A stretch of DNA of 60,393 nt from Deltaproteobacteria bacterium (GTDB taxonomy: Bacteria; Desulfobacterota; Desulfobacteria; Desulfobacterales; Desulfosarcinaceae): contig JAKALP010000034.1 in NCBI GenBank assembly GCA_021824175.1, positions 1-60,393 of the forward strand. Reading direction: 5' to 3'. The notes under the pieces are model-generated. The model worked only from the letters and a program-made list of their open reading frames with translations, had not been told where the DNA came from and made no database searches. Position numbers and translations under genes: made by a program. Below, piece after piece: positions 1 to 60,393 of this stretch; the first letter of the stretch is position 1; each line of letters opens with the position of its first letter.

Positions 1-40
1 TGGGAACGAATTGACTGAGATTTCTTAACCAGATTACCGG

Positions 41-69
41 CCCGATTTCAAGGCCAAAATCGGGGTTTT
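41..69 (+). terminator. Possible rho-independent terminator for a gene entering from the left
   Basis: Eight-base arms CCCGATTT (41-48) and AAATCGGG (57-64) flank an 8-nt loop and are followed by TTTT. This fits a terminator for a rightward gene outside the window. The T-run is short and no such gene is visible, so this is tentative. I see nothing else convincing in 70-190. Confidence 0.3.
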
Positions 70-191
70 GGGGTGGGTCCAAAATGGTTAGACAAACGGT
101 CGTTTGTTTGACTCGGGTCTCAGTTGTGCCAAATAGGAGACAGGAATACTTCTCAATAAATAACCGGTCGCTCAAACTTTGAAATTGGGCC

Positions 192-383
192 TCAACGAAA
201 AATATTTCGAAAAAAGAGCGGCAATAATTCTAGCAGTAAAGATTCAACCAAATAGGGATTAGGCCCATATTCAGCCGTTTTAAACGCCTTCTTCTTTTTG
301 TTCTTCTTTTTAGAATTTGTTTCGACTTTATTCTTCTGGCGCATCCTTCCCCCCAAAAACAAATCCCCCCGCCCATTCCGCAA
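192..383 (-). CDS. Small Lys-rich hypothetical protein
   Basis: A 63-codon leftward frame starting at TTG. An in-frame ATG at 344 directly follows a GGGGGGAAGG stretch and would give a 50-residue protein. The middle is very lysine/asparagine-rich and the C-terminus is hydrophobic and aromatic. No family is recognised. It lies downstream of other leftward hypotheticals and could be the last gene of that group or a chance frame. Confidence 0.25.
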   Translation of the reverse strand: MRNGRGDLFLGGRMRQKNKVETNSKKKNKKKKAFKTAEYGPNPYLVESLLLELLPLFFRNIFR

Positions 384-576
384 TGAGCAGGGGGAAAGTC
401 TTCATTGCCCGATCAAACCTTGACGTATAGCCTCATCGGAACCGAAGCGCAAGGGAAGTTTAGGTGTCCCCACTGGTCCAAATAGGGGGCCCAACTTAAA
501 CATTTTAAGTTTTCTGTTTATGCCTAACTCAATCGTACCACCAACACATAAGACCAATTGACCGCTACGGTTACCC

Positions 577-987
577 CTACTTTTGGACCTGTTTCGTCTT
601 AGGTCCCCACTCCTTGAAAGGATGCTCTTTATCAACTAATAAGCGGAATCGAGAAGATGTTAGTCTTCCATTAAAAACGTCCTTGATTCTCACAATTTTA
701 ATGAACGGCCAGAACCCTTCCTGCCACGGATCTCCGAGGGTGGACCACCTGAAAGACAACATGTTATCTTTATATATAAATGCGGCAAGCCCCTCTGTGT
801 CTCTGATCGTCTCTATTTCAGTGTCCGCTCTGTAAATGATGCCATTTACTTCGCTGTGCTCCGCTTCTTTCCACCAAATCCATCTCTCCAAAAAAGAACC
901 AGCAGCTAAAGAGATTACCAAAATGAATATTGTTGTTATGGTTAAACCTATTACGTTTTTAACAAAGTTTGGGCCACGGACTGGCAT
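577..987 (-). CDS. Single-pass membrane hypothetical protein, start preceded by a G10 tract
   Basis: This 136-residue protein has one strong N-terminal membrane segment (about residues 10-32, rich in Ile/Val/Leu/Ala) and then a soluble domain with many aromatic and acidic residues. No family is recognised. On the coding strand a run of ten G (988-997) abuts the ATG and probably serves as the ribosome-binding site. An upstream ATG AAG ATA would be in frame if the tract had nine G, adding six residues. It is the largest gene left of traG. Its position beside transfer genes suggests an accessory role, but nothing in the sequence shows what it does. Confidence 0.55.
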   Translation of the reverse strand: MPVRGPNFVKNVIGLTITTIFILVISLAAGSFLERWIWWKEAEHSEVNGIIYRADTEIETIRDTEGLAAFIYKDNMLSFRWSTLGDPWQEGFWPFIKIVRIKDVFNGRLTSSRFRLLVDKEHPFKEWGPKTKQVQK

Positions 988-1099
988 CCCCCCCCCCTAT
1001 CTTCATATAGCACAATTAAAGTGGAAATTTTGTATGAGCACCAACAAATATGTCCCAAGTCTCTTTAAATTCCCTGCCTCAATGGCATAAACGGGCAGT

Positions 1100-1288
1100 T
1101 TACCGAAGAAGACCCTCAATATATTCAAGCTCGGCGGTTAGCCTGGCCATTTCTGTTTTCATGTCACTCAAACGTTTCTCTAGTTCCTTTTCCACAATTT
1201 TGAGATGATTCATCTGTCTTCGTAAACTCATCGCCAACTTCCGTTTCTCAGGATCACCCAGACCCACTATTTCGCCCATTATATTCAC
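1100..1288 (-). CDS. Small coiled-coil hypothetical protein
   Basis: A 62-residue frame starting at GTG 1288, or at ATG 1279. After a short N-terminus the protein is almost entirely heptad-like and charged (residues about 15-60), so it is probably a helical, self-associating coiled coil. It lies about 160 nt downstream of traG in the same direction and may be read with it. No family is recognised. Confidence 0.45.
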   Translation of the reverse strand: MNIMGEIVGLGDPEKRKLAMSLRRQMNHLKIVEKELEKRLSDMKTEMARLTAELEYIEGLLR

Positions 1289-1449
1289 CCATTTACTCTT
1301 TTCGGTCCACCCTCCCCTACTCTGGTCGTTTCCAACACCTCATACGAACGCTTCTGTTCAGGTCGAAATAGCTCAGAATATTCTTCATGTTCCTTGCCTC
1401 AAGATTGTGTATTGGTGCTCATGTAAAATTCCACCAGCTTCCTAAGAAG

Positions 1450-3339
1450 CTACTCTATCACCACCCGAGCGACATCATCCACACAAGTCAGCCTATCACT
1501 AGAGTGCGGCGCAGCAATTCTTGATCGTTCCAAAAACACCGGATCTTTAAAATACAGCGGCTGCTTGCCATATATCGCTGGATAGCCGGCCACATAAATG
1601 ATCATGTCGCCCGGCTCAACAATCTTCCCATCTGGCCCCTTCTTTGGCCCAGGCATACGCAAGCACTCATCTACCGTGAGCAAAGGCCGTTGAACCTCCT
1701 GATGCGTCTTCGAAACCCTAGCCATCACTGCCGCGGTCCGCTTACCGCTCGTCGTAATGCTTTCTTTGATAACGGTGGTCTGGCCCGTCAGCCGCGACAG
1801 ATGCTCAGCCGTTTCAACGCGATTCGGCGGAAAGGCATTCTGGATATGACAACCAGATGTAATGCTCTCGTCCTGGCCATAGCCGATCTCGCGGCTTTTT
1901 AGCTGGTTTATGTCTTGGCAAATGAGGTAGCACTTTATACCGTAGCCGGCCAGGAATGCCAAGCTCTCTTGAAAGATTTCGATTTTACCCAAGCTCGGGA
2001 ACTCATCCAGCATCAGCAATAGGCCGTGTTTGTAATTGGCCTTCGGCAGACCATCCTCAAAACTCAGCTTATCAGCGAGCACCCGCACGGCCATGCAAAT
2101 CATTATCCTGACAAGCGGTCGCAACCGGGCCTTATCGGTCGGCTGCGTAACGACATAGAGGCTGATCGGGTCGTCGCAATGCATCAAATCACGGATGCAA
2201 AAATCCGAGCGGCTGACATTGGCCGCAACCACGGGATCGCGATACAAGGAGAGATAAGACAATGCCGTTGAAAGCACCGAGCCGGCTTCTTCTTCCGGCC
2301 GGTCCATCTGGTTCCGAGCAGCCGATCCGATGGCCGGATGATTCACCCCGCCGCTGTGAGCATAGGAAGCCATCTCTTTCCACAGATCATCGATGGGCCT
2401 ATCCGGATCAGAGAGCATGGCATCGCATTCGGGCAGGGTGGCTGCCGGCCGGCCCTCGTTGTGGGCCTTGTATAAAACATGGAGAATTACGCCGACCAAC
2501 AGAGCAAAGCTCGTCTTTTGCCAGTGGCTCTCCAATCCCTTGCCATCCGGGTCCACGATCAGATGGGCCAAATTCTGAGTGTCGCCGACCTCATACTCGG
2601 TGCCGAGCCGGATCTCCGCCAGCGGGTTCCACTTGGCAACGCCTTCTTCCAAAGAGGCGGGCTCGAAGCGCAACACTTTATTGCCGGCGTGCTGCTGCCG
2701 CCACCCGGCCGTCAGTGCCCACAATTCACCTTTTAGGTCGGTCACCATACAGCTTTGCGACCAGGACAGTAAAGTTGGAACTACCAACCCGACGCCTTTA
2801 CCCGACCGAGTGGGAGCGGAAGCCAGCACATGCTCCGGGCCGCTGTGGCGCAAGTAGTAAAATCTTCCCGATTCATCCACCCAACCGCCCACATACACAT
2901 AGGGGTTGTCGTTTTTCTCCTTGTTGCGAGAAAGAAGCCCTGCGGCTTGGATATCCTTTTTGTCCGCCCAACGGGCCGAGCCATGCAAGTATTCGTTGGG
3001 TGTGCTCGTATTAGCGGCGATGGCCCTTTGCACCGCCACCGCCAACAGCCCCAACGCGGCCACCATCATCCCCATGCTTCCGGCCTGCATCACCTGGTTA
3101 GGATATTTGACGTTCCACTTCATGGCCCAAGCCAAGATGGCCCACGGCGCATACAGACGGTTAAAATGGTGGCCAAGCACCGTTTGATAGCCGAAATGGT
3201 ACGCAAAGTACTGCGTGGCAGCCTGCATCCCGGCTAAGAAAGAAGTCAGCACCCAGACCGCCGACATAAGCATCGGCCTTGGCTGGCCCTTTTTTGGCTC
3301 GCGGACCTGGGGGCCGACAAGGTTGTTCCTCCGTTTCAT
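1450..3339 (-). CDS. traG: TraG/VirD4-type coupling protein
   Basis: A hexameric inner-membrane ATPase that links the relaxosome to the type IV channel and drives DNA export. The 629 residues match the family length. Hydrophobic segments lie near residues 25-50, 63-75 and 82-105. The Walker A motif is TRSGKG (177-182) and the Walker B motif is LLLMLDEFPSLG (about 430-445). The ATG overlaps the traI stop (ATGA), as expected for translational coupling in a traJ-traI-traG operon. RP4 has the same order. Here traF is not downstream of traG but about 27 kb away. No key residue is obviously missing. Confidence 0.95.
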   Translation of the reverse strand: MKRRNNLVGPQVREPKKGQPRPMLMSAVWVLTSFLAGMQAATQYFAYHFGYQTVLGHHFNRLYAPWAILAWAMKWNVKYPNQVMQAGSMGMMVAALGLLAVAVQRAIAANTSTPNEYLHGSARWADKKDIQAAGLLSRNKEKNDNPYVYVGGWVDESGRFYYLRHSGPEHVLASAPTRSGKGVGLVVPTLLSWSQSCMVTDLKGELWALTAGWRQQHAGNKVLRFEPASLEEGVAKWNPLAEIRLGTEYEVGDTQNLAHLIVDPDGKGLESHWQKTSFALLVGVILHVLYKAHNEGRPAATLPECDAMLSDPDRPIDDLWKEMASYAHSGGVNHPAIGSAARNQMDRPEEEAGSVLSTALSYLSLYRDPVVAANVSRSDFCIRDLMHCDDPISLYVVTQPTDKARLRPLVRIMICMAVRVLADKLSFEDGLPKANYKHGLLLMLDEFPSLGKIEIFQESLAFLAGYGIKCYLICQDINQLKSREIGYGQDESITSGCHIQNAFPPNRVETAEHLSRLTGQTTVIKESITTSGKRTAAVMARVSKTHQEVQRPLLTVDECLRMPGPKKGPDGKIVEPGDMIIYVAGYPAIYGKQPLYFKDPVFLERSRIAAPHSSDRLTCVDDVARVVIE

Positions 3340-5519
3340 GGCTGTCTTCCTCTTTTCTTTGATTTAATCCCGGCCGCGTCCACGACCAGGGGCGTTCCGA
3401 GCGGCTTGCGCTTCAGATATGCGGCCGTCGTGGAATCAACAGGCAACACAAAAATTTCTTCGGCTTTTGCCAGAAGAATAAGCACATGACCGCCGACCTT
3501 GCGCTGACCGGCATAGGTGTACTCGCCGTCGTCCCGAAACAGGCCATGCTTGGCAACATCCGCGATGCCGGCCCCACGCTTTTGGTTGCGCTCGGCCACA
3601 TACCTGGAGGCCGCCGCAACCTGATCGGCGCTCAGTTCGCGAGCGGCACCCGGGACGGGCCGTCGCACAACATGATCTCGTTGGGTTCCGCGCTGCTCCA
3701 CACGACCAGATACATCATCCGGCAGTAGCACTTCACTTCGACGGGCGAAGCGAACCACAGGGAGGCCGGACAGCGTTCGCAAACGATCTCGGTTTTGGGG
3801 CGGAGGGAGGGGGCCAAGGCCGCCAGCGTTGGGCTTGGGGTGGCTTGCGGCAGGGCCATGATCTGGACGGCTGACAGGTCCTGCACCGTTGTGGTCGGCA
3901 ACGGTTCCCGATCCAACGCGGCCATGGCCTCGTCGATCAATTCTTCCTCGGTCTTCTTCTTTTCGTCCATGTAGGCCCTCCTTGAGCCTCTGCAATTGCT
4001 GCCGGCGCAGCTCCAAAGCCGGGTCGGCAAAGGTTACGTCGATGTTGGATTCTGCTGCGGCCGCCACAATCCGATTCTTGAATATTTGACTTCCGTTGAC
4101 CGCCAGTCGTCGGCCATACCGGTCCACGGCAAAACGCAGCGCAACGGACAGGGCCTCAATCGAGGTGTCCCGCGAGACCTGCAATCGGTCGCCGTCATCG
4201 CGCACGGCCACCGCGCCGGACGAATAAATGACCGTGCCCTTTTTAGTGATGCTGTCCAAGGCCCCTAGTTCAACTCCCACCAGGGGCTGCTGGTGGGGCT
4301 GAAGGCCCGCCAGGGTATCGCCTTTCAGGCCCGCCCTGCCCTGCCTGGATCTGAGAGCTGTCAGGGCCTGGGCGTCACCCGCCAAAGCCTGAGCCTTGAG
4401 CCAGTCGGCCCAGGCAAGATGCCGGCTGCGGTCGTACAGCGATTTCTTCTCCTGGAAGTACTGCTGGCGGATCGAACGTATCTTGCCGGAAAAGGCGCTG
4501 TGGGCTTGGGCGTATAGTATCTTTTTCGTGACCCGCCCCCCGCCGACCAACTTTATAGCCGCCCGCCGCAATCGGTTCGTGTTTCTTGCGACCTCGATGC
4601 GCTGGGCTCGACGTTCTTTCAACTCTCTCCAGGCCGTCGCCCGGTGGCTCTCAACGCGTTGCCGCTCCTGTCGGTATCGGGCGTAGAGCTCCGTGGTGTC
4701 GATACGCAGCGGCACAGGCCGTTGGCCATAGCGTCGGCGACTTTGGACCTGCGCTTTCGAGGGCTCAAACGGGCCGAGGCGGCTTTCCAGGCTTTGCATG
4801 GAGAATTCCCGAGCCAAGGTGCTGGCCTTTACCCGGACTTCACCCGATTCGACCACCAAGCCGTTGGCCCGTCGTCTAAGCAATAGGCCGTGCTCGGCCA
4901 TCAGTCGGTGCAGTTCGGCCCAGGTGGGAGCCTGCTTAAAATCGGCCAGGCACTCTTTGCGAATCCAACTCACAAGGCTCTCAATTCCCGCGTGATGCTC
5001 CATGTCGGTGGCTCGGTTTTCGGAGAGGCTGCGCCGGGCCTTGTGATCCACTTCTTTTAAGCCAAATTCCTTTTCAAGCTTTGTGCAGATCTCTCCAAGG
5101 GTTCGATAGGCAAGATAGGGTTCATGGATTGTTAAGCGGGTTGGATGAATTTTATTTATGGCAATATGGAGGTGCCTATGATCGGTATCGTGATGTACGG
5201 TGCTCACCCGTTGATGTTCCGCAAAACCCAGCACGGCACATATGCGCTTTTCGATGTGCTCAAGTACCGTTGGCGACGGAGTTTCACCGGGGGCGAAGGC
5301 CACAAGCAAATGGTAGGTTTTATCGTTTGCGGCCCGGGTGTTCTGCTTTTGCGTCGCCAGCACTTCGGCGATTACGGCGCCCATCGAGTCGGCCGCGCAG
5401 TTGGTTGCTTTGATTGCCCCAAGGCGTTCATTTTTGCCCTGGCTGCTGGTGATGTATTTGACCAAGCCGGCAAAATCGCTTTGCTTGACGGACCGCATGG
5501 GGACGTGTTTGGCAATCAT
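3336..5519 (-). CDS. traI: TraI relaxase (MOBP, RP4 type)
   Basis: This relaxase nicks oriT and stays covalently bound to the 5' end. The N-terminus is very close to RP4 TraI as I remember it. Tyr22, in LVKYITSSQGK, corresponds to the RP4 active-site tyrosine. The three-histidine motif HHDTDHRHLHIAINKI spans 109-124, with His116 conserved. Motif II has Ala74 where RP4 has Ser74. Residues about 430-500 look like an LPD7 domain, followed by a low-complexity Arg/Gly/Pro linker (about 510-630) that overlaps the embedded traH frame. A conserved C-terminal domain (about 630-727) ends in a basic tail. The 727 residues match the IncP length. A perfect KorB operator sits one base upstream of the ATG. 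Confidence 0.96.
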   Translation of the reverse strand: MIAKHVPMRSVKQSDFAGLVKYITSSQGKNERLGAIKATNCAADSMGAVIAEVLATQKQNTRAANDKTYHLLVAFAPGETPSPTVLEHIEKRICAVLGFAEHQRVSTVHHDTDHRHLHIAINKIHPTRLTIHEPYLAYRTLGEICTKLEKEFGLKEVDHKARRSLSENRATDMEHHAGIESLVSWIRKECLADFKQAPTWAELHRLMAEHGLLLRRRANGLVVESGEVRVKASTLAREFSMQSLESRLGPFEPSKAQVQSRRRYGQRPVPLRIDTTELYARYRQERQRVESHRATAWRELKERRAQRIEVARNTNRLRRAAIKLVGGGRVTKKILYAQAHSAFSGKIRSIRQQYFQEKKSLYDRSRHLAWADWLKAQALAGDAQALTALRSRQGRAGLKGDTLAGLQPHQQPLVGVELGALDSITKKGTVIYSSGAVAVRDDGDRLQVSRDTSIEALSVALRFAVDRYGRRLAVNGSQIFKNRIVAAAAESNIDVTFADPALELRRQQLQRLKEGLHGRKEEDRGRIDRRGHGRVGSGTVADHNGAGPVSRPDHGPAASHPKPNAGGLGPLPPPQNRDRLRTLSGLPVVRFARRSEVLLPDDVSGRVEQRGTQRDHVVRRPVPGAARELSADQVAAASRYVAERNQKRGAGIADVAKHGLFRDDGEYTYAGQRKVGGHVLILLAKAEEIFVLPVDSTTAAYLKRKPLGTPLVVDAAGIKSKKRGRQP
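3632..3970 (-). CDS. traH: TraH-like relaxosome protein encoded inside traI in another frame
   Basis: A 112-residue protein lies entirely within traI on the same strand in a different frame. The ATG at 3970 has a strong ribosome-binding site, AAGGAGG with a 6-nt spacer, which is hard to explain as chance. The N-terminus is acidic (MDEKKKTEEELIDEAM). The C-terminal half has cysteine pairs (CERC, then KCYC) that resemble a small metal-binding fold. RP4 traH is also nested in traI, and its acidic product stabilises the TraI/TraJ-oriT complex. Position, size and acidity all match. The frame extends upstream to 4030, but 3970 is the credible start. Confidence 0.8.
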   Translation of the reverse strand: MDEKKKTEEELIDEAMAALDREPLPTTTVQDLSAVQIMALPQATPSPTLAALAPSLRPKTEIVCERCPASLWFASPVEVKCYCRMMYLVVWSSAEPNEIMLCDGPSRVPLAN

Positions 5520-5520
5520 T

Positions 5521-5533
5521 TTTAGCGGCTAAA
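5521..5533. promoter_or_regulatory. KorB operator (OB) at the traJ/traI junction
   Basis: The 13-bp sequence TTTAGCGGCTAAA is a perfect match to the RK2 KorB operator TTTAGC(G/C)GCTAAA. It supplies the TAG stop codon of traJ and lies one base upstream of the traI ATG, occupying the position of the ribosome-binding site. KorB binding here would act on the traJ-traI-traG transcript. Confidence 0.85.
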
Positions 5534-5906
5534 ATTCTTCGTTCGCCCCTCGGGGCTTGACCACACGGGTCATGATTTCGGCCATCTTGTCTTGGGTGGC
5601 CGTGATCTTGGATAGCACCGCCTCAAGATGGGCCTTGCCGATCAAGGCGGTCCGCTCGTCATTGGTCAACCAAAGCTTGATCAAGCCGCCGAGCCGGCCG
5701 AGGTCGCCATTGATTTTGGCGAGTTCGCGGACTTGTTCAAAGTCGATGACCCCTTTGAACGCATACCCCTGCCCTACTTCACGCAGATACCGGGCCACTT
5801 TCATCCCCGCTCTTTTGGCTTGGGCTTCGATGGCTTGCCTTTCCGAAGACAGGACCGGCACGTGAATTTGGTGGTGGCGTTTTTGTTCCTGGTCTTTTAT
5901 TTTCAT
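5529..5906 (-). CDS. traJ: TraJ-like oriT-recognition protein
   Basis: This 125-residue protein sits between oriT and traI, where RP4 traJ lies. TraJ binds the inverted repeat beside nic and recruits TraI. The basic N-terminus (KIKDQEQKRHHQIHVPV) runs into a ribbon-helix-helix/MobC-like region (SSERQAIEAQAKRAGMKVARYL), followed by a helical part ending MTRVVKPRGANEEF. I chose ATG 5906 over the upstream TTG 5954, because the latter would extend into conserved oriT sequence; AAGG lies about 8 nt upstream. The last codon and stop (F, TAG) are formed by a KorB operator. Confidence 0.88.
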   Translation of the reverse strand: MKIKDQEQKRHHQIHVPVLSSERQAIEAQAKRAGMKVARYLREVGQGYAFKGVIDFEQVRELAKINGDLGRLGGLIKLWLTNDERTALIGKAHLEAVLSKITATQDKMAEIMTRVVKPRGANEEF

Positions 5907-5914
5907 GCTCTGAA

Positions 5915-6160
5915 CCTTGTTGGCCGGCGGTAGCTGGCTGGCCTCGCAGAGCAAGATAGCCCGTTGAGCGCTTGACGCGAATAAGGGGAAGCGGGATTAG
6001 AAAAGCGATTCATCGATTAGCTAATTCCGCCTATCTTGCCCATGTTTTTGCATATAACGAAAGATGATTGCTTTAAACATTCCTTTCTTATTCCTTTCTT
6101 AAGTCTTTATTACGCCAGGATGAAAATGACAACAAAAAAAGAAATGTTTAAGAAAGGTTT
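5915..6160. other. oriT region, RP4-like, with P-type nic site at 6031-6040
   Basis: This is the intergenic region between divergent traJ and traK. CTATCTTGCC (6031-6040) fits the P-type nick consensus YATCYTG/Y, so cleavage is expected between 6038 and 6039. A 10-bp imperfect inverted repeat precedes it: GCGGGATTAG, about 5991-6000, and CTAATTCCGC at 6021-6030. This is the expected TraJ site. The stretch 5920-5986, including CCTCGCAGAGCA, CCCGTTGAG and GCGAATAAGG, is nearly the RP4 oriT sequence as I remember it. Confidence 0.88.
6082..6157. repeat. Repeated CCTTTCTTA motifs, candidate TraK-binding sites
   Basis: CCTTTCTTA occurs at 6082-6090 and 6093-6101, as direct copies 11 bp apart (about one helical turn). 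It occurs inverted as TAAGAAAGG at 6149-6157. All lie between nic and traK, where RP4 TraK binds and bends DNA. The assignment to TraK is inferred from position. A TTGACA at 6172-6177 may be a -35 box for traK, but no good -10 box follows. Confidence 0.45.
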
Positions 6161-6235
6161 GTGAAACTTTATTGACACAAATCTATATTTGTGAAAGGAA
6201 AATGAAAGTAATAATTAAACATATGAGAAAGGCTT

Positions 6236-6589
6236 ATGAAAAAGACCTTATCTGAACGAATTGCCGAACGAATCCGGGCCAAGGTTACAGAAGCCTCGGC
6301 CACAGAGCGAAACCTATCCTTGGTCCTGGCTCACCGAGAAGACATCCTCAAAGCCCTCGATGACGGCTGGTCCATCAAGACGGTTTGGGACCAGCTGCAC
6401 GAGGAGGGCAAAATAGATTTCAGCTACCAGACCTTTCGAAAGTACGTCGTCCGAATTGCAAAGGGGCGACTCCACAAGAAAGAGACCGATAGGGTCGAGA
6501 ACCGGATAGAAGAGACCGCGCCGGACCCGAACCGAACCATCAAGGGTTTTGCGTATGACCCAACACCAAAGAAAGAGGACCTGATATGA
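6236..6589 (+). CDS. traK: TraK-like oriT-binding accessory protein
   Basis: This 117-residue basic protein starts the rightward traK-traL-traM group. In RP4, TraK wraps the DNA between nic and traK and is needed for transfer. The central part (DDGWSIKTVWDQLHEEGK and YQTFRKYVVR, about 41-80) is the helix-turn-helix-like core shared with IncP TraK, the YQTF..YV pattern being characteristic. The C-terminus is Pro/Glu/Asp-rich. The ATG follows a weak AAAGG, and the stop overlaps the traL ATG (ATGA). Confidence 0.85.
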   Translation: MKKTLSERIAERIRAKVTEASATERNLSLVLAHREDILKALDDGWSIKTVWDQLHEEGKIDFSYQTFRKYVVRIAKGRLHKKETDRVENRIEETAPDPNRTIKGFAYDPTPKKEDLI

Positions 6590-7311
6590 AAAAGATCCAC
6601 ATTATTCTCCAGGGCAAAGGCGGCGTCGGCAAATCGTTGATTGCGGCCACGATAGCCCAGTACAAAGCGTCCAAAGGACAAGAAACCATTTGCATTGACA
6701 CCGATCCGGTCAATGCTACATTCGGGGGTTATAAGGCCCTCAACGTGCGTCGGCTGAATATTATTGAGGGGGACGAGATCAACCCGCGCAATTTCGATGC
6801 AATGGTTGAGGTTATAGCTCAAAGCAAGAATGATGTAATCATAGATAACGGTGCCAGTTCCTTTGTTCCAATGTCGCACTATCTAATCTCAAACCAGGTG
6901 CCGGCTCTGCTCGCTGAAATGGGATTTGATCTCATTATTCATACTGTCGTGACCGGCGGGCAGGCGCTGCTCGATACGATAAACGGCTTCGCTCATCTGA
7001 CCAGCCAGTTTCCCAAAGAGGCCACCTTCATTGTATGGCTCAACCCCTATTGGGGGCCCGTGGAACACGAGGGCAAAGGCTTTGAAGCCATGAAGGCCTA
7101 CCAAAGCAACAAATCGAAAGTGGCTGCGATTGTGAAAATACCCCAGCTTAAGGCCGAGACCTTCGGCCGGGATTTCAGTGACATGCTTCAATCCCGTCTC
7201 ACCTTTGACGAGGCTCTGGCAATGGACTCGTTAACAATCATGAGTCGGCAACGACTCAAGTTGGTTAAAACCGAAATGTTTGCGCAGATGGACAGCGCGG
7301 CGGTGCTTTAA
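6586..7311 (+). CDS. traL: TraL, ParA/MinD-superfamily transfer ATPase
   Basis: A 241-residue protein with a deviant Walker A motif (GKGGVGKS, residues 11-18) typical of ParA/MinD ATPases, and an N-terminus (KKIHIILQGKGGVGKSLIA) characteristic of IncP TraL. A second conserved stretch, VVTGGQALLDTINGF, is near residues 122-136. TraL helps IncP transfer efficiency, but its mechanism is not well defined. It is coupled to traK by a 4-nt overlap, and traM begins at the next base after its stop. It is one of three ParA-like ATPases in the window. Confidence 0.88.
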   Translation: MKKIHIILQGKGGVGKSLIAATIAQYKASKGQETICIDTDPVNATFGGYKALNVRRLNIIEGDEINPRNFDAMVEVIAQSKNDVIIDNGASSFVPMSHYLISNQVPALLAEMGFDLIIHTVVTGGQALLDTINGFAHLTSQFPKEATFIVWLNPYWGPVEHEGKGFEAMKAYQSNKSKVAAIVKIPQLKAETFGRDFSDMLQSRLTFDEALAMDSLTIMSRQRLKLVKTEMFAQMDSAAVL

Positions 7312-7734
7312 ATGGAAATGAACGAGCTCGTCAAAGAAGTGGCCGCAAAACACGGCATAGCGGTCGGCAAGAACGATCCCATAATGGTGCTCTGCACCAT
7401 TAATCAAATACTGCTTCAGAAAAACGCCGAAGAACAGGAAAAGCTGTTAGGTCATTTCCAGGAAGAAGTTGAGGCTATATCACACCGATGGAGCGAAGAC
7501 ACAAAGGCCAAGGCCGAAAAGATCATCAACGCGGCCTTGACTACGAGTCGCATGGAGATTCAAAAGGGGATACAAGAGGGCACAAAAAAAGCTGCCGATA
7601 CCATCACCAAAGAAGTGCAAAACTCGGCAAGTGCTCTGGCCAAACAAGCCGCATTGGTTGCTATGCTGAATGTGATTGGAGCAGGGGTGGCGCTCGTTGC
7701 TGCGGCTATTGTTGTTTGGGCAATAAAATTTTAA
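7312..7734 (+). CDS. traM: TraM-like conjugation protein, C-terminal membrane anchor
   Basis: A 140-residue protein with a long helical body and a C-terminal hydrophobic segment (about 115-138), so it is probably tail-anchored. The start VAAKHGIAVGKNDPIM and the stretch EEVEAISHRWSEDTKAKAEK recall IncP TraM. It follows traL with no gap; an ATG at 7318 is an alternative start. Its last codon and stop (F, TAA) fall in a one-mismatch KorB operator. Confidence 0.82.
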   Translation: MEMNELVKEVAAKHGIAVGKNDPIMVLCTINQILLQKNAEEQEKLLGHFQEEVEAISHRWSEDTKAKAEKIINAALTTSRMEIQKGIQEGTKKAADTITKEVQNSASALAKQAALVAMLNVIGAGVALVAAAIVVWAIKF

Positions 7735-7912
7735 CGGCTAAACTTGAAGAAAAACCACAGAATAAAATGGCCCCTATTTTATAAAGCCGGCTCAACGTCC
7801 ATACCTCTGTGGAACTCCATACCGATAACGCCCAAATTAAGCACGCCGCACTCAAGCCCAAGAAAAGCAACGATACACCGGCCCTTAAATAAGATATAAA
7901 TGCGCTGCACAC
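7706..7912 (-). CDS. Possible small two-pass membrane protein downstream of korB
   Basis: A 68-residue frame starting at GTG, with two hydrophobic segments (about 5-30 and 42-60) and a short basic tail. It lies downstream of korB in the same direction and overlaps the end of traM by 29 nt on the opposite strand. No clear ribosome-binding site is seen. RK2 also has small accessory genes in this area, but no homology is claimed. Confidence 0.35.
   Translation of the reverse strand: MCSAFISYLRAGVSLLFLGLSAACLIWALSVWSSTEVWTLSRLYKIGAILFCGFSSSLAVKILLPKQQ
7730..7742. promoter_or_regulatory. Degenerate KorB operator at the traM stop
   Basis: TTTAACGGCTAAA differs from the KorB consensus by one base in the left half-site. 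It contains the TAA stop of traM in the same register in which perfect operators supply the stops of traJ and the kleE-like gene. Confidence 0.5.
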
Positions 7913-7953
7913 TTAGATTCATAAGTGTTTCCACAAAATTTCCCCTGTATTTA

Positions 7954-7978
7954 AAACCCTGTTATCGGGCCAGGGTTT
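7954..7978 (-). terminator. Candidate terminator downstream of korB
   Basis: Eight-base arms AAACCCTG (7954-7961) and CAGGGTTT (7971-7978) form a hairpin that, read leftward, continues into TTTTAAAT. It lies 23 nt past the korB stop and would end the korA-incC-korB transcript. It would also precede the possible small membrane gene. Confidence 0.5.
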
Positions 7979-8000
7979 CGATGAGTTCTGGCCGCTACAA

Positions 8001-8960
8001 CTAATCTCCAATCAGCGCTATCAGCCGCACAGTTGAAAAGTCGGCACCAAATTCATGCCCATCGTCAACATACTTAAAATATGCGCCCCCTTCTGTCGGC
8101 GGCCGGCGATTAAGCAAAAGGTGGGCTATTCTGCCGTCGTGCTCGACTTGAATAATCGGGCGCTTAATCTTCTCAGGGTCTGCTTTTTTAGAAGTGGTTT
8201 TTGGTTGGTCCGGATCTTTCGCAGTTTGGTTACCATTCTCATTGTTAATAGTAGGTTCGTTAACGACCACTCTATTATCGGAGGTTTCATTTGCAATAAA
8301 ATCACGCAAAGCTTTAACCGTTCCCCGCGAGATCTCCTGATCCTCATCGGCCAGCATCTCCTCAACCTCTGTGGGATTGGATTTGTAGGCCGTGTTCAGC
8401 TCGTTTAACACCGTCACATCGTTGGTACGGCCTGCGATAAACGCTTTGGCAATGGGTTCCGGCAAATTTAGCAAAGTCAGGTGTTGAGTTACATAAGCCG
8501 GAGACTTGCCAATTCGGCGGGCGATTTCGCCTTTCTTTAGACCCCTGGAAATCTCTCGACCGATAAAATCGGCGATCTCCCGGGCCGTCAGACTTTCCCT
8601 CTGGATGTTTTCAATCACCCTATCTGCGTCGCTATAATCATCGTCGATAAAAGCAGGGATGGTTGCTTTGCCCGCTATTTTCGATGCTCGAACTCGCCGC
8701 GCCCCATGATTAATGAGATAGCGGCCGTCTGCGCCGGCTCGAACCGAAATGGGCGTTTTGACCCCTCTTTCTCGAATAGAAGCCGCCATCTCCTCCAAGC
8801 TGTCTTTGGAAAAACCGGGGTTATCATTACTTCGAGGTTGAGAAGGGTCTTCGTCAACTATATCAAGCGATATTTCCAAAGGGGCCGACGTGTTCGGTTC
8901 TTTTAAAAGAGCGGATAAATCACCGATAGCCGCCAAACCAGCGAGTTGATTTTTTTTCAT
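8001..8960 (-). CDS. korB: KorB, ParB-family global repressor and partition protein
   Basis: In IncP plasmids KorB is both the centromere-binding ParB protein and a global repressor, and ParB-family members including KorB use CTP as sliding clamps. The 319 residues align by eye with RK2 KorB. ParB N-terminal boxes include DPSQPR (about 38-43) and the nucleotide-binding NHGARR box (about 84-89). A helix-turn-helix region follows (IARRIGKSPAYVTQHLTLL, about 140-160). An acidic/Asn-rich linker leads to an SH3-like C-terminal dimerisation domain (IIQVEHDGRIAHLLL to the end). The ATG overlaps the incC stop. Perfect KorB operators in the window support the function. Confidence 0.95.
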   Translation of the reverse strand: MKKNQLAGLAAIGDLSALLKEPNTSAPLEISLDIVDEDPSQPRSNDNPGFSKDSLEEMAASIRERGVKTPISVRAGADGRYLINHGARRVRASKIAGKATIPAFIDDDYSDADRVIENIQRESLTAREIADFIGREISRGLKKGEIARRIGKSPAYVTQHLTLLNLPEPIAKAFIAGRTNDVTVLNELNTAYKSNPTEVEEMLADEDQEISRGTVKALRDFIANETSDNRVVVNEPTINNENGNQTAKDPDQPKTTSKKADPEKIKRPIIQVEHDGRIAHLLLNRRPPTEGGAYFKYVDDGHEFGADFSTVRLIALIGD

Positions 8961-9721
8961 GACTGCATCTCCATCTGTTGATAAACGTATGACGCCAGCG
9001 CCCTAACCTCTTTCGTTGCTTTGCGTGCAGCAGTTTTTTTGATTTTCCAAACAGGGACGCCTGTTGCTAGCGCATCAGCAATACTGCTTCGCAGACCCAC
9101 TACGGTCGGTATCATAAGGTCTTTATACGCTGTGTGGAGCACTTTTAAATGCTGGCCGTGCCGAGGGTTTCGCGCATCGACCTTACTCGGCACCATTCCG
9201 AGAAATTTTAATTTGGGGTTTGCTTTCCGCATGTTCGAAATCGTAGTCACCATCAGCTTTATGCCTTGAATACTGTACACTTCGAGCTCAATGGGAGATA
9301 AAACGAAATCCGCCGCAAAAAGAGCTGCCGCCAGACCGACGCCGAGAGAGGGGGGAGTATCGATAAGACACATATCGAAACCGCAATCGCTTAAAGCTTC
9401 CAAATTGCTTTTGAAAATCGGCGCTACTTCGGTCAGCGTCTTTCTTTCGAGATCAGCAAGCAAGGCTCCAGAGCCTATTAACACAGGGTTTCCTGAGAGG
9501 CTTGCAAACCGTGATTTAGAGGCAGGTCCATTTTGAGAAAAAAGATCGCTTGCAAGACAATCGGCTTTAAAATTTTGAAGCGTATAGGAAGCATTCGCCT
9601 GAGTGTCGATGTCAATCACAACCACCCGAAGACCACGCTCCACAAAGTCAAACGCCAAATGAACTAGAGTTGAGGTCTTGCCGACCCCTCCTTTTTGGTT
9701 GGCTGTCACCAGCGTTTTCAT
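8957..9721 (-). CDS. incC: IncC, ParA-type partition ATPase
   Basis: A 254-residue partner of KorB that positions the element before cell division. It has the deviant Walker A motif KGGVGKTS (about residues 10-17) and an almost unchanged IncP signature (LGMVPSKVDARNPRH, then VGLRSSIADALA and VWKIKKTAARKA). I chose ATG 9721, which overlaps the korA stop (ATGA) and gives the short RK2 IncC2-like form. An upstream frame reaches 9757 but not the roughly 100-residue extension of RK2 IncC1, so only the short form is apparent. korA, incC and korB are tightly coupled by ATGA overlaps. Confidence 0.94.
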   Translation of the reverse strand: MKTLVTANQKGGVGKTSTLVHLAFDFVERGLRVVVIDIDTQANASYTLQNFKADCLASDLFSQNGPASKSRFASLSGNPVLIGSGALLADLERKTLTEVAPIFKSNLEALSDCGFDMCLIDTPPSLGVGLAAALFAADFVLSPIELEVYSIQGIKLMVTTISNMRKANPKLKFLGMVPSKVDARNPRHGQHLKVLHTAYKDLMIPTVVGLRSSIADALATGVPVWKIKKTAARKATKEVRALASYVYQQMEMQS

Positions 9722-10020
9722 TTCGTCCATCTCCCTTGTGCATATTTTTTTGCCCACTGTTTGACTGTGAAGGCCAGCCGCTTCGGAAGAATTGCCGTTA
9801 CCAACTCAAAGCCAGGAGGAATGCTGTTCGCTAAATGCGATTTATAGACGCGGGATACGGCTTGAGACACAGCCCCTTTGGTAATTCCCAAAGATTCAAC
9901 AAACTCGGATTGTTGCCGCCCCTCCACCAGCACTGCATGGGCTATGTCAAGCGTCTGCTGGCTTACATTGAGTCCAATTATAGCCTTTTGAAATTGTGCT
10001 TCAGATAGAGGTCTATTCAT
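9718..10020 (-). CDS. korA: KorA (TrfB) global repressor
   Basis: A 100-residue homologue of RK2 KorA, the small repressor that binds GTTTAGCTAAAC and cooperates with KorB. The N-terminus (LSEAQFQKAIIGLNVSQQT) and the helix-turn-helix (LGITKGAVSQAVSRVY, about 44-59) are nearly those of RK2 KorA. The C-terminal dimerisation part carries PPGFELVTAILP. There is no obvious ribosome-binding site: a KorB operator lies 7-19 nt upstream. Translation is probably coupled to the kleE-like gene, which ends inside that operator. Two perfect KorA operators in the window support the call. Confidence 0.95.
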   Translation of the reverse strand: MNRPLSEAQFQKAIIGLNVSQQTLDIAHAVLVEGRQQSEFVESLGITKGAVSQAVSRVYKSHLANSIPPGFELVTAILPKRLAFTVKQWAKKYAQGRWTK

Positions 10021-10026
10021 GAAAAT

Positions 10027-10039
10027 TTTAGCCGCTAAA
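10027..10039. promoter_or_regulatory. KorB operator (OB) before korA
   Basis: TTTAGCCGCTAAA is a perfect KorB operator. It contains the TAG stop of the upstream membrane gene and ends 6 nt before the korA ATG, replacing the expected ribosome-binding site. Confidence 0.88.
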
Positions 10040-10388
10040 ATTTCTGCGTGTCTTTAAAAACATTGGTTTTAGCAAAAAAAGTTAACACTACCAGCACGCC
10101 GAAATGCAGCAGGAAAGGAACGCCAGCCCGAGGACCTCGCATCTCCCAAAGATAAATCATCCGGCCAAACTGATAAACCACATCCAGGGCTATTACCCAC
10201 GAAGTGATTGGCCACAACAATACATGACTGGCCCATAAACAGCGGACACCATAGGTAATAAGAATTCTTACAATTCCTTGAGTGCGGGGCCTTTTGTTCG
10301 AAACAACCGGCCGTTGTGGATTGGCCGGTTTAATCTCGGCCTTAGGACTCAATGAACTATTCGGAAACCTAATCACTTTGGTAACCAT
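10035..10388 (-). CDS. KleE-like membrane protein in the control operon
   Basis: A 117-residue protein from ATG 10388, preceded by AAAGGA at a good distance. It begins TKVIRFP and a Pro/Lys-rich cytoplasmic stretch, followed by two or three hydrophobic segments (about 40-65, 66-82 and 90-107). RK2 KleE, of the kle genes controlled by KorA and KorB, has the same plan with a similar V-R-x-P start, and lies upstream of korA. The resemblance is in layout and short motifs, so the homology is probable only. It is the first gene after the KorA-controlled promoter. Confidence 0.6.
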   Translation of the reverse strand: MVTKVIRFPNSSLSPKAEIKPANPQRPVVSNKRPRTQGIVRILITYGVRCLWASHVLLWPITSWVIALDVVYQFGRMIYLWEMRGPRAGVPFLLHFGVLVVLTFFAKTNVFKDTQKF

Positions 10389-10413
10389 AATACTGTCCTT
10401 TATATTATTGGCA

Positions 10414-10442
10414 AGTTTAGCTAAACAACGACTCTTTGTCAA
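10414..10442 (-). promoter_or_regulatory. KorA-regulated promoter of the kleE-like/korA/incC/korB operon
   Basis: Read leftward: TTGACA (10437-10442), a 17-bp spacer, then TAAACT (10414-10419) as the -10 box. A perfect 12-bp KorA operator GTTTAGCTAAAC occupies 10415-10426 and covers most of the -10 box, the arrangement known for KorA-repressed RK2 promoters. The same architecture recurs at 28561-28589. Confidence 0.88.
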
Positions 10443-10456
10443 TACCCTGCTTCCAT

Positions 10457-11647
10457 TTATTCTTCTGCGATGAAAACTTTTCTCATCGCAGCAATGAATG
10501 TTGGTGAACCGATCTTTTCAGGTCGTTTTACAAATGAGGGGATTTTATTGATACATTTTTTATATCGTTCGCTATTTGGCTCTTGTAACATTTGCTCGAA
10601 TTCAAAATCCAATTGGGCGGAAATCGCCTCCTCCCGTAATCTCTTTAACTCCTCAGCCTGGCGTTTTATCTCTTCAATCCGCGCCCTTTCCCTTTCGATC
10701 TCTTTTTCGTGATGGGATTTGTAGTTGGCTGGTTTTGGGTAAGTTCCGGTACGTTCCACAATTCTGAAAAACCAATTAAAGACATCTTTGATTGCATCGA
10801 TTTTCTCGCGATTATTTTCCACCATATCAAACTGGCAATAACAAAGCGCCTGGATAACACTTTTTGTTGTGATGCTAAATTGCTCGCCCCATCTAGCAAC
10901 TTGCTTTGGGGTCAATCCTTTTTGACGCCAATAACCGAGTTCTGGATGATGTTCGAGTTGGTTTTGTATTTCGAGTAAAGTAGTAGTTTCTTTTTTAAAA
11001 CTACTACTAATAGTGGGTTCTGCTCCGATCCTGATATGATCCTGCTCCGATCCTGATATGATCCTGATATTTTTACTCAGTTTTAATTGTTTTTTGAGAT
11101 CGATTTTATATTCAAAACTTTTCTGGCAGGTATCATATTTCAACGTAAGCACACCGCTGTTTTCAAGCTTCGATACAGCCTTGCGTATAGTAATATAGGG
11201 CACTGACAGGGCACGTTCGATCTCGGGCTTATTAAAGACACCATTTTCCCCTCTCTCCTTGAGCCATAAATAAATCACGGTTTGGCTTTTTGACAGGCTT
11301 ATGGATGGTGCTCCTTTGGTGATATTTTTTGGGGCGGGCGTCGGGGATTTTAGATGGTGCTCCTTTGGTGATATTTTATCCTGTTCCATATCTGATAAGG
11401 AGCTGCTATTTTCCTGCTCTTTATCTGATATTTTATTGATCCCATCCTGATCTTGTTCCTGTCCCGTTATGATCCTGCTCCGATCCTGATATGATCCTGA
11501 TATGATCCTGATATGATCATAATCCCTTTCAGAGAATGCTGGAATCGGTTCGTCGGATTTAGTCACACTGTCAACGGCGCTCTTAGCGTCTTTCATCAGG
11601 CCGGCCATGAAAGAATCGACGAGGGTCTTTGACTTTGGCTTTGGCAT
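10457..11647 (-). CDS. Winged-helix DNA-binding protein with repeats inside its gene; candidate replication or partition protein
   Basis: A 396-residue protein 4 nt downstream of parA, so probably co-transcribed. Residues 1-120 are polar and low complexity. About 120-180 looks like a winged helix (SKSQTVIYLWLKERG, then IRKAVSKLENSGVL). About 225-300 is a second conserved domain (YWRQKGLTPKQVARWGEQF, VFNWFFRIVERTGTYPKP) of a kind I associate with plasmid/phage replication proteins. About 305-345 is a charged coiled coil. Two arrays of an 11-bp repeat, also present upstream of parA, lie inside the gene. It could be the initiator (TrfA is otherwise missing) or the ParB-like partner of the adjacent ParA. 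I cannot decide between these. Confidence 0.75.
   Translation of the reverse strand: MPKPKSKTLVDSFMAGLMKDAKSAVDSVTKSDEPIPAFSERDYDHIRIISGSYQDRSRIITGQEQDQDGINKISDKEQENSSSLSDMEQDKISPKEHHLKSPTPAPKNITKGAPSISLSKSQTVIYLWLKERGENGVFNKPEIERALSVPYITIRKAVSKLENSGVLTLKYDTCQKSFEYKIDLKKQLKLSKNIRIISGSEQDHIRIGAEPTISSSFKKETTTLLEIQNQLEHHPELGYWRQKGLTPKQVARWGEQFSITTKSVIQALCYCQFDMVENNREKIDAIKDVFNWFFRIVERTGTYPKPANYKSHHEKEIERERARIEEIKRQAEELKRLREEAISAQLDFEFEQMLQEPNSERYKKCINKIPSFVKRPEKIGSPTFIAAMRKVFIAEE
11019..11073 (-). repeat. 11-bp repeat array, intragenic copy B
   Basis: On the coding strand of the winged-helix gene, about five tandem 11-bp units alternate between ATCATATCAGG and ATCGGAGCAGG, with degenerate end units. 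Internal unit junctions create GATC. The units encode IRIISGSEQDHIRIG; because 11 is not a multiple of 3, successive units are read in different frames. Confidence 0.85.
11304..11377 (-). repeat. 25-bp direct repeat inside the same gene, read in two frames
   Basis: A 25-bp sequence occurs at 11304-11328 and 11353-11377, 49 bp apart. Because 49 is not a multiple of 3, one copy encodes KISPKEHH and the other NITKGAPS. The DNA is conserved while the protein is not, so it is either a recent duplication or a DNA-level site. Confidence 0.75.
11463..11517 (-). repeat. 11-bp repeat array, intragenic copy A
   Basis: Five tandem units on the coding strand: ATCATATCAGG three times, ATCGGAGCAGG, then ATCATAACGGG. 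The unit types and their order match the array upstream of parA. They encode HIRIISGSYQDRSRIITG (about residues 45-62). GATC recurs every 11 bp, near one helical turn. Confidence 0.88.
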
Positions 11648-11651
11648 TGCC

Positions 11652-12440
11652 CTACGCTCCTATGATGGAGGTTAGCTCCTTGGCCAGCTCTCTGTAGGCT
11701 CTGGCGCCGGTCGAAGTGCCGTCGTGCTGGAAAATGGTGGATCTGCTGGATTCTGCTTTTTCAAAAGCCGTATTCACGGGTATCTGTGTTTTGAAAATCT
11801 GGTCCTTTTCGAAAGCGCGGTTGATTTGCTCCGTGATTGAATTGCTAATAGACGTCCTTTTATCAACCGAATTGATTAGCAGTCTTAGAAACCGCAGGTC
11901 TGGATTGACTTTTGATTGAATTTCTCTAATCAGGCTCACGGCCTTAATCAATCCTTCGACTGAAAAGGTTGATCTTGCTAAAATTGGTACAATTGCAAAA
12001 TCCGACGCGTAAAGGGTGCACAAAACAAAAGTGCCCATGTTCGGCGGACAATCAATAATGATGTAATCAAACTTTTCACTCAGATTGCTTTTGAGGGCTT
12101 TCTTCAATCGAAGGAAACTTTCCGGGGCCTCAGAAATTAGGGTAGGTTCGAGTGAAGCGGTTTCGTTAATGTTTGGAATAAGCACGACGTTTTTACAAGT
12201 GGTTGCGTAGATGTGTCCAGTGCTGAAATCTGGTGAAGTGCGGCTCTCAAGCACATCATACAGACTTTTGCGGATTGGGGTGTCTCTGGGCAACAGAAGG
12301 GTGGTTGTATTGGATTGGGGATCTGCGTCAACCACAAGGATCTGGTGACCCTGTTTTCCTAAGCCATCGGCAAGATTACAAGTCGTTGTGGTTTTACCGA
12401 CGCCTCCTTTATTATTGATAACAGAGATTATGTGCCCCAT
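11652..12440 (-). CDS. parA: ParA-family ATPase, second partition system
   Basis: A 262-residue ParA/Soj ATPase, clearly different from IncC. Walker A is KGGVGKTTT (about 11-19), followed by VVDADPQSNTT (about 36-46) and the Walker B-like YIIIDCPPNMG (about 125-135). There is no long N-terminal DNA-binding domain, so this is the short type that relies on a separate centromere-binding partner. The likely partner is the winged-helix protein immediately downstream. A good ribosome-binding site (AAGGAG) precedes ATG 12440. A TTGACA lies about 65 nt upstream on the coding strand (12504-12509), with no good -10 box. The 11-bp repeat array lies about 255 nt upstream. Confidence 0.93.
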   Translation of the reverse strand: MGHIISVINNKGGVGKTTTTCNLADGLGKQGHQILVVDADPQSNTTTLLLPRDTPIRKSLYDVLESRTSPDFSTGHIYATTCKNVVLIPNINETASLEPTLISEAPESFLRLKKALKSNLSEKFDYIIIDCPPNMGTFVLCTLYASDFAIVPILARSTFSVEGLIKAVSLIREIQSKVNPDLRFLRLLINSVDKRTSISNSITEQINRAFEKDQIFKTQIPVNTAFEKAESSRSTIFQHDGTSTGARAYRELAKELTSIIGA

Positions 12441-13270
12441 ATCTCTCCTTATTTGTTGGAGTGTTTATATATGATTGTTTGGTATTTCATAACTACACGC
12501 TTTGTCAACAAAATTTTATGTGTGATATGTTTATAATGGATTTTGATTGTTTTGGGTTGGTGTGGGGACCACTATATGTAGATGCATTGGAAGAATTCGG
12601 CTATGGTCTGTGATTTGATGTGGGTGTTTTATGAGCGGGATACTTATACCAGCAAAAATCATTTGTATTTCATTTGGGTAGTCGCCAATAGAAATATCAT
12701 ATCAGGATCATATCAGGATCGGAGCAGGATCATATCAGGAGCAGAGCCAGAATAGATTTGACGCAATTATTCCATTAGTGACCAATAGTTTTGGCAGGGG
12801 AGGGGAGGCCTTTGATCAGCATAAATACTGTCTTGCTTCTTATTACCCTCTTGAACGCTCCTTATCGACCGATTCCAAGGCAAGTCGAATACCCGCCTTG
12901 TAATCCAGTTTAAGCAAATCTTTATCCTGGCCAAATTTCGTGGGGGTCCGAACAAAGAAGTATTTATTTAACAATCGCGTTAAAAAAATGATGGAACAAA
13001 AAGAACAATCCCTCGGCCAGCCTTTAGATCCAAAGATCTCCCATGAAATTGTGTTGACATCCTTTTTCGTAGTCGATAAATCGTCATGAGTCACTTATAA
13101 GGAACAGGCTTCATTATTCGAATAGTGTGTCCTCCTCAACATCTATTGCGGCCTCAATCACAATACTTCTACGGCCCGTTGGAACCACCTTACTCACACT
13201 GGCACACTGGGGAATATTTGCCCAAAAAAATGAGCAGTCTTGAATCGGCGTTATAGGAGAGGGAGACTAT
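12441..13270. other. AT-rich intergenic region with the 11-bp array; candidate origin or centromere
   Basis: An 830-nt gap between divergent parA and a membrane-protein gene. Besides the repeat array at 12696-12739 it is AT-rich at 12450-12560. I found no convincing DnaA box. The only frame worth mentioning is 12843-13094 leftward (83 codons, GTG start, no clear ribosome-binding site, no family), which I regard as probably non-coding. GGAGAGGGAG just before 13271 is the ribosome-binding site of the next gene. Confidence 0.4.
12696..12739 (+). repeat. 11-bp repeat array upstream of parA
   Basis: Four tandem units: ATCATATCAGG, ATCATATCAGG, ATCGGAGCAGG, ATCATATCAGG, then a decayed AGCAGAGCC. 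Each junction forms GATC. The same units in nearly the same order occur twice inside the winged-helix gene. Likely roles are replication iterons or a partition site for the neighbouring ParA/DNA-binding pair. Confidence 0.88.
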
Positions 13271-14335
13271 ATGATTGACGAAAGCCTTTTAAGCCGTCTG
13301 CAACGGTCTAAGTTTTTTTTTATCGCTTACCTTAGCATACCCTTTATTATCTTCGCAGTGACGCAGAACAAGCAGAGCTTTTACATGTATTTCATTATGT
13401 CGCTGCTGTTATGCTTTTTAGCGTGTATACTGCGCATAGTCAGAGAGGAAGATAAAAAAGACTATGACCTTGGCATCCTCACGGCAGTAAAAATAATCAA
13501 TATAGCCACAATTCTATATACACCAAAATATGTATGGATAATAAATGGGATAATAATCAATACCCTACTCATTAATTTCATCCGCCGTCATTCAAAAGTG
13601 GGGTTTTCCGAAATTTGGAACAACAGAGTTTTTTTTGCGCTTTACACAACCCTCTACTTGGTGATTTTTTATAAAAGCGTTCCTACCGAACCACTGTTAG
13701 CGAGTTATGGGATCCTCTTATCGGGTCTGTTTGTCTATTCGCTATATTGTGCCAAAAAAACAAATATGTTCTACCGAGGGCTATTGTATGGAGCGGTTAG
13801 TATAGTAATGGTGATATTGATAGGGAGATATTCAGTCGAAAAATTAAGCATGTTTTACCTATATGTTGAAGCCGTATTCGTCGGGCTGGCCTATGTCTGC
13901 TATCTGAATTGGTACAACTATTTTGTGTATTTGCACTACTTACCGTTCGTAAAAAAGAAAAAAGCCCATTTGTTTTTTAATACCGACACTCTTTTAAACA
14001 TCATTGGAATAGTTGGCCTGTTTGTGGTTACGATGAACTATCCGCTGACCAAAGCAACTGTTATCAACAGTTGTATAGTCGCCATCGCGATTTGGATTCT
14101 CTATTCAACTGCAATGGGGCTGTTAAATCTTGGCGAAACCGCCCAAGATATAGCCGAGCATGATGAAGACAAGGAGGTAACAGCCTATTTTAAATCACTG
14201 CCGGAAACAATAAGGAGAAAAATTCAAAAAGAAGTAGAGGTTATCAGCGATAGGAAGGAGCGGTGTAAAAGATGTAAGGCAATATATGAGAAGATAAACA
14301 GTTTGCCAGACTTTATGAAAAACTTAGGGGAATAA
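13271..14335 (+). CDS. Multi-pass membrane protein of unknown function (cargo)
   Basis: A 354-residue protein with about nine or ten hydrophobic segments across residues 15-290, a Lys-rich cytoplasmic loop (VKKKKAHLF, about 226-235) and a charged, helical C-terminal tail (290-354) with CKRC. A clear GGAG ribosome-binding site precedes the ATG. The gene is markedly more AT-rich than the transfer genes, suggesting separate acquisition. It converges with the FAH-methyltransferase-XRE group. No family is recognised; a transporter, phage-defence or signalling membrane protein are all possible. Confidence 0.72.
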   Translation: MIDESLLSRLQRSKFFFIAYLSIPFIIFAVTQNKQSFYMYFIMSLLLCFLACILRIVREEDKKDYDLGILTAVKIINIATILYTPKYVWIINGIIINTLLINFIRRHSKVGFSEIWNNRVFFALYTTLYLVIFYKSVPTEPLLASYGILLSGLFVYSLYCAKKTNMFYRGLLYGAVSIVMVILIGRYSVEKLSMFYLYVEAVFVGLAYVCYLNWYNYFVYLHYLPFVKKKKAHLFFNTDTLLNIIGIVGLFVVTMNYPLTKATVINSCIVAIAIWILYSTAMGLLNLGETAQDIAEHDEDKEVTAYFKSLPETIRRKIQKEVEVISDRKERCKRCKAIYEKINSLPDFMKNLGE

Positions 14336-14342
14336 GTTTTAT

Positions 14343-15308
14343 TTATTCAATACCGTTTTCTAATACACCAATCTTATCTATCACTAACTTAATCCTATCT
14401 CCAGCGGTTAGAAAACACCCATTTTCAATACCCGAACATTTTGGAATTGTGCCGGACCCGAAAAATTCACCGGGGTGTAGTTGTTCTTCCCAGGAAGCAT
14501 ACGCAATGGCTTCAGCAAGCGTGTGATGCATTCCGGCAGACGTGGTTTTCGCTACTATCCTGTCGTTTATAGTAACACTTACGATTAGGCTATCGATGTA
14601 CGGCAAAATCTCGTCAGCCGACACAACTACATTCGAAATGGCATTGGCGAAATTTTTTGCTTTCATGGGGCCGAAGCCACATTGTATCTCATCCAACTGT
14701 ACGTCCCTGGCTGAAAAATCATTAAAGACAACAAAGCCACCAATGGCCTTCAATGCCGCCTCCGGCGTAGCATTCTTCAAGGGCTTACAAATAACAACGC
14801 CCAGCTCCAGCTCATAGTCCAATTCAGTTGTGTATTCGGGTACTTTAACCACTGCGCCATGTGTTACAAAATTCATGTGGTTGCCGAGATAGTATATTGG
14901 GTACTTGTACCACCGTTTTTTGGGCTTTAGTTTTGGAAATGTCCTGCCCGAAAGCTTTTCGTATGAAACAACAAAAGGGTGTAAGCGCGGAAGGTATTTT
15001 TTGACAAAGCCCCGTGCGCTATTGATAGCGTGCTGCTCATACAACATAAAGTCTCGATATGAGAGTGGGTGAAAAGGTAAGAGGCGCGTTGCCGACGACA
15101 CATCTACCGGGGGTAAGGAACTGTTGCCGCTCTTGATGTGTTTTAAAAAGAATCCGGGATTGTCTATTTCATACGCTAAAATATCGGCTGTCTTTTTAAG
15201 CGAAAGGTGGGGAACTATATCGCTGCAACGGTACCAAAGATTACCGTCGGCGGATACCACAGGATATGAATTAGACGAGCTGCCGTCCACCACAACAGAA
15301 AGTTTCAT
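14343..15308 (-). CDS. Fumarylacetoacetate hydrolase (FAH) family protein
   Basis: A 321-residue enzyme of the FAH superfamily, whose members use a divalent metal to cleave C-C bonds or to decarboxylate or isomerise oxo-acids. Visible signatures are YELELGVVI (about 167-175, acidic metal ligands), GGFVVFNDFSARDVQ (about 190-204), the GPMKAKNF stretch, and LHPGEFFGSGTIPKCSG (about 277-293). The first 120 residues look like the variable N-terminal domain. It is 18 nt downstream of a methyltransferase gene. This pairing suggests modification or breakdown of a small aromatic or keto compound; the substrate cannot be read from the sequence. Confidence 0.85.
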   Translation of the reverse strand: MKLSVVVDGSSSNSYPVVSADGNLWYRCSDIVPHLSLKKTADILAYEIDNPGFFLKHIKSGNSSLPPVDVSSATRLLPFHPLSYRDFMLYEQHAINSARGFVKKYLPRLHPFVVSYEKLSGRTFPKLKPKKRWYKYPIYYLGNHMNFVTHGAVVKVPEYTTELDYELELGVVICKPLKNATPEAALKAIGGFVVFNDFSARDVQLDEIQCGFGPMKAKNFANAISNVVVSADEILPYIDSLIVSVTINDRIVAKTTSAGMHHTLAEAIAYASWEEQLHPGEFFGSGTIPKCSGIENGCFLTAGDRIKLVIDKIGVLENGIE

Positions 15309-15326
15309 AAGCAGCTCCTAAACCTG

Positions 15327-16001
15327 CTAATTTCGCGGGCTGCGGCAAGCGAACACCGCCACGCAACCCACCATATTAATGCTAACCTCTGCAAAATGCC
15401 CATTCAGTACCGAAATCAGATCGTTCAAGTGATCATCGCGATTGTCGAAAAATCCTTTTCGGTTATAGAAAGCCATTACTTTCTTTGCAAAAAAGCCGGC
15501 ATCCGAATCTTTACCCAAGATGGTGCTCCCGAAAACAACCCCCTTGTCAGCTAAGTAGGGGCCCACGTTTTCAAAAACCACAGATTTTGCTTGCAGCGAT
15601 CCAGGGAGGCAATGCAGCAGGTAATGCATGCTGATTGAGTCAAATTTGTTGCATGATAGATTCAACGGATCAAGTATATTGGCGCGGTAAATTTCTGGCT
15701 TAAAGCGACTTATTCTTGCTGCTGCAACTTCCAGACTGTTTGGGTTAAGATCCAGCAAAGCCAGCCGGCGGTCCGCGCTGCCATTAAAGCACTTATGCGG
15801 GTAGTAGCCGGTTCCCACCCCAATATCCAAATGATTTAAGGTCGCATTTTTGACGAACACTTCCTCCAGTATTGATGTGGGGCAATGCCATAGATAAGAA
15901 TTTGAGAAGCCTAGGACAAACCAATCGTAAACCGATAGCAGGGCTTTGCTATATACAGCCTGGCCAGCCTCTACCTGTTTTGACATAAATAGAGTCTCCA
16001 T
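15327..16001 (-). CDS. Class I SAM-dependent methyltransferase
   Basis: A 224-residue protein with the SAM-binding motif I LDIGVGTGYYPH (about 60-71), motif II with ALLDLNPNSLE (about 82-92), and SISMHYLLHCLPGS (about 120-133). The family resembles small-molecule methyltransferases; no DNA-methylase NPPY motif is present. ATG 16001 has an excellent GGAGGG ribosome-binding site. Lying between an XRE regulator (30 nt upstream) and a FAH-family enzyme (18 nt downstream), it is probably the central gene of a three-gene cargo operon. Confidence 0.82.
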   Translation of the reverse strand: METLFMSKQVEAGQAVYSKALLSVYDWFVLGFSNSYLWHCPTSILEEVFVKNATLNHLDIGVGTGYYPHKCFNGSADRRLALLDLNPNSLEVAAARISRFKPEIYRANILDPLNLSCNKFDSISMHYLLHCLPGSLQAKSVVFENVGPYLADKGVVFGSTILGKDSDAGFFAKKVMAFYNRKGFFDNRDDHLNDLISVLNGHFAEVSINMVGCVAVFACRSPRN

Positions 16002-16031
16002 TAAACCCTCCTGGAATGTGTACTTAGCCCG

Positions 16032-16403
16032 CTAAGGCTTTATTTTCCCCTCTTTGACGAGGGTACAATACTGATGATAGTCGGCCGCAATATGTAAAAG
16101 CAGAAATTTTTTTTGAGTATCTAGCCCACGGAAATAAGAAAGCAGTTTTTCCTCATCAGCAGTTTCCGCAACTAGTTTTGGTGAATCGTCTTGTGATAAT
16201 AAGTCTCGGAGCGATATTCCTATCGCCTCGGCAATACCCTCTAAAAGCTCGGCCGACCCAGGTTTTGCATCATTAAGGATCTCATTAAGGTAGGGTTGAG
16301 AAATCCCTACTTTCTCGGCCACAACTTGCTGACTCAAGCCTGGCGTAGATTTGATGGCCTGCTTAAGTCTTATTTTTGCGGTTTTTATCGTGTTTGAGCT
16401 CAT
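16032..16403 (-). CDS. XRE-family transcriptional regulator
   Basis: A 123-residue protein with an N-terminal helix-turn-helix (LSQQVVAEKVGISQPYLNEI, about 23-42) and a C-terminal oligomerisation-like region. It heads the methyltransferase-FAH operon and faces repeated TATAGC motifs upstream, so autoregulation is likely. RK2 has the repressor TrbA near the start of the trb operon, so this protein, or the 79-residue protein next to it, could also control trb genes. That is inferred from position only. Confidence 0.82.
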   Translation of the reverse strand: MSSNTIKTAKIRLKQAIKSTPGLSQQVVAEKVGISQPYLNEILNDAKPGSAELLEGIAEAIGISLRDLLSQDDSPKLVAETADEEKLLSYFRGLDTQKKFLLLHIAADYHQYCTLVKEGKIKP

Positions 16404-16453
16404 CGAGTCAATAATTTTAAAGCATCAACGGAAAAAATTCGGAAGGTTATAAT

Positions 16454-16498
16454 TATAGCTATTATAGCTTGACAAGCCCGATAAATATAGCCTATAGC
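16454..16498. promoter_or_regulatory. Four TATAGC motifs, candidate XRE operator
   Basis: TATAGC occurs at 16454-16459, 16463-16468, 16486-16491 and 16493-16498, in two pairs (spacings 9 and 7). They lie 51-95 nt upstream of the XRE gene. The flanks are very AT-rich and contain TTGACA/TTGTCA and TATAAT-like hexamers on both strands, consistent with an autoregulated promoter. Confidence 0.45.
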
Positions 16499-16553
16499 GA
16501 TAATTGATAATTTGCAAGGACAAACGAAGTTAGAAAGGAAAATGCAAAGGTAA

Positions 16554-16793
16554 TTAAAGGACGACTGTTACCGAAGTAAATCCGATAGCCTTAGCGGCTG
16601 AAACAGCCGCATCAACAGATCGAAATATACGCAGAACCCCTTTATCGGTATCAATGTAGCTTGAGAGCTTTGATTTCCCCTCGGCGTTCATGTCCACCAC
16701 CAGTACCCAACCAGTTCCTGATTTATGAGAGGTAATTCGTGCTTCACGCGTGTACCCCCCACTATGCAAGGTTCTCGCTTCTGATATCTTCAT
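16554..16793 (-). CDS. Small hypothetical plasmid protein upstream of trbB
   Basis: A 79-residue compact protein with a likely alpha/beta fold: SGTGWVLVVDMNAEGKS, then GVLRIFRSVDAAVSAAKAIGF. Similar small proteins, in which a trailing sequence such as R-F-S-x-D-A-A-V-A-A precedes I-G-F, are common on conjugative plasmids, but I know no function. It is divergent from trbB across a 150-nt region with a palindrome and could be a regulator. The ribosome-binding site is weak. Confidence 0.6.
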   Translation of the reverse strand: MKISEARTLHSGGYTREARITSHKSGTGWVLVVDMNAEGKSKLSSYIDTDKGVLRIFRSVDAAVSAAKAIGFTSVTVVL

Positions 16794-16811
16794 GGGTGTT
16801 TTTAAAATGTG

Positions 16812-16840
16812 TTGACAAAAATAAAAAACGCAAGCATATT
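16812..16840 (+). promoter_or_regulatory. Candidate trb operon promoter
   Basis: TTGACA (16812-16817), a 17-bp spacer and CATATT (16835-16840) read toward trbB. The -10 match is moderate (4 of 6). It sits in the gap between divergent genes and just upstream of a perfect palindrome. Confidence 0.4.
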
Positions 16841-16851
16841 TAAAATATACA

Positions 16852-16870
16852 GGTAAATTTTGAATTTACC
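16852..16870. promoter_or_regulatory. Perfect palindrome, candidate trb operator
   Basis: Arms GGTAAATT and AATTTACC separated by TTG. It lies 12-30 bp past the candidate -10 box, where repressor binding would block transcription of trbB. It does not match the KorA or KorB operators, so another regulator (the XRE or the 79-residue protein) is the likely ligand. Confidence 0.5.
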
Positions 16871-16944
16871 AAGCCTTTTAATGACAGGATAGTTAAAATT
16901 TCAGAAAAAGTCCACACGTTTAACATTCAAAAGACGGACCTTGC

Positions 16945-17904
16945 ATGAATCCAGGCGGAGAAAGCACAAAAGATCGCGCAAAGAAAAAACTCGAACGAGA
17001 CCTGGGCGCTTCTTTCATCACTGCCCTGAACGACCCTAGAACAGTAGAGCTGATGGTGAACGCAGACGGAAGAGTTTGGCAAGAACGGTTAGGGGAGCGA
17101 ATGCGCTGCATCGGCGAGATGCGACCGTCACAGACGCAAGCAATCATCGAAACGATTGCCGGCTACCATGGTAAAGAAGTGACGCATAAAACTCCCCTGA
17201 TCGAAGGAGAACTACCCCTCGACGGATCACGCTTTGCCGGCCAACTTCCGCCAGTAGTGCCATTTCCCACTTTTTCTATCCGCAAGCGCGCCATAGCGGT
17301 CTATACGCTGAGCCAATATATTGAAAGCGGCATTATGACAGCCGCCCAAGGCGAAGAAATTATTAATGCCGTTGTAAATCATCGCAATATCTTGGTTGTA
17401 GGCGGAACAGGCTCAGGCAAAACCACTCTGGTCAACGCCATAATCAACGAAATGGTGGTGCAGGACTCCGAAGAGCGCATCTTCATCATCGAGGATACCG
17501 GCGAAATCCAATGCAGCGCCCAAAATTTCGTGCAGTATCACACTACCACCGACGTCACCATGACACATCTGCTGCGAACCTCGCTGCGCATGAGGCCCGA
17601 CCGAATACTAGTCGGCGAAGTGCGCGGCCCCGAAGCCCTCGACCTGCTGATGGCCTGGAACACGGGCCATGAAGGCGGAGCGGCAACACTGCACGCCAAT
17701 AGCGCCAAGGCTGGTCTGAGTCGGCTTGCCATGCTGATCAGCATGCACAAGGATGCGCCCAAACCCATAGAGCCACTGATTGGTGAAGTAGTGCATTTAA
17801 TAGTCCACATCGGAAGAACAAATGAAGGCCGTCGCGTTCAAGGAATCATAGGGATTTCCGGCTATAGCGACGGCCGTTACATCATAGGCGAAAGAGGTAG
17901 ATAA
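16945..17904 (+). CDS. trbB: TrbB, VirB11-type secretion ATPase
   Basis: A 319-residue cytoplasmic hexameric ATPase powering pilus assembly and DNA transfer. Walker A is GGTGSGKTT (about 154-162). The Asp box IIEDTGEIQ is near 184-192. The Walker B region [13 protein letters not shown] (about 217-229) and the His box [12 protein letters not shown] (about 240-251) are all intact. It is the first gene of the trb operon. Its stop overlaps the trbC ATG by one base (TAATG). The ribosome-binding site is weak. Confidence 0.95.
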
Positions 17905-18248
17905 TGAAAAAGTTCTGTGTGCTGTTGGTGGTAGTATGTTTGTGTGGCGGTCCTGCCATTGCGTTTGCCGCCGAAGGCGCCGGAGGAGCGCTGCCCTACG
18001 AGGGCTGGCTTACCAACCTGCGGGCCTCGGTCACGGGACCCGTGGCATTTACGATCTCAATGATCGGCATAGTGATCGCCGGCGGGGTCCTGATATTCGG
18101 CGGCGAACTCAACGCATTTTTCCGCACCCTCATTTTTATTGTACTGGTCATGGCGCTGTTGGTCGGCGCACAGAACATGATGGCCACCTTCTTCGGCCGC
18201 GGTGCTGAGCTGGCTTTGGTGAAAAGCATAGCGGCGCTGAGGTGTTGA
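17904..18248 (+). CDS. trbC: TrbC pilin precursor (VirB2-type, probably cyclised)
   Basis: A 114-residue prepilin. Signal peptidase cleavage in AIAFA/AEG would leave Ala23. The two hydrophobic segments (about 46-65 and 72-90) and [14 protein letters not shown] are nearly those of RP4 TrbC. RP4 TrbC loses a C-terminal extension, then four residues AEIA by TraF, and is joined head to tail at Gly. Here [19 protein letters not shown] fits the same pattern with a tail of only 10 residues. The predicted ring, Ala23-Gly100, is 78 residues, the RP4 size as I recall it. Confidence 0.93.
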
Positions 18249-18249
18249 T

Positions 18250-18531
18250 ATGGCGCTGAGGAGAATCCCAATAAGAAGAGTCGCCAACCGGCCCAACCTA
18301 TTCATGGGCGGCGACCGCGAAATAGTGATGTTCGTGGGCCTCATGGCCGGTGCCCTAATCTTCAGCGCCCAAAACCTGATCGCCACAATCTACGGAATAG
18401 GGCTGTGGTTTTCAGCGCTGTTTCTGCTTCGACTGATGGCAAAAGCCGACCCACAGCTAAGACAAGTTTACCTCCGACATCGAAAATACAAGGCCTACTA
18501 TCCAGCCAAAAGCAGGCCCTACCGGGAATAA
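18250..18531 (+). CDS. trbD: TrbD, VirB3-type inner-membrane protein
   Basis: A 93-residue protein starting 1 nt after the trbC stop. The sequence RRIPIRRVANRPNLFMGGDRE is the conserved TrbD/VirB3 start, followed by two adjacent membrane segments (about 26-62) and a basic C-terminus. VirB3-like proteins associate with the VirB4 ATPase, here TrbE, encoded 4 nt downstream. Confidence 0.92.
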   Translation: MALRRIPIRRVANRPNLFMGGDREIVMFVGLMAGALIFSAQNLIATIYGIGLWFSALFLLRLMAKADPQLRQVYLRHRKYKAYYPAKSRPYRE

Positions 18532-18535
18532 TTAT

Positions 18536-21061
18536 ATGAGCATCGTAGCCATAATAGCTATTGCAACCGGCATCTTAGGAGCAGTTGTTTTGATTGCGAC
18601 ATTTCATCAGCGGCAAAGACCCGAAATGCAATACTTCTCGAAGGAGCAAGGGTTTGCGGACCTGCTGAACTATGCCGCCGTGGTGGACGATGGAGTAGTA
18701 GTGTGCAAATCGGGCGCCTTTATAGCTGCCTGGATCTATAAGGGCCTCGACAGCGCCTCGGCCGTCGATCCCGAACGGGAGTTACAAGCCCTGCGCTTGA
18801 ATCAAGCGTTTGCGGGGCTTGGAAATGGCTGGATGCTGCACGTCGACGCTGTTCGCCGGCCGACCACCAACTATTCGGAAAGGGGCCTCTCTTTTTTCCC
18901 CGATCCGGTCACGCGGGCCATCGACGAAGAGCGACGGCGGCTGTTCGAGCGGCTCGGGACCATGTACGAGGGGCGCTTTGTCATCACTCTGACATGGCAT
19001 CCCCCGGTGCTGATGCAGCGGAAATTTATCGAGCTCATGTTTGACGACGATACCGGCATCCTCTCAAAGACCGAGCGGACAAAAGAACTGATAAAGACCT
19101 TCAAGCAGCAGGTCGCCGTAATCGAATCACGCTTATCCGCCGCGGTCAAACTAGTCCGCCTCAAGGGCCGTAAAACGCAGAAAGAAGACGGAAGCCTTGA
19201 AACCCGCGACGAACTGCTGGAGTGGCTGAATTATGCAATCTCAGGCAAAAGGCATCCCGTCCTTTTGCCAAGCAACCCTGTTTATATCGATGGGCTGCTG
19301 GCGCAAGAATTCCACGGGGGGGTGGTCCCCAAGATCGGCGCGAATTTCATCACGGCCGTCACCATCGAGGGCTTCCCCATGGAGTCCCACCCCGGCATTT
19401 TAAACACCCTATCCGAGATTCCCTGCGAGTATCGGTGGTCATCGCGGTATATCTTCCTTGATCAGCACACGGCCCTTAACCAGCTCGATAAGTACCGGAA
19501 GAAATGGAAGCAAAAGGTGAGGGGGTTTTTTGATCAGGTGTTCAATACCAATACCGGTGCGGTCAATCAGGATGCCGTGTTGATGGTGGCCGACGCTGAG
19601 GCCGCCATCGCCGAGATCAACAGCGGGCTGGTCTCTTCTGGTTTTTATACGAGCTGCATCATCCTAATGGGCGATAACCGCAAACAGCTTGAGCAAGCCA
19701 CCCAACGGGTTGAGAAGAGCATCAATGCCCTGGGATTTGCGGCCCGCGTCGAAACCATCAACACCATTGAAGCCTACCTGGGCAGCTTGCCGGGCCATGG
19801 CACCGAAAATGTCCGCCGGCCGAGCATCAACACACTGAACCTAGCCGATCTTCTCCCAAGCTCCACCATCTGGACGGGAAACGACCGTAATCCCTGCCCG
19901 ATGTACCCACCCATGTCGCCTCCGCTGATGCACTGCGTCACCAACGGGGCGACACCATTCCGGCTCAACCTTCATATCCGAGACCTCGGCCACAGTCTGA
20001 TGTTCGGCCCGACCCGCGCCGGCAAGTCCACCCACCTGGGCCTGATCGCGGCGCAATTCCGGCGTTACAGCGGGATGTCCATTTTTGCCTTTGACAAAGG
20101 CATGTCGATGTACCCGCTTACCAAAGCGGTCGGCGGCCTGCATTTCTCGGTGGCCTCCGATGACAGTAATCTGGCCTATTGCCCGCTGCAATTTTTGGAA
20201 ACCAAGGGTGATCGGGCCTGGGCCATGAATTGGATCGACTCCATTTTAGCACTGAATGGAGTCTTCACAACCCCCGAGCAGCGCAACCTGATCGGCCGGG
20301 CAATCATGAGCATGCACGAATCGGGTGCCCGCACGCTCTCCGAGTTCAGCGCGACGGTCCAGGACAACACGATCCGCGAGGCCCTGAAGCAATACACGAT
20401 CGACGGCATGATGGGGCACCTGCTCGACGCCGAAGAAGACGGCCTGAAACTTTCCGATTTCACTACCTTTGAAATCGAAGAGTTGATGAATCTTGGCGAA
20501 AAGTACGCGCTGCCTGTGCTCATGTACCTGTTTCGTCGAATTGAGCGTTCCCTGCGAGGCCAGCCGGCCGCCATTCTGTGCGATGAGGCCTGGATCATGT
20601 TGGGCCATCCGGTATTCCGCGACAAAATCAGAGAGTGGCTCAAAGCATACGCCAAGAAGAATTGCCTCCTTTTTTTGGCCACTCAGAACCTGAGCGACGC
20701 GGCCGGAAGCGGAATTTTGGACGTAATTGTAGAGTCCACCGCGACCAAAATCTTTTTACCGAACGTATATGCCCGCGACGAAGAGACAGCGGCCCTATAC
20801 CGTCGCATGGGCCTAAACGCCCGCCAAATTGAAATCTTGGCCGGCGCCGTCCCCAAGCGCCATTACTACTGCGTATCGGAGCAGGGCAACCGGCTCTATG
20901 AGCTTGCTCTCGGACCCCTATCGTTGGCGTTTGTGGGTGCGACGGACAAGGAGTCAATCGCCCAAATCAAAAACCTCGAACAAAAGCACGGCGCGGCCTG
21001 GGTGTATGAGTGGTTGGCGCAACGCGGCTTGAAACTGGCAGATTATTTGGTGGAGGGATGA
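18536..21061 (+). CDS. trbE: TrbE, VirB4-type ATPase
   Basis: An 841-residue conserved ATPase of the secretion channel. The N-terminal hydrophobic segment (2-24) is followed by the CagE/VirB4 N-domain. Walker A is FGPTRAGKSTH (about 492-502) and Walker B is AAILCDEAWIMLG (about 677-689), followed by FLATQNLSDA. The length and full motif set indicate an intact gene. It lies 4 nt after trbD and 2 nt before trbF. Confidence 0.95.
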   Translation: MSIVAIIAIATGILGAVVLIATFHQRQRPEMQYFSKEQGFADLLNYAAVVDDGVVVCKSGAFIAAWIYKGLDSASAVDPERELQALRLNQAFAGLGNGWMLHVDAVRRPTTNYSERGLSFFPDPVTRAIDEERRRLFERLGTMYEGRFVITLTWHPPVLMQRKFIELMFDDDTGILSKTERTKELIKTFKQQVAVIESRLSAAVKLVRLKGRKTQKEDGSLETRDELLEWLNYAISGKRHPVLLPSNPVYIDGLLAQEFHGGVVPKIGANFITAVTIEGFPMESHPGILNTLSEIPCEYRWSSRYIFLDQHTALNQLDKYRKKWKQKVRGFFDQVFNTNTGAVNQDAVLMVADAEAAIAEINSGLVSSGFYTSCIILMGDNRKQLEQATQRVEKSINALGFAARVETINTIEAYLGSLPGHGTENVRRPSINTLNLADLLPSSTIWTGNDRNPCPMYPPMSPPLMHCVTNGATPFRLNLHIRDLGHSLMFGPTRAGKSTHLGLIAAQFRRYSGMSIFAFDKGMSMYPLTKAVGGLHFSVASDDSNLAYCPLQFLETKGDRAWAMNWIDSILALNGVFTTPEQRNLIGRAIMSMHESGARTLSEFSATVQDNTIREALKQYTIDGMMGHLLDAEEDGLKLSDFTTFEIEELMNLGEKYALPVLMYLFRRIERSLRGQPAAILCDEAWIMLGHPVFRDKIREWLKAYAKKNCLLFLATQNLSDAAGSGILDVIVESTATKIFLPNVYARDEETAALYRRMGLNARQIEILAGAVPKRHYYCVSEQGNRLYELALGPLSLAFVGATDKESIAQIKNLEQKHGAAWVYEWLAQRGLKLADYLVEG

Positions 21062-21063
21062 CC

Positions 21064-21795
21064 ATGAACTTAATAGCGGCATTAAAAGGCCTGTGGCCGA
21101 CCAATAAAAACCAAACCAGCCAAGCCAAATCATTCGAAAACCCATACATATCGGCGCGTCGACACTGGAACAGTCAGATTCGCGCCATGGCCGCGGCCAC
21201 CAGCACATGGCAACTCGTGGCGCTGTTATGTTTGTTCATCGTCGCGGCCTGTGTAGGAGGTTTGATTCACATCGGAAGTCAATCAAAGTTTGTGCCCTAC
21301 ACCATTGAGATAGATAAAATCGGGCAAGCCCGCGCCGTAGGCCCCATCCACAACGCGAAAGTGGATGGGCGGGTTATTCACCGCGAAATTGCCGATTTCA
21401 TCGAAGACGCCCGGATGGTGACGCCCGATATCGAAGTACAGCGCAACGCCGTATTCCGAGTCTACGCGAAATTGGCCCCGAACGATCCTGCCACGGCAAA
21501 GATGAATGAATGGATGGGCGGCTCAGAAGACAACTCTCCCTTCAAGCGCGCCACCCTTGAAATGGTCAGTGTTGAAATTCAAGCCGCGATGCAACAGACC
21601 AAGGACACTTGGCAGGTGGATTGGTCCGAAACCACCAGGGACCGCAACGGCACAATCAAGAGCACTCAACAGATGCGAGCGCTCGTGACCTACTATATCT
21701 TAGATTTTACATCCAACACCAGCGAAGAAGAAATCCGGAAGAATCCGGTCGGTCTATATATCCGCGATTTTAGCTGGTCCAGGGTCTCTAACTGA
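21064..21795 (+). CDS. trbF: TrbF, VirB8-type channel protein
   Basis: A 243-residue bitopic inner-membrane protein of the channel scaffold. A cytoplasmic N-terminus (with NPYISARRHWNSQI) precedes one membrane segment (about 51-70), then the periplasmic VirB8-like domain with VPYTIEIDKIGQA and a C-terminal VGLYIRDFSWSRV. I chose ATG 21064 because GGAGGG lies 6 nt upstream; an ATG at 21058 overlaps the trbE stop but leaves no spacer. Confidence 0.93.
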   Translation: MNLIAALKGLWPTNKNQTSQAKSFENPYISARRHWNSQIRAMAAATSTWQLVALLCLFIVAACVGGLIHIGSQSKFVPYTIEIDKIGQARAVGPIHNAKVDGRVIHREIADFIEDARMVTPDIEVQRNAVFRVYAKLAPNDPATAKMNEWMGGSEDNSPFKRATLEMVSVEIQAAMQQTKDTWQVDWSETTRDRNGTIKSTQQMRALVTYYILDFTSNTSEEEIRKNPVGLYIRDFSWSRVSN

Positions 21796-21804
21796 GGGGG
21801 AGTT

Positions 21805-22683
21805 ATGAAGAAAGCAGCAATAGTTTGGGTGTTGATGATGGCGGTCGCCCTCGGCAACGCACAAGCGGCGGGGCCATCGATTGATGACAAGTACTTTTCT
21901 CCCAACCCACAGCTTACCAAAGAGGAGCGCGACGCTATCAAAAAGGCCATGGCTTACGAACAAAGTGACTACAGAATTAAGCCGGTCACGGGAGAAGATG
22001 GCTCGGTGAGGTATCTATTTGGGCAGTCGATGCCCACCATTGTTTGTTCTCCGTTGCAGGTGACCGACATTCAATTGCAGCCCGGAGAGTCATTCAAAGG
22101 CATACATATCGGCGACAAGGCCCGATGGAGTGTTGAACCGGCCGTTACGGGGATAGGTGGGGCAGAGACTCTGCATATTATTATCAAACCTTTTGACGTG
22201 GGGCTGGAAACCAGCCTTATTTTTTTAACCGACCGCAGAGTTTACCAGTTCAAGCTTAAATCCCATCGCAGCGAGTGGATGCCGAAGGTCAGCTTCGTCT
22301 ATCCGGACGAAATATTGGAAAAATGGTCTTCGGTTCAAAAGAGCAGTCGTGCGGTTCGGCAGGAGAAGACCACAAAAGAGGGAATGTACTTAGGAGATCT
22401 GGACTTTGACTACGATGTCGAAGGTTCAGCCCCATGGAAACCCGTCAGGGTTTACAACGACGGCCAAAAGACAGTGATCGAAATGCCCAACGAGATGACG
22501 CAGACTGAAGCTCCGGCCCTTCTGGTCATGCGCAATCCCGATGCTGAAGACGACCTGGCGGTAGTCAATTATCGAATCCACGACAAGCGCTATATTGTGG
22601 ATTCTTTATTCCCGAGCGCGATTCTGGTGGCCGGCGTGGGCGGGTCCCAGGAGCGCGTCACCATCACCAGGAGGAAAAAATGA
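21805..22683 (+). CDS. trbG: TrbG, VirB9-type outer-membrane complex protein
   Basis: A 292-residue protein with a signal peptide (cleavage near ANAQAAG, about residue 21) and the VirB9/TrbG fold: CSPLQVTDIQLQPGE (about 73-87), LIFLTDRRVYQFKL (about 137-150), and a C-terminal domain with ALLVMRNPDAEDDLAVVNYR and VTITRRKK. It forms the core channel with TrbH and TrbI. GGGGG precedes the ATG. The stop overlaps the trbH start (ATGA). Confidence 0.93.
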   Translation: MKKAAIVWVLMMAVALGNAQAAGPSIDDKYFSPNPQLTKEERDAIKKAMAYEQSDYRIKPVTGEDGSVRYLFGQSMPTIVCSPLQVTDIQLQPGESFKGIHIGDKARWSVEPAVTGIGGAETLHIIIKPFDVGLETSLIFLTDRRVYQFKLKSHRSEWMPKVSFVYPDEILEKWSSVQKSSRAVRQEKTTKEGMYLGDLDFDYDVEGSAPWKPVRVYNDGQKTVIEMPNEMTQTEAPALLVMRNPDAEDDLAVVNYRIHDKRYIVDSLFPSAILVAGVGGSQERVTITRRKK

Positions 22684-23099
22684 GCCGAGCCATTTTTTTC
22701 TTCTTTGCAGCGCTGTGCATAGGCTGCGCAACAACTCAGCCGTATGGCGCCTTTGTTGTGTCCTCCGACAAAGACGCATCGATAATGGCCGAGGATGCCG
22801 TCGGGCAGTTATGCGCCGTGTACCCTCCGGCCAAAACCGCGTTGAAGATCGAAAATAAAGTTGAAGACCCGACCGGAAAAGCCCTCATCCGGGAGCTGAG
22901 GCATAAGGGCTTTGAGGTTTACCAAGGCGTAGCGCCGGAAGATAAGGCCCCCCTGCCAACGTATTATGTCCTCGATCAATTGGGCAAAGACACATGGCGG
23001 CTGACCATAGGGATAGGCAAAAGACAGCTTTCACGGCCCTACCATATCGCTCAGGGAGCCCTTGTCGTAGCGGCCGGCAGTTGGACCTATAAGGAGTGA
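22680..23099 (+). CDS. trbH: TrbH, VirB7-like outer-membrane lipoprotein
   Basis: A 139-residue lipoprotein. The short signal ends ALCIGCATTQ, with Cys16 the predicted lipidated residue. The rest is a small periplasmic domain. Its position between trbG and trbI, coupled by ATGA to trbG, matches RP4. It probably anchors the core complex in the outer membrane. Confidence 0.88.
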   Translation: MSRAIFFFFAALCIGCATTQPYGAFVVSSDKDASIMAEDAVGQLCAVYPPAKTALKIENKVEDPTGKALIRELRHKGFEVYQGVAPEDKAPLPTYYVLDQLGKDTWRLTIGIGKRQLSRPYHIAQGALVVAAGSWTYKE

Positions 23100-23101
23100 A
23101 C

Positions 23102-24520
23102 ATGAAAAAGCAACGGACGATGAACCCGGAAGAATCGCCCGAAACCGCGCCGATCGGCTCGGGGGTGCGGCGGATAAACAACGTTCCCCTATATATCATA
23201 GGAGCAATCGTCGCGAGTTTCATGATTGTCATGGTTCTTGTTGCTGCCGACAGGAGTCAAAAGAGCAGCGCCGCGAAGCCGAAGGAGGAAGTAAAAGCGG
23301 CTAGCAACACCACGGCCGCGTTTGCCAAGGAAATTACGGAAGGAAAGAAAGCGGGAATTGTCGAGCCCGCCAAGCCCCCGACAATCCCTGTGAAGAAGAC
23401 ACAGCAGCAGGCACAGCAAACTGAAGAGCAGACCGAGCCCGCAGGCGCTGAAGACTTGCAGATTAAAGAAGCCACCGAGCATTTAAGGCGGCGCCAAGAG
23501 GAGTTGAAGAATCAACCGGCCCCGGTCCCCGTGGACAACGAGGCCGAAATGATTCGGACGAGCAAGTTACAGATGTTCGAAAACGCCGTAAAGTCCGGCA
23601 CGGCGGTGCAAGCCCAGCCTCAATCCAATTCAGCGGGAGCGGGGACTGCAACCCCAAGAACCCGCGAGGAGATGATTGACCGGATCGCTTCACTGCGGCG
23701 GCAGTCCACCGAGGCCGGGGGAGACATCACTGCGCAATACCAGCAACGGCTCACCCAAATCAAAGGAATGGGCTTGGGCGGTACGGAAGGCATAGGCGGC
23801 GGTGGGGGGATAGCACTTGCCTCGGCCGCCACCGCGCAACCCTCTGGAGGCAATGGGTACGGGCAATTCGACAATCGGGGCGGCGGTGACCGTTGGCGCC
23901 TCGACTCCAAGCCGGAGCCCCCGCGATCACGCTATGAACTGAGGGCGGGAGCGGTCATTCCGGCAATTCTCATTCGTGGCATTAACTCCGAGCTGCCGGG
24001 CCAAATCACCGCCCAAGTTTCTCAAAACGTTTACGATACGGCCACGGGCAAATATCTGCTGATCCCACAAGGCACCATGGCGGTGGGGGCCTACTCCAGC
24101 GAAGTTATCTACGGCCAAGCCCGCGTATTGGTGGCGTGGCAGCGGCTCACCTTCCCCGATGGCAAAGCGATGGACATCGGGGCCATGCCTGGGGCCGACG
24201 AGGCCGGATATTCGGGGTTCGGCGACCTCGTGAACAATCACTACCTGCGGATATTCGGCTCAGCACTCTTGATGTCGGGGATTGTTGCGGGCGTCAGTTT
24301 AAGCCAGGACCATCAAGGCGTAGCCACCACAGACACCCAACGAGCCAGTGACGCAATGAGCGAGGCCCTGGGCCAGCAGCTTGGCCAAGTTGCGGCGCAG
24401 ATGATCTCCAAAAATCTCAATATTGCTCCAACGCTGGAGATTCGCCCAGGCTACAGGCTCAACATTGCCGTCACAAAAGATCTCACCATGCCGGCGCCAT
24501 ATGCGGCCTTTGATTACTAA
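23102..24520 (+). CDS. trbI: TrbI, VirB10-type channel protein
   Basis: A 472-residue protein spanning the envelope. A short cytoplasmic N-terminus leads to one membrane segment (about 25-46), then a long Ala/Gln/Pro/Glu-rich periplasmic linker (about 50-260), then the conserved VirB10 beta domain (RYELRAGAVIPAILIRGINS, about 276-295; then LLIPQGTMAVGAYSS). A Gly-rich patch is near 220-240. I chose ATG 23102, two codons after GTG 23096, because AAGGAG ends 5 nt before it. Confidence 0.93.
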   Translation: MKKQRTMNPEESPETAPIGSGVRRINNVPLYIIGAIVASFMIVMVLVAADRSQKSSAAKPKEEVKAASNTTAAFAKEITEGKKAGIVEPAKPPTIPVKKTQQQAQQTEEQTEPAGAEDLQIKEATEHLRRRQEELKNQPAPVPVDNEAEMIRTSKLQMFENAVKSGTAVQAQPQSNSAGAGTATPRTREEMIDRIASLRRQSTEAGGDITAQYQQRLTQIKGMGLGGTEGIGGGGGIALASAATAQPSGGNGYGQFDNRGGGDRWRLDSKPEPPRSRYELRAGAVIPAILIRGINSELPGQITAQVSQNVYDTATGKYLLIPQGTMAVGAYSSEVIYGQARVLVAWQRLTFPDGKAMDIGAMPGADEAGYSGFGDLVNNHYLRIFGSALLMSGIVAGVSLSQDHQGVATTDTQRASDAMSEALGQQLGQVAAQMISKNLNIAPTLEIRPGYRLNIAVTKDLTMPAPYAAFDY

Positions 24521-24547
24521 CAATAGGGCAGGGGAGGGCAGAGCCGA

Positions 24548-25294
24548 ATGAAACGAATAGTGCTCTACACGGTGCTGTGGCTGGCGCTCATGGCGGGACC
24601 GGCATCGGCGGGAATACCAACCATCGATGGCGCCAATTTAGTCCAAAGCATTATGGGTGTGTTGGAGACCATCAACCAAACCCAACAGATGATCCAGCAG
24701 TACTCGACGCAACTGCGACAATATGAAAATCAACTCCAAAACACGATGGGACCCTCGACCTACATTTGGAGCAACGCCCAGGGGTCCATCAACGGGCTGC
24801 TCGGCGCGATAAACACGATAGAGTATTATCGGGGTCAGCTCGGGACGCTCGACCGATACCTTAATAATTTCCAAGATGTCGGCCATTATCAAAGCCTATC
24901 CAGTCTCACGAGCCGGAATTGTACGCCGGCGCAGACCGCTCAATTGACCGACTCAGAACGTTTTACTTCCGAGGCCCAAAAAAGGTCCAACGACGCCTCC
25001 ATGCAGGGCATCAATCAGCAACAAGAGTCATTAAGGCAGGACGCTCAAACTCTATCGCAGCTTCAAGCCAACGCCCAAACCGCCACGGGGCAAATGCAAG
25101 CGATACAGTACGGCAATCAGTTTGCAGGCAATCAAGCAAGCCAACTTATGCAGATACGGGGTTTGCTAATCGCGGAGCAAAACGCGATGGTAACGCGACA
25201 ACAGGCGTTGGCCGATCAGGAAGCAAAAGAAGAGGCTAGCGCGGAACAGCTCCGAAAGGGGGATTTTGTATCCAGTCCGCGCCAGGGCTGGTAG
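24548..25294 (+). CDS. trbJ: TrbJ, VirB5-type pilus-associated protein
   Basis: A 248-residue secreted protein with a signal peptide (cleavage near SAG, about residue 22) and long Gln/Asn-rich helices, as in VirB5/TrbJ proteins that sit at the pilus tip. It ends KGDFVSSPRQGW, a tail almost identical to the end of the next gene, trbK. A GGGCAGGGGAGGGC stretch lies before the ATG. Confidence 0.88.
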   Translation: MKRIVLYTVLWLALMAGPASAGIPTIDGANLVQSIMGVLETINQTQQMIQQYSTQLRQYENQLQNTMGPSTYIWSNAQGSINGLLGAINTIEYYRGQLGTLDRYLNNFQDVGHYQSLSSLTSRNCTPAQTAQLTDSERFTSEAQKRSNDASMQGINQQQESLRQDAQTLSQLQANAQTATGQMQAIQYGNQFAGNQASQLMQIRGLLIAEQNAMVTRQQALADQEAKEEASAEQLRKGDFVSSPRQGW

Positions 25295-25333
25295 AAAGCA
25301 TAGCTATCGTATGTTCTTAGAAAGGAGCGAATT

Positions 25334-25492
25334 ATGAAGAGGGCGGTATGTATTATCGTACTTATTGTCACTTTGTGTGGGTTTTGCGCCTGCGGCGAGA
25401 GCAAAAAAGAGAAGGCTGAAAGACAACAAGGAGAAGCATCAAAAGAACTTCGAAAAGGAGAATTCAAGCCAAGCCCGCGTCAGGGTTGGTAA
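25334..25492 (+). CDS. trbK: TrbK-like small lipoprotein (entry exclusion)
   Basis: A 52-residue lipoprotein. Hydrophobic residues 4-17 are followed by CGFCACGES, so Cys20 is the probable lipidated residue although the lipobox is imperfect. A Lys/Glu-rich stretch ends KGEFKPSPRQGW. AAAGGAG precedes the ATG. It lies between trbJ and trbL, exactly where RP4 trbK encodes the entry-exclusion lipoprotein that stops transfer between cells carrying the same plasmid. The tail is shared with TrbJ. Function is inferred from position and lipoprotein form. Confidence 0.82.
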   Translation: MKRAVCIIVLIVTLCGFCACGESKKEKAERQQGEASKELRKGEFKPSPRQGW

Positions 25493-25502
25493 AGGGGCCG
25501 CC

Positions 25503-27263
25503 ATGGGGAAACGTTGGGTAGTAGCAGCCTTGGTAATCATTTTCTGTTGTCTTGCTATAAGCCAAGCCCACGCCGATATTAATAATTCAGGTCTGCTCGA
25601 TAATGTCATTCGACGTTATTCCAACGCAGCCAGTTCTTGGGTGGGCGTCATCAGAGACGCAGCGAGCCGTTTGTTCTGGACCCTCGTGCTAATCTCCATG
25701 GTCTGGACTTTTGGAATGATGGCCTTAAGGCAAGCAGGCCTACAAGAGTTTTTTGCCGAATTCTTGAAGTTTACAATCACTACAGGTTTTTTCTGGTGGC
25801 TGCTTACGAATGGACCCAACTTCGCTGATTCAATAATCCGATCTCTGAGAATTTTGGCCGGCAGTGCAACCGGTCTTGGCGACAATATCTATCCATCTGA
25901 AGTAGTAGACATCGGATTTAATATCTTTTTCTCCGTTCTGAAACGGACCTCGGCCTGGAAACCTGTGGATAGCACAGCCCTGATACTAATTGCGGTAGTT
26001 GTTTTGGTCATCCTTGCCTTGGTCGCCGTTAATATGCTGCTGCTGATTGTTTCTTCGTGGATACTCACATATGCGGGAATATTTTTTTTAGGGTTTGGTG
26101 GGTCTAAATGGACTTCCGATATGGCCATTGGGTACTACCGCAGTGTTTTATCTATTGCCGCGCAGCTACTCGTTATGGGGCTTCTCATAGGCATTGGGCA
26201 GGGGTTTATCAACGATTACTACCAGCAAATGGCCGAAGGCTTAAGATATGGTGAAATGGGTGTTTTACTAGTTGCAAGCATTGTGCTGTTGGCGCTGGTC
26301 AGCAAAGTCCCACCCATGATTGGCCAATTAGCCTTCGGAGGGGGCGGCGGTGGCGGTGTAGGAACTTTTGGAGCCGGTGCCGCATTAGGAGCAGCCGGCG
26401 CCCTGATGTCAGGCGCAGCCATGGCGGGTGCAATGGCGAAGGCAGCGGCCACCGGCATGGCGGGAGGGGCGCAAGCCTTAATAGCAGCATATAAGCAAGC
26501 CGGGCAAAATGTATCGGAGGGATCGGACATCTTATCCGGCTTTGCCGTTCAAAGCGGGGACGCCTCCCCGGCCGGCAGTGCATCTGAAGCCGCTGGCAGC
26601 GAAGCAGGCTTAGCCAAAGAGGGCGGCCAAGCATCAGGTGGAGGCGCGTTCAGTGCCTCCACAACCAGCGGGGCCGGCGACAATAGTTCTTCCCAGGCCG
26701 CCAGCAATACCTCACCCGGCGACGGTGCCTCCGAAATCGCAGGCGGCGAAACACCCGCAAGCCCTCCTGGCATCCAAGCCAGCGAAGGGGGTGGTGCGAC
26801 CTCATCCAGTCCTCCCGGCATCCAAGCCGGCGAAGCAGGAGGCATATCCAGTGCTACCGCAACCAACGGGGCCGGCGACCCAGGCCGTTCCGCAAATAAC
26901 GGTAAGAATTCTTCCACCTCAGGAAAAACACGCATGCCAACAAAAAGGACCCGTATTGCAGCAGACACAGCGGCGAACCTCATTAAGGGAGCATATGATG
27001 TCGCAAAAGGTCATATCGCTAATACTACAACGGGCGGGAAAATAGCAGCAGCAATTAAAAAAAGGGCAGGGGACGCAAATCAAGCGAAGGAAGCCCAAAC
27101 AAATCAAGAAAATCAAATATCAAAATTACCGGAGTTTAACGGCGACAGCTTGCAGGCGGACCCCGAGCAGGAGATAGCGGCCTTCGTATCCCACCCCTCG
27201 ACGGGAGCGTTTGCGGAGGACGCCATAACCCAACAAGACACCCATACAAGGAGGAGCGGATGA
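25503..27263 (+). CDS. trbL: TrbL, VirB6-type polytopic channel protein
   Basis: A 586-residue protein with a signal-like segment and about six more membrane segments over residues 1-285 (one is LVMGLLIGIGQGFIN). A Gly stretch (GGGGGGG) and an Ala/Gly/Ser-rich hydrophilic C-terminal region follow (about 285-586). That region contains a tandem repeat in which SPPGIQASEGGGA and SPPGIQAGEAGGI are two copies. I chose ATG 25503; the frame extends upstream through trbK. The stop overlaps trbM (ATGA). Confidence 0.92.
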   Translation: MGKRWVVAALVIIFCCLAISQAHADINNSGLLDNVIRRYSNAASSWVGVIRDAASRLFWTLVLISMVWTFGMMALRQAGLQEFFAEFLKFTITTGFFWWLLTNGPNFADSIIRSLRILAGSATGLGDNIYPSEVVDIGFNIFFSVLKRTSAWKPVDSTALILIAVVVLVILALVAVNMLLLIVSSWILTYAGIFFLGFGGSKWTSDMAIGYYRSVLSIAAQLLVMGLLIGIGQGFINDYYQQMAEGLRYGEMGVLLVASIVLLALVSKVPPMIGQLAFGGGGGGGVGTFGAGAALGAAGALMSGAAMAGAMAKAAATGMAGGAQALIAAYKQAGQNVSEGSDILSGFAVQSGDASPAGSASEAAGSEAGLAKEGGQASGGGAFSASTTSGAGDNSSSQAASNTSPGDGASEIAGGETPASPPGIQASEGGGATSSSPPGIQAGEAGGISSATATNGAGDPGRSANNGKNSSTSGKTRMPTKRTRIAADTAANLIKGAYDVAKGHIANTTTGGKIAAAIKKRAGDANQAKEAQTNQENQISKLPEFNGDSLQADPEQEIAAFVSHPSTGAFAEDAITQQDTHTRRSG

Positions 27264-27853
27264 GAAGATGGTTGTTTACGACACTGGTTGTCGCGGTAGT
27301 GGGCGCCGCAATGACGGCGGCGGTTATCAATGCCAAAGCAGATAGCGGCATATTGGAGGGAGATACGCGGTTATCGTGTGAAGCCCTTTTATGTTTAGCA
27401 TCAGGAAAGAAACCCACTGAATGCGGACCGTCGCTGAATCGGTACTTTTCAATTAATTGCGGTAAGTTCATTGACACCATAAGGGAGCGCAGGAAATTCC
27501 TTGATCTGTGCCCCGCGGCGAACCAAAGCCCCGAAATGGCCGGACTTGCCGACGCCCTGGCAAACGGGGCAGGTCGCTGCGACGTGGTATCGCTCAACAA
27601 ACTGTATATACCGGGTTCAGGCGATTTAGTTTTTTATATCTCGAACCAGATACCAAGTTATTGCGCATACCTCAGCAACCCATACACCTCATATGACGAC
27701 ACCCGGCCGGTTTATGTCGGCCTCCCCGAAAGAGGTGGCCATTGGGTCGAGGCAAAGGACTATGATCAAGAGCTGCGGGCATATAACGAGCGGATTAAGG
27801 CCGAAGATGAAGCTAAAGAAAAGGCGCTCAGAGAGCTTCTCGGCACGCTTTAG
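27260..27853 (+). CDS. trbM: TrbM, secreted conjugation protein
   Basis: A 197-residue protein with a signal peptide (about 1-28) and the TrbM signature: CEALLCLASGKKPTECGPSL (about 40-59), then YFSINCGKF and RRKFLDLCPAA. Conserved cysteines suggest disulfides in the periplasm. The C-terminus is a charged helix. It overlaps trbL by 4 nt and trbP by about 47 nt. Confidence 0.92.
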   Translation: MRRWLFTTLVVAVVGAAMTAAVINAKADSGILEGDTRLSCEALLCLASGKKPTECGPSLNRYFSINCGKFIDTIRERRKFLDLCPAANQSPEMAGLADALANGAGRCDVVSLNKLYIPGSGDLVFYISNQIPSYCAYLSNPYTSYDDTRPVYVGLPERGGHWVEAKDYDQELRAYNERIKAEDEAKEKALRELLGTL

Positions 27854-28535
27854 AAGTATCAGCGTTCCCCCCGCGTTGCGGCTATCCGGCGCAACGGAGG
27901 CGCTAAAATGGATCGGACTGATAATGATGACAGGCGACCATGTCAATAAGTATCTATGCGGCGAAGCATATCGGACGCTGTTTAATGCGGGCCGGATCGC
28001 CATGCCGCTGTTTGTGACGGTGTTTGCCTACCACTTGTCGAAGCATAAAGTCACGGCACGCCTTTTGGTGCGGCTGTTGGTGGCCGGCGTGCTCGCATCT
28101 CCAGCATTCATGGCCCTTAATAAGTTGCTTGGCGGATGGTGGCCGCTAAACATTATGTTCTTGTTCTTTTGTCTTGCGGCCATCACCGCGTTGAACGAGC
28201 AGAAGCGCTACCTTTCGGCGGTGCTGGTCGGCATTCTCGGTGGAGCAATTGTTGAATTCTTTTGGCCTGCGCTCTACTACGGGGTTGCGGCGACGCGCTA
28301 CTTCAAACGGCCCTCTTGTTTGACCGCTATCGTCGCGGTGGCGCTGCTTGCGGTGTGCAGGATAGTAAATGGCTGTTCCTGGGCTCTGATGGCACTCCCC
28401 ATCATCGTGGGTCCCTCTCTTTTAGCGAAGCGGTATCCGATTTCGATTCCACGCGCCAAATGGTTCTATTACGCCTACTATCCTGCACACCTTTCCATGA
28501 TTTGGGCCATTCAGGCCATTCAAAAGTTTAGCTGA
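27807..28535 (+). CDS. trbP: TrbP, TraX-family membrane protein
   Basis: A 242-residue polytopic protein of the TraX family; in the F plasmid TraX acetylates pilin, and RP4 TrbP belongs to the same family. Signatures are LKWIGLIMMTGDHVNKY (about 34-50), AGRIAMPLFVTVFAYHL and KWFYYAYYPAHLSMIW near the C-terminus, with about eight membrane segments. I start it at ATG 27807 (AAGG 6 nt upstream), within the end of trbM. A TTG near 27875, just before the conserved part, is an alternative. No trbN (lytic transglycosylase) or trbO homologue is seen before it. Confidence 0.85.
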   Translation: MKLKKRRSESFSARFRSISVPPALRLSGATEALKWIGLIMMTGDHVNKYLCGEAYRTLFNAGRIAMPLFVTVFAYHLSKHKVTARLLVRLLVAGVLASPAFMALNKLLGGWWPLNIMFLFFCLAAITALNEQKRYLSAVLVGILGGAIVEFFWPALYYGVAATRYFKRPSCLTAIVAVALLAVCRIVNGCSWALMALPIIVGPSLLAKRYPISIPRAKWFYYAYYPAHLSMIWAIQAIQKFS

Positions 28536-28541
28536 ATAAAT

Positions 28542-28554
28542 TTTAGCCGCTAAA
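28542..28554. promoter_or_regulatory. KorB operator (OB) between trbP and the OmpA-lipoprotein operon
   Basis: TTTAGCCGCTAAA, a perfect KorB operator 6 nt after the trbP stop and 22 bp upstream of a KorA operator. Adjacent OB and OA sites are the arrangement in which RK2 KorA and KorB repress cooperatively. Confidence 0.9.
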
Positions 28555-28560
28555 AAATGT

Positions 28561-28589
28561 TTGACGGCAATTAAAGGTTTAGCTAAACT
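28561..28589 (+). promoter_or_regulatory. KorA/KorB-regulated promoter of the OmpA-traF-traE-traC operon
   Basis: TTGACG (28561-28566), a 17-bp spacer and TAAACT (28584-28589) form the promoter. The perfect KorA operator GTTTAGCTAAAC (28577-28588) covers most of the -10 box, exactly as at 10414-10442. Transcription would run into the lipoprotein gene at 28638. Confidence 0.88.
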
Positions 28590-28637
28590 TTTATCGTAAT
28601 CGGTTAACGAATTTTCGTGAAAAAGGAGGGAGGACAC

Positions 28638-29291
28638 ATGAAAAAAAGCATTGTTGGTGCGGCATTGCTGGTTGTTTTGGCCTTAACCGGCTGTGCCGGG
28701 CAGACCGCCGAAGAGAAGGGGACAAAAAACGGTGTTCTGATCGGGGCGGGAGCGGGGGCAATCCTCGGCCAGGTCATCGGCCGCAACACCCAAGGCACGC
28801 TCATCGGAGCGGCGGCGGGCGCCGCAGTGGGTGGCCTCGTCGGCAACCGCGTCGGCAACTACATGGACAAGCAAGAGGAAGAACTACGCAAGGCAGCGGC
28901 GGCATCCCAGGCGCTGACCGTCCAGCGGGCCAAAGTCGCCGAAGTTGACGCCATTGTGGCTACATTTAAGTCCGATGTGTTGTTTGACGTTGGCTCAGCG
29001 AGTCTAAAAACCGGCGCAAACTCCGAGATGGATCGGATCGCCGGCATATTGCAGAAATACCCCGAGACCAAGCTGAAGGTTGAAGGCCACACCGACAGCA
29101 GCGGCTCAGAATCCTTCAACCGGAAGCTTTCCGAGAAGCGGGCCGAAGCCGTAAAAACCGCACTGGTGCAGCGCACCGTCGCCCCCGAACGCATCACGAC
29201 CGCCGGATACGGCGCAAGCATGCCGGTGTCGCCGGACGCGGCTCAAAATCGGCGAGTCAATATCGTAATTCTTCCCACGGCGGCAAGCTGA
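28638..29291 (+). CDS. OmpA-family lipoprotein with glycine-zipper region
   Basis: A 217-residue outer-membrane lipoprotein. The signal ends LALTGCAGQ, with Cys18 lipidated. A Gly/Ala-zipper segment follows (about 38-75: LIGAGAGAILGQVIGR and AAAGAAVGGLVGNRVG), then a peptidoglycan-binding OmpA domain (about 105-217; LKVEGHTDSSG and RAEAVKTAL). It probably ties the envelope complex to the cell wall. I chose ATG 28638, with GGAGG upstream, over GTG 28617. It is the first gene of the KorA/KorB-controlled operon. Confidence 0.9.
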   Translation: MKKSIVGAALLVVLALTGCAGQTAEEKGTKNGVLIGAGAGAILGQVIGRNTQGTLIGAAAGAAVGGLVGNRVGNYMDKQEEELRKAAAASQALTVQRAKVAEVDAIVATFKSDVLFDVGSASLKTGANSEMDRIAGILQKYPETKLKVEGHTDSSGSESFNRKLSEKRAEAVKTALVQRTVAPERITTAGYGASMPVSPDAAQNRRVNIVILPTAAS

Positions 29292-29335
29292 AGCACAGTG
29301 GGCGGGCCATCGGCCCGCCCCAACACGAGGCCCAC

Positions 29336-29845
29336 ATGGACCCAATACTCACTAAAGAAGATTTTCTTCTGAATGTGTCGGAAGGCGATTACGAAAAAGG
29401 CTCTATCATCCTGTCGTCCGGCAATAACGATATCGGCCGCATCAGCGTGCTGGAGTACCGGCAATTACAAAGGCAGTCATTCAAAAAGCCGCTGCCGTAT
29501 TTACTGCAATTTTTAAACCTGCTTCGGATAGCATTACACTTTGCAGCGAGATTGGCACTGATGGTGCCGGCAATTTATGTTTATTGTTCGGGCGTAGCAG
29601 TGCTTAGCGATGTTGTTGAGCTTAAGGCGCTGAAAACAGCTGATATGTACTCCCCTCCGCTCATTTTCCTCGGCATTATGCTAGGGGCAATCGTTTATTG
29701 CTTCGAAGTAATGATCAGGAGAAATGTCCCAGGATTCGTTAATTGCTTTGAAGCACATTTTCAGCGCGCCTTAACCGGGCGATTTCCAGCCTTAAAGACG
29801 TTGAAAAAATTCGGCATGCGGTGGATGCCGTCGGAGCAAGCATAA
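29336..29845 (+). CDS. Hypothetical membrane protein upstream of traF
   Basis: A 169-residue protein with a soluble N-terminus (1-50), two clear hydrophobic segments (about 66-92 and 108-125) and a basic C-terminus. GAGG lies 5 nt before the ATG, and it is 3 nt from traF, so it belongs to the operon. No family is recognised. Confidence 0.7.
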   Translation: MDPILTKEDFLLNVSEGDYEKGSIILSSGNNDIGRISVLEYRQLQRQSFKKPLPYLLQFLNLLRIALHFAARLALMVPAIYVYCSGVAVLSDVVELKALKTADMYSPPLIFLGIMLGAIVYCFEVMIRRNVPGFVNCFEAHFQRALTGRFPALKTLKKFGMRWMPSEQA

Positions 29846-29848
29846 AAC

Positions 29849-30382
29849 ATGAACGTGCGCCGCTTGATGAAATCCATACCCTCTTGCTTAGTCGTCTTAT
29901 TTTTGGCCTTGTGCCTGATCCACCTTGCCGGCGCGCGCATCAACACAACCAAAAGCATTCCTATCGGTCTATATTGGGCCACTTGCGCAAAGCCAAGCAA
30001 AGGTTCTTACGTGATGTTTTGTCCCCCCCCAGAGCGAGCGGCTTTTGATGTTGCCAAGGACAGGGGCTACATTACGGCCGGTCCGTGTCCAGGCGGCTAC
30101 GGTTATATGATGAAGCGGATTTTAGCCGTTAAAGGTGATGCCGTTCGTTCTTGCGAACAAGGCGTGTTCATTAATGGAGCTCTTCTCGCTCTCAGCAAGC
30201 CCCTATCTTCTGATCTCTCCGGCCGTGCGCTGCCGCAGTATCGCACCGACAACCACACCCTTGCCGCAGACGAAGTCTTGCTCATGTCGGACGTAAGCGC
30301 AACATCCTTTGACGGCCGCTATTTCGGCCCCGTGCCGGTGGCTCAAATCCGATCAGTGATTAAACCCGTCTTCATTTGGTAA
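29849..30382 (+). CDS. traF: TraF, pilin-processing and cyclising S26 peptidase
   Basis: A 177-residue S26-family peptidase. Catalytic residues are recognisable at positions matching RP4 TraF (Ser37, Lys89, Asp155 as I recall): Ser36 in KSIPIGLYW, Lys89 in MMKRILAVKGD and Asp155 in SFDGRYFGP. An N-terminal membrane segment (about 10-28) anchors it. In RP4, TraF removes the C-terminal tetrapeptide of TrbC and joins the ends into a ring. The gene is far from traG here but in the same operon as traE, traD and traC, the RP4 neighbours. Confidence 0.93.
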   Translation: MNVRRLMKSIPSCLVVLFLALCLIHLAGARINTTKSIPIGLYWATCAKPSKGSYVMFCPPPERAAFDVAKDRGYITAGPCPGGYGYMMKRILAVKGDAVRSCEQGVFINGALLALSKPLSSDLSGRALPQYRTDNHTLAADEVLLMSDVSATSFDGRYFGPVPVAQIRSVIKPVFIW

Positions 30383-30394
30383 GGAGGATTATCA

Positions 30395-32476
30395 ATGCGG
30401 CTGTTTATAGCGGAAAAGCCTTCTGTGGCCAAGGCCATCGCCGCCGAGCTACCCATCAAGAGTAAAGGAGATGGATTCATCGATTGCGGCCCGGATGCAG
30501 TGACTTGGTGCTTCGGCCACATGTTGGAACAAGCCGAGCCGGACGAGTACACGCCCGATGACGTTCCGCGCAATACTTCAGGGAAGAAGATTTGGCGGGT
30601 CGAGGAGCTTCCCATTATCCCTCGAACGTGGATCTTGCGGGTAAAATCTTCATCAAAAGAGCAGCTCCGGATAATCGGTGAGCTCGTGGCCCAGGCCACC
30701 GAAATCGTCAATGCCGGCGATCCGGATAGGGAAGGGCAACTGCTCGTTGATGAGGTTTTGGAACATTTTGGAAACAGCAAACCCGTGAAACGGTTTTGGG
30801 TCAGCGCCCAAGACTCGGTATCCATTCGCCGAGGGTTGGCGGCGCTAAGAGACAACTCTTCCTATATTGGTTGGGCCGAAGCAGCCAGGGGCCGGCAGCG
30901 AGCCGATTGGTTGATCGGCATGAATCTGAGCAGAGCCCACACGTTAAGGGCGCAGCGTGGCGGCTCCAGAGCCCTTTTGACCGTGGGGCGGGTGCAAACC
31001 CCCACCTTGGCTCTCGTGGTCGCAAGGGACCGAGAAATAGAGGCCTTTAAGCCCGTGCCCTATCACACCATTCAGGCACAAATACAACATGCCCAAGGGG
31101 CCTTTATTGCGTCCTGGACGCCAAGGGAAGATCAGGCGGGACTTGACGCCGAAGGCCGGCTGGTCGATGCGGCCATTGCCGATGCGCTGGTTGCGAAGCT
31201 GACCGACCAGTCAGGGCATATCTATGAATACAAGCAAGATGCCAAGAAGCAGAATCAGCCGCTTGTCTTCGCCCTATCTGATATAACCCTGATCGCCTCC
31301 AACAAGTTCGGTTACACCGCGCAGCAGGTGTTGGATGCCTGCCAGGCGCTTTACGAAACCCACAAGTTGGCGAGCTATCCGCGCACCGATTGTGCCTATC
31401 TGCCCGAATCGCAACATGAGGACGCCACCCAGGTCCTGGCGGCCATAAAGCATGTAAACCCCGAGCTGAGCGCTCTAATAGACGGGGCCGACCCTCGCAT
31501 CAAGTCCAGGACCTGGGACGATGCGAAGATAACCGCCCACCACGGCATCATCCCGACCATGCATAAGGGCAGTAAAGCCGAACTCAACGAGATCGAGAAG
31601 AATATCTACGCCCTCATTGTCAGGGCGTACCTTGCGCAGTTTTATCCCACCCACGAGTACTTGAGCACGAGCGTGGATGTGCTTGTGCAAGACGAGCACC
31701 TTGCCGCCAAGGGCAAGGTGGTTACTCGAAACGGGTGGCACGATGTCTACGAAGAAGATGCCGAGCCCGATAAATCCGAAAAAGGCAGCGAAGAACACAC
31801 CAAGCAGCAACTTCCGGCCATGAAACAGGGCGACCCCGTAACCTGCGTCCAGGCAACGCGTAAGGACGCCAAAACCAAGCCCCCGGCTCGCTTTACCGAG
31901 GGCACGCTCATTCGTGCCATGGAGCAGATCCACCGATACGTGGATGATCCGGAGCACAAGAAAATGCTCCGCGAAGGGGACGGCATCGGGACCTCCGCCA
32001 CTCGGGCCTCCATCATATCGGAGCTAAAGCGCCGGGAGTACCTGACGCCAAAAGGGAAGCAAATCCTAAGTACGCCGCTTGGCCGAAGTTGTGTCGACGC
32101 GCTTCCGGCCGTGGTGAAAAATCCGGTATTAACCGCACTCAATGAACGCTTGCTGAAAATGGTTGAGCAAGGCGCATGCGGCTTGACCGCCTTTGTGCAA
32201 AAGCAAGAAGAATTCATCCGGGAACAAGTTGCAAAAGCAAACGCGGGATGTGTGACACTGTCCGGTGCCAAGCCGGTGGCCCAAGTGTCCGCGCTGCATA
32301 AGTGTATGGCGTGCGGCAGCGGCCTGATACGCCGCAACGGCAAAAAGGGCTTTTGGTGGGGTTGCAGCGCCTACCCCAAATGCACCGCGACCTATCCGGA
32401 CATAAAGGGATGCCCGGATTATGGCAAAGGGCGAAGCGGCACAACAAAACAGAAAGAAGCAAGTTACGCATCATAA
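30395..32476 (+). CDS. traE: TraE, type IA DNA topoisomerase III
   Basis: A 693-residue TopB-like enzyme. The N-terminal toprim domain begins RLFIAEKPSVAKAIA and has the acidic DPDREGQ motif (about 112-118). The catalytic tyrosine is in SYPRTD (Tyr328, the same number as in E. coli topoisomerase III). DKxGxGTxAxR-type sequence appears as DGIGTSATRASI (about 528-539). One C-terminal four-cysteine zinc finger is present (CMACGSG, then WWGCSAYPKC). A strong AAGGAGG precedes the ATG. RP4 TraE is the equivalent, and it probably resolves strands during transfer. Confidence 0.94.
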   Translation: MRLFIAEKPSVAKAIAAELPIKSKGDGFIDCGPDAVTWCFGHMLEQAEPDEYTPDDVPRNTSGKKIWRVEELPIIPRTWILRVKSSSKEQLRIIGELVAQATEIVNAGDPDREGQLLVDEVLEHFGNSKPVKRFWVSAQDSVSIRRGLAALRDNSSYIGWAEAARGRQRADWLIGMNLSRAHTLRAQRGGSRALLTVGRVQTPTLALVVARDREIEAFKPVPYHTIQAQIQHAQGAFIASWTPREDQAGLDAEGRLVDAAIADALVAKLTDQSGHIYEYKQDAKKQNQPLVFALSDITLIASNKFGYTAQQVLDACQALYETHKLASYPRTDCAYLPESQHEDATQVLAAIKHVNPELSALIDGADPRIKSRTWDDAKITAHHGIIPTMHKGSKAELNEIEKNIYALIVRAYLAQFYPTHEYLSTSVDVLVQDEHLAAKGKVVTRNGWHDVYEEDAEPDKSEKGSEEHTKQQLPAMKQGDPVTCVQATRKDAKTKPPARFTEGTLIRAMEQIHRYVDDPEHKKMLREGDGIGTSATRASIISELKRREYLTPKGKQILSTPLGRSCVDALPAVVKNPVLTALNERLLKMVEQGACGLTAFVQKQEEFIREQVAKANAGCVTLSGAKPVAQVSALHKCMACGSGLIRRNGKKGFWWGCSAYPKCTATYPDIKGCPDYGKGRSGTTKQKEASYAS

Positions 32477-32492
32477 CCGATAGGAGTGAAGC

Positions 32493-32669
32493 ATGCATAG
32501 CGACGATGTCATCACAGAAAAGCTGGCCGATGCCGCGTTGCCGGGCTATCAGGTGGAATTCAGCCCGGATGAAGCCGAGGCCGTGGGTGCGTTTACTGAA
32601 AATGCCATAGAACTTAACGAAGCGCAGGATAGTTCACCCGATATCTTGACTAAGGAGAAGAAGGAGTAA
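32493..32669 (+). CDS. traD: TraD-like small acidic protein
   Basis: A 58-residue acidic protein starting MHSDDVITEKLADAALPGYQ and containing VEFSPDEAEAVGAF. TAGGAG lies 6 nt before the ATG, and it sits between traE and traC, where RP4 has traD. A role in transfer is inferred from position; the sequence has no recognisable domain beyond this similarity. Confidence 0.72.
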   Translation: MHSDDVITEKLADAALPGYQVEFSPDEAEAVGAFTENAIELNEAQDSSPDILTKEKKE

Positions 32670-32678
32670 GGGGGTGTT

Positions 32679-35600
32679 ATGCCCGCAATGATGTGCGCAA
32701 GTTGCGCAACGGTTGTTCATTACAGAAACCAAAGGGGCATCAAAGCTCCCAAGGTGTGCTCATGCGGTGGAGAGCTCAAGAAGGCCACCTATGTGGATGA
32801 AGGCAAGTACTCCATCACCCAAAGCAAGGGCAGAAGGTTTCATTCGCCGGACTACGAAGCACTGACACTCACCGTTTCGCAGCGAATCCGAGAAGTAGTT
32901 GAGGCGCTCGGAAAAGCCCCTGAAAAAAACACGGAAAGGAGGCCCGCATTGAAAGCAGCTTTGCATGAAACAGTGGCAAAAGAGTTGATTGAACAATTAG
33001 AGGCCGGCACGGCCCCATGGCAAAAGCCTTGGTTGCCGGGGGAGCTGCCTTATAACCCCGTCAGCGGCAACCGCTATAAGGGATTCAACGCAGTCCAGCT
33101 TGCGGCCCAAGGCCGCAAAGACCCGCGCTGGCTGACCTACAAACAGGCTAAGAAGCTTGGCGCACAAGTTCTCGAAGGCGAAAAAGCCACCACCATTGTG
33201 TATTGGGTCTTCAACGAAGAGAAGCCACGCCTCGACGGGAACGGCAAGCCGGTCCTCAATGAGGCTGGCCGGCCGCTCAAAGACACCGTTCCTCTCGAAC
33301 GGCCTAAGATGCTCCATGCATCCGTCTTCAACGCCGAGCAAATGGAGGGCCTGCCGGCACTGGAGAAAAGGGAGCTCAATTGGTCGCCCATCCAGCGGGC
33401 CGAATCGATTCTTGCCGCTTCTGGGGCGAAATTTGAGCACGAAACAGGTGACCGCTCTTTTTATCGCCTAAGCGATGATACCATCCATATGCCTCGGAAA
33501 GAACAATTTGCCGACGCCTCCGGTTATTACTCTAGGGCCCTGCACGAACTGGCCCACTGGTCGGGCCATCCGTCCCGGTTAGGCCGCGAGATCGACCATC
33601 CCTACGGAAGCCAAGGCTATGCCCGTGAAGAACTCCGCGCCGAAATCACTTCCATGCTCTTGGGTCAGGAGGTCGGCATCGGCTATGACCCAAAGCAGCA
33701 CGCGGCCTACGTCGGCGAATGGATCAAGTTGTTGCAGAACGATCCCCTTGAGATCTTCCGGGCCACGGCCGACGCGGAAAAAGCCCAGGCTTATATTGTG
33801 GCCTTTGCCCAGGAGCAACAGCAGACGCAAAGCCAAGCTAATGAACAGAAGAAAAAGGAGGAGGGAGTGCAAAACGAAGAATACCAAAAAGAGCTCAGAA
33901 AGCTCTTGATACTATCAAGCCTGACACCCGGCGATTACCGACCCTCTGAATCTGTTCGCGACGCAACTCATGCCGCAGTATTCGTGGAATCCAAGCCATT
34001 GATCCTGTGTGGACACTATGCCGATAAGATATCCTCGGCAATCGCCATTGATCTTGCCAAAAGCAACACCTTACCGGCTCTGCTGCATGTCGATCCGTCA
34101 GCGTTGACAGCAGACGCTATCGCCGGTTCCCAAATCGATTGGAAAACCACTGAAAAATCCGTTGTTGAGAAGGCCTCCGGCAAAGCCGAGGACGGCACCG
34201 AGGACGGTCCTTTGTCCGCGATTGTTCTCGATAACGCCTATGCCGATCCCTTGTTCCTTGCGACCAGTTTATGTGTCATCGCCGAGACGGCTCGAATCCT
34301 ATCGCCCGCCGCGCCGAAAACTCTCGATGATGGAGTAACGCTATCCGCGTTGGCTTGCGGCGAAGAGCCCGCATACATAGCTGGCACGGTTGCTCGCCGC
34401 GTTACCGACGAGGTTCGCCTTGCCCGCCGCTGGATGAGCCTTTGTTGGGATTCCCAATTCAAGGATTCGGCCACGCCCGCCATTGACGCTGCAATGAAGG
34501 CCCTGGCTCTGGCCGAGGGCAGCGGTTTTGGCGTGGTTCGTTCTCTTCTCCGCGATATCACCGAAATCGAATCCCAGGCGTTGAAACACGCCGAAGAATC
34601 AGGCCTCCTCAAAAAGCGCGGCATAGACTTGTCCACTTTGCCCACTTTTGCCGGAACAGAACAGCTCTTGGATACTCTTCTCACGGAACAGGCCCTTACA
34701 GCCGTTGCGCCCGAGACGCGGCGACAGTATATCAATGTGCCGTTCCAGGATAAGGAGAAAGCCAAGGCGTTGGGGGCTCGATGGGATCGACAGGAGAAAT
34801 CTTGGTATATCCCGTCCGGATTTGACCCCGCTCCATTCGCAGAGTGGAGATCCCTAAGCGAAACCGCTGCCAAATCATCCCCCGTTGTTGGGGAGCCCTC
34901 AGCCCAATCATTGGCTAGTAATTTGCCCGAATCATTAGCTAGCTCATTAGCTAGCGGGTTGCTCGAAAAATGCTATCTAGCCGTACCCTACGGCGAGCGA
35001 ATGGCCGCAAAAGCGGCCGGTGCACTTTGGGACCCGGAGGCAAAGGCTTGGTACGCTGGTCCAAAGGCCGATATGGATAAATTAAGCCGGTGGTTTCCAA
35101 ACGGCTCGAATTTGCACAATCCCGCCATGAGCCCTCGGGATGAATTCGCCGATGCGCTAAAGCAGCTCGGGTGTGTTGTGACCGAGTCTCATCCGATCTT
35201 GGACGGCCAAAAGCATCGTATCGAAACAGTGGGTGACAAAAAAGGCGAGCGCTCCGGGTTTTATGTCGGACACATGGACGGGCATCCTGCGGGCTATATC
35301 AAAAACAATCGGACGGGCGTCGAAATCAAATGGAAATCCAAGGGCTACACTTTGACCCCGGAAGATAAAGCAAAATTTCAGGCGGAGGCCGCGGCTAAAT
35401 TGGCCGAGAGAGCTCAAGAGCAAGCCAGATTGCACGAAGCCACTGCTGTCCGGGTGGCCAGTCAGCTCAAGGAGTTGATCCCCGCTGCATCAACGCCTTA
35501 CCTTGAGCTTAAGGGGGTCAAGGCATCGCCGGGAATCTATACGGACGCACCAGGAGAAACGACCTATGTCCCCGCCTTCGACGTGGATGGGAAGCACTGG

Positions 35601-36194
35601 AATACTCAGTACATCCGCAAAAGCAGCGAAGACGATCAGAAACCCTTTGTAAAGCGCTTTGCAAAAGATAGTCGGAAAGAGGTATGTTTTCATCCAATCG
35701 GCGGTTTTGCCGCCTTGGAAGCGGCGCCCGCCATAGTGATTGCCGAGGGCTATGCCACGGCTAAAACTCTTTCGGAAGCGCTTGGATATGCTGCCGTTGC
35801 CGCGTTTGATTCCGGCAATCTTTTGTCGGTAGCGACCGTGCTGCAAACCAAATATCCTGACAAGGCCATCGTCATTGCCGGCGATGACGATCAACATGTT
35901 TTTAAAATGCAAGGCATAAATCCTGGAAGATCCAAGGCCAAGGAGGCCGCTGCGGCCGTGGGCGGACGGTATGTCTTCCCCGTTTTTGCGCCGGGCGAAC
36001 AGACGGCCGACCCCGCGAAGTTCACGGACTTCAACGATTTGGCGGCTAATAGCTCTCTAGGCAAAGAAGCCGTCGAAAGGCAAATCAAATCGGCAGTGGA
36101 TAAGGCCATCAAGCAAAGCGAAGAAAAAAAGCTTACGCAAACTCGCGGCCCGCAACACCTTGAAGAACAAAAGCGCAAGCTAAAAGTTGGATAG
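32679..36194 (+). CDS. traC: TraC-like primase with ArdC-type antirestriction domain
   Basis: A 1171-residue composite protein. Residues 1-35 form a zinc ribbon (CASC, then CSCGG). About 90-390 is an ArdC/TraC N-domain (APWQKPWLPGELPYNPVSG) with an intact metallopeptidase-like HELAHWSGH (about 288-296). About 405-670 is a poorly recognised middle region. Two DUF5710-like modules follow (INVPFQDKEKAKALGARWDR, about 685; LAVPYGERMAAKAAGALWD, about 767). The C-terminal primase/toprim region has IVIAEGYATAKTL (about 1018-1030) and IVIAGDDD. It probably coats and primes incoming single strands. Confidence 0.88.
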   Translation: MPAMMCASCATVVHYRNQRGIKAPKVCSCGGELKKATYVDEGKYSITQSKGRRFHSPDYEALTLTVSQRIREVVEALGKAPEKNTERRPALKAALHETVAKELIEQLEAGTAPWQKPWLPGELPYNPVSGNRYKGFNAVQLAAQGRKDPRWLTYKQAKKLGAQVLEGEKATTIVYWVFNEEKPRLDGNGKPVLNEAGRPLKDTVPLERPKMLHASVFNAEQMEGLPALEKRELNWSPIQRAESILAASGAKFEHETGDRSFYRLSDDTIHMPRKEQFADASGYYSRALHELAHWSGHPSRLGREIDHPYGSQGYAREELRAEITSMLLGQEVGIGYDPKQHAAYVGEWIKLLQNDPLEIFRATADAEKAQAYIVAFAQEQQQTQSQANEQKKKEEGVQNEEYQKELRKLLILSSLTPGDYRPSESVRDATHAAVFVESKPLILCGHYADKISSAIAIDLAKSNTLPALLHVDPSALTADAIAGSQIDWKTTEKSVVEKASGKAEDGTEDGPLSAIVLDNAYADPLFLATSLCVIAETARILSPAAPKTLDDGVTLSALACGEEPAYIAGTVARRVTDEVRLARRWMSLCWDSQFKDSATPAIDAAMKALALAEGSGFGVVRSLLRDITEIESQALKHAEESGLLKKRGIDLSTLPTFAGTEQLLDTLLTEQALTAVAPETRRQYINVPFQDKEKAKALGARWDRQEKSWYIPSGFDPAPFAEWRSLSETAAKSSPVVGEPSAQSLASNLPESLASSLASGLLEKCYLAVPYGERMAAKAAGALWDPEAKAWYAGPKADMDKLSRWFPNGSNLHNPAMSPRDEFADALKQLGCVVTESHPILDGQKHRIETVGDKKGERSGFYVGHMDGHPAGYIKNNRTGVEIKWKSKGYTLTPEDKAKFQAEAAAKLAERAQEQARLHEATAVRVASQLKELIPAASTPYLELKGVKASPGIYTDAPGETTYVPAFDVDGKHWNTQYIRKSSEDDQKPFVKRFAKDSRKEVCFHPIGGFAALEAAPAIVIAEGYATAKTLSEALGYAAVAAFDSGNLLSVATVLQTKYPDKAIVIAGDDDQHVFKMQGINPGRSKAKEAAAAVGGRYVFPVFAPGEQTADPAKFTDFNDLAANSSLGKEAVERQIKSAVDKAIKQSEEKKLTQTRGPQHLEEQKRKLKVG

Positions 36195-36203
36195 GAGTAA
36201 AGT

Positions 36204-36539
36204 ATGGTCAAATTTGATGCTCGGCAGCTCAGGGATCATCTTGTGCGGATCGGCTACGATTCAAGGTTTATCGATCTAGAGATTATCAGTGCATCCAATC
36301 TGCACTCTGACCTTCAGGCCGTATTTGAAGCATGGCTTGTGGGTGAAGGCAAAGAGACAGAGTTCGAATTCCAGGGCGTCACGCTTGAGGACATCAAGAT
36401 CCAAAAGGGCTGTGATTATTTCAGCGCCCTATCCACCATGAGCCTGTTTCTCAAACGCCCGGAAACTATAGAGCTGTTCAAAAAAATTCCTTCTTTTATG
36501 TTCCGCCGCCGATGTGGGGGGATTAGATCGGAAGAATAG
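36204..36539 (+). CDS. Hypothetical protein between traC and the methylase-helicase
   Basis: A 111-residue protein with GGAG before the ATG, 9 nt after traC and 4 nt before the next gene, so it is part of the operon. A mixed alpha/beta pattern (LEIISASNLHSDLQAVFEAW, VTLEDIKIQ) ends in a basic stretch. No family is recognised. Confidence 0.65.
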   Translation: MVKFDARQLRDHLVRIGYDSRFIDLEIISASNLHSDLQAVFEAWLVGEGKETEFEFQGVTLEDIKIQKGCDYFSALSTMSLFLKRPETIELFKKIPSFMFRRRCGGIRSEE

Positions 36540-36543
36540 ATCC

Positions 36544-39500
36544 ATGGATTATCGATCCCTTTTGCCCCATCGGTGGCAAACGCTTTCGTTGCAGCAAAAA
36601 GTTGATCTACTCCAAGGCATAGAAGACGATCATGCCGGCAAGTTTGCAAGAGTCCCATGCAAGGTCGTTTCCGTCGAATTTCCCGATATCGCGGATTACG
36701 GAGAGCTTGACCCCGATAGCTGGACTATCCGGGTCAATGCTCTCCATCTCAAAGAAGAAGCATTCGAATTCGCCGCGGTGCATACGATCCTGCACGAAGG
36801 CCGGCACGCCTATCAAAGAGCGGCCGTCTCCAACGAAGTCGCCTCCCCCGATAACGATCAAGTTCGTATATGGCGAGAGAATTACGCCATATACGTCCAC
36901 AGTTCCGAAACCACCTTCGAGCTTTATCGCAACCAACCCATTGAACGCGATGCCGAGACCTATGCCGTTGCTGAGCTCCAGCGCATAGGCGAGCACCTGG
37001 AGCGTTCTTACGGGGAAATGGAGGTCTACCGTAATTACTCCAAGATGCTCGCCGAAGAAAGTGCGCTCTTATCGGCAACGGCCTTAAGCCGTTACGGCGA
37101 AAATTACACCGCCAAAATTGAGAGCATAATTCACGAACTCTACGAGCAAAGACAGCAAGAAACTGTAACAGCCAAACCCCAAATGGCCCGGAAGAAATCT
37201 TCTATTCATCAGGGACCCCAACAGATGTCTCTGTTTGAGGATTTTGACAATAGGGCCGAACCGCAAACCCCTCCCGTGCCGCCTCAACAAACTACTGTTG
37301 AGGCAAGCCCCGCTGCCGCCGTCTCTCGAGAGCAACCCCGGAGCAAGCGCGGGCTGGCCGAGACGGAATATAAGGCCCTGGTGGATAGTCTGACCGAGGA
37401 GCAGCGTAGGCAGATAGCGCCGCTCATCCTGGAAAATCCTCCAGCGCCAAGCCTTCAAACGCTCAAAATTCGGCGGGAGCTGGCAAAGCTTCCACAAGAA
37501 AAGCCCAACCAGCCCACCGAAGACCGCGTGACCGCATCAGTTTCAAGCGCTCCGGATGCAAGGAACGCAAAAGAACGTGTTCTTGACTTTCTACGGGAGC
37601 TTGGTTCCCGTGAAAGCCGCACCGCCGATGAAATTTCCCGCGAGACGGGCGTCAAGAACAACATAGTTCGCGATATCGTCGAAACCTGGCGCCGCAATAC
37701 AGGCGAAATCCAACGGTTCGACGCAGACAGCGGCCAAAGTCGCCATGCTCGCTACGCATGGGCTGATTCGCCGCAAGGCGAGTTGACAACCACCCCCGAG
37801 GGTGATGATATTTCATTAACGGAAAGTGCATCTAACGAGATAGGAGGGGCCAATGGATCGATATTCGGAGCAACTCAAGGGCTACTTGCAAGAGAAGAAG
37901 GCGAAAGCGTATCATCAGATGATGCAGGCCGGAGAGCTTCAGGAGTACCTCAAGCTGAAGACGGCAGCGGCCTACCAGCAGAAAGAGGGCCTGTTGGCGG
38001 CCGGGATGCCGGACGACATGGCCGAAGAGATCGTAATGGCCGATCTGCTGAATTAGAAGATTTTGCCATCACCCCTGATCTCCGCCTCGGCCAGGGCGGC
38101 CCCAAACAAAAATACCGCGATAATATCGCGGCCATCCGTACTCTTTTAGAGCTCAAAGATAGACCGGCGACCCTCCAGGACCAAGCCGCACTTGCCCGCT
38201 ATGTCGGCTGGGGAGGCCTGCCCCAGGCCTTTGCCCGGCCCGACGGTTCGGTTGCAAAGGGCTGGGAGTCCGAGGCGGCAGAGCTTAAAAGTCTTTTGTC
38301 TCCGTCTGAATATGACTCGGCGATTTCTTCCACCCAAGATGCGCACTACACAAGCGAGACGGTTGTTCGCGGCATTTATTCGGCCTTAGAGCAATTCGGC
38401 GTGCGGGGCGGCAAATTCCTTGAGCCCGCCGTGGGCATCGGCCATTTCATCGGCCTGATGAGTCATGAGATGCGCAGCCGGTCCAAAATCACCGGCGTCG
38501 AAATAGATCCCACGTCGGCGGCCATTGCCAAACATCTGTACCCCTCGCAAATCATCTCGTGTGCGGGCTTTCATGAATTCAAAATTGCGCCCGGCTCTTT
38601 CGACGTGGCCATCGGCAACCCGCCCTTCGGGTCAAAGAGTCTTTTTGACGCCGAGCATCCGGATCTGCGCCATTTTTCAATTCATAATTACTTCTTCGCG
38701 AAATCGCTAAAAGCACTACGCCCAAATGGTATCCTGGCCATGGTGGTATCATCGAGCATGATGGACAAACGCGGCGAGGCCCAACGCGAGTGGATCTTTC
38801 AACACGCCGAACTGTTGGGCGCAGTCCGGTTGCCGAGCAATGCCTTCAAGCAAAACGCCCTGACCGAAGTCACCACTGATATCATTTTTCTGCGCAGACG
38901 CGGCGAAGAAGAAAAACCCGATCCCGGTCTTGAACATCAGTGGCTGGAGCTTGCCGAGGTTACCGGCAAGGACGGCGTCCGGTATAGGATCAACACGTAT
39001 TTTGCCGAACACCCCGAGATGATGTTGGGAGAAATCGGGCCGAATGAAGTGTTGCAGACCGAAGCGGTGGACGGTGTTTATGATTCGGCCCCAGGCCTGC
39101 ACGGGCCGTTTGATGCGGCCATGCTGCAAAGCGCCATCGAGCGCCTGCCCAGGAATTTTTACAAAGCCGGCCGGATCGCCGAGGAGGTTCGGCGGCCACA
39201 TATTCTTGTGTCCGACGTGGGCTTTGCGCAGCCCTTTGGATACACACTGGATGACCAGGGGCAGGCCGTTCGGCGCCTGCCCGATCTAAACGGAGAAAAG
39301 CTCTTTGAACCCGTTTTATACGCCGACCGGCCGTTGGAGGGGCTGCGGCTGGAGCGCTTTAAAGGGATGCTTCAAATCCGTGACGGTCTGCGGCTGCTCA
39401 TCCGGGCCGAGATCGATGATTCATCCGAAATGCAGCCCCTTCGGGGCCGATTGAACAAGACTTATGACGAATTCGTAAAAAAGTTCGGCTGCATCTCTTC

Positions 39501-42500
39501 TTCCGCGAACACCGAGCTGTTTAGGGACGACCCCACGGACTTCCCTTTACTTCGAGCCCTGGAAGTAAATTACGATAAAGGTGTTTCCAAAACCGAAGCC
39601 GCCCGGACCGGCGAGGCCCCAAAGCCCCCAAGCGCGGAAAAGGCGGCTATCTTCCGCGTGCGGACCCGCGAGCCGTATAGGTCTGCGATCAAAGCCGATA
39701 GCGCCAAGGACGCTCTCGCCATTGTCCTGCGGGAGGATGGCATAGCCGACATGGACCGCATCACCATGCTGGTGGGCAAGGAAGAAGAGGCCGTTGCCCA
39801 GGAGCTGGCCGGCTTGCTTTTCTTCAACCCGAAAAGCAATACCTGGGAAACTGCCGATGTCTATCTCTCGGGCAACGTGAAAAGAAAGCTGGCCGAAGCC
39901 CGCGAGGCCGCAAAACAAGATTTGCGGTACCTGGATAACGTCAGGTCGTTGGAAAAAATTCAACCCGAGGATGTTCCGGCCGAAAAGATCTTTTTTCAGA
40001 TCGGCGCCACCTGGATACCGACACGGATCTATGAAGAGTTCGCCCAGGAAATACTTCAAAGCAATACCGTGGTCAGATACAACGCCGATGTCAACGTATG
40101 GAGCGTTATCGGCGATAGCCACATAACGACTGCCTTCCAGACAGATAAGATGAGCGCCGTGGATATCTTTAAGGATCTGCTGCGCAACAAAGATATTGCG
40201 GTCTTCGATAGAGATGGGGACGGCGTGCCCTTCATCCAGATGGAGTGGACCACCCAGGCTCGCGCCAAGGCGGACGACATGCAGCGGGCGTTTGTCAATT
40301 GGGCGCTGGAAAAACCCGAGCGCCGCGACATTGTGGCCCGCGAATTCAACGCGAAGGTCAATACCCACGTCGAAATGAAGCCCGACGGCTCCCACATGGT
40401 CTTTCCGGGAATGGGGGTTATAAAGCCTGGGGTCAAGCGTGACGACCAATTGGAGCCGCATCAGAAGAACGCGGTCTGGCGCATGATCCAGCGAGGCGAA
40501 GGCCTGCTTGACCACACGGTTGGTTCCGGCAAAACCTTTGCCGCCGTTGCGGCCGGCATGGAAATGAAGCGCATGGGGCTGCTGAAAAAACCAGTCTATA
40601 TCGTTCCAAACCACCTGGTACAGCAATGGGCCATCGAATTCCAAAGGCTTTACCCCGGCGCCAACGTCCTTGTGATCGGCAAAAAGGATTTTGCCAAGGC
40701 CCGGCGACAAGAATTCATTGGGCGCATTGCCACCGGATCATGGGATGCGGTCTTGATGGCCCACTCTTCCTTCGGTTTCATCAAGACGCCGCATGAATAC
40801 GAAGTGCGTTTTTACAAGGATCAGCTCGACCAGTACAAGCACGCCATCACCGCCATGCGGGCCGCTGATGGCAAGAAGCTCCGCAGTGTGAAACAAATGG
40901 AGGCGGCCCGTGATCGGTTGGAAGAAAAGCTCAAGGAGCTGGCCACCAAACCCAGGGACGCGGTTGCTGATTTTTCGGAACTCGGCGTAGATGCCCTTTT
41001 TATTGATGAAGCCCACGAGTTTAAAAATTTATTCTACGCCACTTCGCGCACTCGCGTAGCGGGCCTTGGCAATCCCACGGGCTCTAAAAAGGCCTTTGAC
41101 ATGTTCGTGAAGACCCAATTCATACGGGACCAAAACAACGGCCGAGGAGTATTCTTCTTGACGGGAACCCCGGTCTCCAACTCCATCGCCGAGATGTACA
41201 CGATGATGCGCTATCTCAGGTACGACCGGCTGAAGGAGATGGGCATCAAACACTTCGACCAGTGGGCCAATATGTTTGCCAAAACCGTCAGCGATTGGGA
41301 AGTGGATCCTAGCGGCACCCGCTACCGCCTCCAGGCCAAGATGGAATTTGCCAACCTGCCGGGCCTGATGGCGCTGTACAAAGACTTTGCGGACGTCATC
41401 ACAAGATCCGATCTTAAGGAGATGGCCAAGGCCCGTGGCCAGGTTTGGCCGATCCCCGACATTAAAAACGGCAAACCCGCCAACGTGGTGGCCGAGCGCT
41501 CTGATTTCCAAAAGAACTTCATGGACTGGATTGTCTATCGCTTCGATCATATGCCCGAAGATCCGCGCAAGGACAACCCGCTCAAGGCCACCACCGAAGC
41601 GATGAAAGGTGCGCTGGATATCCGGTTGATCAAGCCTGAGCTTCCGGACTTCGAGGGGTCCAAGGTCAATCTTGCGGTTCGCAACATCGTGGACATTTAT
41701 AAAAATTGGGACGAGCGGAAGGGGACCCAGCTGGTCTTTTGTGATTTGTCCGTGCCGCAGGCCTCCGCCTCAAAGGTGCGCGCGGAAATCATGGCCTTGC
41801 GCGAATCCATTAAAAAAGCCGAAGAGGCGCTGGCCAAGGCCGATGGCTCGGACCCCGACCACCAAGCGCAGCTTGAGCAGGAGTATATTGACCTGACAGA
41901 GCAGTTCGGCAAATACAGCCCCACCGAAATTGCGTCGGTGGACTCTGGCTTTTCCGTCTACGACGATGTAAAAGCCAAGCTGATGAGCGTCGGCATTCCC
42001 TCTTCCGAGATCGCCTTTATTCATGATGCCAACACCGATCTTCAAAAAGAAGCCCTCTTTGAAAAGGTTAGAAGCGGTCGCGTCCGTGTCCTCATAGGCT
42101 CCACGTCCAAGATGGGCGCCGGAATGAATGTGCAAAACCGGCTGGTTGCCTTGCACCATCTGGATGCGCCATGGCGGCCGGCCGATCTTGAGCAGCGCGA
42201 GGGCCGGATTGTACGCCAAGGCAATCTCTTCTATGCCGAGGCCCTGGCAAAGGGCGAAAAATTTGAGGTTGAAATTTTTCGATATGCCACCAATCAGACC
42301 TTGGACACCCGCCGCTGGCAAGTCATCGAGCGCAAGGCGGTTTCCATTGCGGCTTTGCGGTCCAAAGACCACGAGTGGGGGACCACCCTTGAGGACGCTT
42401 TGGGCGAAGCCGCCAACGCGGCCGAGATGAAGGCCGCTTCTTCAGGCAACCCGCTTATCCTTGAGGAGATCAAGCTTCGACAGGAGATCAAAAAGCTTGA

Positions 42501-43692
42501 GGCGCTTCGAAGCGGGTCCCGCTCGCAGCGGTGGAGCATGGAGAGCAAGATCAGGGAAGCGGAGACCTTTGAAGGCACTTTTGAGCAAACCATCAAGGAT
42601 TATTGGGCCAACAAGGCGTTTATCGAGTCCCACCCCAAGGACCGCACCCCCGAAGGGTGGGAGATAACCCTCAACGACCAGGCATTTAAGGCCGTGGGCC
42701 TTGTTGCGGTTCCTGGTGTGGTGGAAAGCGACGATAAGGAGGCCGTAAGAGCAAATAAGGCCGCAATAAAGGCGGCTGCGGAGAACAACGAGAAAGCGCT
42801 TAAGCTTGCGAAGGCGAAATACGCAAACGCCCTATCGGACACGAATGCAATAGAGAGCATTCGTTACCGCAGCGTTGATTTTGTCATGCGAAAGACTTAT
42901 TACGGGTATGTGCTGCAGGCGGATCTGGATTCGATGCACCGCTACGATTCGGCGCTGCAAGAAATTCACATCGACACTCGCAAAGGCGATTCTATTTCGC
43001 CGGACGGTCTGATAATCCGGCTGGACAACTATTTGGGCCATGTGGCATCATCCGCCGAAACGCTTACAAAGTGGCGTGCCGATAGACTTGCATCTTTGTC
43101 CCAATCTGCTAAAAACGCCAGGGAAGAATTGGCTAAGATAGAAGATTTTGAACCGGCGCTACAACACCTGCGGACTAAGCACAGCGCTGTTATCGGCGCA
43201 CTCGAACAGGAACGAAAGAGTTCGCCGAACGCAAAACCGGACATGTCTTTGTGGGACAGGGGAGGGCGGTCACTTATAGATGACCTAACGCCGGCAGGAC
43301 GGGAGTCCTCAACGAGTCCCGAACCTGGTGCGGACCCCAACGGCGCCCTTAAGCGTGGCGGCGAAATGGATTCGGGGGTTCCGTCGGTGGCCACGTTGAT
43401 TAGAGCGTCCAGGTCCGTGAGCCACTCTTCCCCATCCGCGGTCGATCCGCGCCAAAGTGTGCACCCGCAAACGTTTGCCGGAAAAATCACGATGATCGAC
43501 GGCGCACACGTTTATCAAGAGATGGCTGATGGTAAGGTTGCGAAGCATGGTCTTGAGCTTTTTAGAAGTACTCCACAGGTGGGGGAGTGTTACAAAATCA
43601 TCTATCGGCGTGGTGTTGGTCGAGTTGAAGGCCTGGTGTCCGTTGAACAGGCCGCTAAATTGAGCTGCCGGCAGGGAAGAAGTCTATCATGA
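36544..43692 (+). CDS. Giant methylase-helicase (N6-adenine methylase plus SNF2-like helicase)
   Basis: A 2382-residue protein. In order: an N-terminal domain with a metallopeptidase-like HEGRH (His84); a winged helix (about 345-405); a low-complexity linker (about 430-510) that overlaps the embedded gene; an adenine methylase with LEPAVGIGHF (about 627) and NPPFGS (Asn692); a superfamily 2 helicase with HTVGSGKT (about 1324), DEAH (Asp1488), FLTGTPVSN and REGRIVRQGN; a coiled-coil region; and a KfrB-like C-terminal domain (DGAHVYQEMADGKVAKHG). Such proteins are common on large conjugative elements and probably protect incoming DNA. I chose ATG 36544, with no strong ribosome-binding site. Confidence 0.9.
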   Translation: MDYRSLLPHRWQTLSLQQKVDLLQGIEDDHAGKFARVPCKVVSVEFPDIADYGELDPDSWTIRVNALHLKEEAFEFAAVHTILHEGRHAYQRAAVSNEVASPDNDQVRIWRENYAIYVHSSETTFELYRNQPIERDAETYAVAELQRIGEHLERSYGEMEVYRNYSKMLAEESALLSATALSRYGENYTAKIESIIHELYEQRQQETVTAKPQMARKKSSIHQGPQQMSLFEDFDNRAEPQTPPVPPQQTTVEASPAAAVSREQPRSKRGLAETEYKALVDSLTEEQRRQIAPLILENPPAPSLQTLKIRRELAKLPQEKPNQPTEDRVTASVSSAPDARNAKERVLDFLRELGSRESRTADEISRETGVKNNIVRDIVETWRRNTGEIQRFDADSGQSRHARYAWADSPQGELTTTPEGDDISLTESASNEIGGANGSIFGATQGLLAREEGESVSSDDAGRRASGVPQAEDGSGLPAERGPVGGRDAGRHGRRDRNGRSAELEDFAITPDLRLGQGGPKQKYRDNIAAIRTLLELKDRPATLQDQAALARYVGWGGLPQAFARPDGSVAKGWESEAAELKSLLSPSEYDSAISSTQDAHYTSETVVRGIYSALEQFGVRGGKFLEPAVGIGHFIGLMSHEMRSRSKITGVEIDPTSAAIAKHLYPSQIISCAGFHEFKIAPGSFDVAIGNPPFGSKSLFDAEHPDLRHFSIHNYFFAKSLKALRPNGILAMVVSSSMMDKRGEAQREWIFQHAELLGAVRLPSNAFKQNALTEVTTDIIFLRRRGEEEKPDPGLEHQWLELAEVTGKDGVRYRINTYFAEHPEMMLGEIGPNEVLQTEAVDGVYDSAPGLHGPFDAAMLQSAIERLPRNFYKAGRIAEEVRRPHILVSDVGFAQPFGYTLDDQGQAVRRLPDLNGEKLFEPVLYADRPLEGLRLERFKGMLQIRDGLRLLIRAEIDDSSEMQPLRGRLNKTYDEFVKKFGCISSSANTELFRDDPTDFPLLRALEVNYDKGVSKTEAARTGEAPKPPSAEKAAIFRVRTREPYRSAIKADSAKDALAIVLREDGIADMDRITMLVGKEEEAVAQELAGLLFFNPKSNTWETADVYLSGNVKRKLAEAREAAKQDLRYLDNVRSLEKIQPEDVPAEKIFFQIGATWIPTRIYEEFAQEILQSNTVVRYNADVNVWSVIGDSHITTAFQTDKMSAVDIFKDLLRNKDIAVFDRDGDGVPFIQMEWTTQARAKADDMQRAFVNWALEKPERRDIVAREFNAKVNTHVEMKPDGSHMVFPGMGVIKPGVKRDDQLEPHQKNAVWRMIQRGEGLLDHTVGSGKTFAAVAAGMEMKRMGLLKKPVYIVPNHLVQQWAIEFQRLYPGANVLVIGKKDFAKARRQEFIGRIATGSWDAVLMAHSSFGFIKTPHEYEVRFYKDQLDQYKHAITAMRAADGKKLRSVKQMEAARDRLEEKLKELATKPRDAVADFSELGVDALFIDEAHEFKNLFYATSRTRVAGLGNPTGSKKAFDMFVKTQFIRDQNNGRGVFFLTGTPVSNSIAEMYTMMRYLRYDRLKEMGIKHFDQWANMFAKTVSDWEVDPSGTRYRLQAKMEFANLPGLMALYKDFADVITRSDLKEMAKARGQVWPIPDIKNGKPANVVAERSDFQKNFMDWIVYRFDHMPEDPRKDNPLKATTEAMKGALDIRLIKPELPDFEGSKVNLAVRNIVDIYKNWDERKGTQLVFCDLSVPQASASKVRAEIMALRESIKKAEEALAKADGSDPDHQAQLEQEYIDLTEQFGKYSPTEIASVDSGFSVYDDVKAKLMSVGIPSSEIAFIHDANTDLQKEALFEKVRSGRVRVLIGSTSKMGAGMNVQNRLVALHHLDAPWRPADLEQREGRIVRQGNLFYAEALAKGEKFEVEIFRYATNQTLDTRRWQVIERKAVSIAALRSKDHEWGTTLEDALGEAANAAEMKAASSGNPLILEEIKLRQEIKKLEALRSGSRSQRWSMESKIREAETFEGTFEQTIKDYWANKAFIESHPKDRTPEGWEITLNDQAFKAVGLVAVPGVVESDDKEAVRANKAAIKAAAENNEKALKLAKAKYANALSDTNAIESIRYRSVDFVMRKTYYGYVLQADLDSMHRYDSALQEIHIDTRKGDSISPDGLIIRLDNYLGHVASSAETLTKWRADRLASLSQSAKNAREELAKIEDFEPALQHLRTKHSAVIGALEQERKSSPNAKPDMSLWDRGGRSLIDDLTPAGRESSTSPEPGADPNGALKRGGEMDSGVPSVATLIRASRSVSHSSPSAVDPRQSVHPQTFAGKITMIDGAHVYQEMADGKVAKHGLELFRSTPQVGECYKIIYRRGVGRVEGLVSVEQAAKLSCRQGRSLS
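37853..38056 (+). CDS. Small protein embedded in the methylase-helicase gene in another frame
   Basis: A 67-residue protein read in a second frame within the low-complexity linker of the methylase-helicase. ATG 37853 has a strong ribosome-binding site (TAGGAGG, 6 nt upstream). The composition is that of a real small helical protein: DRYSEQLKGYLQEKKAKAYH, then a C-terminal GLLAAGMPDDMAEEIVM. It resembles the short proteins with a G-M-x-x-x-A-x-E-I-V ending that accompany large methylase-helicase genes on plasmids. Function unknown. The host gene's protein here is Gly/Ser/Arg-rich and apparently unconstrained. Confidence 0.72.
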   Translation: MDRYSEQLKGYLQEKKAKAYHQMMQAGELQEYLKLKTAAAYQQKEGLLAAGMPDDMAEEIVMADLLN

Positions 43693-44195
43693 ATCAACTG
43701 ATCGCGTTAAACGACATCACCAAAAGGATTTACGCTATACGCGGGGTTAAGGTCATGCTGGACCGGGATCTGGCGGAGCTTTATGAGGTTGAAACCAAGG
43801 CCCTAAAAAGGAGCGTGCGAAGGCATAGCAATCGGTTTCCCCAGGACTTCATGTTTGAACTAACTGCCGACGAGCTGCAAAACTTGAGGAGCCAAATTGA
43901 CACCTCAAGTTGGGGCGGCACGCGCTATTTGCCCATGGCCTTTACAGAACAAGGCGTTGCCATGTTATCCGGGATATTGAACAGCGAAAGAGCCGCTGAA
44001 GTGAATATTCAGATAATGAGGGCTTTCGTCCAGCTCAGGCACTTCCTGATAGATCACGTCGAATTGAAAAGAGAGCTGGATGAGTTCCGCAAAGAAACCA
44101 ATGAACGGTTTAAGATCGTTTTCACCGTCATAGACCAATTGATTTCAGCTGACCAAGAGGCGGAGCCCAAGATCGGCTTCATCGAAAACAAATGA
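43689..44195 (+). CDS. ORF6N/KilA-N-type DNA-binding protein
   Basis: A 168-residue protein with an N-terminal ORF6N domain (IYAIRGVKVMLDRDLAELYE, about 14-33; RFPQDFMFELT; YLPMAFTEQGVAMLS) and a C-terminal coiled coil. Such proteins are common in phages and mobile elements and are thought to bind DNA. The ATG overlaps the stop of the methylase-helicase gene (ATGA). The coding sequence contains a 31-bp imperfect palindrome that recurs just downstream of the gene. Confidence 0.88.
   Translation: MNQLIALNDITKRIYAIRGVKVMLDRDLAELYEVETKALKRSVRRHSNRFPQDFMFELTADELQNLRSQIDTSSWGGTRYLPMAFTEQGVAMLSGILNSERAAEVNIQIMRAFVQLRHFLIDHVELKRELDEFRKETNERFKIVFTVIDQLISADQEAEPKIGFIENK
43881..43911. repeat. Palindrome inside the ORF6N gene
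   Basis: Arms AACTTGAGG and CCTCAAGTT are separated by 13 bp (AGCCAAATTGACA). It encodes NLRSQIDTSS in the conserved domain. The arms and spacing are identical to the copy at 44211-44241. Confidence 0.85.
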
Positions 44196-44210
44196 ATTTA
44201 GCATGTTGCC

Positions 44211-44241
44211 AACTTGAGGTGCCAATTTGGTACCTCAAGTT
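44211..44241. repeat. Palindrome downstream of the ORF6N gene
   Basis: The same arms and 13-bp spacer (TGCCAATTTGGTA) as the intragenic copy. Here the symmetry is better: arms extend to AACTTGAGGT/ACCTCAAGTT, with an inner CCAA/TTGG. It has no T-run, so it is not a typical terminator. It lies 16 nt after the ORF6N stop and 24 nt before the HU gene. Confidence 0.85.
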
Positions 44242-44264
44242 GAGCAGTCATTATAAGAGCCCCC

Positions 44265-44540
44265 ATGAACAAGCTAGAACTGATCGAAAAATTAGCCGAA
44301 CAGCACGGGCTGGTAAAAGCCCAGGCCCGGAACTACGTTGATTTGTTCTTCGATTCGATCATCAACGCCCTGGCAAAAGGTGAACGGGTAGAAATTCGTG
44401 GATTATGCGCTTTTAAAGTCAAAACCTACAAAAGCTATACCGCACGCAATCCCAAGACAGGACAGGCCGTAAAAGTAGGTTCCAAAAAGCTGCCTTTTTT
44501 TAAAATGGGGACCGAGCTGAAAGAACGAGTAGACAAATAA
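44265..44540 (+). CDS. HU/IHF-family DNA-bending protein
   Basis: A 91-residue protein with the full HU/IHF fold: LIEKLAEQHGL, VEIRGLCAFKVK and ARNPKTGQAVKV at the DNA-intercalating arm (about 60-71). IHF-like proteins shape oriT and origin complexes, so a self-encoded copy may serve relaxosome or replication assembly. A strong terminator follows. Confidence 0.92.
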   Translation: MNKLELIEKLAEQHGLVKAQARNYVDLFFDSIINALAKGERVEIRGLCAFKVKTYKSYTARNPKTGQAVKVGSKKLPFFKMGTELKERVDK

Positions 44541-44610
44541 TACGCCCACCAAGCCCACCAATGGATTGCACATGAGCAAGCCTGAATGCCTAATTTCAAG
44601 CAATCCATCA

Positions 44611-44642
44611 AGGCCCCAAGGGGTGACCCCTGGGGCCTTTTC
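44611..44642 (+). terminator. Rho-independent terminator after the HU gene
   Basis: A GGCCCCAAGGGG / CCCCTGGGGCC hairpin with a TGA loop and one bulge, followed by TTTTCT. It probably ends the long transfer operon. Confidence 0.8.
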
Positions 44643-44792
44643 TAAGGTTTCTTTTGTGACTGGCATCACGGAGGCTTGGAGCCAACAAAAACGCCCATGC
44701 GGTTGCATAGCTTTGCCCGAGATCGTTGGTCCTGGGGGATTATAGGCAGCCATTATTTTGGGGTTGCACGGAAAAGGAGAATTATCGGGAAA

Positions 44793-45755
44793 ATGAAAAA
44801 TATCTTATTTGCTTTTTGTCTAGCAATCTTGACCTGTTCTTGTGCATCTATAAATGTTGATCCAAACAAAAGAGTAGTTAATTGTAGTGAACTTACTTCC
44901 CCCGAAACTGATACCAAAGCCTGTTATATACGAATCGTTACTGATAATGACAACATTCTAAGCGTTGTAGCATTTGGCTCGGCCAGATTTCCCCAAAGTA
45001 TCAATTTCCAATATGGAAACGGGTGTTATATAAATATTATCCGCGATGTAACTGTTATTGAAAGGGTTAACGATAGCGTTCATAGAGTAATTCTTCGAAA
45101 TGGTAAAACTATAAAAATCGGCACTTTCAATACGCAATATGGTAGTGCTACGCCCTACAATGCGGCACAATGGAATCTGGTAGTCGCTATAGACGAAGAA
45201 CGCCTACAAAATCGTTATTCCCAATTTGATCCCTTTAAAAATCTGAAGAAGCTTACTGTCACGAATACCCCGATATCGAGCACACATGCTGAAGCTCTAG
45301 CAGAACTCAAGGCCCAAGAAAAGAAACAAGAAGAGGAGAGCAGGAAAAGAATAGAAGAAGAACTATCAAAAAAGGAGCGAGCTGAAATTGAGCAGAAAGC
45401 CGCGTCCGCAAGAAATGAGAATAAAAAAAGAGATCTAGCAAAAGCGTCTATTTCAAATCAGCAGAATATAGGCCGACAAATTTGCAAGAACGGAAGCCTA
45501 CAATATTACACGGCCTATATAATTTTGGGTCAGCCGCAATACATGTATGAATCTGAGAGAGGTTGGATTGCCGCTTTTTTAGAGGGATTCTCAATTGATG
45601 GTTACCGCATTCAATTTAGAGTGGCGGGTTGGGGGACGGCTTCGGGCTACTTGCGGCAAAAGCCCTCTGCACATCCTTCACTCGACAACTTTAGCACGCA
45701 ACCAGGAATTATTTATTGGGATGATGTGAAAGACTGGTATTTATGCGGCGAATAA
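44793..45755 (+). CDS. Hypothetical lipoprotein with coiled coil
   Basis: A 320-residue protein with a lipoprotein signal (LAILTCSCAS; Cys16 or nearby lipidated), a beta-rich N-domain (30-150), a Lys/Glu-rich coiled coil (about 178-235) and a C-terminal aromatic domain. I chose ATG 44793 because the signal peptide begins there; AAAGGAG lies somewhat far upstream. AT-rich compared with the transfer genes. No family is recognised. Confidence 0.62.
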   Translation: MKNILFAFCLAILTCSCASINVDPNKRVVNCSELTSPETDTKACYIRIVTDNDNILSVVAFGSARFPQSINFQYGNGCYINIIRDVTVIERVNDSVHRVILRNGKTIKIGTFNTQYGSATPYNAAQWNLVVAIDEERLQNRYSQFDPFKNLKKLTVTNTPISSTHAEALAELKAQEKKQEEESRKRIEEELSKKERAEIEQKAASARNENKKRDLAKASISNQQNIGRQICKNGSLQYYTAYIILGQPQYMYESERGWIAAFLEGFSIDGYRIQFRVAGWGTASGYLRQKPSAHPSLDNFSTQPGIIYWDDVKDWYLCGE

Positions 45756-46087
45756 TAGGTGTTTCTAAACATAGAGAGAAAAATCCCCATAGGGTTTTGC
45801 GATCAGCCACAAACGCACTATTTTATGGAATTTGCAAGCAAAGCAGCATCCTGGGGTAACCCCAACATTCGAACTACCAGGGGCAAAGTGTGTCACCCTG
45901 AACGAATCAAATCTTTATTACAAATCCGATTTTACCACCTATAATTAACCTTTCCTTTTATCTAACCTATTAAAGTATTTTCTAATTTTTAATATGGCTT
46001 GATCCTGATGGGGAATTTGTATCAATTACCCCCTTTGGATTTTATGACAAACGAGGGTATGTGAAATTCCGATGGAGCCCCGCAGAA
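45756..46087. other. Intergenic region, possible gene remnant
   Basis: AT-rich. A rightward open frame from about 45990 reads LDPDGEFVSITPFGFYDKRG and continues antisense to the nuclease gene, but has no start or ribosome-binding site. It may be a decayed gene end. I see nothing else here. Confidence 0.3.
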
Positions 46088-46669
46088 TTAGATTTGTATT
46101 GGACCCCTGGCATTGTTGGGCATTGGTTCCATGGCATTAAGCTTCGTGCTGGTGTGGTACGGCAAAGAAATCCCGGATTTATTTTTAGCTCTCGGCTCGT
46201 TATTCTTGCGAAATTCCCACGGCGGGATAGCATGAGGATCGGACCAAAGGCCAACCTTGTCATGTCTGGCTTTGGTTTCCAGGTCCGCCAAATGCTGATC
46301 GGACGAATACTTCTTGTAATGCCAAGCCAGCCCCGCTTTTAACAATGACTCATTGAGGCTTTCAGCTCCCACCGACACCCAGGCAACGGTGCGGCCGTAG
46401 CGGTCTTGGGTCACCGGTTTTACTTCCACCATTTTCCCAAATACTATACACGCCGTGAAATCCTTAGCTTTGTTGCCAAAAGCCTGATGCTTTTCCGGGC
46501 AATCGATGCCGGCAAGCCTGATCTTAACAGACTCTGTGCCTTGCAGGACCGTGATGGTGTCGCCATCGGAGATCCCGATCACCTTGGCCTGATAAGCCTG
46601 GACCGGACACACAAGCAAAAGCAACACAACGAAAACAGTAACCGGCAAAGTTTTTTTACTTAGGTGCAT
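46088..46669 (-). CDS. Secreted thermonuclease-like (SNase) protein
   Basis: A 193-residue protein with a signal peptide (about 1-25, ending VQAYQ) and a staphylococcal nuclease-like domain (about 27-150): ISDGDTITV, IRLAGIDCPEKHQAFG, DRYGRTVAWV and GLWSDPHAIPPWEFR. Key acidic and arginine residues of the family appear present. The last 30 residues are not typical of the family. Such nucleases are frequent on IncP and other plasmids (RK2 ParB is one). It overlaps the 153-residue gene upstream by 10 nt, suggesting co-translation. Confidence 0.85.
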   Translation of the reverse strand: MHLSKKTLPVTVFVVLLLLVCPVQAYQAKVIGISDGDTITVLQGTESVKIRLAGIDCPEKHQAFGNKAKDFTACIVFGKMVEVKPVTQDRYGRTVAWVSVGAESLNESLLKAGLAWHYKKYSSDQHLADLETKARHDKVGLWSDPHAIPPWEFRKNNEPRAKNKSGISLPYHTSTKLNAMEPMPNNARGPIQI

Positions 46670-47121
46670 CTTATTTTGACCCTCTTAACAGCTACCCCTT
46701 GCACTACAGGCGGCAGGCTATTGATAAAGAAAAAGAAGCGACTAATCACGGTGCGATGCATTCCGGTTTCAATGATGAACGCATCGTTCAACTCATAAAA
46801 TTCCCAATCGCGCTTTTTCACGGCCGTAAGGTAGTATTCTGGATGCTGCCGCAATTCCCTAAGGTTATGGTGGGCACGCTGGAGAATATTTTCTTTCACC
46901 GACTTCTGAGAGACAGGCTTTAATTGGCCCCAACTCATGTCTATGTAAGTCCAGCGTGAGCCGCCGATAACTTTTGACAAATCAACGGCCCCATTTTCCA
47001 CAGTTTTAAAGACTTCAAATCGGGCGTTGTCAACCATGGGAATTATATCATTTGCAAAGGGCACAATGGATAGATTGATATTTTCAATGTCTGTGCGATA
47101 TTGGCCCACGATTTTTCCCAC
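46660..47121 (-). CDS. Hypothetical protein co-transcribed with the nuclease
   Basis: A 153-residue protein starting at GTG 47121 with AAGG upstream. The middle (RWTYIDMSWGQLKPVSQKSV) and the part YELNDAFIIETGMHRTVISRF have a ParB/sulfiredoxin-like G-x-HR pattern, but too little is conserved to assign it. The gene overlaps the nuclease start. No function proposed. Confidence 0.6.
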   Translation of the reverse strand: MGKIVGQYRTDIENINLSIVPFANDIIPMVDNARFEVFKTVENGAVDLSKVIGGSRWTYIDMSWGQLKPVSQKSVKENILQRAHHNLRELRQHPEYYLTAVKKRDWEFYELNDAFIIETGMHRTVISRFFFFINSLPPVVQGVAVKRVKIRCT

Positions 47122-47188
47122 CGCCGCCTTAAATTATGATAACATACAGTCGAAATTTTGATGCCCCGCGTACGGCGTTTGCAGGCCT

Positions 47189-47584
47189 TCACGCGCGAAA
47201 GATTTTGCCCCAAAGATTGATGATCGGTTTGATTTGGTCATCGGTTAAATGGCTGTCCAGCTGTGTGCTAGTGTAATAAAGGCCTTTAAGAACATAGAGC
47301 ATGGCGTCGTATATATCAGGATCATTATACATTAGATCTTGCAAATCAGCCTTATAGATATCACCGTTCCATAATGACAATAAAAACATAGCGCAACGTT
47401 TAGCACCGCCATGATCCCCCTGGGCATGGTTCAAAAGTGATTGTAAGGCGCTTTGAAGTTTCCCTGCATCGATCTTGCGTTGTTGGCTGGTCATTTTACC
47501 GACTTCAGCAAGCAATCTATCTTTTATTTCATCTCTCGCTTTATTTGCTCTTATCTTCGATAATTCAGTAATTTTATCATTCAT
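47189..47584 (-). CDS. DUF7673-like plasmid protein
   Basis: A 131-residue protein whose central part (LQSLLNHAQGDHGGAKRCAM, then FLLSLWNG) resembles the DUF7673 family of plasmid and island proteins, in which A-x-G-D-x-G-x-x-x-R and F-L-L-x-W-W are typical. The N-terminus is a charged helix. Function unknown. The ribosome-binding site is weak. Confidence 0.65.
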   Translation of the reverse strand: MNDKITELSKIRANKARDEIKDRLLAEVGKMTSQQRKIDAGKLQSALQSLLNHAQGDHGGAKRCAMFLLSLWNGDIYKADLQDLMYNDPDIYDAMLYVLKGLYYTSTQLDSHLTDDQIKPIINLWGKIFRA

Positions 47585-47807
47585 TCTTTGAGCGCCTTTT
47601 TAACCGATCATCTGTCCTGCGCATATCCTGATCCACCAGTCTTGTTCCAGGTTATGACCGATTAAGCAACCCCGTATTGACCATGGGGGCGGTTGGTGAT
47701 ATGTGGTTTTAAATAAATATTTGATATGATTAATAAAAGTTTACATAAGATATCTTATCAGACACTGGTGCGCAAAAATCGGAAGCTCTGCGGGGCGATA
47801 TCGCAGC

Positions 47808-48125
47808 CTAGGTCGGCGTCTGGGCTTTTGTGGCGAAGTAATTCAAAATATCCATGCGCTGATGGGGGATGCCGATGATGTCGATGCTGTTTTCGCCGAT
47901 GAGATAAAAGATGACATGCGAGCCTTGAGGCCAGCAGTAATAGCCTTGCTTTACATCCGGCCGGTGCCGTCCCAAATATGGATTTTCAGCAATCATTTTA
48001 AAGCGTTGCTCCATGGCGCCAAGATATGCGTTGCGTTGCTCGCGCCCCCATCTTTTCAGGGTGTAGCGGCCTATATTGATTAAATCCTGATGTGCGCGCG
48101 GTGTGACCCGATAGGTGCTCGTCAT
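47808..48125 (-). CDS. parE: ParE-type toxin (RelE/ParE superfamily)
   Basis: A 105-residue toxin with the ParE pattern: TPRAHQDLINIGRYTLKRWG, then NPYLGRHRPDVKQGYYC and YLIGENSIDIIGIPHQRMD. ParE toxins poison DNA gyrase. It overlaps the antitoxin gene by 4 nt, antitoxin first, the usual order. RK2 also carries parDE for stability. Confidence 0.9.
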   Translation of the reverse strand: MTSTYRVTPRAHQDLINIGRYTLKRWGREQRNAYLGAMEQRFKMIAENPYLGRHRPDVKQGYYCWPQGSHVIFYLIGENSIDIIGIPHQRMDILNYFATKAQTPT

Positions 48126-48367
48126 TCCAAGTCCAGTTCTTTAATAAGCCGGTCCATGGAAAAATCCTTAATAAATTCTCCATTATTGGCCTGTGCTTCG
48201 CCTTCGGCCAGATGTCGCCTTAAAGCCGCAAGCTTATCATTGTGCTCTTCCATGTGTCGCAACGCATCTCTTACCACCTCGCTTGCCGAGCCGTAACGTC
48301 CGCTGCTGATTTCGTTTTTAATAAATATTTCCCAATGTTCGCCTAAGCTCAGACTTGTGGTCGCCAT
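48122..48367 (-). CDS. parD: ParD-type antitoxin
   Basis: An 81-residue ribbon-helix-helix antitoxin: TTSLSLGEHWEIFIKNEIS at the N-terminus and GRYGSASEVVRDALRHMEEH (about 22-41). I chose ATG 48367, with GGGGG 5 nt upstream, over a frame extending to 48418. It would bind its own promoter and neutralise ParE. Confidence 0.9.
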   Translation of the reverse strand: MATTSLSLGEHWEIFIKNEISSGRYGSASEVVRDALRHMEEHNDKLAALRRHLAEGEAQANNGEFIKDFSMDRLIKELDLE

Positions 48368-48429
48368 GGTCACCCCCCATATATATTCAAATTTGTTAAT
48401 TATGAATATATAGAACACTTTTTAGCAAA

Positions 48430-48445
48430 GCAAGGTTTTCCTTGC
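48430..48445 (-). terminator. Small hairpin downstream of the IHF-like gene
   Basis: GCAAGG-AAAA-CCTTGC read leftward, followed by TTTGCTAAAAAG. A weak terminator candidate separating the IHF-like gene from parD. The rest of 48446-48632 shows nothing I can support. Confidence 0.35.
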
Positions 48446-48632
48446 CGGAGAGCGGGATAAAAGCTTCATCGATATTATAAAACACCGCGGCCAAGGACGG
48501 AGTTCACTGAGCTTCAGATGCGACCACGGCGGTGCCCAAGGCCGTGGTGGCCCATGGGCCGATTTGAAAAATGCGATGAGCGCGTAAAAGCCCCAATTTC
48601 GCACGATCTATCATAAGCCAAGGCAATGGGCT

Positions 48633-48917
48633 TCAGGTTTTGTTGATTTTGCTTCTGAGCTTGCCCGAGCATTTGAAGGTGACCACCCTGCGGGCGGCCA
48701 GCATCAAGTCTTCTCCGGTGGATGGATTGCGGCCGCGGCGAACGGCTTTGCTCTTAACGCAGAGCTTGCCGAAGCCGCTGATCAAGACATCATCGCCGTC
48801 TTGCAGGCTGCGCTTGATGATCTCGATGAGGCTTTCGATAAGCTGCATGCTTTTCTTTTTGTCGAAATCGTTATGTTCGGCAATTGATTCTACGATCTGT
48901 GCTTTGGTTAAAGCCAT
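48633..48917 (-). CDS. IHF/HU-family protein, IHF-alpha-like
   Basis: A 94-residue DNA-bending protein: LTKAQIVESIAEHNDF, then DVLISGFGKLCVKSKAVRRGRNPSTGE (shown in family order, arm at about 62-72) and a C-terminal VTFKCSGKLRSKI. GRNPSTGE is typical of IHF-alpha. It is a second bending protein, distinct from the one at 44265. Confidence 0.9.
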   Translation of the reverse strand: MALTKAQIVESIAEHNDFDKKKSMQLIESLIEIIKRSLQDGDDVLISGFGKLCVKSKAVRRGRNPSTGEDLMLAARRVVTFKCSGKLRSKINKT

Positions 48918-49858
48918 TGCGTCCCCTTCCCCATCAAGGCTTGCATCTTATACAATAATTGTAAACTATTTCAATTAGATCTCGCAATGTAAAAAATTGG
49001 ATTAGCTTCCTGATCGGATCAACCGATCTCACGAAGAGCAACCCAATTGGGGTGCAAATCCGCAATTACACGATGATGGGAAGATATACTGCCGTCAAGG
49101 CGGCTGGAAAAAATTTATTGATTTTTTACCATCGTATGATAGCTATTAACAAAATCCAAAGAAAAAATATAAAAAAACAATTTGGGGCACGATTTTTAAG
49201 CGGCAAGGTGTATTTGCTTATTTCACCATGAATTTTTTTATCCCTAGGTTTTTTACATATGACATAACGTTATGAAAATATGGGATATAATAACATCAGA
49301 GTGAAGGCGACGGCGAGGAGCATACCGTGATAGATAGGCGGCTTCGATCAAGGGCAATATTGTGGAGATGATCGAAGCAGCAAAAAATAATTACAGGAAC
49401 ATGGTACCTGGTTTGTAGTAGAGCAGTTGGAAGTCATAAATTACCCCCCCTATATTTATGATTTGTAAACTATTTTAGCACCTTATTTTGCATAAACCGT
49501 GCGGTGGCGGCTTTACCGACACATTGCTTCACGGTAAATCAACCTTTATTGACTGGAATTTTTTTAATTTAAGTGAGCGCTTTGGCATTTCTTCTTGAAT
49601 TGCGGGGCGCCAAATTTTTATTGAATATTCTTTTTTGTTCCAAATAGCTCTGAACTGCCTTGATTGGAATTCTGCTGGATGGACCTCTGCCTGGACAGTT
49701 GCAGCATTGAAAAAGCCGATCAGATCCCTCGCAACCATGCGCATGGATTCTTTCTTCCCATGCCCATTCCTGCAGGTTTTTCATTTTACTTCATTTCCGC
49801 TAAGACGGCCCGCCCTTCGTTGATAAGACCGCAACCCCATGAAAATGGAGCCCCAGAA
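48918..49858. other. Long AT-rich region without a convincing gene
   Basis: 940 nt. Contains a perfect 12-bp palindrome CATAACGTTATG near 49264. Two overlapping leftward frames (49529-49744 and 49569-49784) have no ribosome-binding site or family and look like remnants or chance frames. A rightward frame from 49664 runs into the next gene but is not preceded by a credible start. This may be a boundary between the mobile element and what lies to the right. Confidence 0.35.
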
Positions 49859-50251
49859 ATGAAATTACTTCTAAATCTCTGTTCTTTATTCATTGTGTTC
49901 CTCCTAATAAACTATGGCGTGAGCATTGCTTCCGATGATTCCGTTCAGATTATCAAGATCGCGGACGACGCACAAAGCGCCTTAATCAAGCAAAAAAATG
50001 GAAAAATGAAAGTGGTACATGTAGGAGATAAAATAGAAAATTTCGGGACTCTTCAAAACATCACGAAAGATCGTGTTTCAATGAAGACGGCCCAGGGTGA
50101 AGTCGTTATCATTTCCCTTCAAAACGGCAAGCCCACGGTTCAACGTATTCAAAAGCTGCCACCACGAAGTCAAAACCTATTAACAACGATAACTTCGACA
50201 AACGATACGGGTAAGGCTGCAGGCGCATCGGTCGGCCGTAAAGATAAATAG
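49859..50251 (+). CDS. Small periplasmic protein, GspC/PilP-like pattern
   Basis: A 130-residue protein with a signal peptide (about 1-25) and a small beta-domain: ALIKQKNGKMKVVHVGDKIE, then FGTLQNITKDRVSMKTAQGE. This alternation (a residue run with G-D, then I-x-x-D-x-V) recalls the HR/PilP domain of secretion and pilus assembly proteins, but the protein is short and the assignment is tentative. It lies 63 nt before the giant secreted-protein gene and may assist its export. Confidence 0.6.
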   Translation: MKLLLNLCSLFIVFLLINYGVSIASDDSVQIIKIADDAQSALIKQKNGKMKVVHVGDKIENFGTLQNITKDRVSMKTAQGEVVIISLQNGKPTVQRIQKLPPRSQNLLTTITSTNDTGKAAGASVGRKDK

Positions 50252-50314
50252 ACAATCTGGCGGAGTCTAATGTTCATCGGAATAGTTTAATGCTGCAACA
50301 AGACGAGGCGTGTG

Positions 50315-53300
50315 ATGAAAAGCAGGCTGGTCGTTCAAAATGAGAAGTCCTTTGGAATGAGAATTTATTTGGCTTTTTTGGCGGCGATATTCTTCTTTTT
50401 TTGTGCCACCGATAATGCACCTGCTTTTTCCGTCGCTATTATCAAAGACTACGGTGATATATCGGTTATGGCAGTTGATGGCAACTATGACGCCAACTTA
50501 CCAAATGGTGCTGTTAATAGCGAACCTAGGGAAAAGATTACGCATGCCTTCTATGATTCTCATTCCGACGATTATGATTTCTTATTTATCTTCACAAACT
50601 TCGATATCAAAATGCCTTCTGCCGAATCGGTGGCGTTCTATCTGGGTGTCCGCAATGATGTATCGGGAATAGGAGCTGAGCAATTTAATAATACGATATT
50701 TTTTGGCAGCGATGGACGATTGCAGGGCACCATCGACATGGGCAATCTGCAAAATCTCTCTTCTGACCCCATGGACCCTGACTTTTCCTTCACTCTGGGT
50801 ACCATGAGCCACGAGCTGATGCACCGCTGGGCTGCCTTTGTAAAGGTTCGATCACCCAATGGGCAAATTACAAATGATCTTTTAGGACAGGAAAACTCGC
50901 ATTGGAGCTTTTTGTTGGATACCAAAGGGTCGCTGATGTATGGCAACTCATGGCAAGACAACGGAAATGGTACTTTTACTTCTCTTAAAGGCCGGAAATA
51001 CTATTCCCCGCTCGATCTCTACCTCATGGGCTTGATTGACAAGACTGATGTCCCCCCCATGCGATTGATTGACAGCCCGGCCACGGATAAGACCCAAGTG
51101 TCGAAACCGGGCATCACCATTTCCGGCAGTTCACATTTTGTAACCATCGACGACATTATCGCGGCCGAGGGCGAACGATCTCCCGATCATACTCTATCCC
51201 AGAAGAATTTTAAGGTCGGCTGCATATACATTACACGCGCTGGAACATTTTCGGAAAAGAGTCTATCGGCCATTCGCTCAATCATGAATAATTGGGTGGT
51301 CTGGCATTCCGGACTGACCAATGGCAAGAGCAGCGTCGAGTTTTTGCAGAATCCTTTGGAAGCGCTGGCCCACAATCCTGGACCGGTCACCCCGCCGAAC
51401 ACCCCCCGTCCCACCCCGGCCGAAGTTCAAGACGCCGTGAATTGGCTTATCTCACAGCAGCACGAGGATGGCCACTGGGGGGACCCCGGCACTACCGGTG
51501 AAAAGGATACCGCCGCAGCGCTGCATGCCCTTAAGCTTTTCTCGGATGCCCGGACAAGCATTGCCAATGGTCTGAGCTGGGTCACAAAAAATGGTATCCC
51601 CAACAGCACTGATTATTTGTCCAGATTCATTGAATCCCTAAGCCTCAACAGCGCTTCGGTCTCCAATCTTCTCACTGAAATCAATGCCAGGCAAAATTCT
51701 GATGGGGCCTGGGGGCCCGCCCGCGGCTACTTGAGCAGCCCGACGGATACCGCCCTGGTGCTGCGTGCTTGGACCACTGCCGGTCAATTTGACAATCCGT
51801 TAGTCTCAAGAGTTATTGAGTATTTGAAGGCGAAACAAAATCCGAATGGCGGCTGGGGTGGCAGCCCGCAAGTCAGCGATATTCAGACGACCGCTAATGT
51901 GTTGATAGCATTTTCACCGTTGCGGGTGTCCCACGAGTTGAGCCAGGAAGTACAACAAGGACTGTTTTGGCTTAACAGTCAGCAAAAAGAAGACGGCGGC
52001 TTTGGCGAAGAATCAAGCACAATCTATGATACGGCGGCTGTTTTAATGGTGCTAAAGCTTTATGCTGGCGCACCTGACTATTTTGGACCCGCCATACAGT
52101 ATTTACAAAATCGCCAATCCGCCAACGGCAGCTGGCACGACAGCGTATTTGAAACAGCAGTTGCCGCGGAAGCATTGCAAACCTGGAAAGACTCCGTGGA
52201 TGCGGACCTGGTGGTCAACTCGGCCGACATTTCGTTTTTCCCCCGGACAATCTCGCATACCCCGGAAAATGAGACCATTGATGTCCTTGTTCAAAACAAG
52301 GGTCTTGCAAACGCGAACGCTTTCAGAGTGGTGCTCTATGAGAATAGCATCACCGCCGCCAATATGCTTGCCCAGCAAACCCTCAGCCTCGGGGGGCAAT
52401 CCACCGCCACCGTTCGATTTACGGCAACGTTCAACGACACCCGCGATCACCGGTTATTTATCGTTGCTGATCCCGACAATGTTGTGATCGAAACCCATGA
52501 AACCAACAATGTGGCCATAGCTATCCTGTCCAATGACTTGAATATGGACCCGGATCTGCAGGTATTCACGGATAGAATGAGTTTCACGCCCGTAGCTATC
52601 AATCAGATCCCGGCCGACATCACTTTGGAAGCGCAGGTCCTCAATGCCGGTAAATCGGATGTTAGTGCAGCAACAGTCGCACTCTATCAAGATACGATTT
52701 CCGAGAGTACAAAAGTCGGAGAACGTCAAATCGCCGTCGGAGCGCAATCATCGGTGACGGTAGTATTCCCATTCACCGTTATAGATGGCGAATCACATAA
52801 TTATATTCTGGTTGCCGATCCCGCAGGGTTGGTGCCGGAACGCAATGAATACAACAATACGGCCATTAAACTCCTTACTTCCAATCCAACCTATGATTTT
52901 AGCATTGGCGCCCATGACCTTGCACTTTCCACCACGACGGCAGAAATGGGACAACCCGTTACCATTACCGCGCACATCCGGAACAATGGCAACCGCGATG
53001 GGTTCAATGTCCCGGTCCGTTTTTTCATAGTCAAAGAAGCGGTCGAATACGATATCGCCACATTGAACTTCGATTTGCCGGCTGGCGGCCAAATCGATCG
53101 GCAAGTGATCTGGAACGCCGATCGCCCTGGTAACGACATGCATGTTTGGGCGCAAGTCGATCCTTTCAATGCATTTGTTGAGGCATCGGAAGTAAATAAT
53201 GCAGCCTCCGTCTTGCTTACCGTCAATCCCTATCCAGACCCTAATCTCACTCTGACTTACAAGGATATCTCGATCACTCCTTCTCCGGCCTATGAAGGTC

Positions 53301-56300
53301 AGAGCGCCGTCATTTCAGCGCGAATCTGGAACAATGGCGGCGGGCCGGCCACGAATATCAAGGTTGACTTTAGCTGGAATCAAGCTGGAGAACCGCCGAC
53401 ATTTCTAGGAAGTCGGACCATAGCAACCCTGAATCCGGATCAAAGCACCGATGTGGTTTGGAATTTAGAGCCGCTTGCCATTGCCGGTAAAAGGCAAATC
53501 AGCGTGGTAGTCGATCCTGACAATGCCATTAAGGAGATCTCGGAAAGCGACAACAGCGCTTTTAAGGAATTGGAGATACAAACGCTACCGGATTTTATTG
53601 TGTCTCCCGCGTCCATCACGTTCAATCCCAGCGCACCGGCTGAAGGAGTATCTGTAAATATCACCGTTGTGGTGCAAAATGCAGGAGGGCAGACTGGGGC
53701 AAACGTGCCGATTGTGCTTATGGAAGAGGGACAGCAAATCGCCTCCCAGACTATTGCCAGCGTACCAGGCAATTCCCAGGCCTCCACCTCTTTTAGCTAT
53801 AATACCAGTGGCAAAGCCGGCGCGCGCCGACTTCAAATCGTAGTAGACCCAGCCCACGCAATCGCCGAACAAAGGACCGACAACAACTCCGCCGAACGCG
53901 TCCTCGGCGTGCAAAACGGCAATTTATGGCTCAGCCAGCGTTACATTTCCGCGGATTCCAAGGGCGAACAAACCAGCACGACGTTTTTCTTCCGGCTGGA
54001 TCAGGCCACCGATGTCAAAGTGGTGGTGGTCAATGCCCGGGATCGCGTTGTTCGCAACTTCACCGGCCCCGAGCTGGCTCACACTACCGGCGCCAGCATC
54101 ACCTGGGACGGCCGCAATGACCGCGGACAATTGGTAGCTGATGGAGACTACCAAATCCAGGTCCGGGATCTTCTGGGCAATATCCTGGTGGCTCTGCCCG
54201 TGACCGTGGATAATAACCTTTCCCCCTTGGCGCTGGCCGCGGGGACAGCGTTTCTATCTAAGAACAACCTGACCTGCATGCTGCCGGATTTGGCCCAATG
54301 GCAGTGGTTCGCAGATGAAAGCGGCATCATATTCAGCGTCGAGGTGGATGAAGATACACCCGAATATCCTGCTGGCATTTACACTATGGCGCCGGACGGC
54401 CAGGATATTACCCGCATTGTACCCTGGGAGTGGAGTTCGTCCACCGAATACTATTACAGCGGGTATGGATCTTCCAGCACTTTTTACCTTGCTCCGGATA
54501 GCGTGCATGTCGGCTTCATACTGCGGAAATCCTCTCCAGACGGTTCCAATATCCAATACAAGCTTTATACGATGAATCGATTTGGCGAAGATCTGACGAT
54601 GATCGACAGTGTCGATTACCGACTGGACCGCTCTTATGTCTGGGATCGTATCCACGAGATGTACTGGTCTCCAGACGGGGAGTGGTTGGCTTATTGGGTG
54701 GGCCACAACCAAAACAACAGTGAGGAGCGGGAGATCATTTTGGTGCGGCGTGACGGATCTGCCAAAACCGCCCTGCCCATGATTCAAGAACGTTTGGTCA
54801 CGGATGTTCAGTGGTCCCCGGATGGTAAATTGCTGCTCTATGCCGCCACCGATTATCACTGGAACAGCAGTGATTTTGCCACCTTCTTTGTTGCCGACAC
54901 CACCGGCGCGTCCCATGCAATTTTTGAATTGAACGGAGAGTTGAGAAGCATTCAATGGATCGATTCCAATACCCTTGTCGTGGTCTATCATGACGGCACG
55001 CAGAACCAGGATGGAGTTAAAATCCTGGATGCGATTGACAACCGGAATCACTCCCAAACCACATGGTTGGGAGAAACGGATTCAGTTCTTTCTCCGCCGA
55101 TTATTGCTCCAGCCCGTGATGGATTCGCCTTTATTCGCCAACACGCTGTGGACAGCGACAGCAAAGGCTGGAAGGAAGGGGACGGCTATTGGTCGGTGCA
55201 ATATTGTACCCCGCAAGCGCAATGCCGGGCACTGCACCAGGCCAGAGCCTTTCCCAACGCTACAAGCCTGTCGGACTTGCAATGGAGCAATCAAGGGGAT
55301 CGCCTCGTATTCGTCGACTGGGTCAATCAAACGCTTAGCCAATGCGAATACCGGCCCGGTCTGGTGGTCATGGATCCGGTCAGTGGAGAGAAGACGGTCT
55401 TCCCCGTCAATGGCACTATAAACCCGTGCTCCTCAGGCCCAGCGCCATACTCCTTCCATGTCTGGTCTCAGCAAAATGGACTGTGGGTCGAGCAAGGAGT
55501 CATGCACTTTGGATCTTCCTTCGGCACGCAAACGCTGTCGCTGCCGGGGTTCAGCGCCGATGCGGATGGAAACGGCATTTTGCGCTTGACCCAAGTCGGC
55601 GCCGACGAGGCACGATTGAATTATGTGGCTCTCGGCGCAAACGGTCAAACCTACGCGCCGGTCAAGAGCACTGATTTGACCGCCGTCAGCGACCTCCTAT
55701 CCCAAATTCTGCGACTGGACGGCACCAGCGCCGACGTTACCGGCCACACGCTCGAAGTAAACTGGGCCAAATTGCCCTCTAAACAGACTTTCAGCCTGCA
55801 ACTCAATGCCAGGGAAATAGTCAATGGGGGCGCCAGCTCCCAGGATTCAGGCACCGGTACGGCTACCAATGGAACCACGCCTCCTTTAGAGGGGCTGACA
55901 TTGCCCGGCCAAGACACCCTACGATGGATGGCGGACGACGACTGGCTCTTTGGGGTGGCCCAGACGGGGTACAGCCCTAACCCGGATGAAAGTTATCCCT
56001 ATTTTGCTTTGGATGCCTATTCCGGCAAACCGACCTATTTCCCGCTGGAAGCCGATGAAGGTTTTACTACCCAGTTATCTCCCCACAGCCGCTATTTGAC
56101 CTACGAAAAGTGGGCCCAGGAAGAAAGCACATGCTATGGCCGCGGCAATTTTGATTTATGGGCGATGCGATCGCTGCTGAATCTGACCGCCGATTTGAAA
56201 ATCGTGCGCAAGCCATCCTGCCTGGAACTTCGCGGCACGGCCACAGATTTGAATTTCGATCACTACCAGCTTGAATATGCCGATCTGTCGTCACCGGGCA

Positions 56301-59300
56301 CCTGGGCCCAAGTCCAGCCCCCCAAGGACCGCATGGTGGTGGACGATCTGCTGGCCCAGTGGGTGCCGCCGCGCCCGGGCGCCTATGCCGTGCGCCTGAC
56401 CGTGACCGACAAGGCCGGCCATGTGGCCGTAAAGCAGCGTCGCATCACCTGGGGTCTCCAATCTCCGATGGTTAATCTATTTTTGGATGAAGAGTTCATG
56501 TCTCCTAATGGTGACGGCGTTTCGGATACCCTGAACCTTCATTACACGGTCCTTGAGCCGATCCATTTGGAATTCTATATCTATAGTCAATCGGATAACC
56601 GGCTCGTGGCCACCCTCTACCGCGATTATGCCAGCCCGCCGGGACCGGATGGGCGCGACAGCATTAGCTGGAACGGCCGCGACCTGAATGGCCAGATTGC
56701 GCCTGATGGCCGCTACCGCCTCGAAGTGCTGGATAATGCCTTTGAATTTGTTCTGGACCGCACACCGCCCAAAGTAGCCTTCGAGCTGGGTAAAATCGAA
56801 ATTGAATCATCTTGTAGCAATGGTGAAGCGTGTATTATTCCAACCAAAATCACCGCACCACTCAAGGGCTTTGTGATCGACGACAACCTCAAGCAGTGGA
56901 TGATCGAAATTGGCCGTGGCGACAATCCAACTGAATGGCAAGAATTCGCGCATGGATCTGGTACCTATGGCGAAGTAAAAGACGGCCGTATAGAATCCGA
57001 AACCATCCATGAACTCAACGTCACGCAAATCGCCCAGGCGGCCGGATGCAAATTCAGGATCATCGCCGAAGATCAGGCCGGAAACAAAACCGTTGCCGCC
57101 TCCGAAGTCATGGAAGAGCTGGCCGTGGTCTACCAATGGGCTGACCCTCTGAAAATCAATGCTTCAATGTATACCATTCCCCTGGACCGCAAAGAGGACG
57201 GCAGCTTCTTGGTGCATTGGCTCGATCCCATGCCCATCAGCTACCTTAACACGGATACACACTTGCTTAAGGCTTTACTGACCCTTAAGAAGCCCGTCGT
57301 ACAATTGACTTTACAATATCGTCGTGGCGCGCAATGGCAGGATGGGCCGCAGATTCAGAACCCAGTAGCCGCACAGGATAATTTCCAATTTGCCGGTCGA
57401 ATACCCAATTTGGAGACCGTGAATGCCGTCCAGTTGAAAGCCGTGGATACGGCTGGAAAAGTATTTTATTCCAATCCCGTTCCCACGCAAAAGATCTTCA
57501 GGCTTGGTTGTATAGATCCGGACAGCAAGCTGTTGGTCTCCAGCGTCTACCTTTTTGAAGATCTGACTTATCTGGCTTTAAAATGGGAGGGTACGGATCA
57601 AAATAGAAACACAGTGGACGGAGTAATAAAATCCTACGATGCTGCCAAGGGCGATGCTATCCCCACGGGAAGTGTCCCATGGGTACCAGGAACCAAGCCG
57701 GATAATGCTAAATATGTATTATCCGCCATTGGAGTAAGCGGCGAGCTATATGAAGACCGAGATCCTCAACCCGAATTCTGTGAATCATCATCAGACCTAC
57801 CCGGCCCTGAGACTAAAGATGATTCTTTCTTAGTCATCACACGTCCGCTGGGCCGTTGCGGCCTGCAACCTGGTGCCATATCAATCACGGCCACACCGCA
57901 ATTTCTCACAGGTCAAGCCGGCTATTATACGATAGATAAGACCATGCCTCTCAAGCGTTTGACCTATTATCTCTATGCGAGTCGCAGCTGGCAACAACTG
58001 CAAAGCTACGATCTTACCACGGGGCCATTGGGGGGCGTTGAAATCAATGCCTTTGCCCGCAACAATCAGGGACAATATCTCCTTCCGGAAGGCAAGTATC
58101 GAGTGAAGGCGGTCTTGGAGACATTGGACGGGCAGGTTTTTGAGATTGATCAGGAAAGAGTTCCCTCGCTCACACCGGCGATAGTACAGAAGATCACCGC
58201 GGAAATATTCATCGACCGGACCGCTCCATTGGCCCGAATTACTTCGCCACAGCCAGGCGCCATGATCTGCCCCAATCGCACATGGTTGGACCAAAGTGGC
58301 AAACAACACTTCGGCATCGATGTGGCGGCATTGGTGCAGGATAATCTCCAAAGCGGTTTCTTCTCCTCGGCGCCTAATTTGCCTGGCGCGGGCCGATACT
58401 TTATAAACTATGCCTATTCACCAGCGCCCCAAGAGTCCGAGTGGTTCACAGGTGGGTTCCGAGATGAAACATCCATTCAAGGCAACGGGACTCAAAGCAG
58501 CCTGCTCGGCGTCTGGGATTTGACCGGAATTACCCAGGACGAAATCACCATGCGCCTGATGGTGGATGACGGCAGCGGCAACATGACTTGCCATGAGCAA
58601 CAAGTGCGAATCGATCAAGTGCATCCCCTGTCCGCCGTTGCAGACACCAAGTTGTTCTCACCCAACGGCGACGGCACGTTGGATCAGGTCAACCTGAATG
58701 TCTCCATTGATGAAAGCGTCACTCTGGCGGTCGCCGTAATGCGAGCGGATAGGAGCGTGCTTAAAACGCTGGCCGCGGCCGTTTCCCATCCCGGCGGACC
58801 GGTTTCATTCGCCTGGGACGGCACGGATGACGGCGGGCGCCCGGCGCCCGATGGCAGCTATACGATCGTGGTGACTTCAACGGACGCTTGCAGCAACGCG
58901 CAGAAAATAGAAATCAAAGATATCGAACTTGACCGGACTCCGCCCACCGTTCAGATTAGCTACCCACAGTCCGGCAGCAGTTTGGGCGTGGTGGTGGAAG
59001 TCACCGGCACGGCCGACGATAAGAACTTCGGCGGCTACCGCCTGGTGTTGCTGGATGAAAGCAGCAACGCTCCCCTAAGCGTTCTCGGCTCCTCTGCCTT
59101 CAAAGTCACCAATGCTGTCCTGGGTCGCTGGAATACTTTCGGTGCTGAAGGAATGCGCGTCATCCAACTGATAGGCTGGGATAAGGCCGGCAACACCGCT
59201 GAAATATCCGTCCCCGTGGATCTGAAGGAGCGCAAGAACCTCATCGTCGATTACAGCGTGGCGCCGCAACTCTTCTCTCCCAACCAGGACGGCAAGCTTG

Positions 59301-60393
59301 AAAGCGCTTCGTTCAACTTCAGCTTGAATAAGGACCTTGGCGAGAATTTCAATGTCAGCCTGCAGTTGATCAACGGCGCTCAAACAGTGGTGCGCACGCT
59401 CTCCGCCAACAATATTGACGGCGGCACACACACACTGATCTGGGACGGCCGCGCTGCTTCCGGTCAGTTGGCCGCCGATGGAACCTATCAGGCCATCCTG
59501 CGCGCTGAGCTGGTCAACCATCCAACGGTCATACACCAGGAGATGGTGTCCGTGGTTCTGGATGCCACCGCGCCGATGGTGCAGATCACGGAACCCGCAC
59601 AAAACGCCTATGTATCCGCCGCATTGAAGATCCGCGGCAGTATAACTGACACCAATCTTGCAAATTATTCTTTGAGCTTAAGCGGCGCTGCGCAACGCGG
59701 CATTGACGGCGGGCAGGTGAACCGGACGGATTATACTTTCGCCGAATTCGATGATTTGGAAGATGGCGCTTACACTCTGGCGATTCAGGCCCAGGACAAG
59801 GGCCAGATCGAGACGCGGACCAACATCGCCTTTGTCGTTGACAAAACACCACCGGTGCTGACGTTGGAAGGGGCCTCTCAGGACGAAGTATTTGGCGGCA
59901 ACAAGCCGGTCTTGAACTTGCGCGGCACCATAAAAGAGGCCAATGTAGCGACTTGGCAATTGCGGTATCATACCGCTACCCCGGGCTCAAATAATTGGAC
60001 GATTCTGGCCCAAGGCGAAAACTTGCAAGGGTCAGCGGTTTCCTTCGCCTGGCCCGTAGGCGCGGGCAGCGGGATTGCGGATGGCAATTATCTGGTCTCC
60101 CTGTTCGTCGTGGATAAAGCAGGCTGGGAGAAGGAATCCACCATCGGCATCCGGGTGGATAATACCGCGCCGAATGCCGCCATCGCCGAGCCGACCGAAG
60201 GCAGTTATGTCAAGAAAGCCACCGCGATAAAGGGTACCGCCACGGATGACAACCTGGCGACCACCAAGGTAGCGGTCTCCGAGGGCGATTGCGTCCAGGC
60301 CTTCCGCTGGAATCCCATCGCCGAGCTTACAACTCCCATAGAAAACGGTGAACTGACCGTCTGGAAAGCATTGCCGCCCGATGGCAAATACTG
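50315..60393 (+). CDS. Giant secreted protein with HExxH, cyclase-like repeats, CARDB and FlgD-Ig domains (partial, runs off the window)
   Basis: The frame is open from ATG 50315 to the last base: 3359 codons without a stop. An N-terminal signal (about 15-38) precedes a zinc-protease-like domain with HELMH (His166, Glu167, His170) and YYSPLDLYLMGL. Residues about 370-630 carry alpha-alpha-barrel repeats typical of terpene-cyclase/prenyltransferase folds (QNSDGAWG, QNPNGGWGG, QKEDGGFG, QSANGSWHD). At least five CARDB domains follow (about 630-1195), then a FlgD-Ig-like unit (WDGRNDRGQLVADGDY), beta-propeller-like repeats (WSPDGEWLAYW, WSPDGKLLLYA), and several further Ig/FlgD modules with SPNGDG motifs. 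Probably a cell-surface or secreted protein for adhesion or polymer breakdown. An ATG at codon 15 is an alternative start. Confidence 0.88.
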   Translation, partial: MKSRLVVQNEKSFGMRIYLAFLAAIFFFFCATDNAPAFSVAIIKDYGDISVMAVDGNYDANLPNGAVNSEPREKITHAFYDSHSDDYDFLFIFTNFDIKMPSAESVAFYLGVRNDVSGIGAEQFNNTIFFGSDGRLQGTIDMGNLQNLSSDPMDPDFSFTLGTMSHELMHRWAAFVKVRSPNGQITNDLLGQENSHWSFLLDTKGSLMYGNSWQDNGNGTFTSLKGRKYYSPLDLYLMGLIDKTDVPPMRLIDSPATDKTQVSKPGITISGSSHFVTIDDIIAAEGERSPDHTLSQKNFKVGCIYITRAGTFSEKSLSAIRSIMNNWVVWHSGLTNGKSSVEFLQNPLEALAHNPGPVTPPNTPRPTPAEVQDAVNWLISQQHEDGHWGDPGTTGEKDTAAALHALKLFSDARTSIANGLSWVTKNGIPNSTDYLSRFIESLSLNSASVSNLLTEINARQNSDGAWGPARGYLSSPTDTALVLRAWTTAGQFDNPLVSRVIEYLKAKQNPNGGWGGSPQVSDIQTTANVLIAFSPLRVSHELSQEVQQGLFWLNSQQKEDGGFGEESSTIYDTAAVLMVLKLYAGAPDYFGPAIQYLQNRQSANGSWHDSVFETAVAAEALQTWKDSVDADLVVNSADISFFPRTISHTPENETIDVLVQNKGLANANAFRVVLYENSITAANMLAQQTLSLGGQSTATVRFTATFNDTRDHRLFIVADPDNVVIETHETNNVAIAILSNDLNMDPDLQVFTDRMSFTPVAINQIPADITLEAQVLNAGKSDVSAATVALYQDTISESTKVGERQIAVGAQSSVTVVFPFTVIDGESHNYILVADPAGLVPERNEYNNTAIKLLTSNPTYDFSIGAHDLALSTTTAEMGQPVTITAHIRNNGNRDGFNVPVRFFIVKEAVEYDIATLNFDLPAGGQIDRQVIWNADRPGNDMHVWAQVDPFNAFVEASEVNNAASVLLTVNPYPDPNLTLTYKDISITPSPAYEGQSAVISARIWNNGGGPATNIKVDFSWNQAGEPPTFLGSRTIATLNPDQSTDVVWNLEPLAIAGKRQISVVVDPDNAIKEISESDNSAFKELEIQTLPDFIVSPASITFNPSAPAEGVSVNITVVVQNAGGQTGANVPIVLMEEGQQIASQTIASVPGNSQASTSFSYNTSGKAGARRLQIVVDPAHAIAEQRTDNNSAERVLGVQNGNLWLSQRYISADSKGEQTSTTFFFRLDQATDVKVVVVNARDRVVRNFTGPELAHTTGASITWDGRNDRGQLVADGDYQIQVRDLLGNILVALPVTVDNNLSPLALAAGTAFLSKNNLTCMLPDLAQWQWFADESGIIFSVEVDEDTPEYPAGIYTMAPDGQDITRIVPWEWSSSTEYYYSGYGSSSTFYLAPDSVHVGFILRKSSPDGSNIQYKLYTMNRFGEDLTMIDSVDYRLDRSYVWDRIHEMYWSPDGEWLAYWVGHNQNNSEEREIILVRRDGSAKTALPMIQERLVTDVQWSPDGKLLLYAATDYHWNSSDFATFFVADTTGASHAIFELNGELRSIQWIDSNTLVVVYHDGTQNQDGVKILDAIDNRNHSQTTWLGETDSVLSPPIIAPARDGFAFIRQHAVDSDSKGWKEGDGYWSVQYCTPQAQCRALHQARAFPNATSLSDLQWSNQGDRLVFVDWVNQTLSQCEYRPGLVVMDPVSGEKTVFPVNGTINPCSSGPAPYSFHVWSQQNGLWVEQGVMHFGSSFGTQTLSLPGFSADADGNGILRLTQVGADEARLNYVALGANGQTYAPVKSTDLTAVSDLLSQILRLDGTSADVTGHTLEVNWAKLPSKQTFSLQLNAREIVNGGASSQDSGTGTATNGTTPPLEGLTLPGQDTLRWMADDDWLFGVAQTGYSPNPDESYPYFALDAYSGKPTYFPLEADEGFTTQLSPHSRYLTYEKWAQEESTCYGRGNFDLWAMRSLLNLTADLKIVRKPSCLELRGTATDLNFDHYQLEYADLSSPGTWAQVQPPKDRMVVDDLLAQWVPPRPGAYAVRLTVTDKAGHVAVKQRRITWGLQSPMVNLFLDEEFMSPNGDGVSDTLNLHYTVLEPIHLEFYIYSQSDNRLVATLYRDYASPPGPDGRDSISWNGRDLNGQIAPDGRYRLEVLDNAFEFVLDRTPPKVAFELGKIEIESSCSNGEACIIPTKITAPLKGFVIDDNLKQWMIEIGRGDNPTEWQEFAHGSGTYGEVKDGRIESETIHELNVTQIAQAAGCKFRIIAEDQAGNKTVAASEVMEELAVVYQWADPLKINASMYTIPLDRKEDGSFLVHWLDPMPISYLNTDTHLLKALLTLKKPVVQLTLQYRRGAQWQDGPQIQNPVAAQDNFQFAGRIPNLETVNAVQLKAVDTAGKVFYSNPVPTQKIFRLGCIDPDSKLLVSSVYLFEDLTYLALKWEGTDQNRNTVDGVIKSYDAAKGDAIPTGSVPWVPGTKPDNAKYVLSAIGVSGELYEDRDPQPEFCESSSDLPGPETKDDSFLVITRPLGRCGLQPGAISITATPQFLTGQAGYYTIDKTMPLKRLTYYLYASRSWQQLQSYDLTTGPLGGVEINAFARNNQGQYLLPEGKYRVKAVLETLDGQVFEIDQERVPSLTPAIVQKITAEIFIDRTAPLARITSPQPGAMICPNRTWLDQSGKQHFGIDVAALVQDNLQSGFFSSAPNLPGAGRYFINYAYSPAPQESEWFTGGFRDETSIQGNGTQSSLLGVWDLTGITQDEITMRLMVDDGSGNMTCHEQQVRIDQVHPLSAVADTKLFSPNGDGTLDQVNLNVSIDESVTLAVAVMRADRSVLKTLAAAVSHPGGPVSFAWDGTDDGGRPAPDGSYTIVVTSTDACSNAQKIEIKDIELDRTPPTVQISYPQSGSSLGVVVEVTGTADDKNFGGYRLVLLDESSNAPLSVLGSSAFKVTNAVLGRWNTFGAEGMRVIQLIGWDKAGNTAEISVPVDLKERKNLIVDYSVAPQLFSPNQDGKLESASFNFSLNKDLGENFNVSLQLINGAQTVVRTLSANNIDGGTHTLIWDGRAASGQLAADGTYQAILRAELVNHPTVIHQEMVSVVLDATAPMVQITEPAQNAYVSAALKIRGSITDTNLANYSLSLSGAAQRGIDGGQVNRTDYTFAEFDDLEDGAYTLAIQAQDKGQIETRTNIAFVVDKTPPVLTLEGASQDEVFGGNKPVLNLRGTIKEANVATWQLRYHTATPGSNNWTILAQGENLQGSAVSFAWPVGAGSGIADGNYLVSLFVVDKAGWEKESTIGIRVDNTAPNAAIAEPTEGSYVKKATAIKGTATDDNLATTKVAVSEGDCVQAFRWNPIAELTTPIENGELTVWKALPPDGKY

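Follow-up and report, generated by a model that had tools for sequence, protein, structure and literature searches.

What a pair of IncP repressors, KorA and KorB, is doing beside its own operators on a Desulfobacterales plasmid, and how much of the IncP control circuit came with it, is the question raised by contig JAKALP010000034.1, of which we analysed a window of 60,393 nucleotides (the whole stretch considered here). The contig probably represents the greater part of a conjugative plasmid carried by a Desulfobacterales bacterium with a genome of 6.07 Mb. A 16S search of that genome gave no hit, and the host order, that of Desulfosarcina sp. BuS5, was placed through a relative of the Rep protein described below (L075). 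No plasmid record was close to the window. The best DNA match was IncP-1 trbB, over about 400 bp at about 80% identity (8 plasmid records), which rules out recent contamination by a laboratory IncP plasmid, as do the compared proteins, which are 42–77% identical to IncP-type references.

A motif scan located the following operators (listed without strand), where OA is GTTTAGCTAAAC and OB is TTTAGCSGCTAAA.

5521–5533, KorB operator (perfect), traJ-traI junction
7730–7742, KorB operator (one mismatch), at the stop codon of traM, downstream of korB
10027–10039, KorB operator (perfect), between kleE and korA (a gap of 14 bp), extending into the kleE stop codon
10415–10426, KorA operator (perfect), covering the TAAACT -10 box of the kleE-korA-incC-korB promoter
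28542–28554, KorB operator (perfect), 6 bp upstream of a -35 box
28577–28588, KorA operator (perfect), over the -10 box of the promoter TTGACG-17-TAAACT
30121–30133, KorB operator with one mismatch, inside traF at offset 272

The scan confirms what an earlier note had read from the letters, namely two perfect 12-bp OA palindromes over TAAACT -10 boxes with TTGACA or TTGACG 17 bp away, three perfect OB and the imperfect one at 7730; the site at 30121, which it had not listed, carries the same one-base change as that at 7730. The two perfect OA are the only ones in the whole genome, and 0 of 100 shuffles of the window held two. The OA word read backwards was found 3 times in the genome, so that what stands out is the place of OA in this contig and not its genome-wide number. 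The three perfect OB are likewise the only ones in the genome, and one-mismatch copies occur at six further places on other contigs, with 36 for the reversed control word. Five OB with at most one mismatch were observed versus 0.14 expected, a count that none of 100 shuffles reached, and the shuffles rule out chance as the source of the perfect OA and OB in the window. At up to two mismatches there were seven OB sites against 1.6 expected. A two-mismatch site at 16590, upstream of trbB, was left out of the counts and may be a decayed counterpart of RP4's KorB site before trbB. A two-mismatch OB-like site at 36038 was left as possible chance, as was an OA-like word with two mismatches at 28526, which does not exceed shuffle expectation (at least three such matches in 17 of 100 shuffles).

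The genes of the kor operon are as follows.

8001–8960, minus strand, korB (PF06613, E 1.4e-16; PF08535; RK2 KorB structure, E 2.7e-85)
8957–9757, minus strand, incC, the ParA partner of KorB (PF13614; 56–68% identical to IncC of 13 references)
9718–10020, minus strand, korA (PF16509, E 6.6e-28; RK2 KorA structure, E 1.2e-24)
10035–10388, minus strand, kleE from an ATG start at 10388 (PF17394, E 1.7e-19 for the longer ORF; tblastn to pHP-42 and RP4 KleE)

Family models and the solved RK2 proteins thus agree with the first impression that KorA and KorB are encoded here, and against 15 IncP-type references the two are 47–61% and 52–60% identical, respectively. KorA keeps Q53 and has K for R48 and F for Y84, as do 12 and 14 of the 16 other KorA rows; KorB keeps R117, N146, T211, R240 and F249. 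On the contact surface between the proteins, two changes weigh against the explanation we prefer below: KorA has R in place of H81, which one reference (Xhyd) shares, and KorB has D in place of E248, which no other IncP-type row does. In the parts of PMC2680271 and PMC11790492 that concern these residues, KorA Y84F retains co-operation with KorB, and RK2 needs KorB R117, N146 and F249; the CTP-binding and clamp residues R117 and N146, and the contact of F249 with KorA Y/F84, are present here. By alignment, then, KorA and KorB keep the residues tested for operator reading, CTP clamping and KorA–KorB contact. The suggestion that the operators are of the RK2 KorA and KorB type is borne out, since the sites are real and the tested specificity residues are kept, and KorA and KorB with OA and OB, an IncP-1 trait, are present.

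OB and OA are arranged together at a sigma-70 promoter at 28542–28589, in front of ompA (TTGACG-17-TAAACT, 28561–28589, plus strand). The gap between them is 22 bp, compared with 19–22 bp in the 17 perfect pairs of the references, and the position of OB places it in the class that the RK2 literature, in the portions seen, calls 'proximal' (4–10 bp before the -35 box). This is the only one of the two OA promoters with an adjoining KorB site. The other, that of kleE-korA-incC-korB (TTGACA-17-TAAACT, 10442–10414, minus strand), has OA only, and its nearest KorB site, at 10027, is 375 bp downstream. That site lies downstream of the promoter that it would serve, whereas the RK2 accounts, as far as seen, describe KorB sites as upstream of theirs, an observation that runs against the explanation we prefer below. 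A perfect KorB site upstream of korA is found in 10 of the 11 references inspected. A weak promoter-like word overlaps the 10027 site, so korA might have a second start. Short stretches before ompA in six references held OA-like words with 4–6 mismatches and OB-like words with 5–7 at best, and neither operator precedes rep or parA2 in the window, where the best words carry 4–8 mismatches.

The remaining KorB sites lie among the transfer genes.

1450–3339, minus strand, traG coupling protein (PRK13880 TraG, 1082 bits; 66–71% identical to 14 references)
3336–5519, minus strand, traI relaxase, MOBP (NF041893, E 2.6e-158; 43–54% identical to 14 references)
5529–5954, minus strand, traJ, NikA-like relaxosome protein (PF21983; 69% identical to pHP-42 TraJ)
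5955–6235, oriT region with nic-like CCTATCTTGCCC, traJ-traK gap
6236–6589, plus strand, traK (PF17273; pHP-42 TraK match)
6586–7311, plus strand, traL (PRK13886, 449 bits)
7312–7734, plus strand, traM (PF11657, PRK13895)
16945–17904, plus strand, trbB (PF00437)
17904–25294, plus strand, trbC, D, E, F, G, H, I and J (family and reference matches)
25365–28535, plus strand, trbL, trbM and trbP/traX (family and reference matches)
28617–29291, plus strand, ompA-like gene in place of IncP-1 upf30.5 (PF00691)
29336–29845, plus strand, 169-aa protein in the same block as ompA-traF (no Pfam or PHROG match)
29849–30382, plus strand, traF, relocated (PF10502; 53–59% identical to 13 references)
30395–32476, plus strand, traE topoisomerase, relocated (PF01131; 69% identical to pHP-42 TraE, 42% to the RP4 type)
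32679–36194, plus strand, TraC-like protein (ArdC N-terminal, metallopeptidase, Toprim/primase)
36514–43692, plus strand, 2392-aa methyltransferase-SNF2 helicase protein (C-terminal KfrB domain)

The traJ-traI site has no mismatches in any of 14 references, although TraI is just 43–54% identical. In the traJ-traK gap, where we take CCTATCTTGCCC to match the nic motif, TATC(C/T)TGCCC occurs in the window and in 7 of 12 references, and CATC(C/T)TGCCC in four more. The traF site sits at the codon matching that of the references (offset 266–278, perfect in 13 of 14); it is also coding sequence (LAAK), so that its conservation is due in part to selection on the protein. As had been proposed, the order of the transfer genes has changed, with traF-traE-traC behind ompA and not behind traG. 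As pHP-42 OmpA and pYKCG107 Upf30.5 gave no tblastn match on the contig, the equation of ompA with upf30.5 rests on place.

The earlier claim that the IncP global circuit is intact goes too far. Reference protein queries for TrfA, Ssb, TrbA, KorC, KlcA, KleA, KfrA, KfrC and TrbN found none of these on the contig, and RP4 and pHP-42 TrfA gave no tblastn match at E 0.01 on this possibly incomplete sequence; because the contig is perhaps non-circular as well, trfA could be elsewhere in the plasmid. The KorB site at trbJ, present in 11 of 11 IncP-type plasmids scanned, is missing from the trb operon here. Two KorA operators are left, compared with the 7 KorA and 12 KorB operators given for RP4 in the relevant part of PMC7314908, and five OB with at most one mismatch compare with 11–12 in the five plasmids scanned whole (pHP-42, pYKCG107, RP4, Methylophaga and Xhyd).

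Replication appears to have been taken over by a module of another kind.

10457–11647, minus strand, putative replication initiator Rep, 396 aa (relatives in Desulfobacterales)
11020–11070, iteron-like 11-bp repeats, array 1, inside rep
11444–11518, iteron-like 11-bp repeats, array 2, inside rep
11652–12440, minus strand, second ParA (parA2), paired with rep (PF13614)
12696–12750, iteron-like array upstream of parA2, in inverted orientation compared with those inside rep

Rep matched nothing in Pfam, NCBIfam or PHROG; it has relatives in two Desulfosarcina plasmids and, counting the protein itself, occurs in 14 of the order's 291 genomes, and one relative in the same order (L075) is 100% identical over 3981 bases to a BuS5 plasmid stretch. 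The ParA–Rep pair is common to loci L047, L048 and L095, and the repeat unit GATCCTGATAT recurs twice inside the rep-like ORF of a congener. None of the ORFs scanned belonged to a rep family, and reference TrfA and the rep proteins of MEALZ_p, pP9014 and pMRAD02 found no match on the contig. We therefore putatively assign replication to an iteron-type Rep with relatives in the host's order and without these operators before it; transcription might read through from parA2-rep into kleE-korA. The earlier note had posited a different replication and partition module. The first half stands; for partition it was half right, since IncC–KorB is kept alongside a second ParA with Rep.

Is this, then, a new IncP-related lineage? 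TraE, F, G, I, J, K, L and M, a TraC-like protein, IncC, KorA, KorB and most Trb proteins were found of the shared backbone, and TrbN, KorC and KlcA, which are in the gene list for IncP-1 phylogeny as seen in PMC9499019, were not found, nor were Ssb and TrbA (TraD and TrbO lay outside these queries). With TrfA and other shared genes lacking, strict IncP-1 membership fails on the contig. The window has a long branch (0.51) in the tree. AU tests rejected its grouping with RP4 and Xhyd (alpha; p 1.5e-5), with R751 and pYS1 (beta; p 0.026) and with pYKCG107 and pMCBF6 (iota and pMCBF6; p 0.0028), and that with pQKH54, at p 0.09, was above rejection; pAKD4 and pAKD25 are in the tree but outside these tests, and kappa, omicron, lambda, mu, rho and eta plasmids are not knowingly in it. 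The best tree groups the window with pHP-42, Methylophaga and pP9014 at a support of 26/8, and the single-gene KorB and TrbE trees disagree, neither being starred at the window. The element thus appears as a long-branched IncP-1-like lineage, only tentatively placed at that support. An origin of the control region in PromA is ruled out by the lack of VirB-type genes with a MobC/relaxase pair, the window having Trb and TraI of IncP type where pMRAD02 has VirB genes, and by the absence of both operators, one mismatch allowed, from the 40 of 47 kb of pMRAD02 that were examined. IncU is ruled out by RA3, which has no such operators, has A at KorA 53 and Q, T and D at KorB T211, R240 and F249, and also differs at KorA Y84.

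The reading we favour, at a probability of about 0.75, is that a divergent IncP-1-like transfer and control backbone has been joined to a Desulfobacterales-type iteron replicon, with KorA and KorB acting in the RK2 manner on a reduced, rewired set of targets. Sites, genes, residues and positional conservation are observed; we infer binding, repression, sliding, operon extent, partition and Rep function along the following lines. The iteron replicon would stand in for trfA/oriV, replication being set by Rep and iterons and not by KorA and KorB. KorA would bind the -10 operator at 10415 and autorepress kleE-korA-incC-korB, while KorB would load at 10027 and slide as a CTP-loaded clamp to the promoter, where KorA would stall it. 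At 28542–28589, KorB beside the -35 box would act together with KorA on the -10 to repress ompA and the genes that follow in its block (traF, topoisomerase, ArdC-primase and methyltransferase-helicase), and KorB with IncC would also partition the plasmid from the remaining sites. More tentatively, and at somewhat below even odds, KorA and KorB would be off replication altogether, repress korAB through the OB 375 bp inside the operon, and gate the relocated pilus-maturation, topoisomerase and anti-restriction block. The block would then be expressed when the plasmid enters a new cell and stay on until repressor accumulates, and the plasmid would be a ready system for testing whether KorB can slide from downstream to a promoter marked by KorA.

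Loss of the trbJ site and the mismatches at traF and 7730 could mean decay. On such an account a native Desulfobacterales plasmid captured an IncP-like backbone, and the operators are leftovers under weak or no selection; the low OB count, the identical one-base change in two sites and the failure to find TrbA, KorC and KfrA on the contig all suit it. We consider it improbable, because three OB and two OA are perfect despite proteins at 42–77% identity, the key residues of KorA and KorB are kept, and the module at 28542–28589 has full promoter geometry. That same module argues against KorB sites serving mainly as ParB centromeres spread over the plasmid while KorA alone represses its two promoters, since OB stands 6 bp before the -35 box with OA on the -10, as at RK2 korAp, and both contact residues, F249 and F84, are still present. 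Such a role is unlikely, if less so than decay, given that four of the five OB are at gene ends, a gene junction or within a gene, away from a strong promoter, and that incC-korB is retained.

A doubt of another kind, and a better-founded one, is whether the 396-aa protein is instead a ParB-like partner of ParA2, with the true replication gene off the contig. It adjoins ParA in the window and in three other loci compared, no family names it, and the repeats near parA could be centromeres. But the arrays lie within the gene, an arrangement that recurs in L047 and L095 and agrees with origins inside it; neither the ORF scan nor the rep queries turned up another candidate; and IncC–KorB already provides a partition pair. 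We regard this as possible and on balance doubtful, and retain the iteron-replicon reading.

Compared with RK2/RP4 (IncP-1 alpha; KorA 47%, KorB 58% and TraI 53% identical), the window has the same operator words, korAp-type promoter geometry, KorB sites in traJ-traI and traF, and key residues up to K48 and F84. Unlike in RK2/RP4, no trfA, trbA, korC, kfrA or klcA was found on the contig, korA follows an OA promoter that lies ahead of kleE, and a KorA/KorB promoter stands before ompA-traF-traE-primase. It shares the kleE-korA-incC-korB order, the KorB site before korA and a 71% identical TrbE with pHP-42 (theta, from a table in PMC9499019) and the Methylophaga plasmid; these differ in having trfA, a regulator in the trbA place, kfr genes, traF behind traG, and GTATAGCTATAC as korA operator. 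MEALZ_p (Methylotuvimicrobium) and pP9014 (Photobacterium) also join IncP-like kor/trb backbones to another replication gene, with no trfA annotated in the stretches examined; neither rep protein has a match in the window, a regulator occupies the trbA place, and in pP9014 traF follows traG. Backbones of this kind are therefore already deposited. The idea of a new lineage is supported in so far as alpha, beta and iota with pMCBF6 are rejected and no plasmid record is close.

What is added is an IncP-like backbone, putatively under KorA/KorB control, in the order to which Desulfosarcina sp. BuS5 belongs. The KorB C-terminal domain was seen in 1 of 389 genomes of the class that were searched, the present one, and among KORA-family matches in 14 of 395 genomes of the phylum the window's alone passes the curated cut-off, the other 13 being weak. 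A KorB protein search matched 87 of 97 relatives, own included, the remaining matches, as listed, being ParB-like at no more than 45% identity. Scans with KorB of the genome and of viral contigs found nothing closer than distant ParB proteins (five loci at 38–42%, one at 31%), TrbE and Rep scans of the viral contigs gave no match, and the exact OB-22-OA module was absent from those searched. Among the papers listed from one library of openly licensed literature we recognised no report of native IncP-like plasmids in Desulfobacterota; PMC12926485 contains the words IncP, KorB and Desulfobacterota once each. The parts of the RK2 circuit that survive replicon exchange include the kor operon and the traJ-traI KorB site, the downstream KorB site is a natural setting in which to ask about the reach and direction of action of the KorB clamp, and the operator words, unchanged at these KorA and KorB identities, are good probes for hidden IncP relatives. 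The Desulfosarcina plasmids BuS5 unnamed1 and Do28_1 and the congener L095 have no KorA, KorB, TraI or TrbE match in the stretches examined, those of BuS5 and Do28_1 carrying F-type or Dot-type transfer genes; what they share with the window is the ParA and Rep-like pair with short tandem repeats in or near rep, the repeat unit being common to L095 and the window.

Two perfect KorA operators (OA, a 12-bp palindrome) and four KorB operators (OB, 13 bp) of the RK2 type had been reported here in an earlier note, and all six are present. The perfect OA copies at 10415 and 28577 are the only ones in the genome of 6,074,036 bases, and two copies in the window were matched in 0 of 100 shuffles. Because the OA word read backwards, used as a control, occurs three times in the genome, the genome-wide count alone is unimpressive; what is striking is that a single 60-kb contig has both copies and that each covers a −10 box. 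Perfect OB is found at 5521, 10027 and 28542, with no other perfect copy in the genome, and OB with one mismatch at 7730 and 30121; five such sites in the window compare with 0.14 expected, a count reached in none of 100 shuffles. Allowing one mismatch adds six OB-like places, all on other contigs, and gives the backward control word 36 matches genome-wide; the imperfect sites at 7730 and 30121, taken alone, are therefore weaker evidence. These two carry one identical 13-base word on opposite strands, and a similar half-site variant is present in MEALZ_p, an IncP-like plasmid (L059:13644).

The OA copies belong to two promoters:

10442–10414, minus strand: TTGACA-17-TAAACT; OA covers the −10 box; downstream come a sequence resembling a ribosome-binding site and the kleE start codon, ATG, at 10388.
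28561–28589, plus strand: TTGACG-17-TAAACT; OA lies on the −10 box and OB ends 6 bp before the −35 box.

In most of the 11 reference IncP-type plasmids korA is preceded by a promoter bearing OB and OA, the OA being perfect in six, carrying one or two mismatches in four and unrecognisable in MEALZ_p. The window differs in that the kleE–korA gap, of 14 bp, holds OB alone, while OA sits before kleE, 375 bp from its closest OB downstream. A perfect OB upstream of korA was found in 10 of the 11 (in pAKD25, none in the 95-bp stretch searched); its counterpart here, at 10027, is overlapped by a weak promoter-like word (9/12).

Other KorB sites are conserved by position. At the traJ–traI junction the 13 bp of OB have no mismatch in the window or in any of 14 reference plasmids, and the flanking bases vary. 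The references also have an OB inside traF, at offset 266–278, with one mismatch in Xhyd and none in the other 13 of the 14; in the window it is at offset 272, where its one mismatch changes alanine to valine. The OB near the start of trbJ, found in all 11 IncP-type plasmids scanned, is lost in the window, where the best match has six mismatches.

Family models assign the genes behind the first promoter, in the minus-strand order kleE-korA-incC-korB, to KleE, KorA, an IncC-type ParA and a KorB with its C-terminal barrel; KorA and KorB are 47% and 58% identical to those of RP4. KorB keeps T211 and R240, residues with which it reads its operator. It also keeps R117, N146 and F249 (the last replaced by Y in 6 of 15 IncP-type rows), reported in an excerpt of PMC11790492 as necessary for binding CTP, closing the clamp and contacting KorA. 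KorA retains Q53, which contacts three OA bases (excerpt of PMC4889941). At position 48 it has K, a residue shared by 12 of 16 other rows, with R in RP4, pXAM48, Xhyd and RA3; at position 84 it has F, like 14 of the 16, and F performs as well as Y there (excerpt of PMC2680271). By contrast, the IncU plasmid RA3 differs from the window at the KorA Q53 and Y84 positions and at KorB T211, R240 and F249. On the contact surfaces the window departs at KorA H81 (to R, as in Xhyd) and KorB E248 (to D).

At the second promoter OB and OA are 22 bp apart. From scans of the reference plasmids we picked out 17 perfect OB–OA pairs with gaps of 19–22 bp, and one further perfect pair of another type, with a 4-bp gap (pAKD4, kfrA). 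No OB–OA module was found in the 40–120 bp searched before ompA in six references (best OA 4–6 mismatches, best OB 5–7); in pHP-42, the Methylophaga plasmid and pP9014 an OB stands immediately behind ompA. The plus-strand series after the window promoter comprises ompA, a 169-aa protein, traF, traE and a TraC-like ArdC-primase, and continues with a 111-aa ORF, a KfrB-domain methyltransferase-helicase protein of 2392 aa, and then an ORF6N and an HU protein. As the ompA-like protein gave no tblastn match to pHP-42 OmpA or pYKCG107 Upf30.5, its equation with upf30.5 rests on the place of the gene. Wherever the tra region of a reference was read, traF comes next after traG, or after an intervening traQ in pQKH54; here traG (1450–3339) has no adjoining traF, and traF, traE and traC form a block behind ompA. 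We infer that KorA and KorB would gate this relocated block, over a transcript of putative extent. Leading-region operons of RP4 that KorA/KorB regulate are transiently expressed in newly formed transconjugants, according to an excerpt of PMC7314908, and by analogy we hypothesize that the block could give a comparable transient burst.

The 2392-aa protein (36514–43692) combines three parts, an Eco57I-type methyltransferase, an SNF2-type helicase and, at the C terminus, a KfrB domain, and may be an establishment or anti-restriction factor. For the ORF6N-domain protein (43689–44195) there is a match (E 4e-60) to PDC-S05, a candidate defence family of PADLOC.

The earlier note had considered the IncP circuit intact. 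We describe it instead as reduced, because tblastn of 51 reference proteins (KlcA and KfrC queries from pHP-42 only) did not find TrfA, Ssb, KorC, KlcA, KleA, KfrA, KfrC, TrbN or TrbK on the contig. The sole TrbA and KlcB-like matches are to the C-terminal part of korA; IncP-1 KfrB proteins had no match on the contig, and PromA KfrB matches the end of the 2392-aa protein. A Cro/CI-type regulator (16032–16403), divergent before trbB and roughly in the IncP-1 place of TrbA, might be what now controls the trb operon.

For TrbE the best among the matches listed is 74.3%, with none above 80% among 5000 records kept; for TraI the 40 matches listed of 4494 give 48.6–53.1%, with one record in the 60–80% band; for KorB the 40 listed of 3056 give 55.6–59.3%, with two in that band. 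In a tree built from six proteins of 15 plasmids, the window sits on a long branch within the group left after removing the two outermost plasmids, with no firm placing inside it. KorB places it beside pHP-42, Methylophaga and pP9014 (support 92/89) and TrbE beside pXAM48 and pKPC2 (85/68); the two trees conflict, and neither placing is well supported. Of the subgroup letters of reference plasmids, gamma (pQKH54) was taken from the record title, and iota and theta from our reading of a table in PMC9499019; the others are general background. AU tests rejected grouping with RP4 and Xhyd (p 1.5e-5), R751 and pYS1 (p 0.026) or pYKCG107 and pMCBF6 (p 0.0028). Grouping with pQKH54 (p 0.09) and a group of all other IncP-1 rows excluding the window (p 0.32) were not rejected, and grouping with pHP-42, Methylophaga and pP9014 was neither shown nor rejected. 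We therefore term the element IncP-1-like and do not call it an IncP-1 member. Exchange of the replication gene is already known in such backbones, because pP9014 and MEALZ_p, in the stretches read, have other rep genes. The host order, a KorA/KorB promoter before a moved tra block, and a korA-operon promoter with an intra-operon KorB site were found in none of the references that we read.

Between kleE and the cargo genes sit Rep, a 396-aa putative initiator (10457–11647, minus strand), and a second ParA (parA2, 11652–12440, minus strand), with no OA or OB before either gene. Rep matched no Pfam, NCBIfam or PHROG family and no credible relative among solved structures (one match, E 3). Of 72,556 plasmid records, two match it, both of them Desulfosarcina plasmids. 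Within the host's order 14 of 291 genomes, its own counted, have relatives; one of these relatives is 100% identical to the plasmid of Desulfosarcina sp. BuS5 (Desulfobacterales in the record), which places BuS5 in that order. Two arrays of 11-bp repeats lie inside rep and a third, inverted, upstream of parA2. Among 17 loci with Rep relatives, not all from different plasmids, a raw count gives at least one short tandem repeat in 15 and none in two (L086, L087), the repeats being placed inside the rep-like gene in L047 and L095 only. On a same-genus contig, ParA adjoins a 25%-identical Rep and the identical repeat unit GATCCTGATAT occurs twice; a stray single copy lies at 47313 in the window. 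The 396-aa protein is fairly likely to be an iteron-type initiator with an in-gene origin. Replicon and cargo (10443–16944) have 42% GC, against 54–55% in the tra and trb genes, and the cargo encodes an FAA-hydrolase-like protein, a methyltransferase and a 354-aa protein with no Pfam family.

The window spans the entire contig, whose ends do not overlap. Bases 1–105 recur on contig C5 and bases 41–104 on C32 of the same genome, both at 80% identity, and are possibly a repeat or mobile element. An SNase nuclease gene close to a ParD–ParE pair (46088–48418) resembles the RP4 par region, with no resolvase recognised among the ORFs scanned. The contig has two HU-type DNA-binding protein genes (44265–44540 and 48633–48917). 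The right contig end cuts a surface-type ORF (50312–60393) that is 3360 aa or longer and has CARDB, FlgD-like Ig and squalene-cyclase-like stretches.
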